Source of the DNA: Niebla homalea
Lineage: Eukaryota > Ascomycota > Lecanoromycetes > Lecanorales > Ramalinaceae
Direction of reading: 5' to 3'
Assembly: GCA_019925105.1 (NCBI GenBank)
Contig: JAHGAU010000001.1
Span: forward strand, 558,001 to 622,000
Length of the DNA stretch: 64,000 nt
The notes under the pieces are model-generated. The model was not told the DNA's origin and did not search any database. It saw only the letters and a program-made list of their open reading frames with translations. The position numbers and the translations under genes are program-made. Of the stretch, positions 1 to 64,000 are shown piece by piece. Numbering within the stretch: position 1 is the first letter of the stretch; the number at the start of each line of letters is the position of its first letter.

Positions 1-2278
1 CTTGAATACCTGGTTATCTAGCTGCTGCTCTGACCTTTCCTTTGCATGAATGGCGTATCATCATCACATGGGCACATTTGTATGGGTGGCGAAGAGACGA
101 TCAAAAGTGGTGTGCTGTTGTATAGGCACTCTATCAGGGAACGAAACGCTCGCTCACTGGGCGAACGACGCCTGGAGGCCTACGTGCCTGATTCCCAAAC
201 CTACTTGGTAAGGCAGTATTGCAACAGTCAATCTTTGAATCATAAGTAGCAATCTTGCTAATCACTGGATCTAACACCATTACAAATCGTGGGGACGACG
301 TCTACCGTACTCTTAGCCCCAGCATATCCAAGTGACTTCTTGAAGAAATAAGACCTTTCAATTGTCAAAGCCCCTGCGAAGGTGTGTTTCAATCATTTGC
401 ATCTCGGCGCCCCACCACTAACAGGCCGTGTCGTTGTAGGTGAAACAATTCTCTCCTCATTTCGGGCTCTCTCTCTCTCTGGATCCATATTCCCGAGCTC
501 ATTCGGCTCACAATCTTCATCTATTACCTCTGAGCATCGTCGTCGACTTGGCCCTTGTAACGAACTCTGAGATTGTTGATCCGGCTCTGACACACCATTC
601 ACCATAGTCACGCTCTGCACTGCTTACAACACCTATCCAGACGTCTCTGCGGCCCGAAATTCCACCCTGCGTCGCCTGGTGCTGTCTTCATCCGCTTTGC
701 ATAGCTCTGAACCCCAAGGTACGACGAGTTCAAGTCGGCCGACAATCTCTAGTGCCACATCTAATGACACACAAGTTTCTTCTTGGCAGATTGCTGCCGA
801 GAATCCTCTGTGCTTCGTCTTTGATGTCCTGGAAGGTAATACATGAGGTGCGTATAAGCATGGTGAAATCTCCCTCGATGGAGGCAGAGCTGCCTGGTTC
901 TGAACAGCCAGTCAATGATCACTGCCCAAAAGTAGCGGGTTGAAGATATCTGATCTTCCACTAATGGGGTTCATTTCAATGGTGGAGGAGGGGAGCTAGT
1001 GCTTGGGTGCACAATATGTGAAGGATTGTCGGTAGACATGATCATCCCTGAAACAGAGTCTTTTTATATGGATCAGAATTCCTAGTAGAAAAAACTTATC
1101 CAGCACTCCTCAAATTAGTAGAGAGAAGGTTTCAGGAACAGAAGTTGAAGGATAGATAGGTCTCCATATCAAGGCAAGCAACTCTCCGGGAGACATTTCG
1201 CGCAGCCTGACACTGGAGGCAAAATCGATACGTAAGAATGATCATGCGCCTTTTAAGGCCTAATTTTCTTCCATTATTGTGACGTGGGTAGTTGTTTCAA
1301 TTTCGCTGTAGGCTCGATTCCTATTGGCGCTAGTCGTGGTGCAGTGGTACTCAGTGTTATCTTATGACATGAGCCCTCGTGCGCTACAATCTAGGTTAGT
1401 TTTCATGTAACCTAACCCGAGCGCACTGACCCTCGATGCTTAACGTGCATGCTTAGAGCTTAACATATATATCGTACATCCGATAGTTATTTTCGCTCAC
1501 AATGTACGGCGAATCAGCTGGAGTGTGTGGCACCTATCAAATCCTCTAGAACTAGGCCCAAGCCAAGGTATCCAATTATCAAGGCTTCGACGGATCAGGT
1601 AGTACTTGGTCTACTGTGGGGACACCCGCCTAATGAAGTCTATTGATGTTTCGGTAAGAAGCTTTTGCTGCTTCTTTCGAGCAAAACAGACTTTGTTCTC
1701 ATTGGGCTGGGGCTTCGAGTGCACGTTGCTTTGATGATTTGGAAGCTTTCTGAAGCGTTTCAAGGAAATCTTTTAGGGGTTAGATATATAAGAAGTTGAG
1801 AATGATGACTAGCTCGTACTATAAAGTGAAGTTGACTCTTGCACTCTGACCTTTCGTGGTTCTTCGGAAATACATATAACCTTTTGGAATCAAGGTCGAC
1901 GAGCATTTCTGTCCCCTCAAGCCCGTTTGAAGAAACCTGAGGCCTCAAATTTCTCGGAAAATCCGACGTGGAATCCTTCAAGGGGATTTCGGTTCTGCCT
2001 GTATTTATTCACAATCTATTTATTTTCCCTGGTCCTTCCTCACTGATCAAACCCAACAATCTGAATGTGAATCTACTCCGCCCTAACTTCTAGACCCATA
2101 GTCAATTATCGCTCTTCTGTCTTGTGAGCCTTACAATAATTCATCAAGTCTTCCAGCCTGGTATTGGACGGAAATACGCGTTTGCTGGATTTGCTGGATA
2201 CTCATTTCGAGATTCGCCTTTTCCGCGGTAAATACGCAGTTTGCTGTTGATTTGCTTGAGTCGCAGAAGGATCTCGCT
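1..2278. other. Gene-poor stretch, no gene recognised
   Basis: Only short open frames of under 80 codons occur on either strand, and none gives a recognisable protein, a CxH-CxxC module or a plausible exon chain. I see no tRNA, transposon terminal repeat or tandem array. It is the outer flank of the small Cys/His gene cluster. Confidence 0.5.
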
Positions 2279-2995
2279 TCAGGCGCGAACCAATAGGTGC
2301 ATGATCCGCCCGAAAGACTGGTCATCTCTCTCCCAGAATGTCTCGTCCCAGCCCATGTGCACTCGCTCAAACCTCTTTCGGGCGGAGCTCTTAGCTTCTG
2401 AGTAGTCTGCGTCGTACTGAATGCGTAGACCTTGCCAGAAATTGTATTGACCGCGGTATCTCACCTCGTCCTTTGGTGGCTCTTTCCCTCCCGCCAGAAT
2501 CTCACGATACCACTCAGCCTTCTCTAAAGCGAAGTCACTGAAGGTACGATTTGACTTGCATTCTTTCTTCATCGTTTGATATGTCTTCCGCCCGTGACAT
2601 GCTCTGCATACCTCCCCCCCCGGAATGTAGAGTTTTGCGGGATCATCGGTATGTCCACAGCCCCATGCTTGGTAATGCTGATGATCCGGGCAGCTCAAGC
2701 ATGCTGCTGCCGTTCCGCGGTCCGGGCAACCGCAGGCCCATCGCATCAGCTCCTGTTCACATGTAGCACAGTATCTCTGACTGTCCACGACAACCCTATG
2801 CGACTCGCCCAGGTGACCACATTTCCACGGTAATTCTTTGCTACAGTCCTCGCAGTCCAGATTTTGGTCTAGCCTTCCATCACCCATGTGTCCGCAAGCT
2901 AATCGATGATTGTCAAGCCACAAGTCGTTCATTTTGGTATCAGCGTACGGGCTCTCATTGGGGAACTCTGAAGAAAAGTGATGATAAGACATCAA
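2279..2995 (-). CDS. Four-module CxH-CxxC cysteine-rich protein (member 1)
   Basis: An intact single-exon frame of 238 residues with no family name that I recognise. The N-terminal half is four consecutive Cys/His modules: C34-x-H36 with C48-x2-C51, C59-x-H61 with C76-x2-C79, C88-x-C90 with C99-x2-C102, and C113-x-H115 with C130-x2-C133. Each module could hold one metal ion, probably zinc (inference). A charged helical region follows, and then a C-terminal segment with W-x4-W-x-R-D, also found in the members at 3825 and 5266. There is no signal peptide or membrane segment, so it is probably intracellular. Two adjacent Met codons open the frame; the first is used. A TATA-like box lies about 170 bp upstream. 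It is divergent from the frameshifted paralogue at 3825. No function can be assigned. Confidence 0.75.
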   Translation of the reverse strand: MMSYHHFSSEFPNESPYADTKMNDLWLDNHRLACGHMGDGRLDQNLDCEDCSKELPWKCGHLGESHRVVVDSQRYCATCEQELMRWACGCPDRGTAAACLSCPDHQHYQAWGCGHTDDPAKLYIPGGEVCRACHGRKTYQTMKKECKSNRTFSDFALEKAEWYREILAGGKEPPKDEVRYRGQYNFWQGLRIQYDADYSEAKSSARKRFERVHMGWDETFWERDDQSFGRIMHLLVRA

Positions 2996-3824
2996 GAAAA
3001 GCCGAGGGTCCTAGTGATACGTGGAGTCGAAAGATTTTGGTAGGTTTCTATTGAAAAAAAAGGCTTGAAGGTATTGCCAAAGACTCAAAGTCATCTAACT
3101 TTAGTGGTTAGTCAGGAGATATCTAGAGATTTGGAAAGAAAACAAGAAAAGCCGACAGATCAGCGCAATTTATAGCCAAAGTTCACTGCTGGGATCTAGT
3201 ACAGGTTGCACGTCAAGTGACGTCGCTTGAAACCAATAAGCCTACGGAGTACGGCATCAAACAGGCCATGTAGCAAACAAGGCGCGGAAGCACTTCCTCT
3301 AGATGCGTCATAGCTAATGAAGACCATGATCGGCGGCCATACTGACGGTAGTATGAGTCACCGCGACTGCAAAGCCAGCCAGTGATTGCGCAGGCTCATC
3401 AGTACTACCTTAGCGACGGCTCCTATTGATCGGGATAAGCGACGCATTCGTAAGCTTGGCTCCTCCGATTGCCGGGGCGCAGGGACATAGGAGTAGCGGC
3501 CAATCTGGCAGGATCAAGAGCCATCCGATGGGAGGCGATAGTACCACCTCGAGCTCAGGTTCAAGATGTATATCGCAAAGACACGACCCTTTCTGCGTGC
3601 ACTTACCGCTCTCCTATATGACAGTGTAGATGACGAGCGCCGAGAGCTTTTGGTTTCTTATTCAGCGGGCTCATAATGCCTTCTATCTGATCGAGATTCC
3701 CTCAACAATTATGATAATCCTTGGCCCACAGCCGCTGGTCATCCTCAGGGATAATCAAATTATCCCGCACAAGACAACTACAACCCCGTATTCGAACGCT
3801 TCCAAAATCTTTGCCCCTTTTGAC
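2996..3824. other. Divergent intergenic region between two paralogues
   Basis: About 830 bp separate the divergent members 1 and 2. It holds the TATA-like box of member 1. The open frame of member 2 extends upstream of 3825 on the plus strand, but that extension has no counterpart in member 1, so I treat it as non-coding. Confidence 0.4.
3168..3175 (-). promoter_or_regulatory. TATA-like box for the 2279-2995 gene
   Basis: On the minus strand the sequence is CTATAAAT, about 173 bp upstream of the ATG at 2995. Only its position and consensus support it. Confidence 0.35.
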
Positions 3825-4513
3825 ATGTTTCGGGACAATTCTCAAGACTCTTACAACAGGAAATACGTGCCGTCTTCCGAACTTCTGCTGCCCGATGAGC
3901 ACATCGACAAGTACCGGAAGAATTCGTGCCGCCATTTTGGGGGATCTGGAGGCGCGAATGCACACTACAAATGCACCAAGTGCAGAACTTGGAAGTGTGG
4001 CCACATCGGGGAGCCGCAAGAGGCCGTGAAAGATTACGAGAATTGTGATATATGCAAGCAGTTGAAAGATGGGCATGCGATTGCCCGGATCGTGGACGAG
4101 CGGACGCAACGTCGAATTGTCCGGACCATCGCGGTTGGATACCATGGGCGTGCACTCATACAGGTCCCCCGGAGCGGGTGCATGAATTTATGACGTGCAT
4201 ACTTTGTTGTGGTCGATCGACTTATGAAGCGTACATGGCTAGCGACAAGATCCAGGCAAAAATGGAGGCTATTTCAGACGAGGTGAAGCGCTGCAAAACT
4301 CTTCTGGCCAACGGAATGGACGGTGATAGGAGGCTATCGAGGAACGAACTCATCGCGCAGGAGACCAAGATGAGGACGCTCGGTGAAGAGCATAGCGTTG
4401 TGCACAAGGAGCTGCAGAGGATTGTAGTCCCGTCCCATGCTTCCAAAAAGCAATTCGGCAGACAATGGAGCCTTCGGGAGTGGGAGCAGGACTACAAAAG
4501 GAACCATCTATGA
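3825..4513 (+). pseudogene. Frameshifted CxH-CxxC protein (member 2)
   Basis: This is a paralogue of the 2279-2995 protein read in two frames. From the ATG at 3825 it gives modules C35-x-H37/C50-x2-C53 and C58-x-H60/C74-x2-C77. Near 4067 the homology jumps to the -1 frame, which continues with the RWAC-x-CPDRG third module, a C-x-H fourth module, a helical region and the C-terminal W-x3-EW-x-QD motif, ending at 4513. No GT donor at the junction could remove the shift by splicing, and one extra base in the AAA run would restore a single frame. It is either a pseudogene or carries a one-base sequence error. The frame is open upstream of 3825, but that part does not match member 1. Confidence 0.6.
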
Positions 4514-5265
4514 ATAGAAGTAATCTCCCCCGGGCTGTCGAAAGCAACCTTAACCGGGTGAACTGTGGAATTGCAGGCGGTCTTCATCGTCAGCATGTCT
4601 TTAGCTCGGTTGTAGGTCGACCTGGCTTTATGTGCTTTTCAGAATCGAGGTCCCAGCAAGTTCGGTCTCTGGTATTTGGAGGAGGATGTGAGTTATGTAT
4701 GTAGAGTAGGCCAACATCTTCAGGAGGTGGTCCATCTCGCATCACGATTGAGATCACAATCAAAGGTCCTTTTCCAATTTGGCAACTCTGCTAAGGATTC
4801 CTTCAACAGGGACACGTGATGAGTTTGGATTGATCATTCGAGGTTTCAAGCTGGGGTCTTCCAAGCTCTGCGCATTTTCAGAGACAATGTTATGGATTCC
4901 ACACATATATCCCAAAGACTTAAGTTTTCTAGTGTACACCTACAGCACTCCCAGATCAGTCATACGGCATCTAGTCTGGATGAGGAAGTTTCACTTTGAT
5001 TCTACGAAACCGTGGTCATGTAGTACTCGGAAGGACCGATCAAGCTTAGAAGTTTATTTGATTGTTGCAATGTACAGAATGACATGTAGACGTACAGAAC
5101 CAAAACATGGATTTCACTAGATGGTAATGGCACGCTTTGCATGAGATGCCACCCTGTGCCCCTAAACTCCAACCCTTGGCTTTGCTGGAAAGTCTTATCC
5201 AGGAACAGCCACGATTGTATCCAACCATCCCCAAACCTATGACATGCCCATCGTAAAGCTTCCCA
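4514..5265. other. Intergenic, nothing recognised
   Basis: Short frames on both strands lack family similarity or Cys-pair modules. It separates two convergent paralogues. Confidence 0.4.
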
Positions 5266-5889
5266 TCAGGTTCCGGTAAAAAAAGAAACTGGGCCTGGGG
5301 GGCTTCCGATGAGAGTAGACATAATCACCTCGTACTTCCTATAATCCTCTTGCCAATGTTGCTCATCGAACTTCCCATGGGAAAGTTCAAATTTTGCTAC
5401 CGCCTGTTGGCGTTTGAGAAGCTTTTGGTTGGTCTCTTCCTCTATCTGTCTAGCCAACGCAGCCATCCGATCATAAAATTTCATGTTTTGCTCTGTGCTC
5501 CAACTGTGTCGAAACTGTGCTGCCGCAGCCTCTTCATACTCGATCTCTTCATGGAGAGATCTGATGTTCTCTCGTGCTTGGCTGTCAATCTCACGCAATC
5601 TTTGAGTTGTTCGACGACCATCACATTTCCTGCATCCAGTATCGTAGAGAGCGTCAATCACCTCTGCCGGATCGCCGTAATGACGACATCCGGGCCACTT
5701 TATGTAGTGCCAATGGTGTATGCATGGTTGGCCGAATTTGATGGCTGAATCGGCGGTTGCTTCGTCTTCACACCCACATACCGCCCTCATCAACTCCCTA
5801 TGCAGGGCACAAAGCGGTACATCTACACCAGATGCCGATGGCCAAAGACAATCACACTCCAATTCTGGCAATGCTGGCATGGTTGACAT
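5266..5889 (-). CDS. Three-module CxH-CxxC cysteine-rich protein (member 3)
   Basis: An intact 207-residue frame related to the 2279 protein but lacking its first module. The modules are C12-x-C14/C27-x2-H30, C38-x-C40/C56-x2-H59 and C68-x-H70/C86-x2-C89. The stretch RELMRAVCGC matches QELMRWACGC of member 1, which fixes the alignment to modules 2-4. A long charged, probably coiled-coil region (about 95-180) is followed by the W-x-EDY C-terminal motif seen in the other members. There is no secretion signal. The start is the first ATG after an upstream stop-rich region holding a 16-bp tandem repeat and a TATA box. The function is unknown. Confidence 0.75.
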   Translation of the reverse strand: MSTMPALPELECDCLWPSASGVDVPLCALHRELMRAVCGCEDEATADSAIKFGQPCIHHWHYIKWPGCRHYGDPAEVIDALYDTGCRKCDGRRTTQRLREIDSQARENIRSLHEEIEYEEAAAAQFRHSWSTEQNMKFYDRMAALARQIEEETNQKLLKRQQAVAKFELSHGKFDEQHWQEDYRKYEVIMSTLIGSPPGPVSFFTGT

Positions 5890-5933
5890 GATTTAAGACT
5901 TGAGATCGAGTATGCTAGTACGGCTGGAATGAT

Positions 5934-6020
5934 GATGAGGAAGGGTAATGGTGAGGAAAGGTAACGGTGAGGGAGGGTAATGGTGAGGAAGGGTAATGGT
6001 GAGGAATGGTAATGATGAGG
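5934..6020. repeat. 16-bp tandem repeat, about 5.4 copies
   Basis: The unit GGTGAGGAAGGGTAAT is repeated with one or two changes per copy. It lies 45-131 bp upstream of the ATG at 5889, so it is in the leader or proximal promoter of member 3. Confidence 0.85.
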
Positions 6021-6132
6021 CAGTATCTGTTTATCGTAACAAGTCCTGAAATGTAATAGAACTCTGTGAAGACTTGCCAAGTGGATATCTCGAAGTAATG
6101 AGGATGAGAGAAGAAGTGCTGCAAGCAAGCAT

Positions 6133-6141
6133 CTTATATAG
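6133..6141 (-). promoter_or_regulatory. TATA box for the 5266-5889 gene
   Basis: The minus strand reads CTATATAAG, a near-consensus TATA box about 245 bp upstream of the start codon. The tandem repeat lies between it and the gene. Confidence 0.4.
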
Positions 6142-8055
6142 ACTGCGAGCTACTATCGCTGTCCTATACTCTTTCCGGTAATTCACGTGGTTGCAACCGT
6201 ATTACGTAGGGGGATATTATTTGAAACCAGATCAGTGACAGACTAGATATGTCAGTCGTGTCTGCTACTTCAGTGTAGCGAATGAGACCTTGCAGTCGTT
6301 CTCGTGGTTCTCGTGGTGGACGTCATGTGCATCATGCAAGCTTCCAGCTGATTGCTAGCCAGTGTTTGCAGAATATTGAGATTGTCACCTGGGCAGAACT
6401 TGCGCCCAGAGGTGCCACAAAGACACATTCGAAGCAGCGTGACGTGACGTTCCGCTTCCTTGGGCCACCAGGAGCACAAATCTAGCGGTATGAGTACTAA
6501 TCCTGTTCCAGTAGCGTGACCCCGGCCTTAGAAGCATTTCGTCTACGCTTCCTAATGAACGACATTGTGAATGCGGGATCAATGCACATCACATGGGACG
6601 TCTCAGAGCTGCGATCAATGAACTTCTTAACCCAGAGGGTGGAAATTTGAGCAGGCTTTGAAGCCTTATGTCACCCGCAGCTCGGGATGTCGCTCATGAT
6701 TCGAACATGCATGTAGGAATGTGTGCCTCATGGCGTGAGTAAATGTTCACTTCGTTTCAGATTAGCATCGTCATTGGCGAAGTATACTAGCAAAATTCAT
6801 ATCCCCAAAGCCTGTATCAGATTTTTGTTATACTGTGCTACGTGCAACCTACTCCATCAGAACCACGTGGGCAATTCGAGAATGGCCTAAAGATTGTTGA
6901 AGCGCAGCTACGGAAGAGTTTCTTTCGGGTTTTGGACATGGCGATCCTGGGACAGCACGCCGTTGGAGCAAATTTCGCAGCTTTGTCAGCACTGAGAACA
7001 TTCGAGTGGTATCGGCGTTGACCGCTCCTTGGTAGTTGACATGCATCCATAACGGCGTTCCATTGGAGGAACGATAGTGGCGGAAATAGGGGCTGTCGTC
7101 CATTGATCTACGTTCATTCCCGGCGAAGAAAATATCTTACGTCCCCTCGCACGCTCTTTCCAGCCTCGCGTTTGCTTGGAAATCTTGGAGATAAGCATGA
7201 ATATATCTGAGACGGCTTTGACGACGGACAGAATAATTTCATCGATCTGTTCGCTGCTCAAGGTTCAAGTACCAAGATGGCGCGGTGGTGAAAGCACTAT
7301 TAATATACCCATATGATAAGATCTCACATCAAGAATGAGCTCTATATAGCCCATGTTTTGGCGAGCATCATCTCGCAACAAAGTTGCAGAGCTAGCAAAA
7401 TGAGACCTGGACGGTGAGATTAGACTTGATGGTAGACTGCAAGTCGTCAAGACTACGATTGCTAGCTATGGTGCTGGAAGTAAATTGGGTGTTTGCTTTC
7501 AAACATCATTAGCCCTGGTATTTCGTTTGGCGCAGCTCTAGGATAAATAATAGAGGCTAACAGTCGTTATCTCATATAGGCAATTCCTCTTGAGGGAGGA
7601 CTCAATGTGACCGTTATCATTAGGTGTATCAAAATTTGGATCAGAGGCTACCTGAAGGTTTAACAAGTCTGCGGGTATGAACAGAGGAACAGGATCTTGA
7701 ATTCTGGTGGCCCTAAGATCTTCGCGGGCACTAAATAAGAGTTCGGATTGAAACAACATCAAGAAACGACAACGAAGGTGAAGGCCTTCTGAGTAAGCAA
7801 ACAAAAATTGTTGCCCTGAATGTTTAGCTCCACTATAGATCTCTTCGAGGTTGCCCCGGAAAAAATCCATGTACCATTTCCGGCATGAAGGAGACAAAGC
7901 TCAGCAACAGCTAATTGACTCTCACCCATCCAATGTGATCAACACTAGTGACCAAACCATGAGGTACTGCAGTATCTCCCAAAATCCTCCCTACACCCCC
8001 TTAAAACCTCACCATCCCCAATCAACGCCTCCTCATTCTCCCTCGCCCCAACACC

Positions 8056-8523
8056 TCACGGACCCTCTTTCTTCCACTCCCCATACTGATTCTCCCCATA
8101 CTGATACTCCCCCTTGGCCAGTACCTCATAACTCAGCATCTTCGCAAGCTGGTCCTCCCTCGCGCCCTCCAGCCCCCCAATTTCCTCCTCCAACCACTGG
8201 ATCTCCCTTCCCCACTCTCCCGGCAAATTCGGATTCTCCCTCACATCATCGCTGAGGCGGCCCAAGTCGCCCCGTTTCCGCGTGAGAGTCGTGTCGATGG
8301 CGCGGATGATGATGCAGTAGCGGTTGTTGGAGGCGGTGATGCGGGACTTGGTAAATTCCTGTGGGGAGGGAGAGAAGGGCATTCGTGAATTTCTGGAAGA
8401 AGGGAAGGGTGATGGGATTGTGAGGAGGGATGTACTGACCCAGGCATGCTGTTTGCATTGGAGGGGGGAGCCCTCGGGGGAGGGGGAGGGGCAGCCGCAG
8501 GTGTGGAGGTAGGGGCGGAGCAT
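8056..8523 (-). CDS. Small CxC-CxxH protein (member 4), two exons
   Basis: Exon 1 is 8440-8523 and exon 2 is 8056-8358, with an 81-nt intron (GTCAGT...CCCCACAG), giving 128 residues. The only Cys/His module is C9-x-C11 with C23-x2-H26, the same variant as the first module of the 5266 protein. The start HTCGCPSPSPEG is strikingly like HTCACPKSVPEG of the gene at 40197, which links the two clusters. The rest is charged and probably helical. The in-frame ATG at 8559 is an alternative start. The function is unknown and the gene model is moderately supported. Confidence 0.5.
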   Translation of the reverse strand: MLRPYLHTCGCPSPSPEGSPLQCKQHAWVSTSLLTIPSPFPSSRNSRMPFSPSPQEFTKSRITASNNRYCIIIRAIDTTLTRKRGDLGRLSDDVRENPNLPGEWGREIQWLEEEIGGLEGAREDQLAKMLSYEVLAKGEYQYGENQYGEWKKEGP

Positions 8524-9146
8524 GCCGATGTGTAAGATTCGATAATGTGGTGTGATCAAGGTGAGTGAATGGTGTTGTTGTGTTCTGGCAATGGATTGGT
8601 GTAGTGTTCATTGGTTTGGATACAGAGGCAAAAAAAGATAGCGATGCTTTGAGGTACCGGAACATCCATAATCACTCTGGCGTAACACCTTAGATGTGTC
8701 ATGCAACGTCACCGATGGGAATCCAACATAACACGAATCGGAGCTGTACACATGTTCGAAAGGATTATTGGTAGGCATTCCTGCGGACAGCGGTTTTTTG
8801 ATTAAGGTTTGGAAAATGTTTCCTCCAAAGGACTTTGTGCAGATGGACCTATATTTGATGGAACGATGATGAAATCTGTGAGGATCAAGTCGTGTTGTAA
8901 TCTCGTCATACTTGCTTAGCAGGAGCAAAGAATTCTGCAATCATTTTGATGAAATCTTTATAGGATGGGGCAAGTAAGAAAGCTCGGAAAACACAAATCA
9001 TGCGCAATTTGGTCTTCACATTTGCTAATCGTAGTATACTTCGTCACATAGCCTGCAAACCCGAAGTGCTTCTGTCATGACTTCCTTATTGGTTCTGTAT
9101 TCACCCTCTCGTAGAGTCAGGGATAAAACACGTCGTCGTACACTTC
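8524..9146. other. Intergenic, nothing recognised
   Basis: Short open frames only, with no module, repeat or RNA gene visible. Confidence 0.4.
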
Positions 9147-9671
9147 TCATGAGATTGTTCCATTTTCCAGTCCAGTCAACTCACGCCTCTGCTCCCGGAC
9201 GAGTCGCATCATATCTCCCTTCTCGCGAGTGTCGTGTGAATCTTTCTGCAAAGCTTGCAACACAAGTTCATTGGCAGGGATGTCCTCCTCCAGGGTCTCG
9301 ATTCTGAGCTTGACCTCTTTGACCTTGTCGTCGTACGACCCATATGGATATCTCTCCTTCACAATCACAATTTTCTCATAAATTGCGTCCTCCATATCCG
9401 TCTCTCTCCGCTTTTCGTCTTCGATGAATTGGGCGAAATCTTCGATGTCACGCGGGTTGTGCGGCTTGAACCTCATGGTTTGCAACACATGCTCGTCTGC
9501 AGCAATGACATTTCTGAGATCTTCGAGCTGCATTCCCAGGGTAGGATTTATGCGGGCTAGGCCTTCCTTGACTTCCTTTCTGGCGCAAGGCTCACATTTG
9601 ATGAGCTCGCCGCGGTAGTAATCAGAATCATGGCCGCATGTATATCGGTAAGGTTCCCTCCGCAGACACAT
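9147..9671 (-). CDS. Single-module CGH-CxxC coiled-coil protein (member 5)
   Basis: An uninterrupted 174-residue frame. One module, C12-G-H14 with C26-x2-C29-x-[KR], stands at the extreme N-terminus. The remaining 140 residues are very rich in Glu, Lys and Arg with heptad-like Leu/Ile/Val spacing and probably form coiled coils. This is the same architecture as the members at 41264 and 44978. There is no signal peptide or membrane segment. The family is unrecognised; metal binding by the Cys/His set is inferred from spacing only. Confidence 0.7.
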   Translation of the reverse strand: MCLRREPYRYTCGHDSDYYRGELIKCEPCARKEVKEGLARINPTLGMQLEDLRNVIAADEHVLQTMRFKPHNPRDIEDFAQFIEDEKRRETDMEDAIYEKIVIVKERYPYGSYDDKVKEVKLRIETLEEDIPANELVLQALQKDSHDTREKGDMMRLVREQRRELTGLENGTIS

Positions 9672-10203
9672 ATTCTTTGCTGGTGGATAGTCGCTTAGTA
9701 CAATTCCTAGTGAGAGTCGCTAAGTACAATTCCTGGCCTCTTTCAGAGACTGGGTTACCTATTTTGTTGATTTTGGATGCAGTTCGGGGAAGTTTTGAGA
9801 TGGGGGTTGAATGCTAAGGAAAAGATAATTTTCAATGTCCAATTGCTTTGTTGCATTGTCAAAGAACAAGTTGTGGAGAACAAAGCAGGCCATCAAATAC
9901 TGATTGCGAGACAATGACACCATGGTGATCACAGGCCATGGTGATTACAGGATATAGTGTCGTTCAGCGTTCATAATTCTGTTGCCGTTTCAACACCAGC
10001 TTGAAGCGCTTGCACGCCACTCGGTTCAAGGGAGGATCGAGACCAAGACTAATCGGCTTCGGTCCGCGGTAAAGTCCTCTCGAAGTTGTCTCGGTTAGAC
10101 TTGTTTTGACAGATCGAGGAGTGTTTGCAGGTAATTTCTTTGCCTGCATGCCTGCAATCTTTCGCGGTCATAACCCCAGACAGATTTACCCGTTTCCATT
10201 ACC
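9672..10203. other. Intergenic, nothing recognised
   Basis: No protein-like frame. It marks the boundary between the accessory cluster and the conserved block that begins with SRO7. Confidence 0.4.
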
Positions 10204-13200
10204 CTAGAATCCAAGTTTACTGGAAATGACTATATTTGATCAGATTAGCCTCTCAACGTGCTATGAGCTTAGTGACTCTCCGCATCACTCACATCCTTTC
10301 ACAGCCGCTTTCTTTTGATCTTTGATGAACTTATTGACGTCCTTGCTGAAGCCTTCGCTGTTGTCTTCGAGCCTGTCCATGTTGTCGCCAGTGATACCTA
10401 GATTGTCTGTCCGTTCCTGAATTTGCCTTTGCATGTATGCCCAATAGCCTTCCTCTTGCCTACCAGGCGCCTGTTGTGTTGACGAGGAAGCGGCATTTTG
10501 ACGAGCGCTCATTCGTTGAGCATGCTCATCTGCACGCATCTGTTCGATCATGCGTTTTGACGGGGGTCGATCAGGGCCGCCAATGAGCTTGTCCATGTCC
10601 GCGGGGGTCACGTAGGTCGTACCCGAGATCCATTGCAGGTTGGAGATGGTCGGGCGTGGTGGGATGAGCGCCTCTGGATTGAAGAGCTTGTCGAGAGATC
10701 TGGTCAAGTCCTGGCCAGAACCAAAGACGTTCAGAGCCACAATTTCAGAAGGCCCAGTCCATCCAAATATGAAGCCAGTGGGTGTCACAATGTCATCCGA
10801 AAGACGTCGAATGTCAAGAGTGTGGGAAATATTCACAGAAGCGAGCTCTTTCAGCCCCGGAATGGAGAAGGCTTTGGCTGTGCCATCTCCGAAAAGCCCG
10901 ATCAAGGCATACGTGTGAGCTTCAAATCGTGCTACGGTAGCTTGGTAGCAGATGAAATCATCCCAACTCTTGTGAGCGCCTTTCGCAGTAGCTGGCTTGA
11001 AGAGTCGCGCTCCAGTGCTACTCACTGCCAGTAAGGAGCCGTTCACCCGTGACCCTGTACGCAGACTGCCCACGATCTCCTGGGTGGCTGTGGCAGGCTC
11101 GCCAGTGTCCACATTGAGGGGCGACAAGGAGATGACTTTATCCTCCACAGAGCATGAACCGGCTAGCTTGACAGAGTACCCGCCAGAGGCCTCTGGTAAT
11201 AGCTTGAAGGTAATCAAGCGACCTAGATTTGTTCCCACAAAGATTAATATACTAGAATAGTCTACAATCTGTTAGCGTCCATCATCTCTTTCCCAAGGAG
11301 GCCCTACCTTCGCCCTCTATAGTCATTACACCAAATTCAATGGCAGTTGGCCATTCTGAGCCTTGCTGACCTACGGTCTGTCTTCGAAAGCTACTCCGCT
11401 TCGCTCCAGTATGACCGAGATCCGCAAGGCTAGCATCGTATATTACTGCGGGTCCTCTGAGATCGATGACAGTGACACTTCCACCTTCAAACCCAGCGCA
11501 GACGAAGCCTATATCGCTCATCTTGAGTGCTGTTACACACTCTTGTTTTTGGTCCAAGAGTGTCATGGGCGATAGTCCTTCTTTCATAGTCGGCTCAGCT
11601 CGATCTGTAATATTTTCCAGACCAAAGGAATGATTCTCTTTGTGTGAAATTTCACGACCATAAGTCGAATTTCTGGCCCAGCGAAAGATTGCCACCTCGC
11701 CAGTCCGGAGCCCAACGGCCAATTCAGCTGTTGCGCCAGCCATTGACATACACGCAACATCGATGTTCTCGTAACGACCAACGGCTCGGGCGACATCTAT
11801 CTGTAGCACGTCTTCGTTCTCGACCTCGTCTCCATGACCAGCATCATACAGTCGAATCGTACCATCAACATGGGCTGTTTGTAGAATGTTCCGGTGAGAA
11901 TAACGCATGAGCGAGCGTTTAGCTTCCGCACCACCCTTAAGAAATGGAGGCCCTTTGGATCGGCTCTCCACTAGTCCAAGCCACTTTGTTCGATCTACGT
12001 ATCCCATGGAAGTCTTGTCGACGAAGGGATGCACAAAGCTCAGGGAGATGTGTAATTGATTGGTAGGACTGATAGGGTGGCCTGACGGAAAGCTCATCGT
12101 CACCATCTCACCTGAAGCGAGTATTGCTATGACGGCAATTGGATCACTAGCACCTGCAAAATAGGGTGATCTGCGTGGGATCAAGCAGAAGTCGACGACC
12201 TCAGCATTTGGCGGGGTCGGGAGGATATGCTGGCGCTTTGGCTTGACGAAGTGGTCTGTTAGGACCTGCCAAGATGATGTTGCGTATACCGGAGTCGGGC
12301 CAAGATCGAGGAAGGTCAAGCCCTTTTTTGTCTCTGTAGTAGGCCTACCACCAGCAAAGAGAAGACCGGTATCATCCGGATTTTCCTTTGCGCACCAAGC
12401 GACTTTGAACCACGGCTCCCTGACTGCAAAGGTACCACGGCTCATTCCAGGAGTAGATTGTGTAGGGCCTGAATCTGTGCCATCGAGAGTACGTGCCAAA
12501 ATCTGTCTTCCATCCTTGGAGTCCCATATGACGAATGTGGAGTCCTCGTAACCCCCGAAGACGAATGTTCCGGTTGGATGCCATATGGCTTGTGTCAGCC
12601 GCGCGGCTCCTCCCGGACCACCAGAAGGTCCATCATACTTGAAGAATTTAGAGGCTTTGTTTTGCTGAAAGGAGAAGATTACAGCACCGTCGGAATACCC
12701 AATAAGTAGATTACCTATATGCCGAGGATGGAAAGCTAACGTCACAATGGGCTGAAAGCGAGACTTTGGATTCTGCTCCCGCCATAGGTTTGGGATCCGA
12801 AAAGGGGCAAGATTCTGCCTGTCCAGATCATATGCAATGACTTCGCCTTCAACTTTCTTCAGTCATATTTTTGAACCTAAGACTGAGCAGTACCCACCGT
12901 TCTGTAGCCCAATCAAAGCATAATCCAGGACTGGATCCGTGGCAATGCATGTGATTGCACCCGGTGGAGAATATGAAGTCAGAATACGCGTAGTCTCCAA
13001 GGAGAAAATGGAGATATCGTTCTTGGTATCAACGCTGATCAGTTTGTCTGCACAAAATTGGAGACTTTTTACAGAAGCTTTGCGGGGAAGCTTCAATGCA
13101 ACGGATACACGCTTTTGGCCGAAGACGTAGATCTCGCCACTTCCCAATTTAGACTCATTGGTGCCTACGGCTAAAAGAGATTGCACCGGATCATAAGCTA

Positions 13201-13383
13201 TGGCCGACAGTTGAGAGTTGACGCCATAGCGAGTGATCTTCATAGAATCAGTCAGACGTTGCGGTAGATGAGTTATACCCCAAAGTAATAGCTTACCTCG
13301 TCGATGGCAAACAATTGAGGGTCAAGACCTGCAGAGAAGTCGCGTTGTATCCCAGCTTGCTTTCCACGAAGAAAGTGAGCCAT
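10204..13383 (-). CDS. sro7: SRO7/Lgl/tomosyn-family exocytosis protein
   Basis: The protein belongs to the lethal giant larvae/Sro7 family of WD-repeat proteins. In yeast these bind the t-SNARE Sec9 and the Rab Sec4 and promote docking of secretory vesicles at the plasma membrane. Five exons were rebuilt: 13297-13383, 12898-13237, 11308-12846, 10293-11261 and 10204-10229, totalling 986 residues with all junctions in phase. The family-typical start MAHFLRGKQAGIQ, the ITRYGVN/AYDPVQSLLAVGT beta-propeller opening and a short terminal exon ending in KLGF support the model. The first 700 or so residues hold the double propeller, and the C-terminal third carries a charged SNARE-like tail. Without the last 63-nt intron the frame would stop nine residues earlier. 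It is divergently transcribed from PDC across 291 bp. Confidence 0.9.
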
Positions 13384-13674
13384 CTGCAGTAGCTCATTAC
13401 CCAATTTGAGGATATATAGATTTCTTGCTCACTGAGACCCTTCGGACGTGACGAGTCCCACCAGGCTTATCTTATCGCACTAGCTCCGGTCTAACCGCAA
13501 GGAGTATTAAGATGTTTTCCCGCCTGGGTTTCTGCGTCCGAGGGGTCACTGCGACAAACGGTGGAGAAGCTGCTATCCGAAAGATGCCGGAATCAGTATT
13601 TCTTCTTACGCTCCTTGGGATTCCACGAGATCTGGTCGCGGCAGAATTCAGTGGTTTGGCCATACCTTTTCGAT
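13384..13674. promoter_or_regulatory. Divergent promoter of SRO7 and PDC
   Basis: The 291-bp spacer between the two start codons must hold both promoters or leaders. An in-frame extension upstream of the PDC ATG exists, but family members start at the MATDIR-type position. No clear TATA box is visible. Confidence 0.4.
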
Positions 13675-15596
13675 ATGGCGACAGATATCCGAACTTCAGA
13701 CTTGAAGAATCCCGTTGACGTTGCAGACTATCTGTTCAGGCGGCTGCATGAGGTGGGAATAAGGTCGATCCATGGGGTACCGGGCGACTACAACCTTGTG
13801 AGGCGACCTTCGATGCTATGAGTAAAGACAGCATTCATTGCTACAGGTAGCCCTCGACTACATACCACAGAATGGCCTGTCTTGGGTTGGCAATTGCAAT
13901 GAGTTGAATGCTGGTAGGCAGTCCTCGTCCCTCTTCGTCGGGGGTGCTAAGTACCCTACAAGGCTATGCCGCGGATGGATATGCTCGAGTCAAAGGCATG
14001 GGAGCAGTGGTCACAACCTTCGGTGTTGGTGAACTGAGCACCCTCAATGCCATTGCTGGTGGTTACTCCGAGTTCGTGCCAATGGTTCACATTGTTGGCA
14101 CACCCTCTACGCTGTCTCAGAAAGACGGAATGCTTTTACACCACACGCTTGGTAATGGCAATTTTGAAGTGTTTGCAAACATGAGCAAGGACATCTCATG
14201 TGCCCTTGCCAAATTGGACGACCCTCGCGAAGCGGCGACATTGATTGATCACGCTATCATCGAATGCTGGCGGCAGTCAAGGCCAGTCTACATCACCCTA
14301 CCCACAGACATGGTACAGAAGAAGGTCGAAGGTGAACGATTGAAGACTCCGTTGGACCTCAAGGTTCTCGACAATCCACCGGACAAAGAGGACTATGTGG
14401 TGGACACAATCCTGAAATACCTACACGGAGCCAAGAATCCAATCATACTGGTCGACGCCTGTGCCCTACGTCATCACAGCATTGATGAGGTTCACGATCT
14501 GATCGAAAAGTCAGGCCTACCCACCTTTGTTGCCCCCATGGGGAAAGGCGCTGTCAATGAAACTCTCCCCAATTTTGGAGGTGTCTATGCAGGCAATGGC
14601 AGCAATGCAGGAGTTGCAGCACGAGTCGAAGCAGCAGATTTGGTCCTGAACATCGGCTCTGTCAAGTCCGACTTCAACACCGCCGGCTTCACGTACAAAG
14701 TCAGCCAGCTCAACACCATCGATTTTCACAGCAACTTGATGCGCATTCGATTCTCCGAATATCCTGGGGTTCACATGAAGGGTGTTCTGAAGAAGGTCAC
14801 TGCAAAGCTGGGAAAGCTTAATGTACAGCCAGGTCCATCACATGACAATTTGATTGCCGAGAAAGACCAAGCCATGTCAAATAAAGAAGTGATATCGCAC
14901 GACTGGCTGTGGCCGAGAGTAGGTCAATGGCTGCAGCCGGACGACATTGTTGTGACAGAGACTGGAACAGCCGAGTTTGGAATCTGGGAGACGAGGTTTC
15001 CAAAGGGTGTCACAGCCCTGTCCCAAGTTCTATGGGGATCCATAGGCTGGGCAGTCGGTGCTTGTCAAGGTGCAGCGCTTGCAGCCAAGGAACTTGGTAA
15101 CAGACGGACAATTCTATTCGAAGGTGACGGCTCGTTTCAATTGACTGCCCAGGAGCTGAGTACGATGCTCAGGAACGACTTGAAGCCGATCATGTAAGGA
15201 TGCAACCAACGAGCAATTCTTCGGATGGATGCTGACCCTCACAGCTTCGTCATCTGCAACAAGGGTTACACTATCGAACGATACATTCACGGCATGTACG
15301 CCAAGTACAACAATGTGCAGGCGTGGAAGTATAAAGATCTTGTCGATGCCTTTGGTGCAAGACCTGGTCAGGCAAAGACATACCAGGTCAAGACGAAGCA
15401 GGAAGCTGAGGACTTGTTTCAGAACAAGGACTTCTGTGCTGCTTCATGCCTGCAGGTGAGTGCTTTGAGATATCATCGAACTGAAGAAAAGTGCTGATCG
15501 AGGAAGTTTGTTGAATTGTACATGCCCATGGAAGACGCGCCCAAGGCACTGAAGCTCGTGACACAAGCAGCAGCCGAAAATAATGCCAAACAGTGA
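13675..15596 (+). CDS. pdc: Pyruvate decarboxylase
   Basis: A thiamine-diphosphate enzyme that converts pyruvate to acetaldehyde and CO2 in the cytosol, the first step of ethanol fermentation. Five exons (13675-13797, 13847-13913, 13963-15193, 15245-15455, 15507-15596) give 573 residues, the usual fungal length. Catalytic features are present: E60 in [17 protein letters not shown], the H123-H124 pair in [12 protein letters not shown], and the ThDP-binding GDGS motif near 450, ending in a CNKG in place of the more common NN. Every junction restores family sequence. It is a fungal PDC and not an indolepyruvate decarboxylase, as far as overall sequence tells. It is divergent from SRO7. Confidence 0.93.
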
Positions 15597-15969
15597 ATCG
15601 GAACAGCGTTAGAATTCTTGAAAAAGACTTCTGCCAGTGAGGAATTATGGCTTTATATGATTGATGACCATTGCACAGTAGAGTCACCCCCTATGAAAGA
15701 CACAATGCAAAATTACATACCATATCACAAGGCATCGATACACATGAAGAGAACTATTGATCATTAGAAACATCATTATTACAATAGAATGCATCGAACT
15801 CACTCGCCCGAAAGTTTTCAAGCTCCGTTACCCCACAACCTTTTTGCCCATGACGTAGCCCCTCCACCACGAGTTATCATAATCAAAATCTCCCCAAATT
15901 TATTGATATCTAGCTGTGGCCCATTCCTCCCAACCTCCACCACCCCTCCCCCCCGACCCCTTTGCTACC
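15597..15969. other. PDC 3' flank and TAN1 5' flank
   Basis: AT-rich until about 15,800, then it turns C-rich as the TAN1-like gene approaches. The TAN1 frame is open from 15916, so translation could begin there and not at 15970. Confidence 0.4.
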
Positions 15970-17427
15970 ATGGCCATCTTCCCCGATCCCAAAACCCCCA
16001 AGCCCAACAAGAAACCCTACCGCCACCACCACCACCCCCACAAGAAATCCCACCCCACCGCCCCGCCCACCATCACCCCCGGCGACACCGGCATCTGGGC
16101 CACCTGCACCAAAGGCCGCGAGGGCAAAGCGACCACCGACCTCCTCGACCTGTTCGCCGAGTACGCCGAGCGACTGTACGGGATCCACGACAACCTCGCC
16201 CCTGCTGCTGCTGCTGCTGCTGCTGCTTTGCCCCCTACCACCGGCACCACTGGCACCACATCTTCCCGATCATCAAACAACGACGACATCGCCATCGACG
16301 TCCCTGGCGATGACGCGGAGGCCAAGGCCAAGCGCAAGTCAGAAGAGGCAGAAGCAGAAGCAGAAGATGACATCGAACGCGCCATCGCCTCGGAGATCCA
16401 CGCCTTGAAAGCCTCCTCCTCCTCCCCCTTCCTCCTTACTACACCGCCACGCCCCCACCACCACAACACCACACCACCAAAAATTGATCCAACCGATCCG
16501 CCTCACCACCCCCTGCCTCCTCTTCTTCCGCACCGCGCCACCCCTCGATCCCGTCGCCTTCACCACCGCGATATGTCGCGCCACGCACGCGGAGGGGGCG
16601 CAGCGGCAGCGGCACGCGCGGTTCGTGAAGAGGGTGACTCCCGTGAGTCTGGTGGGGCGGGCGACGGTGGCGGGGGTGGCGGAGACGGCTGCGGTGGTGT
16701 TGGAGGGGGCGGGGATGGTTGGGGGGATGGTTGGGGCGGTGGGGGAGGGGTGGGGGCAGGGGAAATGGGGGCAGGGGAGATGGGGGCAGGGGAGATGGGG
16801 GCAGGGGGGGTATCAGTGGCGAACAGCAGCAGTGGTGCGGCGGGTGGTCGTCAGGTGGGAACTGATGATGGTGCGATGAGCGCCGGCGCCGCCGACGGCG
16901 AAGGGAGAGGAGCAGCGGCCGCGGCGGGGGTGGCGGGGCCTGATGGTGGCATGAAGAGCAGCAGCACAAAGAAAGAGGACGAGAGAGAAAAAGGGGGACG
17001 AGGCGCAGGCACATTCGCGATCCGCCCCACCATCCGCAACAACCACGTCCTCTCGCGGACGTCCGTCATCGAGACCGTGGCCGCGCTGGTTGGGCCGGGG
17101 TGGAAGGTCGATTTGACGAAGCCCGGTAAAGTGGTGTTGGTGGAGGTGTGGCAGAATGTGTGTGGGGTGTCGGTGGTGGATGGGCGGGAATATGATCGAT
17201 TGAAGCGGTTTAACCTGGCTGAGCTGGGGGTGGGGAAGGAAGGAGGAGGAGGGGGAGAGGGAGGGATGGGCCCTTCACGGGTGGGAGGTGGTGGGGTTAT
17301 TGGGGGGAGCGGGAGGGGCGTAGAGACGAGAGGGCGAGATGGTGGGGAGTGTGAGGGAGGAAAGAGGAAGTGGGATGGAGAGGATGGAGAAGAGGAGAGG
17401 GGAGGAAAGGTGGGGAGGGGATGTTGA
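15970..17427 (+). CDS. tan1: TAN1-like THUMP-domain tRNA acetylation protein, frame-broken and low-complexity
   Basis: In yeast Tan1 binds tRNA through a THUMP domain and helps Kre33 make N4-acetylcytidine at position 12 of tRNA-Ser and tRNA-Leu. Three family blocks are visible. GDTGIWATCTKGREGKA with LLDLFAEYAERLY lies at 16080-16180 in frame 1. LLFFRTAPPLDPVAF with RFVKRVTPVSL lies near 16500-16660 in frame 2. FAIRPTIRNNHVLSR with GWKVDL, VLVEVWQNVCGVSVV and RFNLAEL lies near 17010-17230, back in frame 1. The first frame change, between about 16406 and 16475, has no GT donor and no AG acceptor, so splicing cannot explain it. The second could be an intron or an indel within a G-rich minisatellite. 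Long His, Pro, Ala and Gly runs and very high GC are unlike all neighbours. It is either a working gene with sequence errors in a hard region or a decaying copy. Confidence 0.6.
   Translation: MAIFPDPKTPKPNKKPYRHHHHPHKKSHPTAPPTITPGDTGIWATCTKGREGKATTDLLDLFAEYAERLYGIHDNLAPAAAAAAAALPPTTGTTGTTSSRSSNNDDIAIDVPGDDAEAKAKRKSEEAEAEAEDDIERAIASEIHALKASSSSPFLLTTPPRPHHHNTTPPKIDPTDPPHHPLPPLLPHRATPRSRRLHHRDMSRHARGGGAAAAARAVREEGDSRESGGAGDGGGGGGDGCGGVGGGGDGWGDGWGGGGGVGAGEMGAGEMGAGEMGAGGVSVANSSSGAAGGRQVGTDDGAMSAGAADGEGRGAAAAAGVAGPDGGMKSSSTKKEDEREKGGRGAGTFAIRPTIRNNHVLSRTSVIETVAALVGPGWKVDLTKPGKVVLVEVWQNVCGVSVVDGREYDRLKRFNLAELGVGKEGGGGGEGGMGPSRVGGGGVIGGSGRGVETRGRDGGECEGGKRKWDGEDGEEERGGKVGRGC
16202..16227 (+). repeat. 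CTG trinucleotide run encoding poly-Ala
   Basis: About eight CTG/GCT units inside the TAN1-like gene, between the N-terminal block and the THUMP domain. Confidence 0.85.
16751..16810. repeat. 15-bp G-rich minisatellite, four copies
   Basis: The unit TGGGGGCAGGGGAGA occurs four times with minor changes. It lies where the TAN1 reading frame changes back, so replication slippage here is a plausible cause of the second frame shift. The G-runs could form quadruplexes. Confidence 0.85.
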
Positions 17428-17636
17428 GAGTGAGGTTGAGATATGGAATGGTCTGGCATCTTTGTCGGTCACGTCTATTGTGATACCCAATCCCAAGTCT
17501 TTTAGATGGATCTCGAAACGCCTGTCCTAACTATCACCTTATCCTATACACGAAACCAAATGCTCAAGAACCACTGGGACTAACAAACATTATCTTGCAG
17601 TCCAAGACCGCATCCACCAGCAGTGTCGGACACTGT

Positions 17637-19469
17637 CTAGCGCATCTCGTGGTGCATACCCCCATCAGCATGACTCATCCCCTCTTCATCCCCACTCATA
17701 TGTTTCATCATCATCATCGACGACGTATTCATCGGGCTGTACCTGCTCCTGCACCTCAGCCGGGCTCCGAAAACGAAGATGAGGTACGGAATCAGCATGA
17801 CCGCAGCTGCGATGAAGCCAAACGTGGAGTAGGCCCATGCACCTGTCAAACCTTGGATCACTGGAGTAATCATATCAGCACTCGTTCCGCCAGTGTCAGA
17901 GGGGGGGGAGTAGAGACTTACTTTGGATGATCACGAGCGGTAAGAAGCCAGCCATGGCCAAGCGGAAGCAGGCTGCGGTCGTCAAGGCGGACAATGTGCC
18001 GGGAGGGGTATAGGCGTCGAAGAGGTAGGAGATTGATGATGTCTAGTCACCGTTAGCTACTGCTCTGGCATTGCTTCAACTGAACCTAGGAGGGGAAGCA
18101 TACCAAGACCATGAAGGAGCCCCAGACGAAGACCATAGTGCCAAAAATCGGAACCAAGAAATGGGTTGTGGGAGTTGCAGTCCACGCGATCCAGAACAGA
18201 GACCCCATGATCAGGGGACCACCGAGCAGAGCTGGTAGCATCCTCCACTCCAAAGGCCTCATTCCATTTTGGGCGCCGATAGAGCCGCGTGGACGAGTGG
18301 CGAGTTCAATAGCTGATGCAGTAGCGGCAGCCAGAATTGTACCGGCGATTGCAGACGTGAAGGCAATCCCCGCTTGCTGAATCGTAAATTTGTACGTCAA
18401 TGACAAGACAATTGGAATGGCGACGAAGAATTGGAAGATGAGAGCGAAGATGAGTCCGACGTAGAGTGATAGGCCAATAACGATAGGCTCGGTGACAGCC
18501 ATCTTGATCGGATCAATGACGGTAAGCTGGGCCATCTCGCTGAAAGTGGCTCCACTGGGAGCTTTTCCAAGCTTGATGGTTTGGCCGTTGCGTCTGGCTC
18601 GGCGGCGTAAAATCTCTCTACCGTAGGTCTCGGGCATTGCGACGCCAAAGAGTAGGGCCGGAAAGGTTATGATGAGGGTGATCCAGAGAGTCCAGCGCCA
18701 GCCGCCGAAGGCGAAGAGGAAGCCGGTCACAAGAGGGCCTAGTCATGAAATTAGTACCAGGACATGGGATGGTGTAAATTCAAATGAGAGGCTCACCACT
18801 TGCGGTACCAAGGAAAGATGCAAGCGTCAAGCCAGCATAGTACGTAACAGTATAATCCGCAGACCATATATCCGCGTATGTCCCCTCGATCAGAACCAGA
18901 GCCGGCCCTCCAAAAAAGCCAGCAAAGAACCTGCAAACGGATAAAGCAGCCACCGATTGCGAGAATGAGGCGCCCAAGGTGAAGAGACCGAAGATGAAGA
19001 CGAGGATGGGATATTGCAATTGTCGGCCAATCCTTTCGCTCACGTGAGGGCTCCATATCGGAGCGAACATGATACCCCACAAAAACAGTGAGTAGGGTAA
19101 GATGGCTCTCGTCATGGATACATTGAATTGTGCCATAACGCCGGGGATGCCGACGGCATAGGCTGTCGCGCCGAAAGCTCTGAGGGTAGGTACATTAGCA
19201 CTCGGATAATCCTCTGCTGGATCAAAAAGCACTTACACGACAAAGCCATAGGCAGTGGCAACAGCTGTGGTATACAGCTTCTTGGGGACAGGCCAATTTT
19301 GAGGATTGTCTGGATCATCCGGCCTCATCATATGACTAGCTGGTTGGGGCTGAGACTCGGACATCATTGCGTCTTGCCCATTGGCATCGCTCATTCCAGG
19401 TTGGATTGCACCCTGTCCATTCGATCCGCTCCAGTGTGCATGTGGTGATGCAGACCTATTTTGTTCCAT
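17637..19469 (-). CDS. MFS (DHA1-type) transporter with Met/His-rich tail
   Basis: Five exons (19237-19469, 18797-19179, 18104-18738, 17922-18042, 17637-17860) give 531 residues with all phases agreeing. A hydrophilic N-terminus contains DPDNPQNWP, typical of fungal DHA1 drug/polyamine antiporters. About 12 membrane helices follow, with SERIGRQ in the first loop, a conserved RFFAGFFGG segment and a long central loop near 250-290. The substrate cannot be read from sequence; polyamine or multidrug efflux is usual for this group. The C-terminus after the last helix is short and unusual: it has nine Met and four His in 31 residues, ending HHEMR. This could bind copper (inference). It converges with the TAN1-like gene, with 209 bp between the ends. 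Confidence 0.88.
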
Positions 19470-21208
19470 TGCTGTAGTAGAGCAAGAGTAGTATCAACCA
19501 AAGGCAGCTGACTTCAGTCGAAATCAGGAAGAGGGTGGGAAAAGAGAATTGGATGGATTGAATGTCAGATATAGATCAAGCGAGATAGCATGAACAGCAT
19601 ACGAGGGGGAAAGCACGCTCAAATATACAATTCCACGAGGATCTGAGCGCCTGCACAGCGTATTGGCCAAGACAGAAAGTGTGGCAGTACCGTGGTCTGC
19701 GGTAAGAAAGATTATCGAAACAGTACTGGGCGAAACGCATGATCGCTTAGCAGGGACGTGATCAAACCATCGTGACTTCTTGATCGGATTCAAGTTCGCA
19801 TATGAGCAGACAGCCTTAGGTGAAAATGATTGGGGGAAGCCTGGTAGATGTGGAATCAAGCTCCAAATGGGGCGAGCCATGGCTAATCCTGTCAAGGCTC
19901 CGGGAGACATCTTGCAAAGCCAATTCAAATACTTGATGGGCAGATCCGTGATCAGTACATGCGCAGCAACACGGTTGACAAGTTGTGGAAATAGAGCGTT
20001 TCAAGTGGTCGCAGAGTCGAATATTCCAAACCAGCCGTCGTGGATAGCATAATCTTGATGCCGCTAATGCAGAGGCAGCGGGTGCATGGGACGCTAGGGG
20101 ATGGCTTTGTAAAGCACTATTCTCTATGAATAAGCCTTGATCCTTTGTAAATCACCACGCTATCCCTTCTTCGTCTGCATATGCAATCGATTCACGAATG
20201 AAGGAGCTATGTAATATACACACCGCATACTCGAGCAATCGTAGCTCGTCGCCATCTTGGTGTAACAAGGAAGGTCCCCCCTAGAGCCACTTGGTGATGC
20301 AGAATCCTGCACCCATCCATCATCAACGAAAACACCACATCTCATCACTCATGCATTCCAGGATGCTCTCACCCTATCGTCAGATGCCCGTCTTGAAAGC
20401 GATTAAGTGTTCTGAGCATTTCTCGCGGTACTCCAGAGTGCAAGGACCTGCGTGTGGGATACTACAAGGAGCACGCAGCTCTCAAGAGCAGCGACGTGGT
20501 ATTCGCAGATCGTGTATAGCTTCCTGGATAATACATCTTAAGCATGAATAAGAGATTGACGAATTGCAATCGACGCATTATCGTTTGACAATCGAGCCGT
20601 CTTTGTTCCGTAGGTACATATCCGATGTGACACTTGGGGCGCTAAGGCAAACTCAATTGCAACGTTGACATATCATGTCTTGGCACTGTCTCATTGCCAT
20701 GACAAGTCTCTTCGAGGCTAAATTCTTTCCGCCCTCATGCAAATACTCCAGTGTAATGAATCCGTTCTTGACTATAATATAGAAGTAACGTAAGCTGACA
20801 GCGATGAATTCCTTTTGAATATTCAGAGGCTAAGCCGCCATGTGCCTGCTCTTCCACGGACAATGTCTCAGAAAGCCAAACGCCCTCCGCTGAAGTGAGA
20901 GCAATGTCAGTCAACTTGAGCGGCCTAAGCATATTGAGGCAGGCAGTGTAACCTGCATTGCCAGAAACGGGACCAGCTTTTACTCAAGCAAATGAAAAGG
21001 AAACACTGTGGTTGAAGATGCCACAGATGATGACGAAAAGATCGTTCGTTTGGTCGGCCGGTCGTCGAGTGCGTGATGCTGGTTTCCGTCGTCTTCAAGT
21101 CCCCGGCGCCTTAAGTGCTGGTCATTACGTGCACTTGCCGGCCCTCAGACGCAGTCATCTCAATCATTCCCGCCATGTCGGTCATCGTTGCGTCCAACGC
21201 CCGCCTTC
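19470..21208. other. 1.7-kb intergenic region, nothing recognised
   Basis: This is the upstream region of the transporter and the downstream region of SDS23. Only short frames occur. No tRNA or repeat was seen. Confidence 0.4.
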
Positions 21209-23071
21209 TCACCTCCTCCCAGCCGCATCTACCCCCAAGTTCTCCCTCCTCACCCCCTCCAAGCTCGCTCTCACTCCTGTAATACTCCGACTACTGCTAC
21301 TGCTTCCCCGCCTCCTCTTCTGCCTCGCCTCCTCCAGATCCCCTGGGTGCAAGCCTGTCGCTTTGGCGAACAGATTCAGCACGTCAGTCAGGCTCACCAC
21401 TCCTGTCAGTCTGCCTGACATGTTCTGCCCGGGAAGCACCGACGCTGAGACTGAGGGCGTAGAGGACGTGTGCTGGAATGGCGGATTGGCTTGCGGGAAG
21501 GAGGTCGTTAGGTGTGGAGGGTGAGCAGCGGCTGGGGGGTGAGCTATGGTTATGGGAGTCGAATGGGGTTGACTGGTTGGAGGGAGGGTTGCCGGGGCGG
21601 AGATGGTGGTGGAGAGCGGAGCGCCGGACGAAGAGGAGGTGGCGGGCTCCTTGGAATTAATCGAGGAGGTAGAGGGAGTGCGACTATGGTGATGGTGGGT
21701 GGTTTGGTGTGGAAGAGGGGTGGAAGGGGCGGAGGTGTTTGGGGTAGACGATTCGACGACCCACATTCTGATGATGAAGCAAATTTCAGTGATTCCGTAT
21801 GCTTAAAAGTTGAAAGGCGGGGCCGTGGGGCAGGAGCTCGCAAAGACAGAGCTACAGGAGCCTATTGTAAACTCACCTATGTGATTTGGTTGCCACCAGC
21901 TTAGCAACAGTGTGCGCCAATGTTGAGTAAGGATTTATGTAGAAGACCGGATATGAATCCTTCCCATCATTCATGCCACGGGTGGAGAGAATTACTGAGA
22001 TGAAGTGAATGCATGTATTTTCGAGAAGCGGAGCGGCCGAGGATGTTGTCAGCAACTAGAAATTAGCATCAGTATCATCGCAACGTATCCACAAATCTCT
22101 AGACATACCTTGACATCAACATTAGAGATATTTCCGACGACATTGAACTGGTTATCCACCACTGCGAGTGACGAAACACCCTCATTATTCATCAGGGTCA
22201 GTGCTTCATTCAGAGGCCGGTCGCCGTTTACAGAGACGATGTTTTGGCTGCCAATGGCCAAATCCCGTATCTCCCCTCCATACAGCTGATCAATAACCGG
22301 GAAGCTGCGGCCGTTCTCCCACAGGAATTTCACCAGACGGAGCTGGCTCAAAACACCAACGACCTCGTTCGAGCCTTCTTTCACCACGATAATCCGATGG
22401 ACGCCTCCGCCGAAGAGCTCGACAGCAGCTGTGAGGTCTGCAGAATGAGGTAAGGTGATGAACGGCTCTTTGGTGCCCAGGGACTTTGCATCGTCAAGCG
22501 GGATCTTTTGTCCGCTTTGGGCCTTTTTGGCCAGAGACTGGAAGATATGGAGATGCTCGTCGGTTGATGGGTGAAGCTGTCCCGTTGCGAAGAGGAGATA
22601 TTGAGTGAGATCCCGATAATCAAAGGTTGCAACGGCCGACTTCTCAGCCTTGGAGGAGCGGACCAAGAGGACCGACATGTTCGATTGTGTGAGCATGTTT
22701 GTAGCCTCCTCAATTCCCGTCTCCCACTCCACGAATTGCAGATCCTCCAGATCCACCAGCTCGCCCACGGCGATATGCTGCCAATCCCTCCCTGCGAACC
22801 TTGGATCGGCCTGCCCAGCAGTGGGCGGATTGTTCAGCAACTCTTGCACCTGAATCTGAGAGAGCGACATATGCCGTTGCCGATTGGGCGAGGATGGAAC
22901 TCGACGCAGCTGATCGGTGAAGCTCGAGCGGTGAGCATGACCACCTGGTGGAAGAGGCGAGAGCTGCATATTTCGAGAAGGCGTCCGGCTGCTACTATGT
23001 GAGCGCTGGGCACCCGAGGGTGGGCTAGAGGTGGAGCTGATGGGTGATGAGAGCAGAGGAGGATCTGCCAT
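21209..23071 (-). CDS. sds23: SDS23/Moc1-family CBS-domain protein
   Basis: Sds23-type proteins are AMPK-gamma-like CBS proteins. In fission yeast they bind and restrain type 2A-related phosphatases and link nutrient state to mitotic entry. Three exons (22109-23071, 21877-22055, 21209-21767) give 566 residues. A Ser/Pro-rich N-terminus (about 1-85) is followed by four CBS repeats. Recognisable blocks are [58 protein letters not shown] and [13 protein letters not shown]. The last repeat is split by a Ser/Thr/Pro insertion of about 120 residues before [19 protein letters not shown] longer frame continues upstream of 23071, but family members begin near this Met. Confidence 0.9.
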
Positions 23072-23757
23072 AGTGTTGTCGTTGAGGGGTTGTTGTGCAA
23101 GTGGGTGGGTGATTTTCGAATCAAAGTTCGGGTCAGATGACGTTGGTTCCACGAGGTTACGGTATTCCTTTGGCACAAAATAACGGGAAGATTCGAGGAT
23201 AAGAGTAAAGAATGTGGGACAAGGTCGAGGGACAAAGCGCGCATAGATTCTGGGATGCCTGGAATAATCGCGAGGGACGATGCGGGTGTTTTCGTCGAAC
23301 AAGACGCCGTTTTCTTTCTGACTTCTGATAGGTCGGTTCGGTTGGTCCCATGCGTTTGGTAACGGCCTTGCGTAGGGCTGAAGCTTCTCGTTTATTGTCG
23401 CTTGCATAATCGAGAGCGTTGCATTATCAGATCTCATGCATGAAATTAACAATCATTCCCAGGAAGGACAATCTGACAGTCCAGTCTTCGCAGATGGAAA
23501 ATGCCCATGGTTGGGAATTTTGAGAACTTTGTGAATATGCCACAGGCTCTCTTGAAAAGCCATCATGTCAATTAAGCTAGTCTGTCCCTCAATCAGTATC
23601 AATATTGGTGGTATTATTCTTCCCTGACGCCCTGACCCCTTGCCGCAAAGTCCGGAACGCACATGCAGCCTGGCCACGCAATTACCCGCGAGAAATACAC
23701 CTATTAGCGCAGAAACAATCTCGCAGCGGCTCCTGTTGGAATGATGTAATGTCGCTA
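23072..23757. other. SDS23 promoter region
   Basis: The open frame of SDS23 runs upstream to 23452, but that part has no family similarity. The rest is the 3' flank of the Ras-like gene. Nothing else recognised. Confidence 0.4.
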
Positions 23758-24783
23758 TCACCAGCATTTGAACCTCGCCCAGAACCCTCCACGCTTGGTC
23801 TTCTTCGTGCCAGGTCGATCCGCAAAATCTGTGGTATCCCCTTCTTTGTCGTAAAGGTGGGGGCTGCCGGGACTTGCCTGGATTCGAGCAGTAGAAGCGT
23901 TTTGAGCGTTAAAGAGGCCGGTCGACTTATTCCCTTTTGACGCCTGGCGTGAGCCTTGTTGTTGTTGGGCTACTTGAGCTTGGCGGTTGGCGAGAACACG
24001 GCGGACGATTACTGTTCAAGGGCTGATTAGCACTGGCTTCTAGAAAGAGGTCTGAAGTAGCACGTACAAGCAAACGTCTCCTCAATATTGACCATCTCCC
24101 TCGCGCTCGTCTCCATGAACCCACATCCCCTGCTTTTCGCCCAATCCAGCCCCATCTTGGACGTGATCACCCTCGAATCTTTCAGATCGCATTTATTGCC
24201 CGCCACGATCTTTACAGGCATGACGGCGCCCGAGTCTTGACGATGGTCACATTCCATATCGATCATCTGCATAAAATAATCGAGTGCTTCCAATGACGGT
24301 TCTTGGGTGATGTCGTAGACGAGTAAGAAGGCATCGGAGCGGAGGTTGGAAGCCGCCCAGAGGCCGCGGTATTCTTCTTGGCCGGCGGTGTCCGTGAGGG
24401 AGAGGAAGTAGGATCGGCCGTCGATTGTTCGAGTGACGGAGTAGGAGTCCTCTGTGTAAAACGAAGCGGATCGTGTCAGAGCTGCAACTTCAATTGTTGG
24501 AGAGGGGATGGGTTCATGGTGGGAATATACCGATTGTGGGATCATACCTGCAAGACGATATGTTAGTGTTTCGTCAGGCAAGGGGGGCTTATGAGTGATG
24601 GACCCACTCTTCTGTCCACTGACTACGCACCAGCCGGAGTGTGATAGATGATTTGCCTGATCAGGGGAGCAGCTGTTAGGAGCGTCTGCCCGCTCGTCTA
24701 AGTAGAAATGCTTTTTCACTGAGATGCTTACCACAGCCTCCGTCTCCGCAAACCGTTATCGAAATTCTATTGTCGTCGTCCAT
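23758..24783 (-). CDS. Ras-family small GTPase without CaaX box
   Basis: Five exons (24732-24783, 24608-24656, 24531-24547, 24068-24451, 23758-24011) give 251 residues. One exon is only 17 nt. G-domain motifs are complete: P-loop G13-x4-G-K-S20, switch I YDPTIEDSY, DTAGQEEYRGLW, NKCD and ETSARE. The effector region is Ras/Rap-like, not Rho- or Rab-like. After the G domain comes a Gln/Ser-rich linker and a basic tail KKTKRGG, ending in F-K-C-W. The last Cys is one residue from the end, so there is no CaaX prenylation box. It belongs to a filamentous-fungal Ras-like group that I know by sequence but not by function. The switch II Gln is intact, so GTPase activity is expected. Confidence 0.85.
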
Positions 24784-26388
24784 GATTATGAAACGTGCCT
24801 CTGACAAAGCTCGAGATCAAGATGTGCACTTCTTTTAGGAGCAAGCAGCTCAAGCAGTCACAGCGCACTTCAGAACATCGAAGATAGGTTGAATGCAGGT
24901 AATAAGGGGGAACACACACGTCTTCGCAACTATGATTAACACAACCCAACTACCGAAGCGGGCGGACTCAGGTTGTATTCACTCCCTCTCAAAACACAAA
25001 TCGACCTGTCGTCCCAATTTGCACAATTTCCGGGTATCCTTCTAGAAGGCCTTTTGGAAGTAATCGAAGGAAGCTTGTTTTTACCGAGCCATTCCCACGT
25101 ACGGAAATTTCTTTCCCTCCCCCTCCCCCCCCCGGTTCAACCACCCCAGTCTTCAATATTGTTATTTCGTCGAGATCAAAGCGTGTAACCGAGATCCAAA
25201 AAGCTGGCAAGATAGGGGGAGTTTTGGATTGATTGCATAATGAAATGGACGGATTGCGATCATGATGCACTAAGGTAAGTATAAATCTTTGGGCCTGAGG
25301 CTTCCAGGTAGTTCTACCCCTGTTCCCGCCATGTGGCCGCTCAGGCCAGTCTAAGCCTCTAAGGAAGGATCAAGGGAAAGAAAGTATGGCGTGCCTAAAC
25401 TTAAATAATGCCCGAAATCCTTCATGTAAATCAGTAATTCCCCACCGCTGATCTCTGGATGGTGAAACAAATGACTTGTATGGCGGGAGCAGCACATGCT
25501 CTTTGCACCCGCCATCCCAATCTCATGATCATCTGCAAAGCAGTAGTATCGCGTGATCATCAATTGCGAGTTTGCGACACCATTCCCCCTAACGATCACA
25601 TTCTTGATCATGGCATCTTCGAAAATCATGCATTTCGAATTACCATGCTAACACTTCCTTAGATCTCATCTCTGCTACCGCCGCTGCTGGCTCCGGCAAT
25701 GACAGGAAATGCACCAGCTGGAATAGGCATTGATGTGCCCTCTTTAGGCCCTCTCTTGATGTTTCGGGGTGTTTTGGCTTTTGCATGGCGTCCTGGGATC
25801 ATTGGGTCATCTGGGTGGGGAAAAGGGGGGCGGCGCTACGGGCTGCTTGATCTTGGTTCCTGGTATGGACGGTTGGTAGGTTCTACTAATCTTACTTGGC
25901 GAACGGGATGCCCACGTGGTTCGACGTGATGATAAGAAAGAAATAGTGAGTTCGCCAGTCTTTGTCTATGGGGCGGATGGGGTTTCTTTTCTGACTAGTC
26001 ATGTAAAAGTACTTTGTGTTGGTGGCCAGAAGTTCTACGAGCAACAATAAGCAAGACGGCAGCGGCGTAGGTATCTTTTGTGAAAGTGGGATATGCTTCA
26101 CTCCCAAATGGAATTCATTATATGGTATCTTGTAGAACAATGCCGCCAAGAGGTACAAATACTGGCTACACAATGAGGAGGGGGAAAATGAAAGCTATCC
26201 TGTGCAAACCAAAAGTTGAAAACGTCAAGGGCAAGAGGCCAGCCTTTGACTTACCCACGGTAGGCAGTATGCGAGAACGCCTTCCTCTGTCATCCTCGTA
26301 AGCAAAAAATTCGGGTATCGACGGATCCAGCAATTGATGAAAATGATCTGATCTCTCCTACAGCGTCCACTTGACGCCCGCTTCCTCA
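24784..26388. other. 1.6-kb intergenic region, nothing recognised
   Basis: This is the promoter side of the Ras-like gene and the 3' side of wc-1. Short frames only, with a pyrimidine-rich patch near 25,110-25,130. Confidence 0.4.
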
Positions 26389-29300
26389 TTACATCTCAAC
26401 CCCTTCTTCGATCTTGGGCGGGATCCCACCCGCAAACCCTTGCTCCGCGGGCGCCTCCATCCGGTTCATTTTGGCCGAGTGTGAGTCTGCATTGATTGTT
26501 TGCGGACTCTTTCTTTCAGACAATTGCTGTAGCGTGGGTGATCGATTGCTCGTGTTTTTTTGCTGTTGCGTATTATTCGGACTTTCCTGTTGGGTGTTGA
26601 GATGGTGACTTGGCGAACCTGACTTGCCGGAATGTTGTGATGATGTCCGAGGCGTGATTCTGCCATTCTACATTACAAGTCAGCATTGCCAGGCGCATCA
26701 AACAAACATTGCTCTTCATTGGACTGGCAGGACTAACCTCTTTAGCCCATCTCAATCCACAGCTGTTACACAAATCGCGATTCCCGCTAGGCCCTCGTCT
26801 CCATTCAGGTGTGACATGCGTGTGGCAATTCGCACAGTCTCTTTGCATGTTGCCCGCGCCGTTCCTCCTTTTCCGCTTCTTCTTGCTCTGAAGAAGGCTC
26901 TGTAGCTCTTCTGCAAGTAATCGGTTCCGCTTTTCCATCTGCCGTAGTTCAAATTGCCAAGAGGTACTGCGAGTCGTCTTGAGCTCGTCGAAGATGTTAT
27001 CGTCAGACGCCAGTGCTTCATGCTGAGTCCCTATGGCGAGTCCCGTACCCCCTGCTTGGGTCGTTATCCCAGCAGGCTTGTTGCCGGACGACGCACTCTG
27101 GCCCCCTGAAAGAGACGTATTGGAGGACGCTGGTGATGTTGTCTGCTCAAGTTTGGTAGGCAAAGCCGCAGACGATTTGTTACGTGACGGTTTCAGCAGG
27201 CGGGTCTGTGTGACGAGGAAAGTTGGTTTCTGGCCCTCGACTGCATCTCCCGGATAGATCGTCGTCCTTGCTTGCAACGTTTGACCACGCTTATTCTGTA
27301 CATCATGCTTGAAAGTCGCCCTGACCCCGGTGCGAGCGACTTCAAGTCGCTTGCCAAACTCGAGTTTGGAGTCCGGCCGCATCAATCCTTGCGCACTCGT
27401 TCCGATCAGGTCTTCTGGCTGTCGATCTAAAAGACTGCGTACATTCGAGGATACGAAGAGAAACATTCCGGAAGTAGACATCTTGGTCCATAGCTCGCTT
27501 TCACCAAAGCCACCGTCCGTGAGAACATCCGCTCGTGCCAGCGCGTAGACCGGGCGTTCCCGACCAACCATAATGATACACTTGCGACCTTTACCCTGCT
27601 CCAGATGTAGCGAACCATGACTTTCAAACCAGGTGTACCCGTTATGCTTTCTTCTGATTCTAAAGACAACGTTGACCGAGGCCCCTGTAGAAGTGTCCTT
27701 GAGCTCTCGAGTGACGGGCACAATATCACTGGGATGGCAAACAGATGATAGGGCGGTCCCGACAAGCTCGCTGGGGTCATATTCAAGTACTTTGCGACTT
27801 GAAGGTGACAGGTAGAGGAAGAGGCCTTTTAGGGAAAGGACGTGCACGACATCATCAGTGTTTTCCAGTAAGACCTTGTCCCATATCCTCTTGGACAGCT
27901 CCGACTCGCCGGAACCAATGGTGCTGAGCACAGTTGAGACGTCATCGCGGTGGATTGTTTGACCTAACTCGGAATTGCTGTTATTTTGGTTTTCTGGAAC
28001 GACATATCTGGGTAGAAGTCCCCGCTGATAATTGATGGTGTATGAGCCATCTAACCTGGCGTCAGCAAGCACTTTTGATGCCAAGGAAAAAGGGAGCATG
28101 AGGCAGCCACCTACCAGGGTTTTTGTTGGTAATGGAAGTCGGCTGCTCAACAAGATCGACTTGGAAACCAACGTAGTATCGGATTTCATCGGTATCCCAA
28201 GAAATCGGTATCATAGTAAGTAAATTCATAAATGGCTGGCCCCCTTTTCTGTAATTTATAAGGCTGATTTGCGTCTCTTGACGCTGCGAGATCATGTTCT
28301 TGATTCGTAGCACGGACTGGTCATCGACGTACTTTCTCTTCACTCCGGCTTGGATTTTGCCGTCGGGAGCCTGAAGAAATCGACAATTCCGGCCAAGGAT
28401 CTCGTGCCTGGTATATGCGGTGAGCCGTTCGAAGATGTCGGAGCAATAGACTATGGGTAGATCATGCTGCGTCACGTCGCAGACCACGAAGGCACATGAC
28501 AGGTCTACAGCGCCTATATTAATCTGAGGTTTATCTCGCGTTGCAACTCGCATCAGAACCCCCAACATATCGAAGCCTGTTGAAGAATAGGCGTTCCGGT
28601 ACTGCGGAACGACCTGTTGGCTTGCATTGTTCTTCCCTTGGAATGGGGTACCATTTGCGTCGGTAGACACGTCCAAGTTGACACTGGCTTGAAGCTTACC
28701 AGCAGGATTGTAGGTGGGCAGGCCATGTGCATTGGGAACGATCATCGTGTTGCTCTGGTTCATTGGCATGCCGGGGTTTGGGTTGGGCATTGGGATGGTG
28801 GTCTGCTGCTGCGTCTGCATGTTGACCATAGGATCTGAAGGCTGCATCCCCTGCGTCTTGTCCATCATGTTCTGGGGGCCCATATTCATTGAGGCGCCGC
28901 CTCCACCAGGGTCATGCATCCGGGTTGAAAGTGGTGTCGCCATGTTCTGCTGAACTTGATTGTTCCCCATTGGTGATGTATAACTATTTTGCATGAAGGG
29001 ATCTCTGGGAGTCATGTTCCCATTGGTATTACCATCAAAAGCGTTGGGCGGGTTGAAATCCATGGACATCAGAACGTTATTCGTCATGAAGTCAGGAGAC
29101 ATGTCAAATCCGGACATTGGGTCTGCGGAGGTGATGGATTGACCATAGGGCGATGAAGCACTGAGGGAGTTGTAGGACGGCATACTGGAGTATTCGGTAT
29201 TGAGATTCAGACTGTCACTTGACATCTGTCGTCGTAATCTCTGACTGTTTAACCGCCTCTGCGCGATGTTTCCCGGTCGTTGCATGCCTGTATTGGAGGG

Positions 29301-29624
29301 AAGGGTGTTGGGGTCAAAGTGAAAGCTTTCTAGGTCGCTTTGATTGCCTGGTCCAAATTCCATCATGGAAGGCCTTCGAGGATCGTCGCTGTGAATGGAC
29401 CTATTTGAACCGTAGGATGGCGAGGTATGAAAACTCCTCCTTCTTTGCGAATCCTTCTCATTCTGCATCATCTCATCCAACGAAGGACCTCCTACCATGT
29501 TCGAACTGTCCATGCCATTCGATCCCATCATTCCCATCATCGCATCATTATGATTATTCATGTCAGCGATGCGCTGTAGCTCGTCGGCCGAATACTGCCG
29601 CGGATGTTGATAGAAGCTGTTCAT
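26389..29624 (-). CDS. wc-1: White collar-1 blue-light photoreceptor and GATA transcription factor
   Basis: WC-1 binds flavin in its LOV domain. With WC-2 it forms the light-responsive and clock complex that activates promoters in the nucleus. Three exons (28115-29624, 26738-28050, 26389-26667) give 1033 residues. The N-terminus is Met/Asn/Gln-rich but lacks a long poly-Gln run. The LOV domain (about 365-498) contains GRNCRFLQ with the photoactive Cys near 411. Two more PAS domains lie at about 565-675 and 690-800. The GATA finger (about 909-936) is C-x2-C-x18-C-x2-C, the white-collar type, preceded by basic KKKRKRRN. The Met at 29645 is in frame and possible as a start, but MNSFYQHP is the more natural one. 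Confidence 0.94.
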
Positions 29625-31027
29625 CTTCAAGACCTTTCGGCGCAATCAATTCTCCAGCCGCTGCCTTTGCGATAGCTGCACCAGGATGAGGGAGGGAATG
29701 AAGGCCGTCTACAGGTGCATCTCAGGCGCTCGTCGGTGTCGCCATGAGGGAATCCATGGAGATGAGTCAATTGATTAGGCGGCTTTTGCTGGGAGGCAAG
29801 GAGGTATCCTTCGAGGCTGATGCGGAGTGTTGTGTGATGAAGGATCCTCAGACGGACTCAGTAGGTTCGTCTGCGGTCTGTTGCAGTCACGCAAGCGCGC
29901 GGTCTTCGTAAGAGGACTGGGGATGTCGGAAGGGAGCCAGTGGATCGCTTAGTCAAGTATAGCTGCTGAGGTCAAAAGGGCAACGTTTCGAGGCTGGGGT
30001 TATTGGATTATTGGATTATCCGACAATGCGTCGTTGGTAGCTGCAATGATTCGGTCCTATTTGTCTCGCGCGGAAGACAAAAAACCCCGCGGGGAATAGA
30101 TATGGCCACAAACAGAAGGTGCGCGTGGGACTGGGATTGTTCGGGCGTTGATGGTATTGTAGTGATTGGGCATTTGAACGGGTTGCTTAGATGGTCAGAT
30201 TTGGAGCCAGAATGATGGCGTTTCGCTTTGACATGGGGCGTTGATTCTGAATGTGCATGGGCACTTGCCTGGCTATTGGCATAGCGGCGTATGTCAATTA
30301 TCAGATACTCATCTACAGCACTAACAGTACTCCGTAGATGATGGGAAGTGTGCTTAGGCGCAGAATGGCGTGCTAGCAGCACCAGAAGAAGAAGGTGAAG
30401 AAGCCTTTTTACGCGAACAAGGCCGTAAATGGTCTGAGTAGGTGTCCATGGCTGTGACATGGAAGTACGTAAGGTACTAATCAAGCTACCTTATTAGTCC
30501 TTACCTAGGACTTTAGGTTCAGCGTAAAATCGGGTTTCCAGGCTTCCAGCAGCAGCAATGGGCCCCCCCACAGTTGCCCACTAATTAGGTACAAGCGCCT
30601 AGGCCATCAAGTAGCCAATTTAGCCACTGTATCGCCTTTTTGCTGTCAAAGCTTGGCGTTGGTCTTTGCCCCATACATGATAGGTAGTAATCCATAATCC
30701 ACCGGATGATTGCATCATATTATCGATTAATGGCATTTTGGAAAATCCCATGTTCGATCTCAATGCGATCCTGCTTGCATTGCTTCGTGCCATATACTGC
30801 GCCGCATGTCAGAACGTCGCAACTGGTGCCACCAAGAATGCGTGAGGAAGCCCAACATATCTTGCCGTCTCCTATACCTGAGCGTTCTATGTTTCAGCTT
30901 CCTTCCTTGGGTAGCCCTCCCTCCCTTCCTTGAATGCTTGTTGTGACCCAAGGACTTTACGTCTCACCATCTGCGTATGCCATGACCCTCTCAAGTGGGC
31001 CGGAGTGCAAACCTCTCATGGAAGATA
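29625..31027. other. wc-1 upstream region, nothing else recognised
   Basis: 1.4 kb upstream of wc-1 and downstream of TIP20. A 158-codon minus-strand frame (30008-30484) shows no protein-like features. Light-response elements may be here, but I cannot pick one out reliably. Confidence 0.4.
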
Positions 31028-33570
31028 TCAATTGCCAAGATCAATCCTGCGTTCCAGTATATTCCTGGCATCGCTTTCGTTAAGCGCCGAGAGATCCAAC
31101 TCCTCCAGGACTTCACGTGCACTCTCGTTATTGCGGAATACCCGCTTCTCCACCTCCCACAGTCCAAGTCCAGTGGAATCTTCCTCGCCTTTCTCAGGTA
31201 AGTTGAGCAGCACTAATGCTTCTTTAAGTCTTCGCATGCCAAGCTCCCCTTGTCGGTACCCCACCCACCGACCAATAGTATCCCACATGGCTTCGATATC
31301 GCGAGTGAATTGTATTATCCCAGACAGGGAGAATGTATATCGCATCAACACGCTGTCCCACAAAAAGGTCTGCATTGCGAGAACGAGCTGGCGAACAATG
31401 CGTCGAAGAGGTGCCTGAGCCAGGACCCTTGTAAGGAAGGATAGATTTTCGCTCAGAAATTGCATCGTTGCGTCCAACTCTGCAGTCAAAGCAATCGACG
31501 GACCGACTCCGGGCGATGAGAGTGAGGACCAGGGATTAATCCGTCCATACGGACGCAGCGTCTCGCGCGCCGTGGTGATGAGTCGATCCTGTATAACATC
31601 TTCTGTCCGAAGCCGCAGCTTGCGGAAGGCCCCAGCGGTTTCATCAAATAAGGCACCTGTATCCTCCTCTGATCCGACAGCGCTGGAGGTGCGCTCGGCC
31701 ACGTGCTCGAGACTCATGGGACCCGCAAGGTTCCTATCGCCCGTGTTGCGACGCGCTCGATCTTGCAACTCGTCCCAAAGCTCGATGAAAAAGACGTCAT
31801 CGCTCCAATCTTCCATCTTCTTCTCGAGGTATTCGGCACTGCCATACACTCTACACAACCGCTCCAGACCCCCAGTGCCCTGCAGCTCTGCTTGTGTATC
31901 TTTCGAAGCACCTTGCAGATTGCGACCTATGGAGGACGTCAGCGTCAGGTAAGCCGACAACGAGTCACGCAATCGATTATGAAATTGGTCAAAGATGGCG
32001 ATTTGAATCTCAATGAGGAATTGAACTTTCTGTGAGAATGCCATCAACGGACGGTAGCGATCCGTAATGGTTTCCAACAGATCATTGACTCGGATAGCGG
32101 CGTACGTAGGCTTCGTAGCAGTATTCTCAACGCTATCGTAGTCAATCTCGAAGCTTTGGGGCGACTCCACGATCTTGTGGTATCTTGCGAGTGCAAAGTC
32201 TTTTTCTACTGAAAGCCATTGACCATACCAGGATTTCCGGACCAGGACTTCCCAGGTGAGTCCTTTCCAGCCGCGCATGGTATCACCACCATCATAGCCC
32301 CACTCGTCGCGCAAGGTGCTATCGAATAGCATTAATTCGTGCATCAGATGACTCAAGAGCTGTGGATTACTGGCTATTTGAGGAAGCAGCGCAAAAACCT
32401 TGCGGCGAACCATGGGAAGCAAAGCGGTAGTAAGAGCTGATGTAGAGTCAATGTATATTGTAGTGAGGGCAAGGTTACTTCTGCGGAAAGCCTTCTGAAG
32501 TATTGGCTGTAAATAGGTCGAGAAGAAGCCATCATATGTGTTCAGAAGGTCAACCATATGGGACAGGAAATATTCAGGCTGTTTTGTTGAGCTTCTGGAC
32601 GCGAGAGCGAATCAGGGGTAGCTTACCTTGTCAGGCTTGTTTGTTGGACGATCGCCTTCAAAGTGATACTTGAAACGTAACTCGAGCGGCTCAACCATTA
32701 CCGCCAAAGGCAGAAGGACCAGAGGTTCTTGGTCTGAGTCACTCTCGATATCATCTCGAGCCTTCAACTCCGGGTCTTGAAGCTCAAGCAGCTTCTTCAC
32801 TCCAGAGGTCCACTCGGCCTCCAGGCTTCCACCCAGCGAGAAGTCTTTGCCGGGCCACTTCATTCTTGCCAAAGTACCTGCAAAATCTTGAGCAAAAGCA
32901 ATTGTCATCTGCTGCCAGAGTTGCCGGCAGGTACGATCAAAGTGGTCCACCATGTGAGGAGCAGCATCTTCAGCGGCAGGCTGGGCCTTTTTCAAAGCGT
33001 TAGCAATTCCCTGAAGCCGAAGGTACGGTTGAAGAGCATCCTGAGGGGACTTGGAGAAGTTTGCACGTGCAAGTGAGCTGTGGGGGGCAACGATCAGCAA
33101 TGGGTAGTGTAAATGGCTTTAGCGCTCCTACCTCAACCGTTCAACTTCACCAAGTAGCTGGATGTAAGCCTCTGCAACGTCCAGCCTTTGGAGGCTTTCC
33201 ATTGTGGGCTTGAAAGCTTCGAGGGCGTCATCGCTCGTCTCGGACTGGGTGAGAATTGCCAGACGGCGATTCACGTCGGGCTGTTGCTTCTGGAATGTGC
33301 TGATTCGTTCTTCAAGGGATTTGGTATGACGTTCGAACTCGCCGTAGGCGCTCCGATGAATAGCTTTGGCAGCTGTCAGCTACTTTGAAGTGAGCTAAGA
33401 ACCTGTACAGAGACAGAGCGACTCACCTGCTGCTCAAGCAAAATGTGTTGCTTCTTGGTATCTTCGAGAAGATGGTCGATAGTCGCAAGGTCTGCACTGG
33501 TTTGGAGCTTGTCGTTCAGGAAGTCTTCTACTCGAGCCCCTCGCTCCGCCTTGACACCGTACAAGTCCAT
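31028..33570 (-). CDS. tip20: TIP20/RINT-1 family ER tethering protein
   Basis: Tip20 is a subunit of the Dsl1 complex, which tethers COPI vesicles from the Golgi to the ER through the ER SNAREs; RINT-1 is the animal homologue. Four exons (33427-33570, 33132-33379, 32627-33077, 31028-32578) give 797 residues with matching phases. An N-terminal coiled coil begins RVEDFLNDKLQTSADL, with a second stretch containing FQKQQPDVNRRLAILTQSETS. The C-terminal 500 residues form the helical Tip20/RINT-1 domain, with YDGFFSTYLQPILQKAF and WLSVEKDFALARY. The acceptor of the first intron was chosen because nearer AGs lead to a stop. It is head-to-head with DNA ligase. Confidence 0.85.
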
Positions 33571-33863
33571 TGCAGCTGCGGGAGCCTATAGATTATTACT
33601 CATGAGGATAATTGACCTTCATAGTCATCCCCTGCAACGCACCACATACAGTAATGCTAAAGCGATCATACGCAATGCACTGCAAAGCTAGCTACAAACA
33701 AAGCTCAATTAGAACTAGAAGTTGGTGAGTGCCGGGTAGCGGTGGTGAAAAGGTCCGATGACGTCCATGTTCAACAAAGTACCCTCGTACCCTTTCTCCC
33801 TTTTCCTTCGCGCCATGCCCATGTCGCCATCAGGGGCTGTGCGCTACCAATGCAAATTATTCG
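33571..33863. promoter_or_regulatory. Bidirectional TIP20-DNA ligase promoter with E2F/MBF-like and CRE-like sites
   Basis: The two start codons are only 293 bp apart. TTCGCGCC at 33807-33814, 50 bp before the ligase ATG, fits the E2F/MBF family site expected for an S-phase gene. TGACGTC at 33759-33765 fits a CRE/bZIP site. Both are single matches without conservation evidence. Confidence 0.4.
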
Positions 33864-36581
33864 ATGACGACGCCGAGCAAGCGAAGAAAATTGAACGACA
33901 CTGGTGCTTCACCTCCAACGGCTAAGAGCTTAGACTTCTTCTTTAACAAACAAAGGTCCTCGAACCAAGACGACAAACGCGTCGCGAATGGGCAAGATGA
34001 ACATGCCACACCAAACGGATCGCAGCAAAGCCTTCCGATTGGATCTCAGAATACGATATCAAATATTGATACAGTATCGAAGCTGACAGATGAAGAATTC
34101 GCGAGGCAATTGCAAGCCGAATGGGACAAAGAAGACCAGCAAAGCGGTAGGAATGGGCAACATCAACAGAATCTACAAGGGGATGGAAAGGGAGATGCGA
34201 TACATGATTCGGAAGACCTCGGGAATGCAGATTTAGATCACGTACGGGAAGAAGGTCCAGAATGGGCGCCCCGGGCCCAGGCTACTAAAATCTCAAACGG
34301 TGTTGTCGAGGTTGGAAGCCATAATCACAAAGACACTTTATCATTGCAAGCAGCGGCTTCCGCTGAAGATGCCATCTCCTCGACTATGCCATTCGACGAG
34401 AACCCTTTGACCTTCGATCCTTCCAGCTACCTTCCGCAATTGAAAGAACACTGGGCAAAGGAAGGCGGTGTCGCTTCATATGCATTGCTCACAAGATGCT
34501 TTGTACTCGTGAACAGCACACAAAGTCGCATCAAGATCGTTGATACATTGGTCAATTTCCTAAGGACAATCATCGAGGGCGATCCTGACAGCTTACTACC
34601 CGCGGTGTGGCTCACTACAAACGCGATATCACCTCCCTACGTCTCTCTGGAACTCGGCTTGGGCGGATCAGCAATTTCAAAAGCGTTGAAGAAGACGTGT
34701 CTGCTCAACAACGCCGGACTGAAAACCCTATACGACAAACATGGGGATGCTGGCGATGTGGCGTTCGAGGCGAAGAAGAGACAAAGTGTCACCCTCCGCA
34801 AACCCAAGCCCCTATCTATCACGGGCGTCTTTGAGAGTCTTGTCAAAATCGCAAACAGCAGAGGCACCGGAAGTCAGGAATTCAAGCAGAGGATTGTCGA
34901 AAGACTTCTACAGGATGCTCAAGGGCCAGAGGAAAGCAGATATCTTGTCAGAACGCTATGCCAGCACTTGCGAATAGGTGCCGTGAAGACGACTATGCTC
35001 ATTGCCTTGTCGCGGGCTTTCTTGACATCCAGGCGGCCGGGCAGTGATGTTGAGCTCAAGAAGCAGTCGGACCTTGCTAAGCTCAAGAAAGAAGGTTTAG
35101 CAGAGGTGAATGGTAAGGCTGAGGAGCTGGTCAAAGCCTGCTTTGCTGTTCGTCCGAATTACAATGATTTAGTACCCTCACTCCTAGAGGTTGGTGTCAA
35201 TGACGAATTGCTTGTAAGGTGTGGCTTAGCCTTGCATGTTCCCCTACGACCCATGTTGGGAAGTATCACAAGAGACCTGGGCGAGATGCTCACCAAGCTC
35301 CAAGGCCGGGACTTCAGCTGTGAGTACAAATACGATGGTCAGCGCGCCCAGGTCCATTGTGATGAGAATGGGAAAGTCTCAATCTTCTCCCGACACCTTG
35401 AAGTCATGACGGACAAATATCCAGACCTGGTGGCTATGGTCCCCCGGATCCGTGGTGAGGGCGTGAGCAGCTTCATTCTGGAGGGTGAGGTAGTCGCGAT
35501 TGACCACGAGAGCGGCGAGCTCAAGGCTTTCCAGACCTTGACCAATCGTGCGAGAAAGGATGTGGATATCTCAGCTATCAAAGTTGATGTATGTCTATTC
35601 TCGTTCGATTTGATGTACCTCAATGGAGAATCTCTGTTGGATCGCCCTTTTAGAGAGCGCCGCTCCTTGCTACGAAGTCTCTTCGTCGAGATCCCACACA
35701 AATTCACCTGGGTCAAGAACATCGACGCAACCTCCACAGACTCGGAAACCGTCCTCGAATTCTTCAAATCGGCCATCGACATCAAATGCGAGGGCATCAT
35801 GGTTAAAGTCCTGGACAATACCCCCAACACCGCCCTCCAACCCCCCGACTCCGACACGCCGAACCAACCCAAACCGGCCGAGCCAGCAGAAGCAGCAGGC
35901 GCAGTAGCAATATCCTATCCCAAGACCAACAAACCCAAAGCCACCACGAAAAAGTCCATCGAACAAACGGAAGACCTCAAAAAGGGCGCCCGCCGCAAAG
36001 CCCTCCTCGCCACCTACGAACCCGACAAACGCCTCGACTCCTGGCTGAAAGTGAAGAAAGACTATAACGACTCCGCCGACACCATCGACCTAATCCCCAT
36101 CGCCGCCTGGCACGGCCAAGGGCGGAAAGCGAAGTGGTGGTCCCCAATCCTCCTCGCCGTGCGGAACCCTACGACGGGGAGTCTGGAAGCAGTCACGAAG
36201 TGCATCTCGGGCTTCACCGACAAGTTCTACATCCAGAACAAGGCGCGGTACAACGAGGACACGGGCGAGAATCTGATCGGTCGGCCGGCCTACGTGGAGT
36301 ATCCGGGCAGGCCGGATGTGTGGTTCGAGCCGCAGGAGGTGTGGGAGATGGCCTTTGCGGACATCACGAAGAGTCCGACGTATCTGGCGGCGATTGGGTT
36401 GGTGGATGAGGATCGCGGCTTGAGCATGCGGTTTCCAAGGTTCCTGAAGGTGAGGGAGGATAAGGGAATTGAGGAAGCCAGTACGGCGGATTTCTTGGCG
36501 GAGCTGTGGTTTAAGCAGGAGGCCAAGGGCAATGGGGCTTCTGCCAAAGTGGAAGCGAAAGAGGACGACGACGATGAGTGA
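33864..36581 (+). CDS. cdc9: DNA ligase I (ATP-dependent)
   Basis: It seals nicks during Okazaki-fragment joining and excision repair in the nucleus. The gene is one exon of 905 residues. The disordered N-terminus carries a PCNA-binding-like KSLDFFF at 21-27 and a basic KRRKL just before. The DNA-binding domain covers about 190-430. The adenylation domain holds the catalytic Lys489 in EYKYDGQRAQ. Other ligase motifs seen are ILEGEVVA, FSFDLMYLNG and CEGIMVK (about 640). The usual spacer before RRKALLATYEPDKRLDSWLKVKKDY is a Pro/Ala/Lys-rich loop of about 50 residues. The OB-fold domain follows, ending in an acidic DDDDE tail. Confidence 0.95.
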   Translation: MTTPSKRRKLNDTGASPPTAKSLDFFFNKQRSSNQDDKRVANGQDEHATPNGSQQSLPIGSQNTISNIDTVSKLTDEEFARQLQAEWDKEDQQSGRNGQHQQNLQGDGKGDAIHDSEDLGNADLDHVREEGPEWAPRAQATKISNGVVEVGSHNHKDTLSLQAAASAEDAISSTMPFDENPLTFDPSSYLPQLKEHWAKEGGVASYALLTRCFVLVNSTQSRIKIVDTLVNFLRTIIEGDPDSLLPAVWLTTNAISPPYVSLELGLGGSAISKALKKTCLLNNAGLKTLYDKHGDAGDVAFEAKKRQSVTLRKPKPLSITGVFESLVKIANSRGTGSQEFKQRIVERLLQDAQGPEESRYLVRTLCQHLRIGAVKTTMLIALSRAFLTSRRPGSDVELKKQSDLAKLKKEGLAEVNGKAEELVKACFAVRPNYNDLVPSLLEVGVNDELLVRCGLALHVPLRPMLGSITRDLGEMLTKLQGRDFSCEYKYDGQRAQVHCDENGKVSIFSRHLEVMTDKYPDLVAMVPRIRGEGVSSFILEGEVVAIDHESGELKAFQTLTNRARKDVDISAIKVDVCLFSFDLMYLNGESLLDRPFRERRSLLRSLFVEIPHKFTWVKNIDATSTDSETVLEFFKSAIDIKCEGIMVKVLDNTPNTALQPPDSDTPNQPKPAEPAEAAGAVAISYPKTNKPKATTKKSIEQTEDLKKGARRKALLATYEPDKRLDSWLKVKKDYNDSADTIDLIPIAAWHGQGRKAKWWSPILLAVRNPTTGSLEAVTKCISGFTDKFYIQNKARYNEDTGENLIGRPAYVEYPGRPDVWFEPQEVWEMAFADITKSPTYLAAIGLVDEDRGLSMRFPRFLKVREDKGIEEASTADFLAELWFKQEAKGNGASAKVEAKEDDDDE

Positions 36582-36909
36582 AGGCTCCGAGTATCACAAC
36601 TCCCCTCTGTTGAGAATTGGCAAACACGAACGCATCAACCTCGATGGCATACTATGAAATTTGAAAATCGTCTCTTCTATGGGGACGATAGGGACGAACA
36701 TTGTTCCCATATTCACATACATGAGTATCCATTTGAAACCAGATCAATCTCACTGCTTTAGTAAAACATCCTATCAAGAGTAGCCTATCTCATTGAAACA
36801 AATCAATGGTATCTATGCTAACACGACGCAGAAACTTCGACTATCCAATCGATCATCCACCTGTTTTCCCCTCCCAGCTCATCCTCGCCTCCGTCGCTCG
36901 TCTCCCCAA
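36582..36909. other. 3' flanks of two convergent genes
   Basis: 328 bp between the ends of DNA ligase and the Pro/Ser-rich gene, AT-richer than both. No feature seen. Confidence 0.4.
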
Positions 36910-39356
36910 TCATTCACCCTCAGCCATGAACAACTTCCTCCATCTCCCCTGCGTCGGCACCACCGGCACAGTCGCTGCCGTCACCATCCGCCTACACCGC
37001 TCGTTCTCCTTCATCGCCAGCTCTTCCCGATACTGCTTCAGCGCCAGGGCGGCCTCATCGCACTGGTTGCGCGGATCCCAGTTCAACGGCTCCTCCACCC
37101 CGTTCTTGCTGATTCGCTTCTTACCGTCGTTGCAATTAGTCTCGCCGTTGCCATCTCTTTTGTCCTTGGTGACATGTCCAGACTTCGAAGATGAAGCACG
37201 ATTCTTTGCCGCGGTGGACGACCCCTTGATGTCTTTGCGGCCTCTTTTGGCACTCGGACGCTGAAGGCTGTCGGGCTCGGGCAATCTCTTGAGCCAATTG
37301 GGATTGCTCTTGACAGTCTCCTTTCGCTTGACCTCTTGCGCGTGCAGAACCATCTGCATATGACGTATCGAGATCGAGAGTGATTGATTGTCCACCTTCG
37401 ATTTCTCCAGCGCCGCCCTCAACCTCGCGTTCTCCTCTCGTTGCTCCCGCCGCTCGTCTTCCCAGGCCTGGTCTCGTTCCATGGAGAGGCGCTCGGCTTC
37501 TTCGTCCAAGTCTTCGGTCTGGCCTTCCCCTAGATCTCCAAGCTCGTCAACGTCCATGTCGCCAGATCCTACGCTTCCGCTCTGTTCGTCGGCTTCGTCA
37601 CCCTTGGGACCTTCTTTGTCCCTTCTTCTAGAATGGGACCCATCTTGTTTTCCTGAGGGTCCGGAACCAGACTCAGATCCAGAGTCGTCGCTGTCAGAAT
37701 TATCGTAGCCACAGAGCTCCATCAGCTGTTCCCGCGCCTTTGCTGCAGCAAGTCGGCGTGCTTCTGGACCATGCCAACGATTGAACTCGCTCCAGGCCTG
37801 GTCAATTTGGTAGTCTCGAAGATCTTCGTAGGACATCTTGTCCTCTGTCTTGTATTTCCGTAACAAGGCCACTACCACGGATGAATAACACTGGTCAGCC
37901 TAGCCTTACGCATATCGATGGTCAGGTTGTGCTGATTCTCAGGCGAGCTGGAAGGATCGAAACAACTAAAACAATGGCGAAGCAGTTCGGAGCACGACCC
38001 GAGCTTATGAATTAAAGGAGATGAATCGTACTCACAATGAACACTGCTGCTTGGATCATCCGTATTCATGCCATCAATCCAGTATTCCAGTCCACGAATT
38101 TTGGGCGCCCATCGATTTCGCACCTCAATCTCAGCTTGCACGGCCCGGTTCATAGTGCAAGCATAGCATCTTACTGCTTCTGGAATGGGTGGAGGTGGTG
38201 GTCTGGATACTTTAGCAGGTGAAACATCTGAGGAATGGGCTGGATGAGGCTGTTCGCTCTCGGTGGTCTCTGGATGTCCGTATGGTGCTGGCAAATGCGC
38301 ATCTTCCAATGACATCCTTCGCTTGGAACTGACATCGTGCAAGGCATCGGCCTTGGAAACTTTAGCGACTGCAGGCTTTTGGGAAGATGTGGGCAAAGAA
38401 AAGCCAGGAGTGATCGGAGGCGTGGGCATTGACTTGTCGTCGGAGACTGATGATTGACTTGCACCACAAGTACATGGCTTTGCCAGAGGTCTGTTCCTGG
38501 TGTTTGTTGCCACCAGATCCGAAGACATGCTTGATGGAGGCGGTGAGCTTGAGGGCACTTCCAGGGTATGTGAGAGCTTCCTCTTGCGGGGCAAGGGGCT
38601 GTTGACTGGTTTCCAAGCGGATGAACCTGTGGAAGAGGGCAAAGGCCGTGTGTCGGACCAGGTTACAGGTGCCTGATCTCCTGGTCCTGGCTTTGGTGAG
38701 TGACGAGGATCTCCTTCTACTCGCTCATCATTGCGCTGAGGAGGGCGCAGATATATTTTTGCTTTGCCCGGGTGCTGTGGTACCCCCGAAGTACCCGTAA
38801 TTTCAGAAGTGAGAAGACCTAGAGATTCATTTTGTCCTTCCTGAGAAGAGTCAAGATCTTGTGAGTAAGCGACCGTCGTGTGCGGCAATCGAGGTAGCTC
38901 AGGGAAGTGATTCGTGAATTTTAACGGTTTTGGTCGGGGGGATGGTGGTGGCTGAGGGTCGTCTGGTGGGTCTGCAAGGATATCTGGGATCCTGTTCGGT
39001 GTCTTTGGGGATGGAGGAGAGGCAGAGAGTGGTGAGACGGTCATCTCTGGAGAGGCGGGCCTGGAAGGTGTTGACGGCCTCGATGGCGGTGAGGTAAGCG
39101 GCTTATCGGCCATGCGTACGTTCTCAGGTGGGGTTGCAGACGCAGATGAGGAGGCCAAATGTGGAGTCATCATTGTCTCTGGTGAGGCTTGCCCGGAGAC
39201 GGGCGATTGAGCTGTGACAAGAGCCTCTTGTACCACATCAGGCGAATCAGTGGAATTTGACAATGTGTCAGGTGATCCAGGGGCCGTACCTTGCGATGGG
39301 GGTGGCGAAGAATCCATGGTGTCATCTAACAAAGCACTTGGCGGGCGATGTGTCAA
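36910..39356 (-). CDS. Pro/Ser-rich coiled-coil protein with CxxC and PKI-W-DG segment
   Basis: No known family recognised. Two exons (37910-39356, 36910-37844) joined by a 65-nt intron (GTAAGG...AAGACAG) give 793 residues. Residues 1-400 are disordered and rich in Pro, Ser and Thr, with a CTCG motif near 290. Near 400 comes RCYAC (C-x2-C) followed by PKIRGLEYWIDG. The small gene at 42288 has the matching arrangement CQACC then PKIQALSIWLDG. An acidic linker, a coiled coil (about 610-680) and a basic Lys/Arg-rich region follow. The first exon frame alone continues 16 codons past the donor before a stop. The Met 13 codons downstream (39317) is an alternative start. A nuclear or scaffold role is only a guess. 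Confidence 0.65.
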
Positions 39357-40196
39357 GATCCTATAGTAAGAGGTGTCGCAAAGAGAGTGAGAAGGTGAGA
39401 CTAGCTGTCACGACCAATCACAGGAGGTCAGCCGTCTGATTGGACGATGAATGATGGGGATAGTGAATATCCTCATTATCTCTGTCCCGGCCAACTGGCG
39501 GAATCAGTGGTTGTAGCAAGCAATGGATCGAACAGGAACACCTTTCAAGGAACATCGTCAGTGTAAACAAAAGGTTCAAGGACAGAGCTAAAATACAGGT
39601 TGCCGGTGCAAAGGGAAGGCGCCACCGAAGCCATACCCTTATGTGACGAGTATGACCCTATCCAGTCCAATCTCTTTCATTTGTCCATTCACAGTACTAT
39701 CGAAGCAATATTCATGATGCGATTACTACTATCGCTATTCGCAAGAGACACTGGATTATGGGCAACCCCGACAAATTGAACAAACCAACAACGCGGACGA
39801 AATCGTTTGATCGACCACATTTCCTCCACATCCGTAACGCGAACATTTGCGCTTTCGACACAGAGGTGTCTCGAAGGTATCACGGGACAGTAACGTTGAA
39901 AATGATGTTTACGAACTCATGATGCGAAAGATTCGTGCCAGTCTAGTCCTACTACTACAAGAGTCGCTGAGAGCCCAAGGTTTTGCTTTTGTGCTTACAC
40001 TCTCAGCTAAGTGCTCCTATGATCAATTTCTCCTACCCTGTTATTTTGGCTTCCTCATTCTGGCCCCGGGATTCCGACTTTCAGATACTCTTTACCATTG
40101 CACACACTGAGACCAGCAAGATACTTGATCCTCCTTGTCTCAAGCGACCGACCGTTGCTGAATGCATATCGATTCCATCCAAGATCAATTGCCGAA
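39357..40196. other. Intergenic, nothing recognised
   Basis: Between the Pro/Ser-rich gene and the first cluster-2 gene. Short frames only. Confidence 0.4.
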
Positions 40197-40709
40197 TCAT
40201 TGCTGGTCTGCCTCTTCCGCCGAATCTTCCTCGGGCGCGGACAAGTCAAATTGGTATTCCCATTGCTCGTCATCGGGCGCGTAGTAAATGTTCCAATCAT
40301 TTGTCGTCTTTATGATTGCTGCCCTCCTGTTTGTCCACAAACCCTGTTGCTTACTCTTCGCCACTTCCACTAACAAGCCTTAGCTTACTTGCATCTAATA
40401 AGATATCCTGGAGACGGATGTACATACACTCCGCTTTTGTTGCATGCGACTGTCAGATGTTGTCAGACATTTGTATTCACATATCAAATCTCGACGGATG
40501 CCACGACTTACCACGCCTTCCTCCACCTTTTGTATGTATGTCTTCAATTCAATAAGGTCGTCCTTGTGCAATTGTATGGCTGCCCTCCATTTCTTGAAGC
40601 TGCAGCTTATACAGTCGAAGGTGAAGAAGTACCTCGCGTGCCATGGTTTCTTGAAACCCCCTTCGGGTACTGATTTAGGACAAGCACATGTGTGCTTCGC
40701 AGGTGGCAT
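40197..40709 (-). CDS. Small CxC-CxxC protein (member 6), three exons
   Basis: Exons 40512-40709, 40389-40449 and 40197-40318 give 126 residues. The introns have GTAAGT and GTAAGC donors. The N-terminal module is C8-x-C10 with C33-x2-C36 followed by Lys-Lys, as in the other members. The start HTCACPKSVPEG resembles the 8056 protein. A helical middle leads to the C-terminal DWNIYYAPDDEQW, comparable to DWRTYYARLDRY of the neighbour at 41264; this match supports the third exon. There is no signal peptide. The promoter carries the shared 20-bp element. With exon 2 read through, the protein would end earlier, at 40351. Confidence 0.6.
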
Positions 40710-40887
40710 TATGAATGATGATGGTAATGATCCGATGGAAGAATCTGGAAGGTATGGGGAAGTAGCTTAAGCCAGAAAGCTCTTGTTGGTCTGGAGTTGA
40801 AGTGATACCAACGTTAAGCAGAAGATGGATGGTATGAAGAATGTGAGAGACTGGAGGGGCAAAAAGGACTTAAGTAGCTTCAAGGTC

Positions 40888-40907
40888 TGTGATACTCGAA
40901 CGCTGAA
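40888..40907 (-). promoter_or_regulatory. Shared cluster-2 promoter element, copy 1
   Basis: TGTGATACTCGAACGCTGAA on the plus strand, about 180 bp upstream of the 40709 start codon. It is nearly identical to the copies at 41948 and 45599, each upstream of a family member. A TATA-like CTTAAGTCC (minus strand) lies about 20 bp closer to the gene. Confidence 0.55.
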
Positions 40908-40963
40908 ACGCAGTCTCTTCGGCAGGCGATGCATCCGCTGGCGAACGTGACGCTTTGCACAAC

Positions 40964-41079
40964 GTCGTTACAGCATTGCCTTTGAAGAAATCAATGAGTT
41001 TCACCCGGCTTCGTGAGTAAGGTACCCAAAAACTTTGAAGCACTATTTTGGGTGGAATTCGTACCAAAAGCTCCTAACT
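40964..41079. repeat. Duplicated block, copy A
   Basis: It matches 42065-42168 with about 70-80% identity by eye. The best stretches are CGTTACAGCATT and TTTCACCCGGCTTCGTG, and both copies end in AGCTCCTA. Each copy lies just upstream of the shared promoter element of one family gene, so it marks a tandem duplication unit of about 1.1 kb. Confidence 0.8.
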
Positions 41080-41263
41080 AACTTTCCATGGCCTCCACTA
41101 ACATCTCTCAATCTGATGACAAGTCAAACAGGTATTCGAATTAATCGTTCTCCGGCATACTTTCTCCACCCGCCATTATTGGTGCTGAGGTAGCCTTCTT
41201 GTAGCACACATTTCATGCGGAAGAGACCAAACATCGAAGACCCCGTTAGTCGACCTGTTCAGA

Positions 41264-41790
41264 TCATTCAGATTCTGTTGAGTCATATCTATCAAGGCGC
41301 GCGTAATAAGTCCTCCAGTCCTCCCTCGCCGCTTCTACTTCACGGTCTAATGCTGCCTCTTCTTCCTTCTTCTCGTTAACAAGGATAGCTTTAGCCTTCC
41401 TGACTAAATGGAGAAGGACGTAAGCTCATGTGTTATGGAAGAGTCAAACCAGCCGCGAGACTTACGTGACGATGCGCTCATGCTTAGCCTTTCTACTTTT
41501 GTGTACGCAGGATCTTGTGGATCCATCTTTGCCTCCCTCATTTCCCTTAGGCGAGTGTCATGTTCCGTGAGCTTTTCATCTTTCGGAATTGCTGAAAGTC
41601 GTTGGGTGAGACTCTCAATTTCCGGATGGTGCCTCTGGTACGCTTCAATTGTCTTCTGCTCTTTGACTCGCTTGCAGCAGTCCTTGCAGTCATATCGACC
41701 ATATCTATCGTCTCTATATTGGCTGCGATCTCTGGCTATCCTGTGGCCACACCTATGGCTTGCATGTGTTCTTGCATATGTTGCGGCCAT
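41264..41790 (-). CDS. Small CGH-CxxC coiled-coil protein (member 7), two exons
   Basis: Exons 41466-41790 and 41264-41403 with a 62-nt intron (GTAAGT...CATTTAG) give 154 residues. The module is C14-G-H16 with C35-x2-C38-C39-K. The rest is strongly charged and helical, including an EKKEEE stretch, and ends DWRTYYARLDRY with an acidic tail. Without the intron the frame stops soon after the donor. It appears to be the tandem duplicate of the 40197 gene, since promoter element and flanking block are duplicated in the same order. The function is unknown; intracellular location is inferred from lack of a signal. Confidence 0.68.
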
Positions 41791-41921
41791 TGGGAAGTGA
41801 ACAAACCTGTCGAAGAGAAAGGATGAGAGTGCAAAAGAAATCGGGGCGGAGTAGTGGTGTCGAAGAACTTTCTTGAAGCCGGATCAAGGAGAAGAAAGAC
41901 GGACTCGACCGGAAAAAGCAG

Positions 41922-41975
41922 GGTATAAGTATGAGCCCAACAGAGCCTGTGATACTCGAGCTGTAAGCGTGAAAC
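41922..41975 (-). promoter_or_regulatory. TATA-like box and shared promoter element, copy 2
   Basis: The minus strand has ACTTATACC at 41922-41930. The plus strand carries TGTGATACTCGAGCTG at 41948, followed by GCGTGAAAC. The element lies about 158 bp upstream of the start codon at 41790, the same order and spacing as copies 1 and 3. Confidence 0.55.
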
Positions 41976-42064
41976 AAGTCAGGAGCCTCAATAGTCCTTG
42001 AGCTCTGAAACAAGGAACAGCATGCGAGATGGTCATGCGTTGGGTAGAGTGGAGCTTGGTAGAG

Positions 42065-42168
42065 CATCGTTACAGCATTCCTTGTGGAGAGACCAATAAT
42101 TTTCACCCGGCTTCGTGGGTAAGATATCCAAATATCTGAAAGGTGGAATCCACAGCAACAGCTCCTAC
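42065..42168. repeat. Duplicated block, copy B
   Basis: Partner of 40964-41079; see that entry. It lies between the promoter of the 41264 gene and the next gene's 3' end. Confidence 0.8.
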
Positions 42169-42287
42169 CTCACATTTCTGGCAATAAAGCTGCCATTCCT
42201 GCCAGGCTCAATATTTACAGGGATTCGCGTCCAAAACCTCGCTTTCCAGACAAGATTCCTCACGGACTGTCCAGCCCATCTTGACTC

Positions 42288-42776
42288 TCAGCTCTTACCA
42301 GGCTTGCCTATTGGCCACCATAGGTCGCAAATCGCCCATCCCCGGCCCGCCTGTTCCACCAAATCTTTCAACTCCTTCGCTTTCAGTTCAAATATCTCAT
42401 GCACTGCATCGACATCAGCATAGATCGTGCGACTGGATCTTGAGTTGGGGTTTTACAGGGACTTTCTTTTCTTGCGGCTTCACGTTCTTCGCGACTCCCG
42501 AATTCCGCTTCACACGTGGTTAGCAAAATGAGATGTCGGAGCAGATTTGACGGCACAACCATCCAAAAACGCTTCACTGTCGTACCACCCGTCGAGCCAT
42601 ATTGACAACGCCTGGATCTTGGGTTTCATTTCTGCCTCCTTGTCTGTAGCGGCCTTTATGCAGCATGCTTGGCATTGCACGTAGTGCCTAATGTTGTAGC
42701 CGTGAAGGCACCGGTACTCTTTTTCCGCGGGAGGCGAAGGTAAAAGGTGGAGAGCAGGAAAAGGACGTAAAGGCAT
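42288..42776 (-). CDS. Small CxH-CxxC protein (member 8), three exons
   Basis: Exons 42578-42776, 42457-42507 and 42288-42403 give 121 residues. The first intron has a near-perfect TTGCTAACC branch site and the second an ATGCTGATG site. The module is C23-x-H25 with C35-x2-C38-C39-x-K. It is followed by PKIQALSIWLDGW, which closely matches PKIRGLEYWIDG in the large protein at 36910-39356. A charged helical stretch with SREEREAARKE and a Trp-rich C-terminus (GWAICDLWW) complete it. The donor of the first intron (GTGAAG) is weak, so that junction is less sure. Without it the frame would end 42510-42512 at residue 89. Confidence 0.58.
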
Positions 42777-44626
42777 CTTGAACGTCAGGACGATTACGAA
42801 AACGTAGGCTATGGAGCAGCAGATTTTGCCCGAGACATGGTGACTATATAAATTAGAAACGAAGGGGGGAAAACGACAGGCAAGGTCACAGGATCTTATG
42901 CACTTAAACCACTGCGATACTTGCCACACATCGAAATGATCATTTGATTTGGGCGGGAGTAGTCACGCGGTAAAAGAAGAGAGTCCCCAAAAGCTCATAC
43001 GACATTGGCTCGGCATGGCTTCCTCGACAAATCTCATACACTTCCACGTGAAACTGCAAGGGTTCGCACCAATCGGAATAACAGGGGCAGAGAGCTGGAC
43101 CAACTAAAATCCGACGCAGCATTATCCCCATAGATCCTGTTTCCTGATGTCCCCGTCTCAACCGTTAGGTTGATTTGTATACAGGACTCTAAATACGATA
43201 AGGAGAGGCATTCTGAAGGCCACTATTGAGGTATAAATCGGCAGAATAAGATCTAGCAAGCTTGTCCCAAAGCTGCGACACCCAAAGCAATACTAACCAA
43301 AGCCCTGATCAGAAAACTTTTCCTATGATGGCTCATCGTGATTAGCTGAGCATCAAATAATCCTATGATTGATTAGCTTGAGTAGTCACGGGGTAAGTGA
43401 GGCTCCAGGCTGCTAGGATATCGGTATAGCATCGCTTCTCTGCTAGAACCAAACCTCATTAGTTCTACCCAGACATCTAGTCTAAGAGGGGAGAGCATCC
43501 TGCAACGAGAGATAAGACGTATTGCAACCGAGATTTGAAGGGAGCTCCAGCTATATATAGCTATGCGCCCCCCCCTCCGGGGTAGCACCCCCGAAGAAAG
43601 CAGCAACTTCAGTTCTACTAGATCTGCTAGATTCAAGCTTTTAGTCAAAGGATATATAGTCTGTCTTGACATCCCAAGGAACGCAGCTGGAGGAGGGCTG
43701 ATGATTCATTACCCCTATCCTCGCCTCCCCCGCTGCTTGGACGTGTCTTGATCGTCCGTTAAGTGTAGTATTTCAAAATTAAAAAAAATAGATAAACAAG
43801 CTTCCCATGCTTCGTCTAATTCCACCCTGGACCGATATGCTGAGAAGCAAGGGGGCATTGGGCAAATTTTTTTGCCACTGGCTGCTGGTACCCGTTTCTC
43901 TCGTGGATCATCAGGTACTATGATCATCTGGAGCAGGAGGACGAGGAGAAGGAGGAGGGGGCGGTATATGCACACAAACACCCATTCTCTCCATTCCCCC
44001 CCCCCAGAGACGCCCAAGCTTTTCTCCAGCAGTAGTGGAAAATTGTGTGGCTGGTCTGTCTCTCTCTCTCTCCCTCTCTCTCACGAAGTCTTCTTTTCTT
44101 GTTCTCCGTGCATCAATAGTCCTTGCAATTGAGAGTGTGTGGGAGGATGAATGAGTTATAGCGGGACAAGGTTGTAATCCGTTGAAGGTAGTTATGAGGG
44201 CTGTGATTGTGCTTTGTGAGGATCGGGCATTCTGGATGAGTTTGAGGGTTTTTAAGAGTGCAAACAGCGAGGTGGGGGGAGAAATCTGAGAGTGCTGATG
44301 ATGGTGCAGAATTAGGATGGAAGGATGGAAAAAAGAACGCAGTATGACCGGTAGACTCAGGCCTGGTTTGGAAAGGCAATCATAGTACAACATCGGCTCA
44401 GCTAAATGATTTGATGCACTTTTACATAGACCTTCTAATTGTAGACACCTGGATTATGTTGAGACGAAGTCTGTCCCACCCATCTTTTCGAGGCCACTGC
44501 TCCGGTGATCGTGGGCAGATGATTTGCCTTCCCAGTGAGACGCATCGCCTGATCGTTGACAGGACCGTTAGCTTCAGATGGCAGGAATTAAACAGACACT
44601 GTCATTCTCTTGGGGTTGTTGCCAAA
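42777..44626. other. 1.85-kb intergenic region
   Basis: Holds the TATA box of the 42288 gene, a C-run near 43,565 and a CT-rich simple repeat near 44,060-44,090. A 160-codon minus-strand frame over the CT repeat (43911-44393) is low-complexity and not credible. No other family member found. Confidence 0.4.
42845..42853 (-). promoter_or_regulatory. TATA box for the 42288-42776 gene
   Basis: The minus strand reads ATTTATATA, 69 bp upstream of the start codon at 42776. This gene lacks the 20-bp element shared by three of its neighbours. Confidence 0.4.
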
Positions 44627-44877
44627 ATGTCGGACCCAGGAAAAGGAGCAGCGAAAAGAAAGGGCAGCAAAGGCAAGGCCTCCTCCACCAACTGTCTGTG
44701 AGATTACCGGCCTAAAATTCTGGAACAAGCAGGAAGGGTAATTACACTGGTGATGATGAAAAGCAAGAGTCTGTCCAAGGTCTAGCCCAGCTAAACACTC
44801 CCGAGGATCCTCTCGTTGATCATGCTAACCTTTGCTGGCAATCACCGACTACAAAAGCTTTCATTCTTGCCTATTAG
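44627..44877 (+). CDS. Possible small Lys-rich protein
   Basis: A 24-codon basic start (MSDPGKGAAKRKGSKGKASS) stops at a TGA inside a GTGAGA donor. If a 35-nt intron ending AAGCAG is removed, the frame continues through GDDEKQESVQGLAQLNTPEDP to a stop at 44877, giving about 71 residues. Thirty-five nucleotides is shorter than the other introns here, so the model is weak. No family is recognised and it has no CxxC module. It is the only plus-strand candidate among the cluster-2 genes. Confidence 0.28.
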
Positions 44878-44977
44878 CCATTTCTGACCAATGTGTATGC
44901 TTTCCCATACCGCTGACACCTTTGAGTAACAAATGTCTCATCTCGACCTCACTCTTCTCATTTTAGTATGCCGGCAT

Positions 44978-45462
44978 TTAGTCGCCATAGTTTTGGTTGT
45001 AGACTTTCCATGCTTGCTTGTGTTCTTTGCATCTCCTCCGAACCGCCTCCTCCAACTCGTTCGTCAATGTTGTGAGTTCTGCCACCTTCTGTTTTCGATG
45101 GTCTTGATATTGTTGAAGATTCCCTCATAGTTCCCTTGAGATGCTATCAGCGATGTTCATTGGGGGAGAAGCGGATGGATTTACTCGCCTTTTGCTGCCT
45201 TTGGCACGCTCGCCAGCCACCATAAAGTACCTTCTACTTCTCGAATCTTAGCCTGAGTCTGTGCACACGAGGCTTCGAACTGCTTGTCCACTTCTTCCAC
45301 ATCCTTCATGGTCTTCTTGATGCAGCAATCTTCGCATTCATATACATGCTTGATGTGCTTGCCATGGTCACACCGATACAGACCTTCGCGTGCGTAGTGA
45401 CCAGGGCCATGTTGATAAGATTCTGCGTTATAACCGGGACCATGGAGATAAAGACTAGGCAT
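44978..45462 (-). pseudogene. CxH-CxxC coiled-coil gene with premature stop (member 9)
   Basis: Exon 1 is 45185-45462. A 50-nt intron (GTAAAT...CTGAT...CTCAAG) joins it to a second exon starting at 45134. The module is C31-x-H33 with C43-x2-C46-C47-x-K-K. In exon 2 the frame meets TGA at 45125-45127 after three codons. Beyond it the same frame is open for another 48 codons of coiled coil ending AWKVYNQNYGD at 44978, matching the C-termini of the 40197 and 41264 proteins. A CGA-to-TGA change would explain this. The gene now encodes about 95 residues with the module intact, so it may be a truncated working form or a recent pseudogene. Confidence 0.6.
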
Positions 45463-47805
45463 TGTAAGGGTGTGAGTGAAAAGTAGATCTAGATAGTGAG
45501 GTCAAACAGTTGCTTCATAGATTGCCAGAGTGATATTGAAGGAGGATGAAAGAAGCAAAGCAGGGTAAAGAGAAGCCAGGTCCTAAATAGCCACATCTTG
45601 TGATTCTCGAGCGCTGAATGTCAGGATAGTGGGGAGGTTGGCCATGCGGTCTAGACGATCATGACTTGTGCAACACCGTTCTAGGGCGTATAGCCACACG
45701 ATATTTGCAGTCCATTGAAATCTCTCCTTTGGAACCCAGAACGAAAAATGATTGGCCATACGCACATCGTTCACGCTCAACCGTGAAACAAATCGGGAGT
45801 GTAATGTGTCTCATAGTATGTGGCCTCCTGGTCACAAGTCGCAATGTTTCCACCCGATTTGGGCGTGCCAGTCCGAATTTTGTGCGTAAGTCGTACAAGG
45901 GCCAAAGCGATGACCTCAATCGAGTCCGACAAGCAAGTAAAACGAACAAGAATGGACGGCCAGATTTTACGCGCGTGCATCGAGTCTTTCCAAGCAATCT
46001 TTCCGTCTCCCTTGGAACGCTTCCTCAGGGAAACATAACTTTACCAGAGTCCCAGACCTCTCGGCCGCAGTATTCTCTAGTTAAAGTCGTGAATAGGCAA
46101 TGCAAAGTCAGCATTGCTCTGCTGGGGTTATTTTGGGGCTTCCAGAATGTCACTCCAAGCGCTTTGAACCATAAACCAGTGGTTCCCAGACTCCTAAACG
46201 TTTGAGGACAGGGGGTTGATTGGCCTGCTCTGAAGGTAAGTACCTCTTGGTAGTTGACACCGCCACCACTGCCTCTCACACAACATCCATTCGCATCTTC
46301 CGCGGATCCACCAAGTCCCCTAATTCCCTCATCTACTTCTCCTGCCGCATCTTGAGGACTGTGGATGTCAGCCCACGTTCATCCCCAGTATTCTTCTTCA
46401 TTCAATACATCTTCACCATCGTCTTTGCAACACTCCTTCACGAGGAATGAAAACCCATCACTCACATACATTCTCCTCATTCCTCTGAAAACCCCCCGTG
46501 GATCCAATCCCAGATCGTCGATCTTCCGATCGAAAATCGCTTTCACAAGCTTTGTCTCACTGGATCGCCAGCCTGTACCAGCACAAGCCACAGTCGTGGG
46601 TATAGACGCAACGATGGCCGTGGCGGCATATCCAGCTGCCCCTTTTCCAGACTTGGGTCGTTAGTCCCTTCCTGCTTCGATCCGTCGTGGTGCAGATCGT
46701 TATAATCGTGAGGACACTCCGTCCTGCTGAAATGAGTTAGGAGGGGGAAAGGGTTTGCTCGGGGCCGAGGGCCTTTGCAGATGAAGAAAGAAATCTGGAA
46801 GAGGAAAAATGGCCAGAGGGGCAAGGACCAAGGAAAAAGGATCGGGGGAACTCTATATCTCTGTTCCTTGTAATGCTGGAAAAGCAGAAACAGCAATCAA
46901 GAAAAGGGTGGCGCGGAGGGAGAAATCCGGCTGGCCATTGCTACCATCCTGCCCTTTACGACAGCGTAGATGGCAAGCCAAACTTATCTGAGCCTATAGG
47001 ATGCCCCCGGGGAATTGAGTAGTTTCCCCAACAGAATGCTCCGTGTATGAAAGTACATGATAGCGTCGATTGAATGATCAATTGGGCCTTTTTGTGCGAG
47101 CATCATTGGGAGCCTTTGCGGTGCTTTCCCTCTGTAAATGGCTTAGCGTCATTTCCATTGTGCTTTTCAATCGTCCCTTGCATTTGAATCTTCGTTAGCG
47201 TAGCATTCTCTCCTCAGCCTTTTTCTCTTTTTACTCCTTTCAATTCATTGTGAGGTTCTCTCCCTCGCTGGGTTTGCCTCTTTCTTGGTGTCTCTATTTT
47301 GCATGGCTTAGCAGGTTTTCGTCAGCCCCCGCTGAGGTGGCGCCAGGCTGTAGCACATCCCATTCTCGGCCTTCTCGAGGACAACAAAAGGATGGAGATC
47401 AGATTTGTCCCGATTCAATCGGATGGCAAGACGTTAGAATCAGAAATGGCAGGCAAGCAGAGCCCAGCTATGCATACTGGGTTGACTCACCTGCATACCC
47501 CTTGACTTCCCCCTCTTTCCCCCCCCCCGCCCCTCCGGCCCCGCCCAGCGAGTTTTGTAGAGAATGACATCGAGGTCGTGTAATGCGATTCATTCATTGC
47601 TCTTATATACGAAACAGCAGAGGATATCTCGAAGCACAACGGACGCTCGCTCAACAGGACGCCTACCTGACTTACGCTTTTCACTTTCCTCCCTAGTCCC
47701 GCCTCTCAATATTTCATATCAAATGACACATACCATTGTACAAGCCTGATGCTTGGCCATTTATTCCATCAACTGTGCATTCGCCGTTTGAAATTCTCGC
47801 TCTTG
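45463..47805. other. 2.3-kb intergenic region, nothing recognised
   Basis: Holds the third promoter element near 45,600. The remaining short frames on both strands show no family similarity. It ends at the 3' end of the BCK1-type gene. Confidence 0.4.
45599..45618 (-). promoter_or_regulatory. Shared cluster-2 promoter element, copy 3
   Basis: TGTGATTCTCGAGCGCTGAA on the plus strand, 137 bp upstream of the start codon at 45462. A TATA-like CTATTTAGG (minus strand) follows about 20 bp closer to the gene. It differs from copy 1 at two positions. Confidence 0.55.
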
Positions 47806-50800
47806 CTATCTCACACCTCCTTCCCTAATTTTCTGACTCAACGCCGTCGTCGAGAAATCATACTCCTCGTTGACCTGGCAGAATGGATGCAGCTTCAGCA
47901 GTGTTGCCGCAGTCGGTCGATCACTGGGATCGATTGTGAAACAATCCGCCATGAACGCCACGGCCGTGGCGCCCAGATCCTCCGGGATCGGCGGCGCCTG
48001 GTTGAGACTGCCCAACTTATAAATCGCGCCAATGGCTTCCTCTTTGGCCCATGGTCTGCGGCCCGCGAACATTTCCAGCACCACGCAGCCCAGTGACCAG
48101 ATATCAACCTTGGCCGAATAGCCCTGGCCCTGGGAACGGACCACCTCGGGAGCCATCCAGAAGACGGAGCCTTGCATATTATTGGTGGCATCGTTGCCGT
48201 AGATGTTGTCCGTCTTCTTGGAGATGCCGAAGTCGGAGATCTTGCACGTGCCGTCGACGTCGAGAAGGATGTTGTCGGCTTTGAGATCGCGGTGGAGGAC
48301 ACCTTCTTGGTGGAGGTAGGATAAGCCTGCGAGGGTCTGGCGGGTGAGGGAGGAGACAAGGCCTTCGTCGAATTTGCCGTGTTTGCGCAGGCAGGAGCCG
48401 ACGCTGCCGCCGGATATGTACTCGAGGAAGATGGAGATGGAAAAGTCTTTGCGTTCGCAACCGAGGTATTGGACTATGTTGGAATGCTCGAGATGCTGCA
48501 TGGTGTCGATCTCTTGATCCAGGGCTGAGACCATTTCTTTCATCTTGTCCTTGTCGGAGCCGGCAGCCTTCTGGTTGACTTCGACTTGCTTAACAGCCAA
48601 GAAGTCGCCCGTCGTGAGGTTGATGCCTAGGTAGACTTTGCCGTAGCTGCCCTTGCCAATCATCTGACCGCGAGCAATCTGAAAGGAGTTTGCATTCGGG
48701 GTAGGCACATCTTTTGGAACGGCTTCAATGAGGCTGACTCGGCTACCCCGACCAGGTTTGACCTGGACAATGTTGGCGCCAAACATTTTGGTACTCTTGC
48801 GACGTACAATGTCACTGGCCCTCGTCGGTACATCTGGTATCTCGGGCACACCAGGCATAGAAATCCTAGTATTGCGCTTTGATGAGCCCTCGTATGCACC
48901 GCGGGCAACGTCACGGATTGACTTCATGCGACCAAGGCCGCCAGACTTGCGCACACTCCTGGAGGCGACTTCTGAATTGAGCGGAGCTCTACTGCGCAGT
49001 GTGGACTCTTCGGAGCCGAGAGTAGACTCAGGTTCCTCAGCGATGGAATCCGGACGATTGAGCACCCGATCGTAAAGTGAAGATCTGATCACTCTCTTTC
49101 CCGGTCCTTGTGACAGATCTGAAACAGTGCCATCCGTTGCATTATTCTCTGCCCCTGCCTGAGGTGAAGCTGGCGGTGAATTCACCAAGTCCTCCACAAC
49201 AGGCTGGTCCAGGTCAAGATTGGGAAAGAAAGCGTCCAAATTATTGAGCAGGTCCTCGGCAACAGGACGGTTTGCCCAAACATCATCTCGCATGAATGAC
49301 TGGCGACGAGCGAGCTTCGTCATATCTGGTGACTCGGCAGAGCGTGAAGTAAGGTCTTCCGAGTCTGAGGCGGTGCGACGGTCACTGTTCCGTGTGACAA
49401 GAGGATGAACTTGGTCATCAAGCTCGGGGGTTTCACCAGAGGGAATTGCAGACGCCATATCAGGGGGCGCAGGTGATTTGAAGCTGACCGAGAGACCTTT
49501 TGATTTCCTATTACTTTGATCCGTATTCACCGTCAAAGTCGGCCTTCGTTGAGCGTTGTCGTCCTCGTCGCTCTTTTTGGACTTCTTCGACTTCACGCTC
49601 GCATTTTTAGCAAGGGGTCTAGCAAACAAGCCGTCATCGGAATCATCATCAGAAGACTGCTCAGGTACTGGAGGCGGCTGACTGAATGAAACCTCATTTT
49701 CGCGAAATGCAAAATTGGGACCATAAGATCTCGGACGCGATGCCGAAGAACTCTTGCGCGACAGGGAACCCTGCGAATCCCAATTGAGAGCGGGCGATGG
49801 CCCACGTTCTTCTCTGTCCGGCAGAGGAGGCTTGCCCATCTGCGTTTGCAATGCCAGGTTCGGTCTCTGAGGAGCTGGATCATAGTTAGAAAGGTCCGCC
49901 TGAGTGCTTTTCGTCTGGCCACTGAGCTTAAGGAAGGGAGACTCACCAAAGACTAGAGCTGTCCTGTCAGTCTGAGCTTGAACCTGGTTATTGAGATTCG
50001 GCATATGTCTCCTTGACCCAACTAGCTTGCCAACGTAGCTACCTACATCTCCAGCGCCAACTAGAGCAGCGCCAATCCCTCCTTCAGCGGGTGGTGCCCC
50101 TGGTATGCTTCTCTTCCGCGTTCGTTCTGGAGCTTCTTCTGGTGCAACATCCATTCCTGACCTACGCTTGAGGAGATCTGATTGGCTTGAAATGGATGAT
50201 CTAAGTGAGTCGCCACCTCTCCTTGTGAGGGAGTTTGCTTTATCAAGCATTTGAGAAGCAGGTGGCGGGGCTGGCGGCTTTCTCAATGGCATCAGCGGAT
50301 CCGCCTTCTTATCCATCTCATAGGGTGATCTGCGGGGTGTGTCAAAATTGACAAGTCTGTCGCTCTTGATGCTTGCTGCATGAATATCTATCGGAGCAGG
50401 TCCGCTCCTCCTGCCCGGCTTAAGGCCTTCCGGCGCATCATCTCTCCTTTGCACTACCTCCTGACGATGTTCAGCCATCGCAGCCTCAAGCCATGCACCC
50501 CATTCGGCGTCAGAAACTGTGCCGCTCTCTCTAGCAGTCCTCATGCTCTTCCAGCTTGCTCTAGCACTTGCTTTTTGTGGCTCTGGCGACTCGGTCCTAT
50601 GGGCAGTATCGCCATTCATAAACGAGGGAGAGGGCGCAGAGGGCGCAGAGGACTCCTTTGCTGAGCGGTCGGTTGCTTTCAAAGTCGCCTGCCGAGAAGT
50701 CAAGGGTGGTGACTTGGATCTCAATCTACCGTTTGCCCTGATTCGATTATACCCATCCTCATCCACAGCTTTGCGCGGGAAAATATTGCCCGCAGGGGGT

Positions 50801-53412
50801 GATACCTTCGGCGACAGGCCAATACCTAGACCAGCAGAGAGTGGGGGCATGAGAGACGCTGACATGGGTCCACGCCTTACATAGATCTTCATCGTACCAG
50901 TGGAGTCTGCTTTCGTGTGCTTAGACAGCAGAAGTATTGCGTCGGACAGAGGTTCATCATGATCAACTTGCCCGGGCTCCGTCATATACAGTTGGACCAT
51001 ATCAATGTCATGCTCCGTGTAATTGAGGCTTTTGCAGATTGACTCACGGATGGCCCCTGCGCTTTCTGCTTCGGTAATATCGACAAGCCGGTAATTCCAT
51101 TGATCAGGAGTGACAAAAACAAACTTCCTGCCGCTCCTATCTCGGGCAAAGGTTCGTTCACGCAACATCCTGTCATGCTCCGACATCTGAGTGGAAGCTG
51201 AAGACGGCCTTTCAAGCGACGTGTTACTGTTATTCCTGCCAGCTTTTGCGAATGGTAAAGTGGGTGGTGCTTGACGAGAGTTCAACGGACTTGTCGGAGA
51301 CTCAAGCGCATGGTCCTCGGGGGATGGATGAGAAGAGTCGTGATCCTTTCTCCTTTTTCTGAATCTGTCCAAAAAGCCTTTGCTAAGTTCTTTCGCACTC
51401 GCCGGTGCATCAGTGGTCCCGTGCTTGCCAGTGAAGTCAAGGGCCGGAGGTCTATTGCTATCTTGGCCGTTCCTACGTGAAGCCATCGAGTCAGTACTAC
51501 CGGTCTTGCGATGAGTGTTCCGACCATATGGGGAGGCTGATAAGGGTCCGCCGGCGGCGGGACCGTTTATCGTGGCAAGTTGTGTGGATGGGCTGCCGCT
51601 TTGTGGGCTTGCATCATAAGTGTTCCTGATGGCGTCACCTATGAAGGTTGATTTTGTGCCTGTTTCACTCGAGGCTGACGGGCTATGATGGCGCACGAAA
51701 GCAGAGTCATTGATGTTGCTAAGAACACCTCTCGAGGTACCTGAGCGATTCGAATCAGCTAAAACAGTCTCACTCGCAGCAGCGGATCCATGATTATAGA
51801 TGGCCATGGGCGCAGTACTGCTTCGAGTCTTTGACGCCATTCGAGGGTTCATGCCAGGCATCGGCAATCTTATCTGTCCGCGTGGGCTTTCGTCTCCAGC
51901 ACCTGCTGTACTGGGTGTCTGGCTGAAACCGTCCTGAGTGCTGAGGTTTGGAGAATTCTCCACGCCTCCGTCTGTAGATGCACTAGGAATGACACCCCCT
52001 GATTCACGACGTGTGTGGCCTCTTGGAGCATCTGCATTCTCTGCGAGCTTACGTACAAGCCGTCTCATGCGTTTGCCCTCACTTCTTTCGCGCTCCTGCG
52101 CCCATCCCGATCCATTCGCACCACATATCCTCGCCAACCTCGGATAGACGTGCTGATGCATCATTCCAAAATTGCCTCTCCCATTGTTCGCCCTTCCAAG
52201 ATCCAGAAAGTCCACACCATGAATATTCAGACTCCGAAATGTTTCCTGCCACTCTTTGGAAAAGCCGTTGACGTCAAGCCATTTGAGTACAGTAGTCAAG
52301 GGCCAATTATGTGCCGGATCGTTCGGTGAGAGAAGTCCTGAGCTGTTACTACGTCCATGTGCTGCTCCCGTCGTAGCTTCCTGGTTGCCAATCGAGGGTG
52401 GCGGTCCCTCGCGAGGCGCCGCACTCAAAGGAGCTGCAGACACTTCAACGGGCTGCCGGTTGAGAGGTGCTTGTGAGACCGAAGCATGCATATGATCGGA
52501 GAAGGAAGGCAAATCTTTGTTTGGAGAGATGGCGGAAGAGGGACCATTGAAGAATCGCTGATCCGTCAACATCTTCGCGTCTACATTGCTGTAGTTGAAA
52601 CTATCATCTCGCGCAAGTGATGGCTCCTGCTGCTGTTGTGAATACAGCGGAGGTATGCCAACACCAGGACCAAAAGATTCTCCTCCAGGTATGTACGTAG
52701 CCGAGACAACGGCTTCAGATTGAGGTGGTGGGGGAGGGATGGAAAGCTGTGAGGGTCGTGGATTCTGACACATCTGGTGATTTGCGTATGGATTTTGCAG
52801 ATTGCCCATTTGAGCGGGATTCAGGGGTGGTGGGGGTGGTAAGTAGCTTTGTTGTCTGGCCCACCCCTGTTGTTGCCATTGAGCGGAGAGGTTTGTAGCT
52901 GAAGGAGGCGGACCGGGCGGGGGTGGCAGTACCATGCCATGCTGATTGCTCGTGGGTGGTGCGCGTGGCGGAGGCGGAGGGAGGTTCATGACAGGATTAG
53001 GCTGTTGAGGAGGTGGAGGAGGCGGGATGTATTGCGGCCTTGAATCCATCATAGGGGGGTGGGATGGATAACGTTGCCCTTGCTGAAATTCTAGAGGTAT
53101 CTGGTTGCGCGGTAGTGGACGGTTCGGGAGCTTTGGAAGACGACCACCAATAAGGTCTGCAGTGCTCGCTCGCGGCCTTGACGGTGAAAGAGGCGCGGCG
53201 GCAATTGAAGGATAAGGAGAGCCGGTACCTTGAGACGGTATGGCTAGTGACGCTCCTCCAGTGCTGGTATTATACGTGGGGACATCTTCGAGTACAAGGT
53301 CACCGGGGCGACGTGATGATTGCTGGTCTCGGAGATGGGAGGGCGACGGCGTGCGTGCATTTAGTTCTGAATGATTTGACAGAGCCGATGAAGAGCGCTG
53401 CCGCGAGCTCAT
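47806..53412 (-). CDS. bck1: BCK1-type MAP kinase kinase kinase (cell-wall integrity)
   Basis: Bck1 acts below Pkc1 and phosphorylates the MAPKK Mkk1/2 in the cell-wall-integrity cascade; mik-1 and MCK1 are the counterparts in other moulds. The gene is one exon of 1868 residues. Order: poly-Pro-rich N-terminus (about 100-260), a SAM-like helical segment around WPLTTVLKWLDVNGF, Ser-rich linkers, a RA/ubiquitin-like segment around FVFVTPDQWNYRLVDI, a long disordered region, and the kinase domain (about 1575-1845). Kinase motifs are GKGSYG, AVKQ, HRDLKADN, DFG, WMAPE and DIWSLG, all intact. Length and order fit filamentous-fungal Bck1, not Ste11 or Ssk2. It lies 720 bp from the APH-like gene on the same strand. 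Confidence 0.93.
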   Translation of the reverse strand: MSSRQRSSSALSNHSELNARTPSPSHLRDQQSSRRPGDLVLEDVPTYNTSTGGASLAIPSQGTGSPYPSIAAAPLSPSRPRASTADLIGGRLPKLPNRPLPRNQIPLEFQQGQRYPSHPPMMDSRPQYIPPPPPPQQPNPVMNLPPPPPRAPPTSNQHGMVLPPPPGPPPSATNLSAQWQQQGWARQQSYLPPPPPLNPAQMGNLQNPYANHQMCQNPRPSQLSIPPPPPQSEAVVSATYIPGGESFGPGVGIPPLYSQQQQEPSLARDDSFNYSNVDAKMLTDQRFFNGPSSAISPNKDLPSFSDHMHASVSQAPLNRQPVEVSAAPLSAAPREGPPPSIGNQEATTGAAHGRSNSSGLLSPNDPAHNWPLTTVLKWLDVNGFSKEWQETFRSLNIHGVDFLDLGRANNGRGNFGMMHQHVYPRLARICGANGSGWAQERERSEGKRMRRLVRKLAENADAPRGHTRRESGGVIPSASTDGGVENSPNLSTQDGFSQTPSTAGAGDESPRGQIRLPMPGMNPRMASKTRSSTAPMAIYNHGSAAASETVLADSNRSGTSRGVLSNINDSAFVRHHSPSASSETGTKSTFIGDAIRNTYDASPQSGSPSTQLATINGPAAGGPLSASPYGRNTHRKTGSTDSMASRRNGQDSNRPPALDFTGKHGTTDAPASAKELSKGFLDRFRKRRKDHDSSHPSPEDHALESPTSPLNSRQAPPTLPFAKAGRNNSNTSLERPSSASTQMSEHDRMLRERTFARDRSGRKFVFVTPDQWNYRLVDITEAESAGAIRESICKSLNYTEHDIDMVQLYMTEPGQVDHDEPLSDAILLLSKHTKADSTGTMKIYVRRGPMSASLMPPLSAGLGIGLSPKVSPPAGNIFPRKAVDEDGYNRIRANGRLRSKSPPLTSRQATLKATDRSAKESSAPSAPSPSFMNGDTAHRTESPEPQKASARASWKSMRTARESGTVSDAEWGAWLEAAMAEHRQEVVQRRDDAPEGLKPGRRSGPAPIDIHAASIKSDRLVNFDTPRRSPYEMDKKADPLMPLRKPPAPPPASQMLDKANSLTRRGGDSLRSSISSQSDLLKRRSGMDVAPEEAPERTRKRSIPGAPPAEGGIGAALVGAGDVGSYVGKLVGSRRHMPNLNNQVQAQTDRTALVFGESPFLKLSGQTKSTQADLSNYDPAPQRPNLALQTQMGKPPLPDREERGPSPALNWDSQGSLSRKSSSASRPRSYGPNFAFRENEVSFSQPPPVPEQSSDDDSDDGLFARPLAKNASVKSKKSKKSDEDDNAQRRPTLTVNTDQSNRKSKGLSVSFKSPAPPDMASAIPSGETPELDDQVHPLVTRNSDRRTASDSEDLTSRSAESPDMTKLARRQSFMRDDVWANRPVAEDLLNNLDAFFPNLDLDQPVVEDLVNSPPASPQAGAENNATDGTVSDLSQGPGKRVIRSSLYDRVLNRPDSIAEEPESTLGSEESTLRSRAPLNSEVASRSVRKSGGLGRMKSIRDVARGAYEGSSKRNTRISMPGVPEIPDVPTRASDIVRRKSTKMFGANIVQVKPGRGSRVSLIEAVPKDVPTPNANSFQIARGQMIGKGSYGKVYLGINLTTGDFLAVKQVEVNQKAAGSDKDKMKEMVSALDQEIDTMQHLEHSNIVQYLGCERKDFSISIFLEYISGGSVGSCLRKHGKFDEGLVSSLTRQTLAGLSYLHQEGVLHRDLKADNILLDVDGTCKISDFGISKKTDNIYGNDATNNMQGSVFWMAPEVVRSQGQGYSAKVDIWSLGCVVLEMFAGRRPWAKEEAIGAIYKLGSLNQAPPIPEDLGATAVAFMADCFTIDPSDRPTAATLLKLHPFCQVNEEYDFSTTALSQKIREGGVR

Positions 53413-54132
53413 CGTACGACGGTGAGCCTTTCGAGTCCGATGACGGCTCGCGGCGTACAGCTACCCTTCATACGCGAGAGCTATGGGTCCAATGCGCCTG
53501 TTATCATTTGTAGGAATTCTGGCGCTAAGCACCTTTTCCAGAATTGTCTGTATCTCCTAGTCCGAAGCACTCAACGCTTCTTGCTTCCCAAGGCAATTTA
53601 TTCTCTATATCGTTCCACACTTGGCGCTTGTATCTGGTAGTTTCCAGTCTTCTTGGGCGACTCAATGATTCTTCTCCAAGTAGGCGGCGCTTGCAGCAAG
53701 GGCGAAATGGAGGGGCAGAGTTAGGAGACAGGCTCAAGATGAGGTAGCAGACTATAAGGATGGAATGGTGGTATCTGAGTATCGCGTTGAGTCAGGAACA
53801 TAGGCTCCTCCCGTCGATCTTGTTCGAGTCAAGCATTGTCTCAGGCGCGCGATTGTCATCTTCGGTCGTTGTTGAATTGATTTCGGATCATCAATGCCAA
53901 GACATGTGCAGCTCATCTCGGTCTAAGCCAAGAACAGTAAAGCTTTTGCAAATGATATCTCAAGCGCCCCTCGGTCCCCTCGGTCAAGCGATATCATTAT
54001 GGGCTCCACTATGCTACATGTAGGAATTTTATCATGGGGAAGATCGGCGGCGGTGTGAAATGCAAGGTAAATACTTTCATTCGTGACTTTGCGATTGTCT
54101 AATGAGTACAATGGAAGTTTGCCTTTGAGATC
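53413..54132. other. BCK1 promoter and leader region
   Basis: 720 bp with no gene visible. Confidence 0.4.
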
Positions 54133-55118
54133 TCAGGATGTCCTTTCAGGAGCCAATCGGCTCAGAACGCTTGTCAATGTCCTCCTGGCATCTAACTCAC
54201 ACTGATCGACTCCGGCTCGGTAGTGATTTCTCACTATGGTCACGACAGATTCGTAACACGTATATCTGGGACATGATATCAGCATGAAGGTAAGGGTTTC
54301 TCATAGGATCCGAGAAGCACCTACAAGAGCCCTTTGATGTCGCCTTCTTCCCTCGGTGCACATACCCCAACATCACCCCAAAACGCCTTTCCAAAGTCGA
54401 GCAACCCAGTAACTTCAGCCGAGCTTTTGTCGATCAGGATATTTTGCTTCTGGCTCAAGTCTGGCACTACCAATCTTGCCTCAGTGACACTTTCAAGAGA
54501 TGATTCCCATCTACTGACAGCCTCTCGTATATCATGGTAGGGTAGGTTGACCATGTTATCTTCGCCGTCCATCATCGCCGATTCAAACATGGCAATGAAT
54601 GCCTCCTTCCATCTTTTGAAGCCCTGGCCGGCCTTGACAAGCCCTGCAGGGCCAAAGTTATGTGACCTGTACTGTCCCAGGATCGAGCGACAGGAATTGA
54701 TTGTCCTTTCGATGTTTTTACGCTGAGCTTTCGTAAGATGTTCTTCCATACCCGAGTAGTAGCTTCCAGGCAAGAAAGTAGTGAGAAGGAACGACGAACC
54801 CAGGGGATGGGCCTTGCATTCGTATCTCACCATCCGTGGAATTGGAAGACTACTTGTTCCCAACAGCTCCAGGACAGAGGCTTCCGTATGAAGATAGGTA
54901 TACTCAGACCGCAAAAGAAGCGACTCTGGAGGAGGATCGTTTTTTAGAATCAGGTGGGAGCCATCGGAGAGTCCGAGAAGGGTGATCTGATGGAGGTGGT
55001 AGGGAAGTTCCTCTGAATGGGTCGTGGCAAGACGAGCACGGGAAAGGGCATGCTGGACGGCTTTGCGAGTGTCTAAGGGACTGAACGAAGGGCACAAAGG
55101 TGGATAGCGGAGGCCCAT
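54133..55118 (-). CDS. APH-like phosphotransferase with degenerate catalytic loop
   Basis: It belongs to the aminoglycoside-phosphotransferase/choline-kinase-like fold common in fungi, where substrates are mostly unknown. Two exons (54325-55118, 54133-54265) joined by a 59-nt intron (GTAGGT...GTCCCAG) give 308 residues. Read unspliced it stops at GLL. The N-lobe contains LLRSEYTYLHTEASVLELL and a PIPRMVRYE hinge. The catalytic loop normally reads H-G-D-x4-N. Here it is V-P-D-L-S-Q-K-Q-N: the His is missing and one residue is inserted between Asp and Asn. The metal-binding LDFGKAFWGD is kept. It may be inactive or altered as a kinase. Confidence 0.75.
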
Positions 55119-57099
55119 CCTTTGCTTCTTTTATCAAGGGGGACAGAGATCGAGGACTCCAGATCTCAGACTCGCAAGCACATGGTGAACGCAGGCATGG
55201 GATACACGACACGGGGCATGAACCTGATCAAGTAGTAAGATCAGCATAGCAGGAGATAATCAGTCTGAAGCTCCGATGCTTCGGTCACCAACGTATTGGA
55301 TTACAAATTCTTGAAATGCTTGATGTAGCAGATAGCGAGATGAAGGCGAGACAGTATTTCGCAGAGCGAGGGGGAAGCGAGATCGAGCAGCTGTAGATCG
55401 AGGAAGCAACCTGTCATGTGTCTTTCCGAACGAGATCTGACATGTGAGACAAAAGTCAAAAGCACGACATGATGCAGCGGTGGAAAGTCCAGAACGTATC
55501 GGAAAGCTTGGAAGAGCTGGAGAAGCGAAGGAGATGAGGTAGTAAGACGAATAAGCGAGCTTCATCCTTCCCTCGTTCTGCTGGTATGCGTCGTTGTGGA
55601 GATTTATCTCGCCTGACAAGGTTAGCCGCCGTTAGCCCCAACTGGAATTACCGAGAAATCTCCAAATGTGGAGCAGGAACCTTGGGCGCAATCGAGGAGC
55701 GAGCTTCGGGACTTGGCTCGCTTAGAAGGCTAGAACCTGCATCATGCAGCCCAGAACGCCCAAATCCTTCCGCTCGCGAAACGTTGCAAGCGAACCTGCT
55801 CAAGCTAATGAAGTCAACGCAAATAACACGATATCTTCAGCCGTTCATCAGTTAGGACAAATACTTCATAGATGGATGCACAAGGGACATATCGTTCTAT
55901 GCAACATCAGGGCGGCCGTCAGTGGCTTAGGGTCTTACAACAGTGTAAGCGCATCCGAAGTCAATGTATTATTACCTTCGTTTTATGATTGATCGAGTTT
56001 CATTCATATGATCTGCTTGCTTTTCCCCTTCAAATTTACAACCGCAATACTGTGTTCCACACGGGAACTAGAAGTCCTCGGGGACAGGGTCTAAAGTCAG
56101 ACAACCACTTAACACTGCTTCCTTAAGGCCTAGCATTCGGTAAGAAAAGCGTTCACTTAGGCACATGATAATGGATGGTCTGGGATCAATGTCATAATCA
56201 ATTGGCCATTGATCGCCCTCGAGTCGTCCGCCTTGCTGAACCCCTACCTGGAAATTACCCATCAGACCGGGACAAAGAAGCCTCCAGTATCTTGGACCGC
56301 TGCCTGACCCTTAATGCCTAGTAAAAGGCGTGTGAAGGAGATATGAGATGGTGGAGATGCCAACCCACCTTGTCAATTCTTCAATTCGACCTGTTTCTTC
56401 CCTAGGAAGAGGGAAAGCCTAATGCTCTCCTTTGACTGGCGACCCAGTCGATCCGGCTGGCTGGGATGCTTCTGCAAGTTCACCACTGGCTTGGTTGTGG
56501 GCCACGCCTACTGTATCAACTGAGTCTCAAGGATTTTTCGCCAAGCTGAATCCCCCAACCCGCACTTACGCTTGAATCATTATATCAAATCACCATTAAC
56601 AGCCAAATTTAGGTAGCCGTTGCCCCTAGATGACGAACAGCACCCGCCAACAATCTCACAACCACATTATTGTGTACGCTTGCCCAAAGGCTCCGTGGTT
56701 GCTGGGATGTTTACTCAGGTCAAATAAGCACCGACTCACCAATAAGTAGATGAGAGCTTCAAAACAATACGTGCTTGCTATCGAGTTCAGTGGCCGCGTG
56801 GTTGGCTTAACGTCAAGGGCAAATGAGCAGGCCCGATCCGACTGTAAGCTGGTTGTCTATCTGCTGACAAGAGAACACGGGTACCCACTATGAGCGCTGC
56901 TATGGTGAGTGTTATACAAAGAACAAGTCTGTGAGAAAGCGAGGATTTGGAACCCCAAAACGAAAAGCACCATGAGAAGGCCATGGCCCGATTCGAACTT
57001 CTTCAAGAGTCAAACATCGGTCAATCAGTAATTTTTCCATTCTTATGGAATTCCACTGGAGCTAATGTATCAACCTACAGTGAGCCAAAGGACTCACGA
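55119..57099. other. 2-kb intergenic region, nothing recognised
   Basis: Frames of up to 119 codons (55260-55619 minus) are not protein-like. Nothing else seen. Confidence 0.4.
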
Positions 57100-58057
57100 T
57101 GCTTCCTCTCTCTGGTTACCTTGTTCCTTGCTTTGAGCCAGACCACTGCGTACCTGCAACTATTCCACCGCACGACACCCTGTGAGTCAGAAGGAATACC
57201 AATTATTGACGACAAATAGAATCACGCGGAAGACTGTCCTCCAAGATGGCCTCTAATGTGAACAGTGAATGCTCCCTGGACGAAGGCTCGGTCTCTAGCG
57301 ATTTCTGCTCAAACACTTGAGAAGTCCGCCAGAATCCCTCCCATGCTGAGGAGAAACTAGCCGGCGCCACCTCTTTCTGTCACGGTCCAACTTCATGCAA
57401 AATCTCGCCGTCCGACACCGAATCGATAACATACACTGCTAGCGTCAATTTTGGCGCGACCGTGACTAATGCCCTCGAGGTTGGCGTCACCGGCGGATAA
57501 AATGAAGGCACGGTATTGGCACAGACGCGGTTTACTTCTACCCAGCTTGAAGCATGCGAGTGCGGCTAATTCACGTTCTTACACGTGGTCCATGATTCAT
57601 GGTACATCTCGCCAATGGTCCATGCCTACTCCAAAATATGACATCATTCTCGAATGCTTTGATGTTGGTATTCAAGCGAGATCACCAACATGGCAGGTTA
57701 CTATGCCTTGGCGGGTGCTCCAGAGGTCATTGTCTACGGCTCAGATGCTGTTTCGCCCAATGTCTGTAGCACCCAGCTGGCACGTATTGGAAAAGGCGAT
57801 GGAGTGTTTCACGCCACTTTCTTTGTCAAGACACAATGTGGCTTTTGCCCACGGATCAGCAAAGTCCGCCGTATCAGCATGACCGAGTCGCAAGGCCTCA
57901 GAACATGTTTAACTTGTTCAGTCAATACACAATAGTCAAGCAGCCTCCCGAATGTTATTGCAACGACAATTGGTGTAGCGCAGATTCACCAGCTTGCTGC
58001 TTAGTGGAAGCTGCTGATATCGGAGCGACCTCTTTTTTTCCAAACCTTGCATATTGA
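57100..58057 (+). pseudogene. Decayed secreted Cys-containing protein gene
   Basis: A hydrophobic FLSLVTLFLALSQTTA near 57,110-57,160 looks like a signal peptide. From 57246 one frame reads FCHGPTSCKISPSD then ITYTASVNFGATVTNALEVG, WYISPMVHAYS and GYYALAGAPEVIVYGSD to 57935, interrupted by five stops (four upstream of 57,660, all TGA or TAA). Another frame to 58057 gives CYCNDNWCSADSPACC. The style resembles small secreted fungal proteins, but I cannot name the family. All stops could derive from CGA or CAA by C-to-T change, as repeat-induced point mutation would make, though this does not prove it. It could also be a spliced gene that I failed to resolve. Confidence 0.35.
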
Positions 58058-59330
58058 AGCGGCAGTTGTCTTAAATATGGCGAATTGCACAACCGTTTTT
58101 ATTATCGATGAGAAACGCGTGCGTATAAAGATCGGAAGCGTTTCTCGTGGATTTCTTGATGTCTTGAGTTCTGTTCCGCGGCCGATGCTCCCGTTTCTCT
58201 TACATACCCTTTTTGAAACGAAATCAACTCGTCTGGTGCCGCTAAAACACAATCACCGCTGCCTCATGTTTTCTTCCGAGACGACAACATGTATGGTTTG
58301 GAATGATGATCACGAAACGTTTGAGTGCTGGGGCTCCAGCCATGGGGGGATCGTAGGCAGCCTCTTAGTGTCTCTCCAGAACCAAGGGCGGAATGACATA
58401 TGAGGCTATTCATGCTTATTCAACCCAATGGCTAAAAAGGCCGACCCGCGCGCGGGAAGCCACAGACCCCTTGGTGCTCATTAGGGCTTGCAGCTTTTGC
58501 TGCGGGGCTGGTCCCGCACCAATGAGAGAAACTTGGGAGCCTTAGCTGTCACGAGATGTTTTGTGTGCTTGCCCCGCGCTGCAGCGTTGGCCCTCCAGTT
58601 TCTGATCCTGCTGTCAAGCAGAGACACCTCGCGCTTCGCTCTTCATGTCGAAGTGTGATAACAATTCGTGGCCTTTGAGCTCCATGTACGATGGCTCCCT
58701 GGAGGGAAATCACTGTACATCAGAACAGGTCAGAGTCTGTGCGTGGAATTCAGTCCCATCAAATAACATCACATGCCCCTGACAGGATGCATATCTCTCA
58801 TTCTCGATGGGCGTCTCCAGTCTCCACGTGTAGAAAAGCGGCACCCGGGTCCCCCAAGCTACCTAACATCTTAATGCAGGGCCGGGAAGCCAAATGTGAC
58901 GGATTGTCCAATCAATGCTTGCCTCGACATCCATGAAACCCATAACAGCTCACAATCCGAATTGCTGTCACGCGGAAGACACGAGTATGGCCGCTGCTTC
59001 TATTACCGGACTCAACGCATTTGCGAGTCAGAGGGTACCTGAGGGAACACGGTGCCTCCTTACTCATGAGATATATATTGGCCATGCTAAATGCTGCATA
59101 AGCTTTTCGATGCTCACACAAATTTGAGATCTTCCATTCTCGTTGAACATTGTATGACGATAATGGTTGGGACGGGGAAGAGCACAGTATGAAACCACTT
59201 CGTCCGCGCTGTTTCGCTCTTATACCTCTCACACCTCGTAAACGGTAAAGATGAGCATGAAAATGAGTATCTCGTAGATGTGCTGTGCCTTTCTTATATA
59301 ATCCCTTGTCCAATCGCAAAAAGCCATTGA
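58058..59330. other. Intergenic with a small hairpin
   Basis: GCAGCTTTTGCTGC near 58,490 can fold back on itself and sits in a local GC-rich patch. Nothing else recognised. Confidence 0.35.
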
Positions 59331-60751
59331 ATGGCTGGAACACCCCATTTTCCGCCATACCATGGCTTCATTGACGATGATGGAGCCCTCAAGGGCATCA
59401 TACTTTGTTCGATCTTCCCCGCGCTGGCCACGGTCATTGTCTTCCTCAGATTGTGTTTGCGGAAGGTACAGCATATCTCGCTGGGATGGGATGACTTTTT
59501 CATCGTGGTGACGATGGTATGACTCGCTGTTATATTCTTTCCATTGTCCACCGGGCTCTGATGGGATGGAATAGGTGGTGATATGGGCTGTGCAAACCAG
59601 CGCTGTTTACAGTATGTTTTTGGGGATGCCGCCGAACAAGAGAAAGGTGACTGTCTGACTTTCCTGCAGCATGGCACAATGGCCTGGGCCGGAAACCCAC
59701 AGAAGTCCCGCTGTTGAATTTCAGGAAGTATCTTCAGGTCAGTCTCCACAAGCCAGCCAGCAACGTTTCAATCTCACGGAGACCTCATCATCTGACTTTG
59801 ACTTTGGTTGGCCAACAGTCCCTCTACGCTTTCGAGCTCTTCTACCTCGCCGACTTCGGTTTCTGCAAAGTCTCCATCCTGCTCTTCTACCAGCGTGTCT
59901 TCGCCCACACCGCCCTCCGCCGCACCTGGATCTGGTCCCTCCTCGCCTTCATTGTGGTCTGGACCACCGTGTTCGAGGCCGCTTTCATCGTGCAATGTCT
60001 ACCCATTCACTACTTCTGGACCAAAATCGAGGACCCGGAGGGTGGGACCTGCGTCAACCTGCAGATACTCTACGCAATCCACGCGACGATCAACGTGTTG
60101 ACGGACTTGGTCATCTACGTGTACCCGATGCCGATTGTGTGGAACCTGAACGTGTCGCGGATGCAGAAGGTCGGGCTACTGGCTTGCTTTGCTGCTGGAG
60201 CGCTGTAAGTTCCTTGCCCGCCCCTCACCCTTCCTCTCCCCACCCCGCCCCTTTTCCTGACGCGGAGATCCCCACCACACAGCGTCTGCGCCTTCTCCAT
60301 CGTCCGCGCCGCCCAGATCGGCTCCGTCATCTCCAAGAACTTCACCCACGACGACCAATCCTCCGCCATCTGGGCCCTCCTCGAGCTCTCCACCGGCTGC
60401 ATCGCCGCCTGCCTCCCCACCATCCGCACCGTCTTCCTCGGCTGCGGCCGCGCCCGCCGCGTCAACAAGACCTTGCACTCCGGCGGCCGCTCGCGCTCCG
60501 CCCCGGCGGCCAGGCAGCATAGGAAAGGGTCGGCGTTCGTGCTGGGGAGTAACACCAAGGTGAGTGTGGATCACGAGATGTTGGAGGATAAGATGCTGGG
60601 GAAGAAGGGGGAGATGGTGGAGCTGGGCGAGTTGCCCAAGGATGTGATTGAGGTGAAGAAGAGTTATGGGGTGCAGAGCCGGAGCATGTATGACCCGGAG
60701 CATGCGATTCCGTTGAGGAAGCTGAGGGGGGAGAGGGTGTTGGATGGGTGA
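59331..60751 (+). CDS. Rhodopsin-domain (SAT4-like) integral membrane protein
   Basis: A fungal seven-helix membrane protein of the SAT4/rhodopsin-like domain family, the group that includes PTH11-type receptors. Ligand and role are unknown. Five exons (59331-59516, 59575-59611, 59670-59737, 59819-60204, 60283-60751) give 381 residues; two exons are tiny (37 and 68 nt). The order of segments is typical: a first helix in GIILCSIFPALATVIVFLRL, then WDDFFIVV, TWHNGLGRK, FELFYLADFGFCKVSILLFYQRVF, FWTK, DLVIYVYPMPIVWNL, a FSIVRAAQIG helix and IWALLELSTGCIAACLPTIR. A cytoplasmic tail of about 110 residues follows. It lacks an N-terminal CFEM domain and a signal peptide. The last two exons are more GC-rich than the flanks. 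Confidence 0.88.
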
Positions 60752-61586
60752 TGAGCCCGTGTGTGTGTGTGAAAGGAGAGCTGGTGTATTGATATTTGTG
60801 ATTGTAAGCGGATGGGAAAAGGGGTCAAACGAGCCAGGATCCAAACCTTTCGGAAAACATGTTTGAACATTAATAATCTAGTCGCTTTCTGGTTTGATTG
60901 ATTCCATGACTATTCGTGGTTGTGCATGCACTCGGAGCGTCCTCGTCCTCTGCAACCTAAGGCTGTGTTCATGTTTCTTCTTTGACATATGACTGCAGGA
61001 TCTTAATGGTACTCTGATCACGTCTTCAATAATATTGTATGATCTTGACACGAATCTTCGCAATACATCTGTATGCCACGCATTTCACGCCAGTCTGGTC
61101 AAAATGTTGGACTTGGCGAAACATGACCTGACAATCTCAGCCTGGAAAGGGACAGAATTTGAAATCTTTATGCCTTTTAGCATTGTATCGTAAATTTGGG
61201 GACATAAGTACATAATGTGTTCCCAAGATTTCAACCCACATTCCAACCCTGGCAGGTATTGTTCACTTGCAAAGTCATAAAAGAGTTAATATTATTATTC
61301 CGGGCAATGCGTGGCGGACGAAGGAGGGGAAACATCGCATCTTTCTTGCACTGTTGATGATACTTTTGTAAAGTTTGCATCATATTGCTTCCTGCGCTTT
61401 GCTTATTATCTGAAATGAGTAAAACCATTGTCGTCCGCAGAAATATCAAACTTCTCCGAGCAGTCGCTGTCAGCCATCCTGCACAACGAGGAAATTGATG
61501 CCTTTGTCTTGCCAGACTTGTTGAAGCTTCGCAGCTGGTGCTAAAGGGTGGTAACATCATCCGAGTCCTCCTCACGACGATCATCT
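60752..61586. other. Intergenic between convergent genes
   Basis: AT-rich 3' flanks of the rhodopsin-like gene and NOP9. No gene recognised. Confidence 0.4.
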
Positions 61587-63636
61587 CTAGGTTTCGACCG
61601 CATGCCTCTGGGATGGCCTCAAGAGAGCATCCGCTTTCTGCCGATGTCTCGACTTTTGCGCGGTGTGCCGGTCTCTCGCAAGCTCTATGTCAGTCTTTCC
61701 CCCGCTGAAAACCTCGTCAGCCCAGTCCCTGCGTCTGGTTTTGTAAAGATCCATCTTCCAGTTCCTCCAGACAGCCCGACCTGGAATCGAGTCTCGGATC
61801 GAGGTTTCATCCCGGAGCAGTTCGTCAGCTATCGTCTCCCGGACAAATTTCATACCAGATGATCCCTCCCACATGGCGTCCACTAAATGCGATGCGACGA
61901 TGTCGGTGGCTAAACCTGAGAGAGCTCCGGCGAAGCGTTTCATGAACAGGCGGCGGAAGCCAATGGTCTGATCTTTACAAGTCACGGCTACTTGTAACAC
62001 TCTGGAGGCAGCTCTATCTTTTGCCATAGATATCAAGCCAGGAGTAGGAATTTGCAACAATGCATCATTGAAGATATCTCTTAGTGGGGATGGCAACTCC
62101 AGCATCGACTGGAACAGGAGCGAGATGTGGGTTTTGGGAGAATCGTGATTCTCGAATTGCTTTCTCCGATCGACTGACATGGCGGCGGTGTCATGATTTC
62201 CCACCTCAAGTAACTCCAGGATGGTCTGAGGAAGCTGTGAGCCACAGAATTTTTGGAAGGAATCCGCGATTGGCTGCATATTGATCTCTCGCGCGCGACA
62301 GCGTTCCATCAGTGTTTTGATGATGATAGTTCGAGATCGCTTGATTAGGATGTCCAATTTGTCAATGATGTATCGCATGGCTGTCTGCAGGTCATCCTTG
62401 CCGAGTCGCTCAATGACCTTGACGACGACAAACACAGCAGTCTCATTCCTTGCAACGATACCAATTCTTTCACCAAGGAGGTTTCTGTACATGGCTTTGA
62501 AAGACTTACCGGGAGAATGTGTTATGATTACTTCGAGTAATCGAGAGCCTACCGGATCATACAGTAATTGCTCAAAGAAGGCGGCACTTTCAGTGCCTTC
62601 CACGAGTGGATCGTCCGGCAGCAATTTGCAAAAGAGTGAATGTGGATCTTTTGCAACCTGCTTTCCTGATCTCGTAAGCTCTAGTTCTACCATAATTTGC
62701 ATTACCGGATTGGCAACGGGCTGTGTGGACAGAGCTCGGAGAGCGTTTGTATCAAGATCGGTCATGCCCACACGGATAATCTCGTCCACAGCATTTGAGA
62801 ACGATGTTGGCACAAAGCGGCTCTTATCAGTCTTCGGAGGGTTAGCTGGGGTCTGAGGAACAGAGACACGTTCCTTCTTCTTGCTTTGCAGAGTGCTCCT
62901 CGTCCTAGAGGTCTCGAGCGGCATTCCTGATAAGATTGCCAGCAATACACGAAGCGGGTGGGAGGCAAATCTGTCAGAAACTAAGAAGCCCAACTGAGGC
63001 TTGATCTCGCTGACAAGATTCAAGAACATGCTCTCCATCGAAGGCGATGACTCCTTCTCGAGTGAGGCTTCCTCACTAGTGATCAGAGCCGCTCCAAGGA
63101 ACAAAGCTTCGCAGCAGTGAGACGCAAAGCGATGTTGTATGAGATTGAGAAAACTGTCTGCAGTCAGCGATGTATATGAAACATTTACCATGTTGTAGGA
63201 CATACTGTCCGCTGAATTTCTGGAAGATGGCCTTCAATTGCGCTGGGGTCGACAGCAAAATCAATCTCTCCATGATTCTTGAACAAGATTGACTGTTAGC
63301 AATTTTCAGCTCCTTCCCATCAGCCTCTTTGAAGACATTTGCCAGGAACAAGTCTCTCTCCTCGGAGTCATTGAATTGATTCAATTCGATTAGTGAATCG
63401 GCACTTTTGAAATATTCTTGCTCTTGTTCGTCTAGTAGTCCATAGAATGGAAGATCTTGACCAATGTAATCAGATTTGTCGAGTTCCTGGTGATAATCTT
63501 TGGGATGTCCATGATCCACGATGATTTCGACGTCTTCATCGAAATCTTGTCGCTTGCTTCCTAACCAGGACTCTGCTTCGTCGCGTTTCCTCTTCTTTTC
63601 TTCTCGCCGACCACGCTGCTTCTTTTCCTGAGGCAT
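61587..63636 (-). CDS. nop9: Nucleolar pumilio-type protein NOP9
   Basis: Nop9 is a nucleolar RNA-binding protein of Pumilio-like helical repeats, needed for 18S rRNA maturation, where it binds pre-rRNA near the site D region and holds back premature Nob1 cleavage. Two exons (63189-63636, 61587-63157) with a 31-nt intron give 672 residues. The intron is unusually short, but its removal joins the exon frames and restores the repeat. Basic KKRKRDE at the N-terminus is a nuclear/nucleolar signal. Repeat hallmarks include SQSCSRIMERL, HRFASHCCEALF, DRFASHPLRVLL, DPVGSRLLEVII, NETAVFVVVKVIE and DRAASRVLQVAV. The C-terminus is basic. Confidence 0.9.
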
Positions 63637-64000
63637 ACCTGACTGGATTTCTACTTAAGCAAGCCTGAATATTCCGATATCTTGTACGTGGCAGAAGCTT
63701 CTCTGATTTATATTCTTGACATTCAATGTGGCTTCGACGCTATGCAAAACACTGCTCGCCAACAAGGCAGATGTTACGTCATGTGGTGGGGCCTAGTACA
63801 CGCCAAGTTTGTCAATGAGATTTGAAATTCGAAATTGCAATGATTGTAATCCGTAAACACCAGCATTTTCTAGGTGTCGGATTCTACGGCAACACCTTGG
63901 TCGGTGATTCTCTTAGACTAATTATGCTCGAATAGCGAGGTCAGTGATGCAGATACCGCTGGAGACGGTAGGTCATGGCCTCTGTTCAATCACTGGGCGT
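63637..64000. other. NOP9 upstream flank
   Basis: 364 bp to the window edge with no gene recognised. Confidence 0.4.

What the first reader, a model, noticed from the sequence alone, without database searches (positions are those of the whole stretch)
2279..45462. Undescribed family of small Cys/His-module proteins in two linked clusters
Nine loci (2279, 3825, 5266, 8056, 9147; 40197, 41264, 42288, 44978) encode proteins that start with the pattern C-x-[HC]-x(8-22)-C-x2-[CH], usually followed by Lys/Arg. A charged helical region follows, and most end in a Trp/Tyr motif (W-x-EDY, W-x4-W-x-RD, DW-x2-YY, AW-x2-Y). None has a signal peptide or membrane helix. The pattern fits a small zinc-binding module (inference). 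I do not recognise the family. Expansion, divergence and decay of copies suggest a fast-evolving lineage-specific family, possibly in conflict, regulation or RNA/DNA binding; that last step is speculation.
Basis: partly seen in the sequence, partly recalled or inferred. Interest (0 to 1): 0.85.

Follow-up and report, generated by a model that had tools for sequence, protein, structure and literature searches.

The report
Fungal zinc-module protein family, two clusters
A fungal genome carries two neighbouring groups of small proteins built from repeated metal-binding-like units on a helical stalk; three form a real family that the libraries searched do not name, the others look like fast-changing cousins, and their job is unknown.

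Summary
All nine loci carry the Cys/His pattern, concentrated in the two clusters: 11 of 115 ORFs against 11 of 1,810 in the rest of 264 kb. But the loci are not equal. A, B and C (2279, 3825, 5266) form a proven family with two genes on another contig and four outside proteins; the five genome members and P0001 share eight Cys/His ligands and a Trp. B is frameshifted. D to I carry one module each. F, G and I share upstream DNA that is rare in the genome, while their coding DNA shows no clear similarity. H matches I and, weakly, a neighbouring gene. Any link between D-I and A-C rests mainly on the Cys/His pattern. No Pfam or NCBIfam model passes. AlphaFold gives a confident helical hairpin with CxxC at its start; most of the ligand region is poorly modelled, so zinc binding stays inferred. 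Best reading: intracellular zinc-module/coiled-coil adaptors that duplicate and diverge fast; partner unknown. Absence from databases is weak evidence, since how well they cover fungi is unknown.

The parts
2279..2992 (-). Locus A: 237-aa protein (217 aa from the ATG at 2932), four modules CGH..CEDC, CGH..CATC, CGC..CPDH, CGH..CRAC, then helical hairpin and W-x4-W
   Evidence: ORF; 45% identical full-length relative P0001; alignment A1; frame open from 2992
3825..4513 (+). Locus B: four modules in two reading frames (3825.. and 4049..4513); frame lost between modules 2 and 3, so a decayed copy or an assembly error
5266..5889 (-). Locus C: 207 aa, three modules CDC..CALH, CGC..CIHH, CRH..CRKC, helical tail with W-x-EDY
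8056..8523 (-). Locus D: one module CGC..CKQH; exons 8440-8523 and 8056-8358
   Evidence: 81-nt intron model; best other hit is F, E 0.016
9147..9671 (-). Locus E: 174 aa, one module CGH..CEPC then charged helical region
37875..39317 (-). Neighbouring long ORF; a 35-column stretch near its C-terminus (VRCYAC..PKI..L..W.DG) matches locus H; possible source or relative of H
40197..40709 (-). Locus F: one module CAC-x22-CISC, exons 40512-40709 and 40197-40343, DW-x2-YY tail
40844..41092 (-). Upstream block of F, 72% identical to that of G over 227 aligned nt
   Evidence: one other match in the genome, at G
40888..40901 (-). 14-mer of the form GYTCGAGWATCACA upstream of F
   Evidence: three in the genome
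41264..41790 (-). Locus G: one module CGH-x18-CKDC, exons 41466-41790 and 41264-41403, DW-x2-YY tail
41948..42182 (-). Upstream block of G
41948..41961 (-). 14-mer upstream of G
42288..42776 (-). Locus H: one module CLH-x9-CQAC-C in the first exon; second-exon boundary uncertain
   Evidence: match to I, E 7e-4 and 2e-3 genome-wide
44978..45462 (-). Locus I: one module CDH-x9-CEDC-C, exons 45231-45462 and 44978-45123, AW-x2-Y tail
45578..45680 (-). Upstream block of I, 70% identical to part of F's over 99 nt
45599..45612 (-). 14-mer upstream of I

Best explanation
A fungal family of small intracellular adaptor proteins. Each C-x-[H/C]..C-x2-[C/H] module binds one zinc on its own: the first pair sits in the turn of a short beta hairpin and the second pair at the start of a helix (inferred). 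One to four such modules stand in a row in front of an antiparallel helical hairpin that, in the core members, ends in a short Trp-bearing helix; the modules bind a partner and the hairpin pairs or oligomerises (inferred). A, B, C and the contig-C6 pair are one family (shown). F, G and I descend from duplications that kept the upstream DNA while the coding part changed beyond recognition (upstream similarity shown, its cause inferred). Common descent of all nine is likely but not shown. The partner is unknown.
For: Eight Cys/His positions, one Gly and one Trp invariant in 6 of 6 sequences of A1. Five genes of this type found in the genome, a lower bound, and outside relatives P0001-P0004. Module counts of 4, 4, 3, 2 and 1 fit one metal per module. 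AlphaFold: helical hairpin with block pLDDT 80 to 97 in both models and CxxC at the helix start in both; in the C6 model C36-G-H38 lies between two short strands. F/G/I upstream similarity. Against 3,822 ORFs of 264 kb, the best non-self hit of D is F, of F is D, of H is I, of I is H and of G is I. Weak, in-register profile links A4-A5 and A5-E.
Confidence: 0.45

Rival explanations
1. The eight-ligand unit (CxC, CxxH, CxH, CxxC) is a cross-braced RING-like domain with two interleaved zincs, and the proteins act as ubiquitin ligases.
For: Eight ligands in four pairs are invariant in A1. A's best Pfam hit is the zf-Vps39_C zinc finger, though far below cut-off (13.5 against 24.7 bits, E 0.055).
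Against: C has three modules and D-I one each, which cross-bracing would leave half built; no RING family is listed for any protein scanned.
Confidence: 0.15
2. Nucleic-acid-binding or regulatory zinc proteins of the nucleus.
For: Zinc-module pattern; Lys/Arg often after CxxC; G, both B pieces, P0002 and P0003 have pI 8.2 to 9.2.
Against: A, C, D, E, F, I and H's first exon have pI 5.1 to 6.7; no DNA- or RNA-binding family passes its cut-off.
Confidence: 0.15
3. Two or more unrelated sets: A/B/C are one family, while D-I are young or unrelated genes that share only a simple Cys/His pattern.
For: Profile and C/H-fixed tests fail to join them; no outside relative of the I/H/G profile among 257 candidates; chance ORFs with the motif exist.
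Against: Clustering, best hits among the same loci, two-exon models that stay in frame, shared upstream DNA at F, G, I.
Confidence: 0.25
4. Remains of a mobile element or its transposase zinc region.
For: Copies on two contigs; one frameshifted.
Against: No transposase family passes; with 14-nt seeds and 40-nt minimum the window holds one 99-nt repeat pair and a 16-nt minisatellite; the F block has one other match, at G; no repeat-induced mutation signal in the 6-kb bins over the clusters.
Confidence: 0.03

Closest known systems
Treble-clef zinc fingers (PMC4999995, passages read)
   Same: Four ligands in two pairs, the second pair at the start of a helix, a knuckle-like first pair
   Different: First pair is C-x-H or C-x-C, not the CPXCG consensus; no second hairpin between the pairs in the C6 model
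CW / E7 / Ash2L hairpin-helix zinc sites (same paper, one passage read)
   Different: No sequence match in the scans; that stretch of the model is of low to moderate confidence
RING-like cross-braced fingers
   Same: Eight Cys/His ligands in the two-module unit
   Different: Modules occur in odd numbers and singly; no RING family listed. The RING layout itself is recalled.

Membership tests
Core family (A/B/C type) | CxC..CxxH..CxH..CxxC followed by G and a C-terminal Trp | tested here: met
   invariant in 6 of 6 sequences of A1; P0002-P0004 as predicted lack the first pair, the other six ligands, G and W hold in 9 of 9
Core family (A/B/C type) | D-I match the module profile | tested here: not met
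   best is I at E 0.78; C/H-fixed shuffles P 0.036 to 0.91; hhalign 7.9% for the I/H/G profile and 1.8% for E
Any Pfam-A or NCBIfam family | score above curated cut-off | tested here: not met
   Pfam: window loci, C6 pair and P0001-P0004; NCBIfam: nine window pieces only
Families with a solved structure | sequence match in PDB | tested here: not met
   A and two core profiles only, D-I not searched; best E 0.05, Fc fragment of IgE receptor II
Treble clef | knuckle, hairpin, helix with the second ligand pair at its start | tested here: inconclusive
   knuckle-like pair and CxxC at helix start modelled, second hairpin absent; block pLDDT 52 to 62 over residues 21-50
RING-like cross-brace | ligand pairs 1+3 and 2+4 share metals | not testable with these tools
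   module counts argue against
Secreted effector | N-terminal signal peptide | tested here: inconclusive
   hydropathy only: N-terminal 10-residue means of window pieces 0.89 or less; the C6b frame starts with 2.47 but has no ATG before the first Cys, so its N-terminus is unknown
Zinc proteins | metal bound by the Cys/His | not testable with these tools
   none

The most novel reading that the evidence does not exclude
Cluster 2 is a gene nursery: a conserved promoter is copied in tandem while the small zinc-module protein behind it is remade so fast that coding similarity vanishes before promoter similarity does, giving a lineage-specific set of recognition proteins.
Probability: 0.2. Interest if true: 0.75.

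Novelty: new variant of a known kind. Interest (0 to 1): 0.45.

Why it matters
An unnamed fungal protein family with a one-to-four module architecture would add a zinc-module arrangement to the libraries. The F/G/I case, where upstream DNA is about 70% identical in aligned blocks but coding DNA is not clearly alike, is the reverse of the usual order and gives a direct test of how fast-changing small genes keep their expression.

Tried and rejected
Codon-usage scoring (37 training ORFs, 315 shadow ORFs) could not separate genes from chance ORFs in this genome and was dropped; its row for G's second exon was read in a wrong frame. Alignment A3 of E, I, H and G misplaced the modules and was not used. 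Rounds 1 to 3 of the DNA alignments matched N with N and are void; only round 0 is used. PADLOC (five proteins) gave one weak hit for C (E 0.016, a CARF profile) and NCBIfam one for E (EzrA, 21.4 bits against 556) and one for H (E 0.1): taken as noise. The weak zinc hits in Pfam, all far below cut-off, are zf-Vps39_C for A (E 0.055), zf-C3HC for P0002 (0.1) and a C17orf50 zinc-binding domain for P0003 (0.0066). Rfam found nothing at gathering score in 38-47 kb. Scans for exact short peptides of A and P0002 in viral contigs and of A in prokaryote genomes gave no relative; they reach close relatives only. Genome hits left out as too weak or unexplained: C8 at E 0.007 (a CGH-bearing open piece starting MCQI..WGCGH), C7 0.75, C3 0.37, C34 1.65, C31 1.77. 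Ten paper searches were run. Four listed nothing; one search listed two papers with chance uses of a word; some searches listed 3 of 3, 10 of 25, 5 of 5, 8 of 43 and 5 of 5, judged by title and start of abstract only, none on this family. I read passages of one paper, PMC4999995. That fungal proteomes hold many unnamed proteins with CGH modules is recalled, not tested.

Full report
What was checked. The window is a piece of contig C1 (558,001-622,000) of an unnamed 50.6-Mb assembly in 52 contigs. The Cys/His pattern is strongly concentrated: 11 of 115 ORFs of 60 aa or more in the two clusters, 4 of 338 elsewhere in the window, 7 of 1,472 in 200 kb of flanking DNA. The 11 include B twice and one antisense ORF. 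Since chance ORFs with one match do occur (2 of 196 in eight other pieces), each locus needs its own support.

The core family. A, B and C share far more than a pattern. A protein search of the genome with A finds B and C at E 2e-10, a piece on contig C6 at 0.005 and one on C8 at 0.007 with a stop inside. The C6 piece lies in one of two tandem genes at C6:78-80 kb, of which one finds the other at 4e-12. In the alignment of A, P0001, the second piece of B, C and both C6 genes, eight Cys/His positions, one Gly and one Trp are invariant. Outside the genome, P0001 is a 45% identical relative of A over its full length, and P0002-P0004 are relatives of the C6 type at E 3e-20 to 3e-18. A profile built from these modules finds A, B and C among 3,822 ORFs at E 7e-40 to 3e-14; their own modules are in it, so this shows mainly that no other ORF comes near. 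No member reaches a curated Pfam or NCBIfam cut-off, and A and the core profiles match no solved structure. The three protein searches returned four relatives in all. How well fungi are covered in that database is unknown, and genes with introns are likely to be missed, so this says little about how widespread the family is.

Structure. AlphaFold with nine sequences gives, for A, a mean pLDDT of 65 with helices 110-147, 156-191 and 197-216, confident but for the last residues, and block means of 35 to 57 before residue 110. For the C6 member it gives a mean of 70, strands 30-33 and 39-41 around C36-G-H38, helices 54-91 and 97-132 with C53 and C56 at the start of the first, then a short helix 137-145 with the invariant W140. 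This suggests a hairpin-helix zinc site like the one PMC4999995 describes for CW, E7 and Ash2L, or a reduced treble clef (passages read).

Mechanism. Module counts of four, four, three, two and one favour one metal per module over a cross-brace. Seven of the ten window pieces have pI 5.1 to 6.7 and three 8.2 to 8.5, which speaks mildly against general nucleic-acid binding. No membrane helix is seen by hydropathy. I favour an intracellular adaptor: modules for a partner, helical hairpin for pairing. This is inference from architecture. Clustering, duplication and one broken copy fit a role under changing selection, but no rate was measured.

Verdict. A real, unnamed fungal protein family (A, B, C and the C6 pair), with a second set of related-looking genes beside it, three of which have upstream DNA better conserved than their coding DNA. 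Worth following, but ordinary in kind until zinc, partner or expression is shown.

Noticed in passing
window 5916-6039: Minisatellite of 16-nt spacing (six overlapping 44-nt copies reported) just upstream of locus C.
   Followed up: no
L013:1558-1713 (contig C8): Weak hit of A (E 0.007): a short open piece MCQISHRETYWGCGH..C..C ending in stops, with a start rather like that of locus E (MCLRREPYRYTCGH). Possibly another CGH-type gene with introns or a remnant.
   Followed up: partly
L032:1305-3314 (C1, about 27-29 kb left of the window): HET-domain (heterokaryon incompatibility) protein, Pfam E 1e-32; the distance makes a link to cluster 1 speculative.
   Followed up: partly
C1 flank, 6-kb bin starting at window coordinate 146000: GC falls to 0.34 and TpA/ApT rises to 1.09, the only one of the 44 bins with a signature of repeat-induced mutation.
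   Followed up: no
L045-L046 (C6:68-88 kb): The C6 pair lies among ORFs that look by eye like P450, FAD oxidase, short-chain dehydrogenase, enoyl reductase and Zn2Cys6 regulator genes, perhaps a secondary-metabolite cluster (no family search run).
   Followed up: no
C1 flank, window coordinates -918 to -427, minus strand: One of the seven flank ORFs with the Cys/His pattern lies 3 kb from locus A; not examined.
   Followed up: no
window 10288-36578: The clusters are separated by Lgl, TPP-enzyme, THUMP, MFS, CBS, PAS, RINT1/TIP1 and DNA ligase genes.
   Followed up: partly
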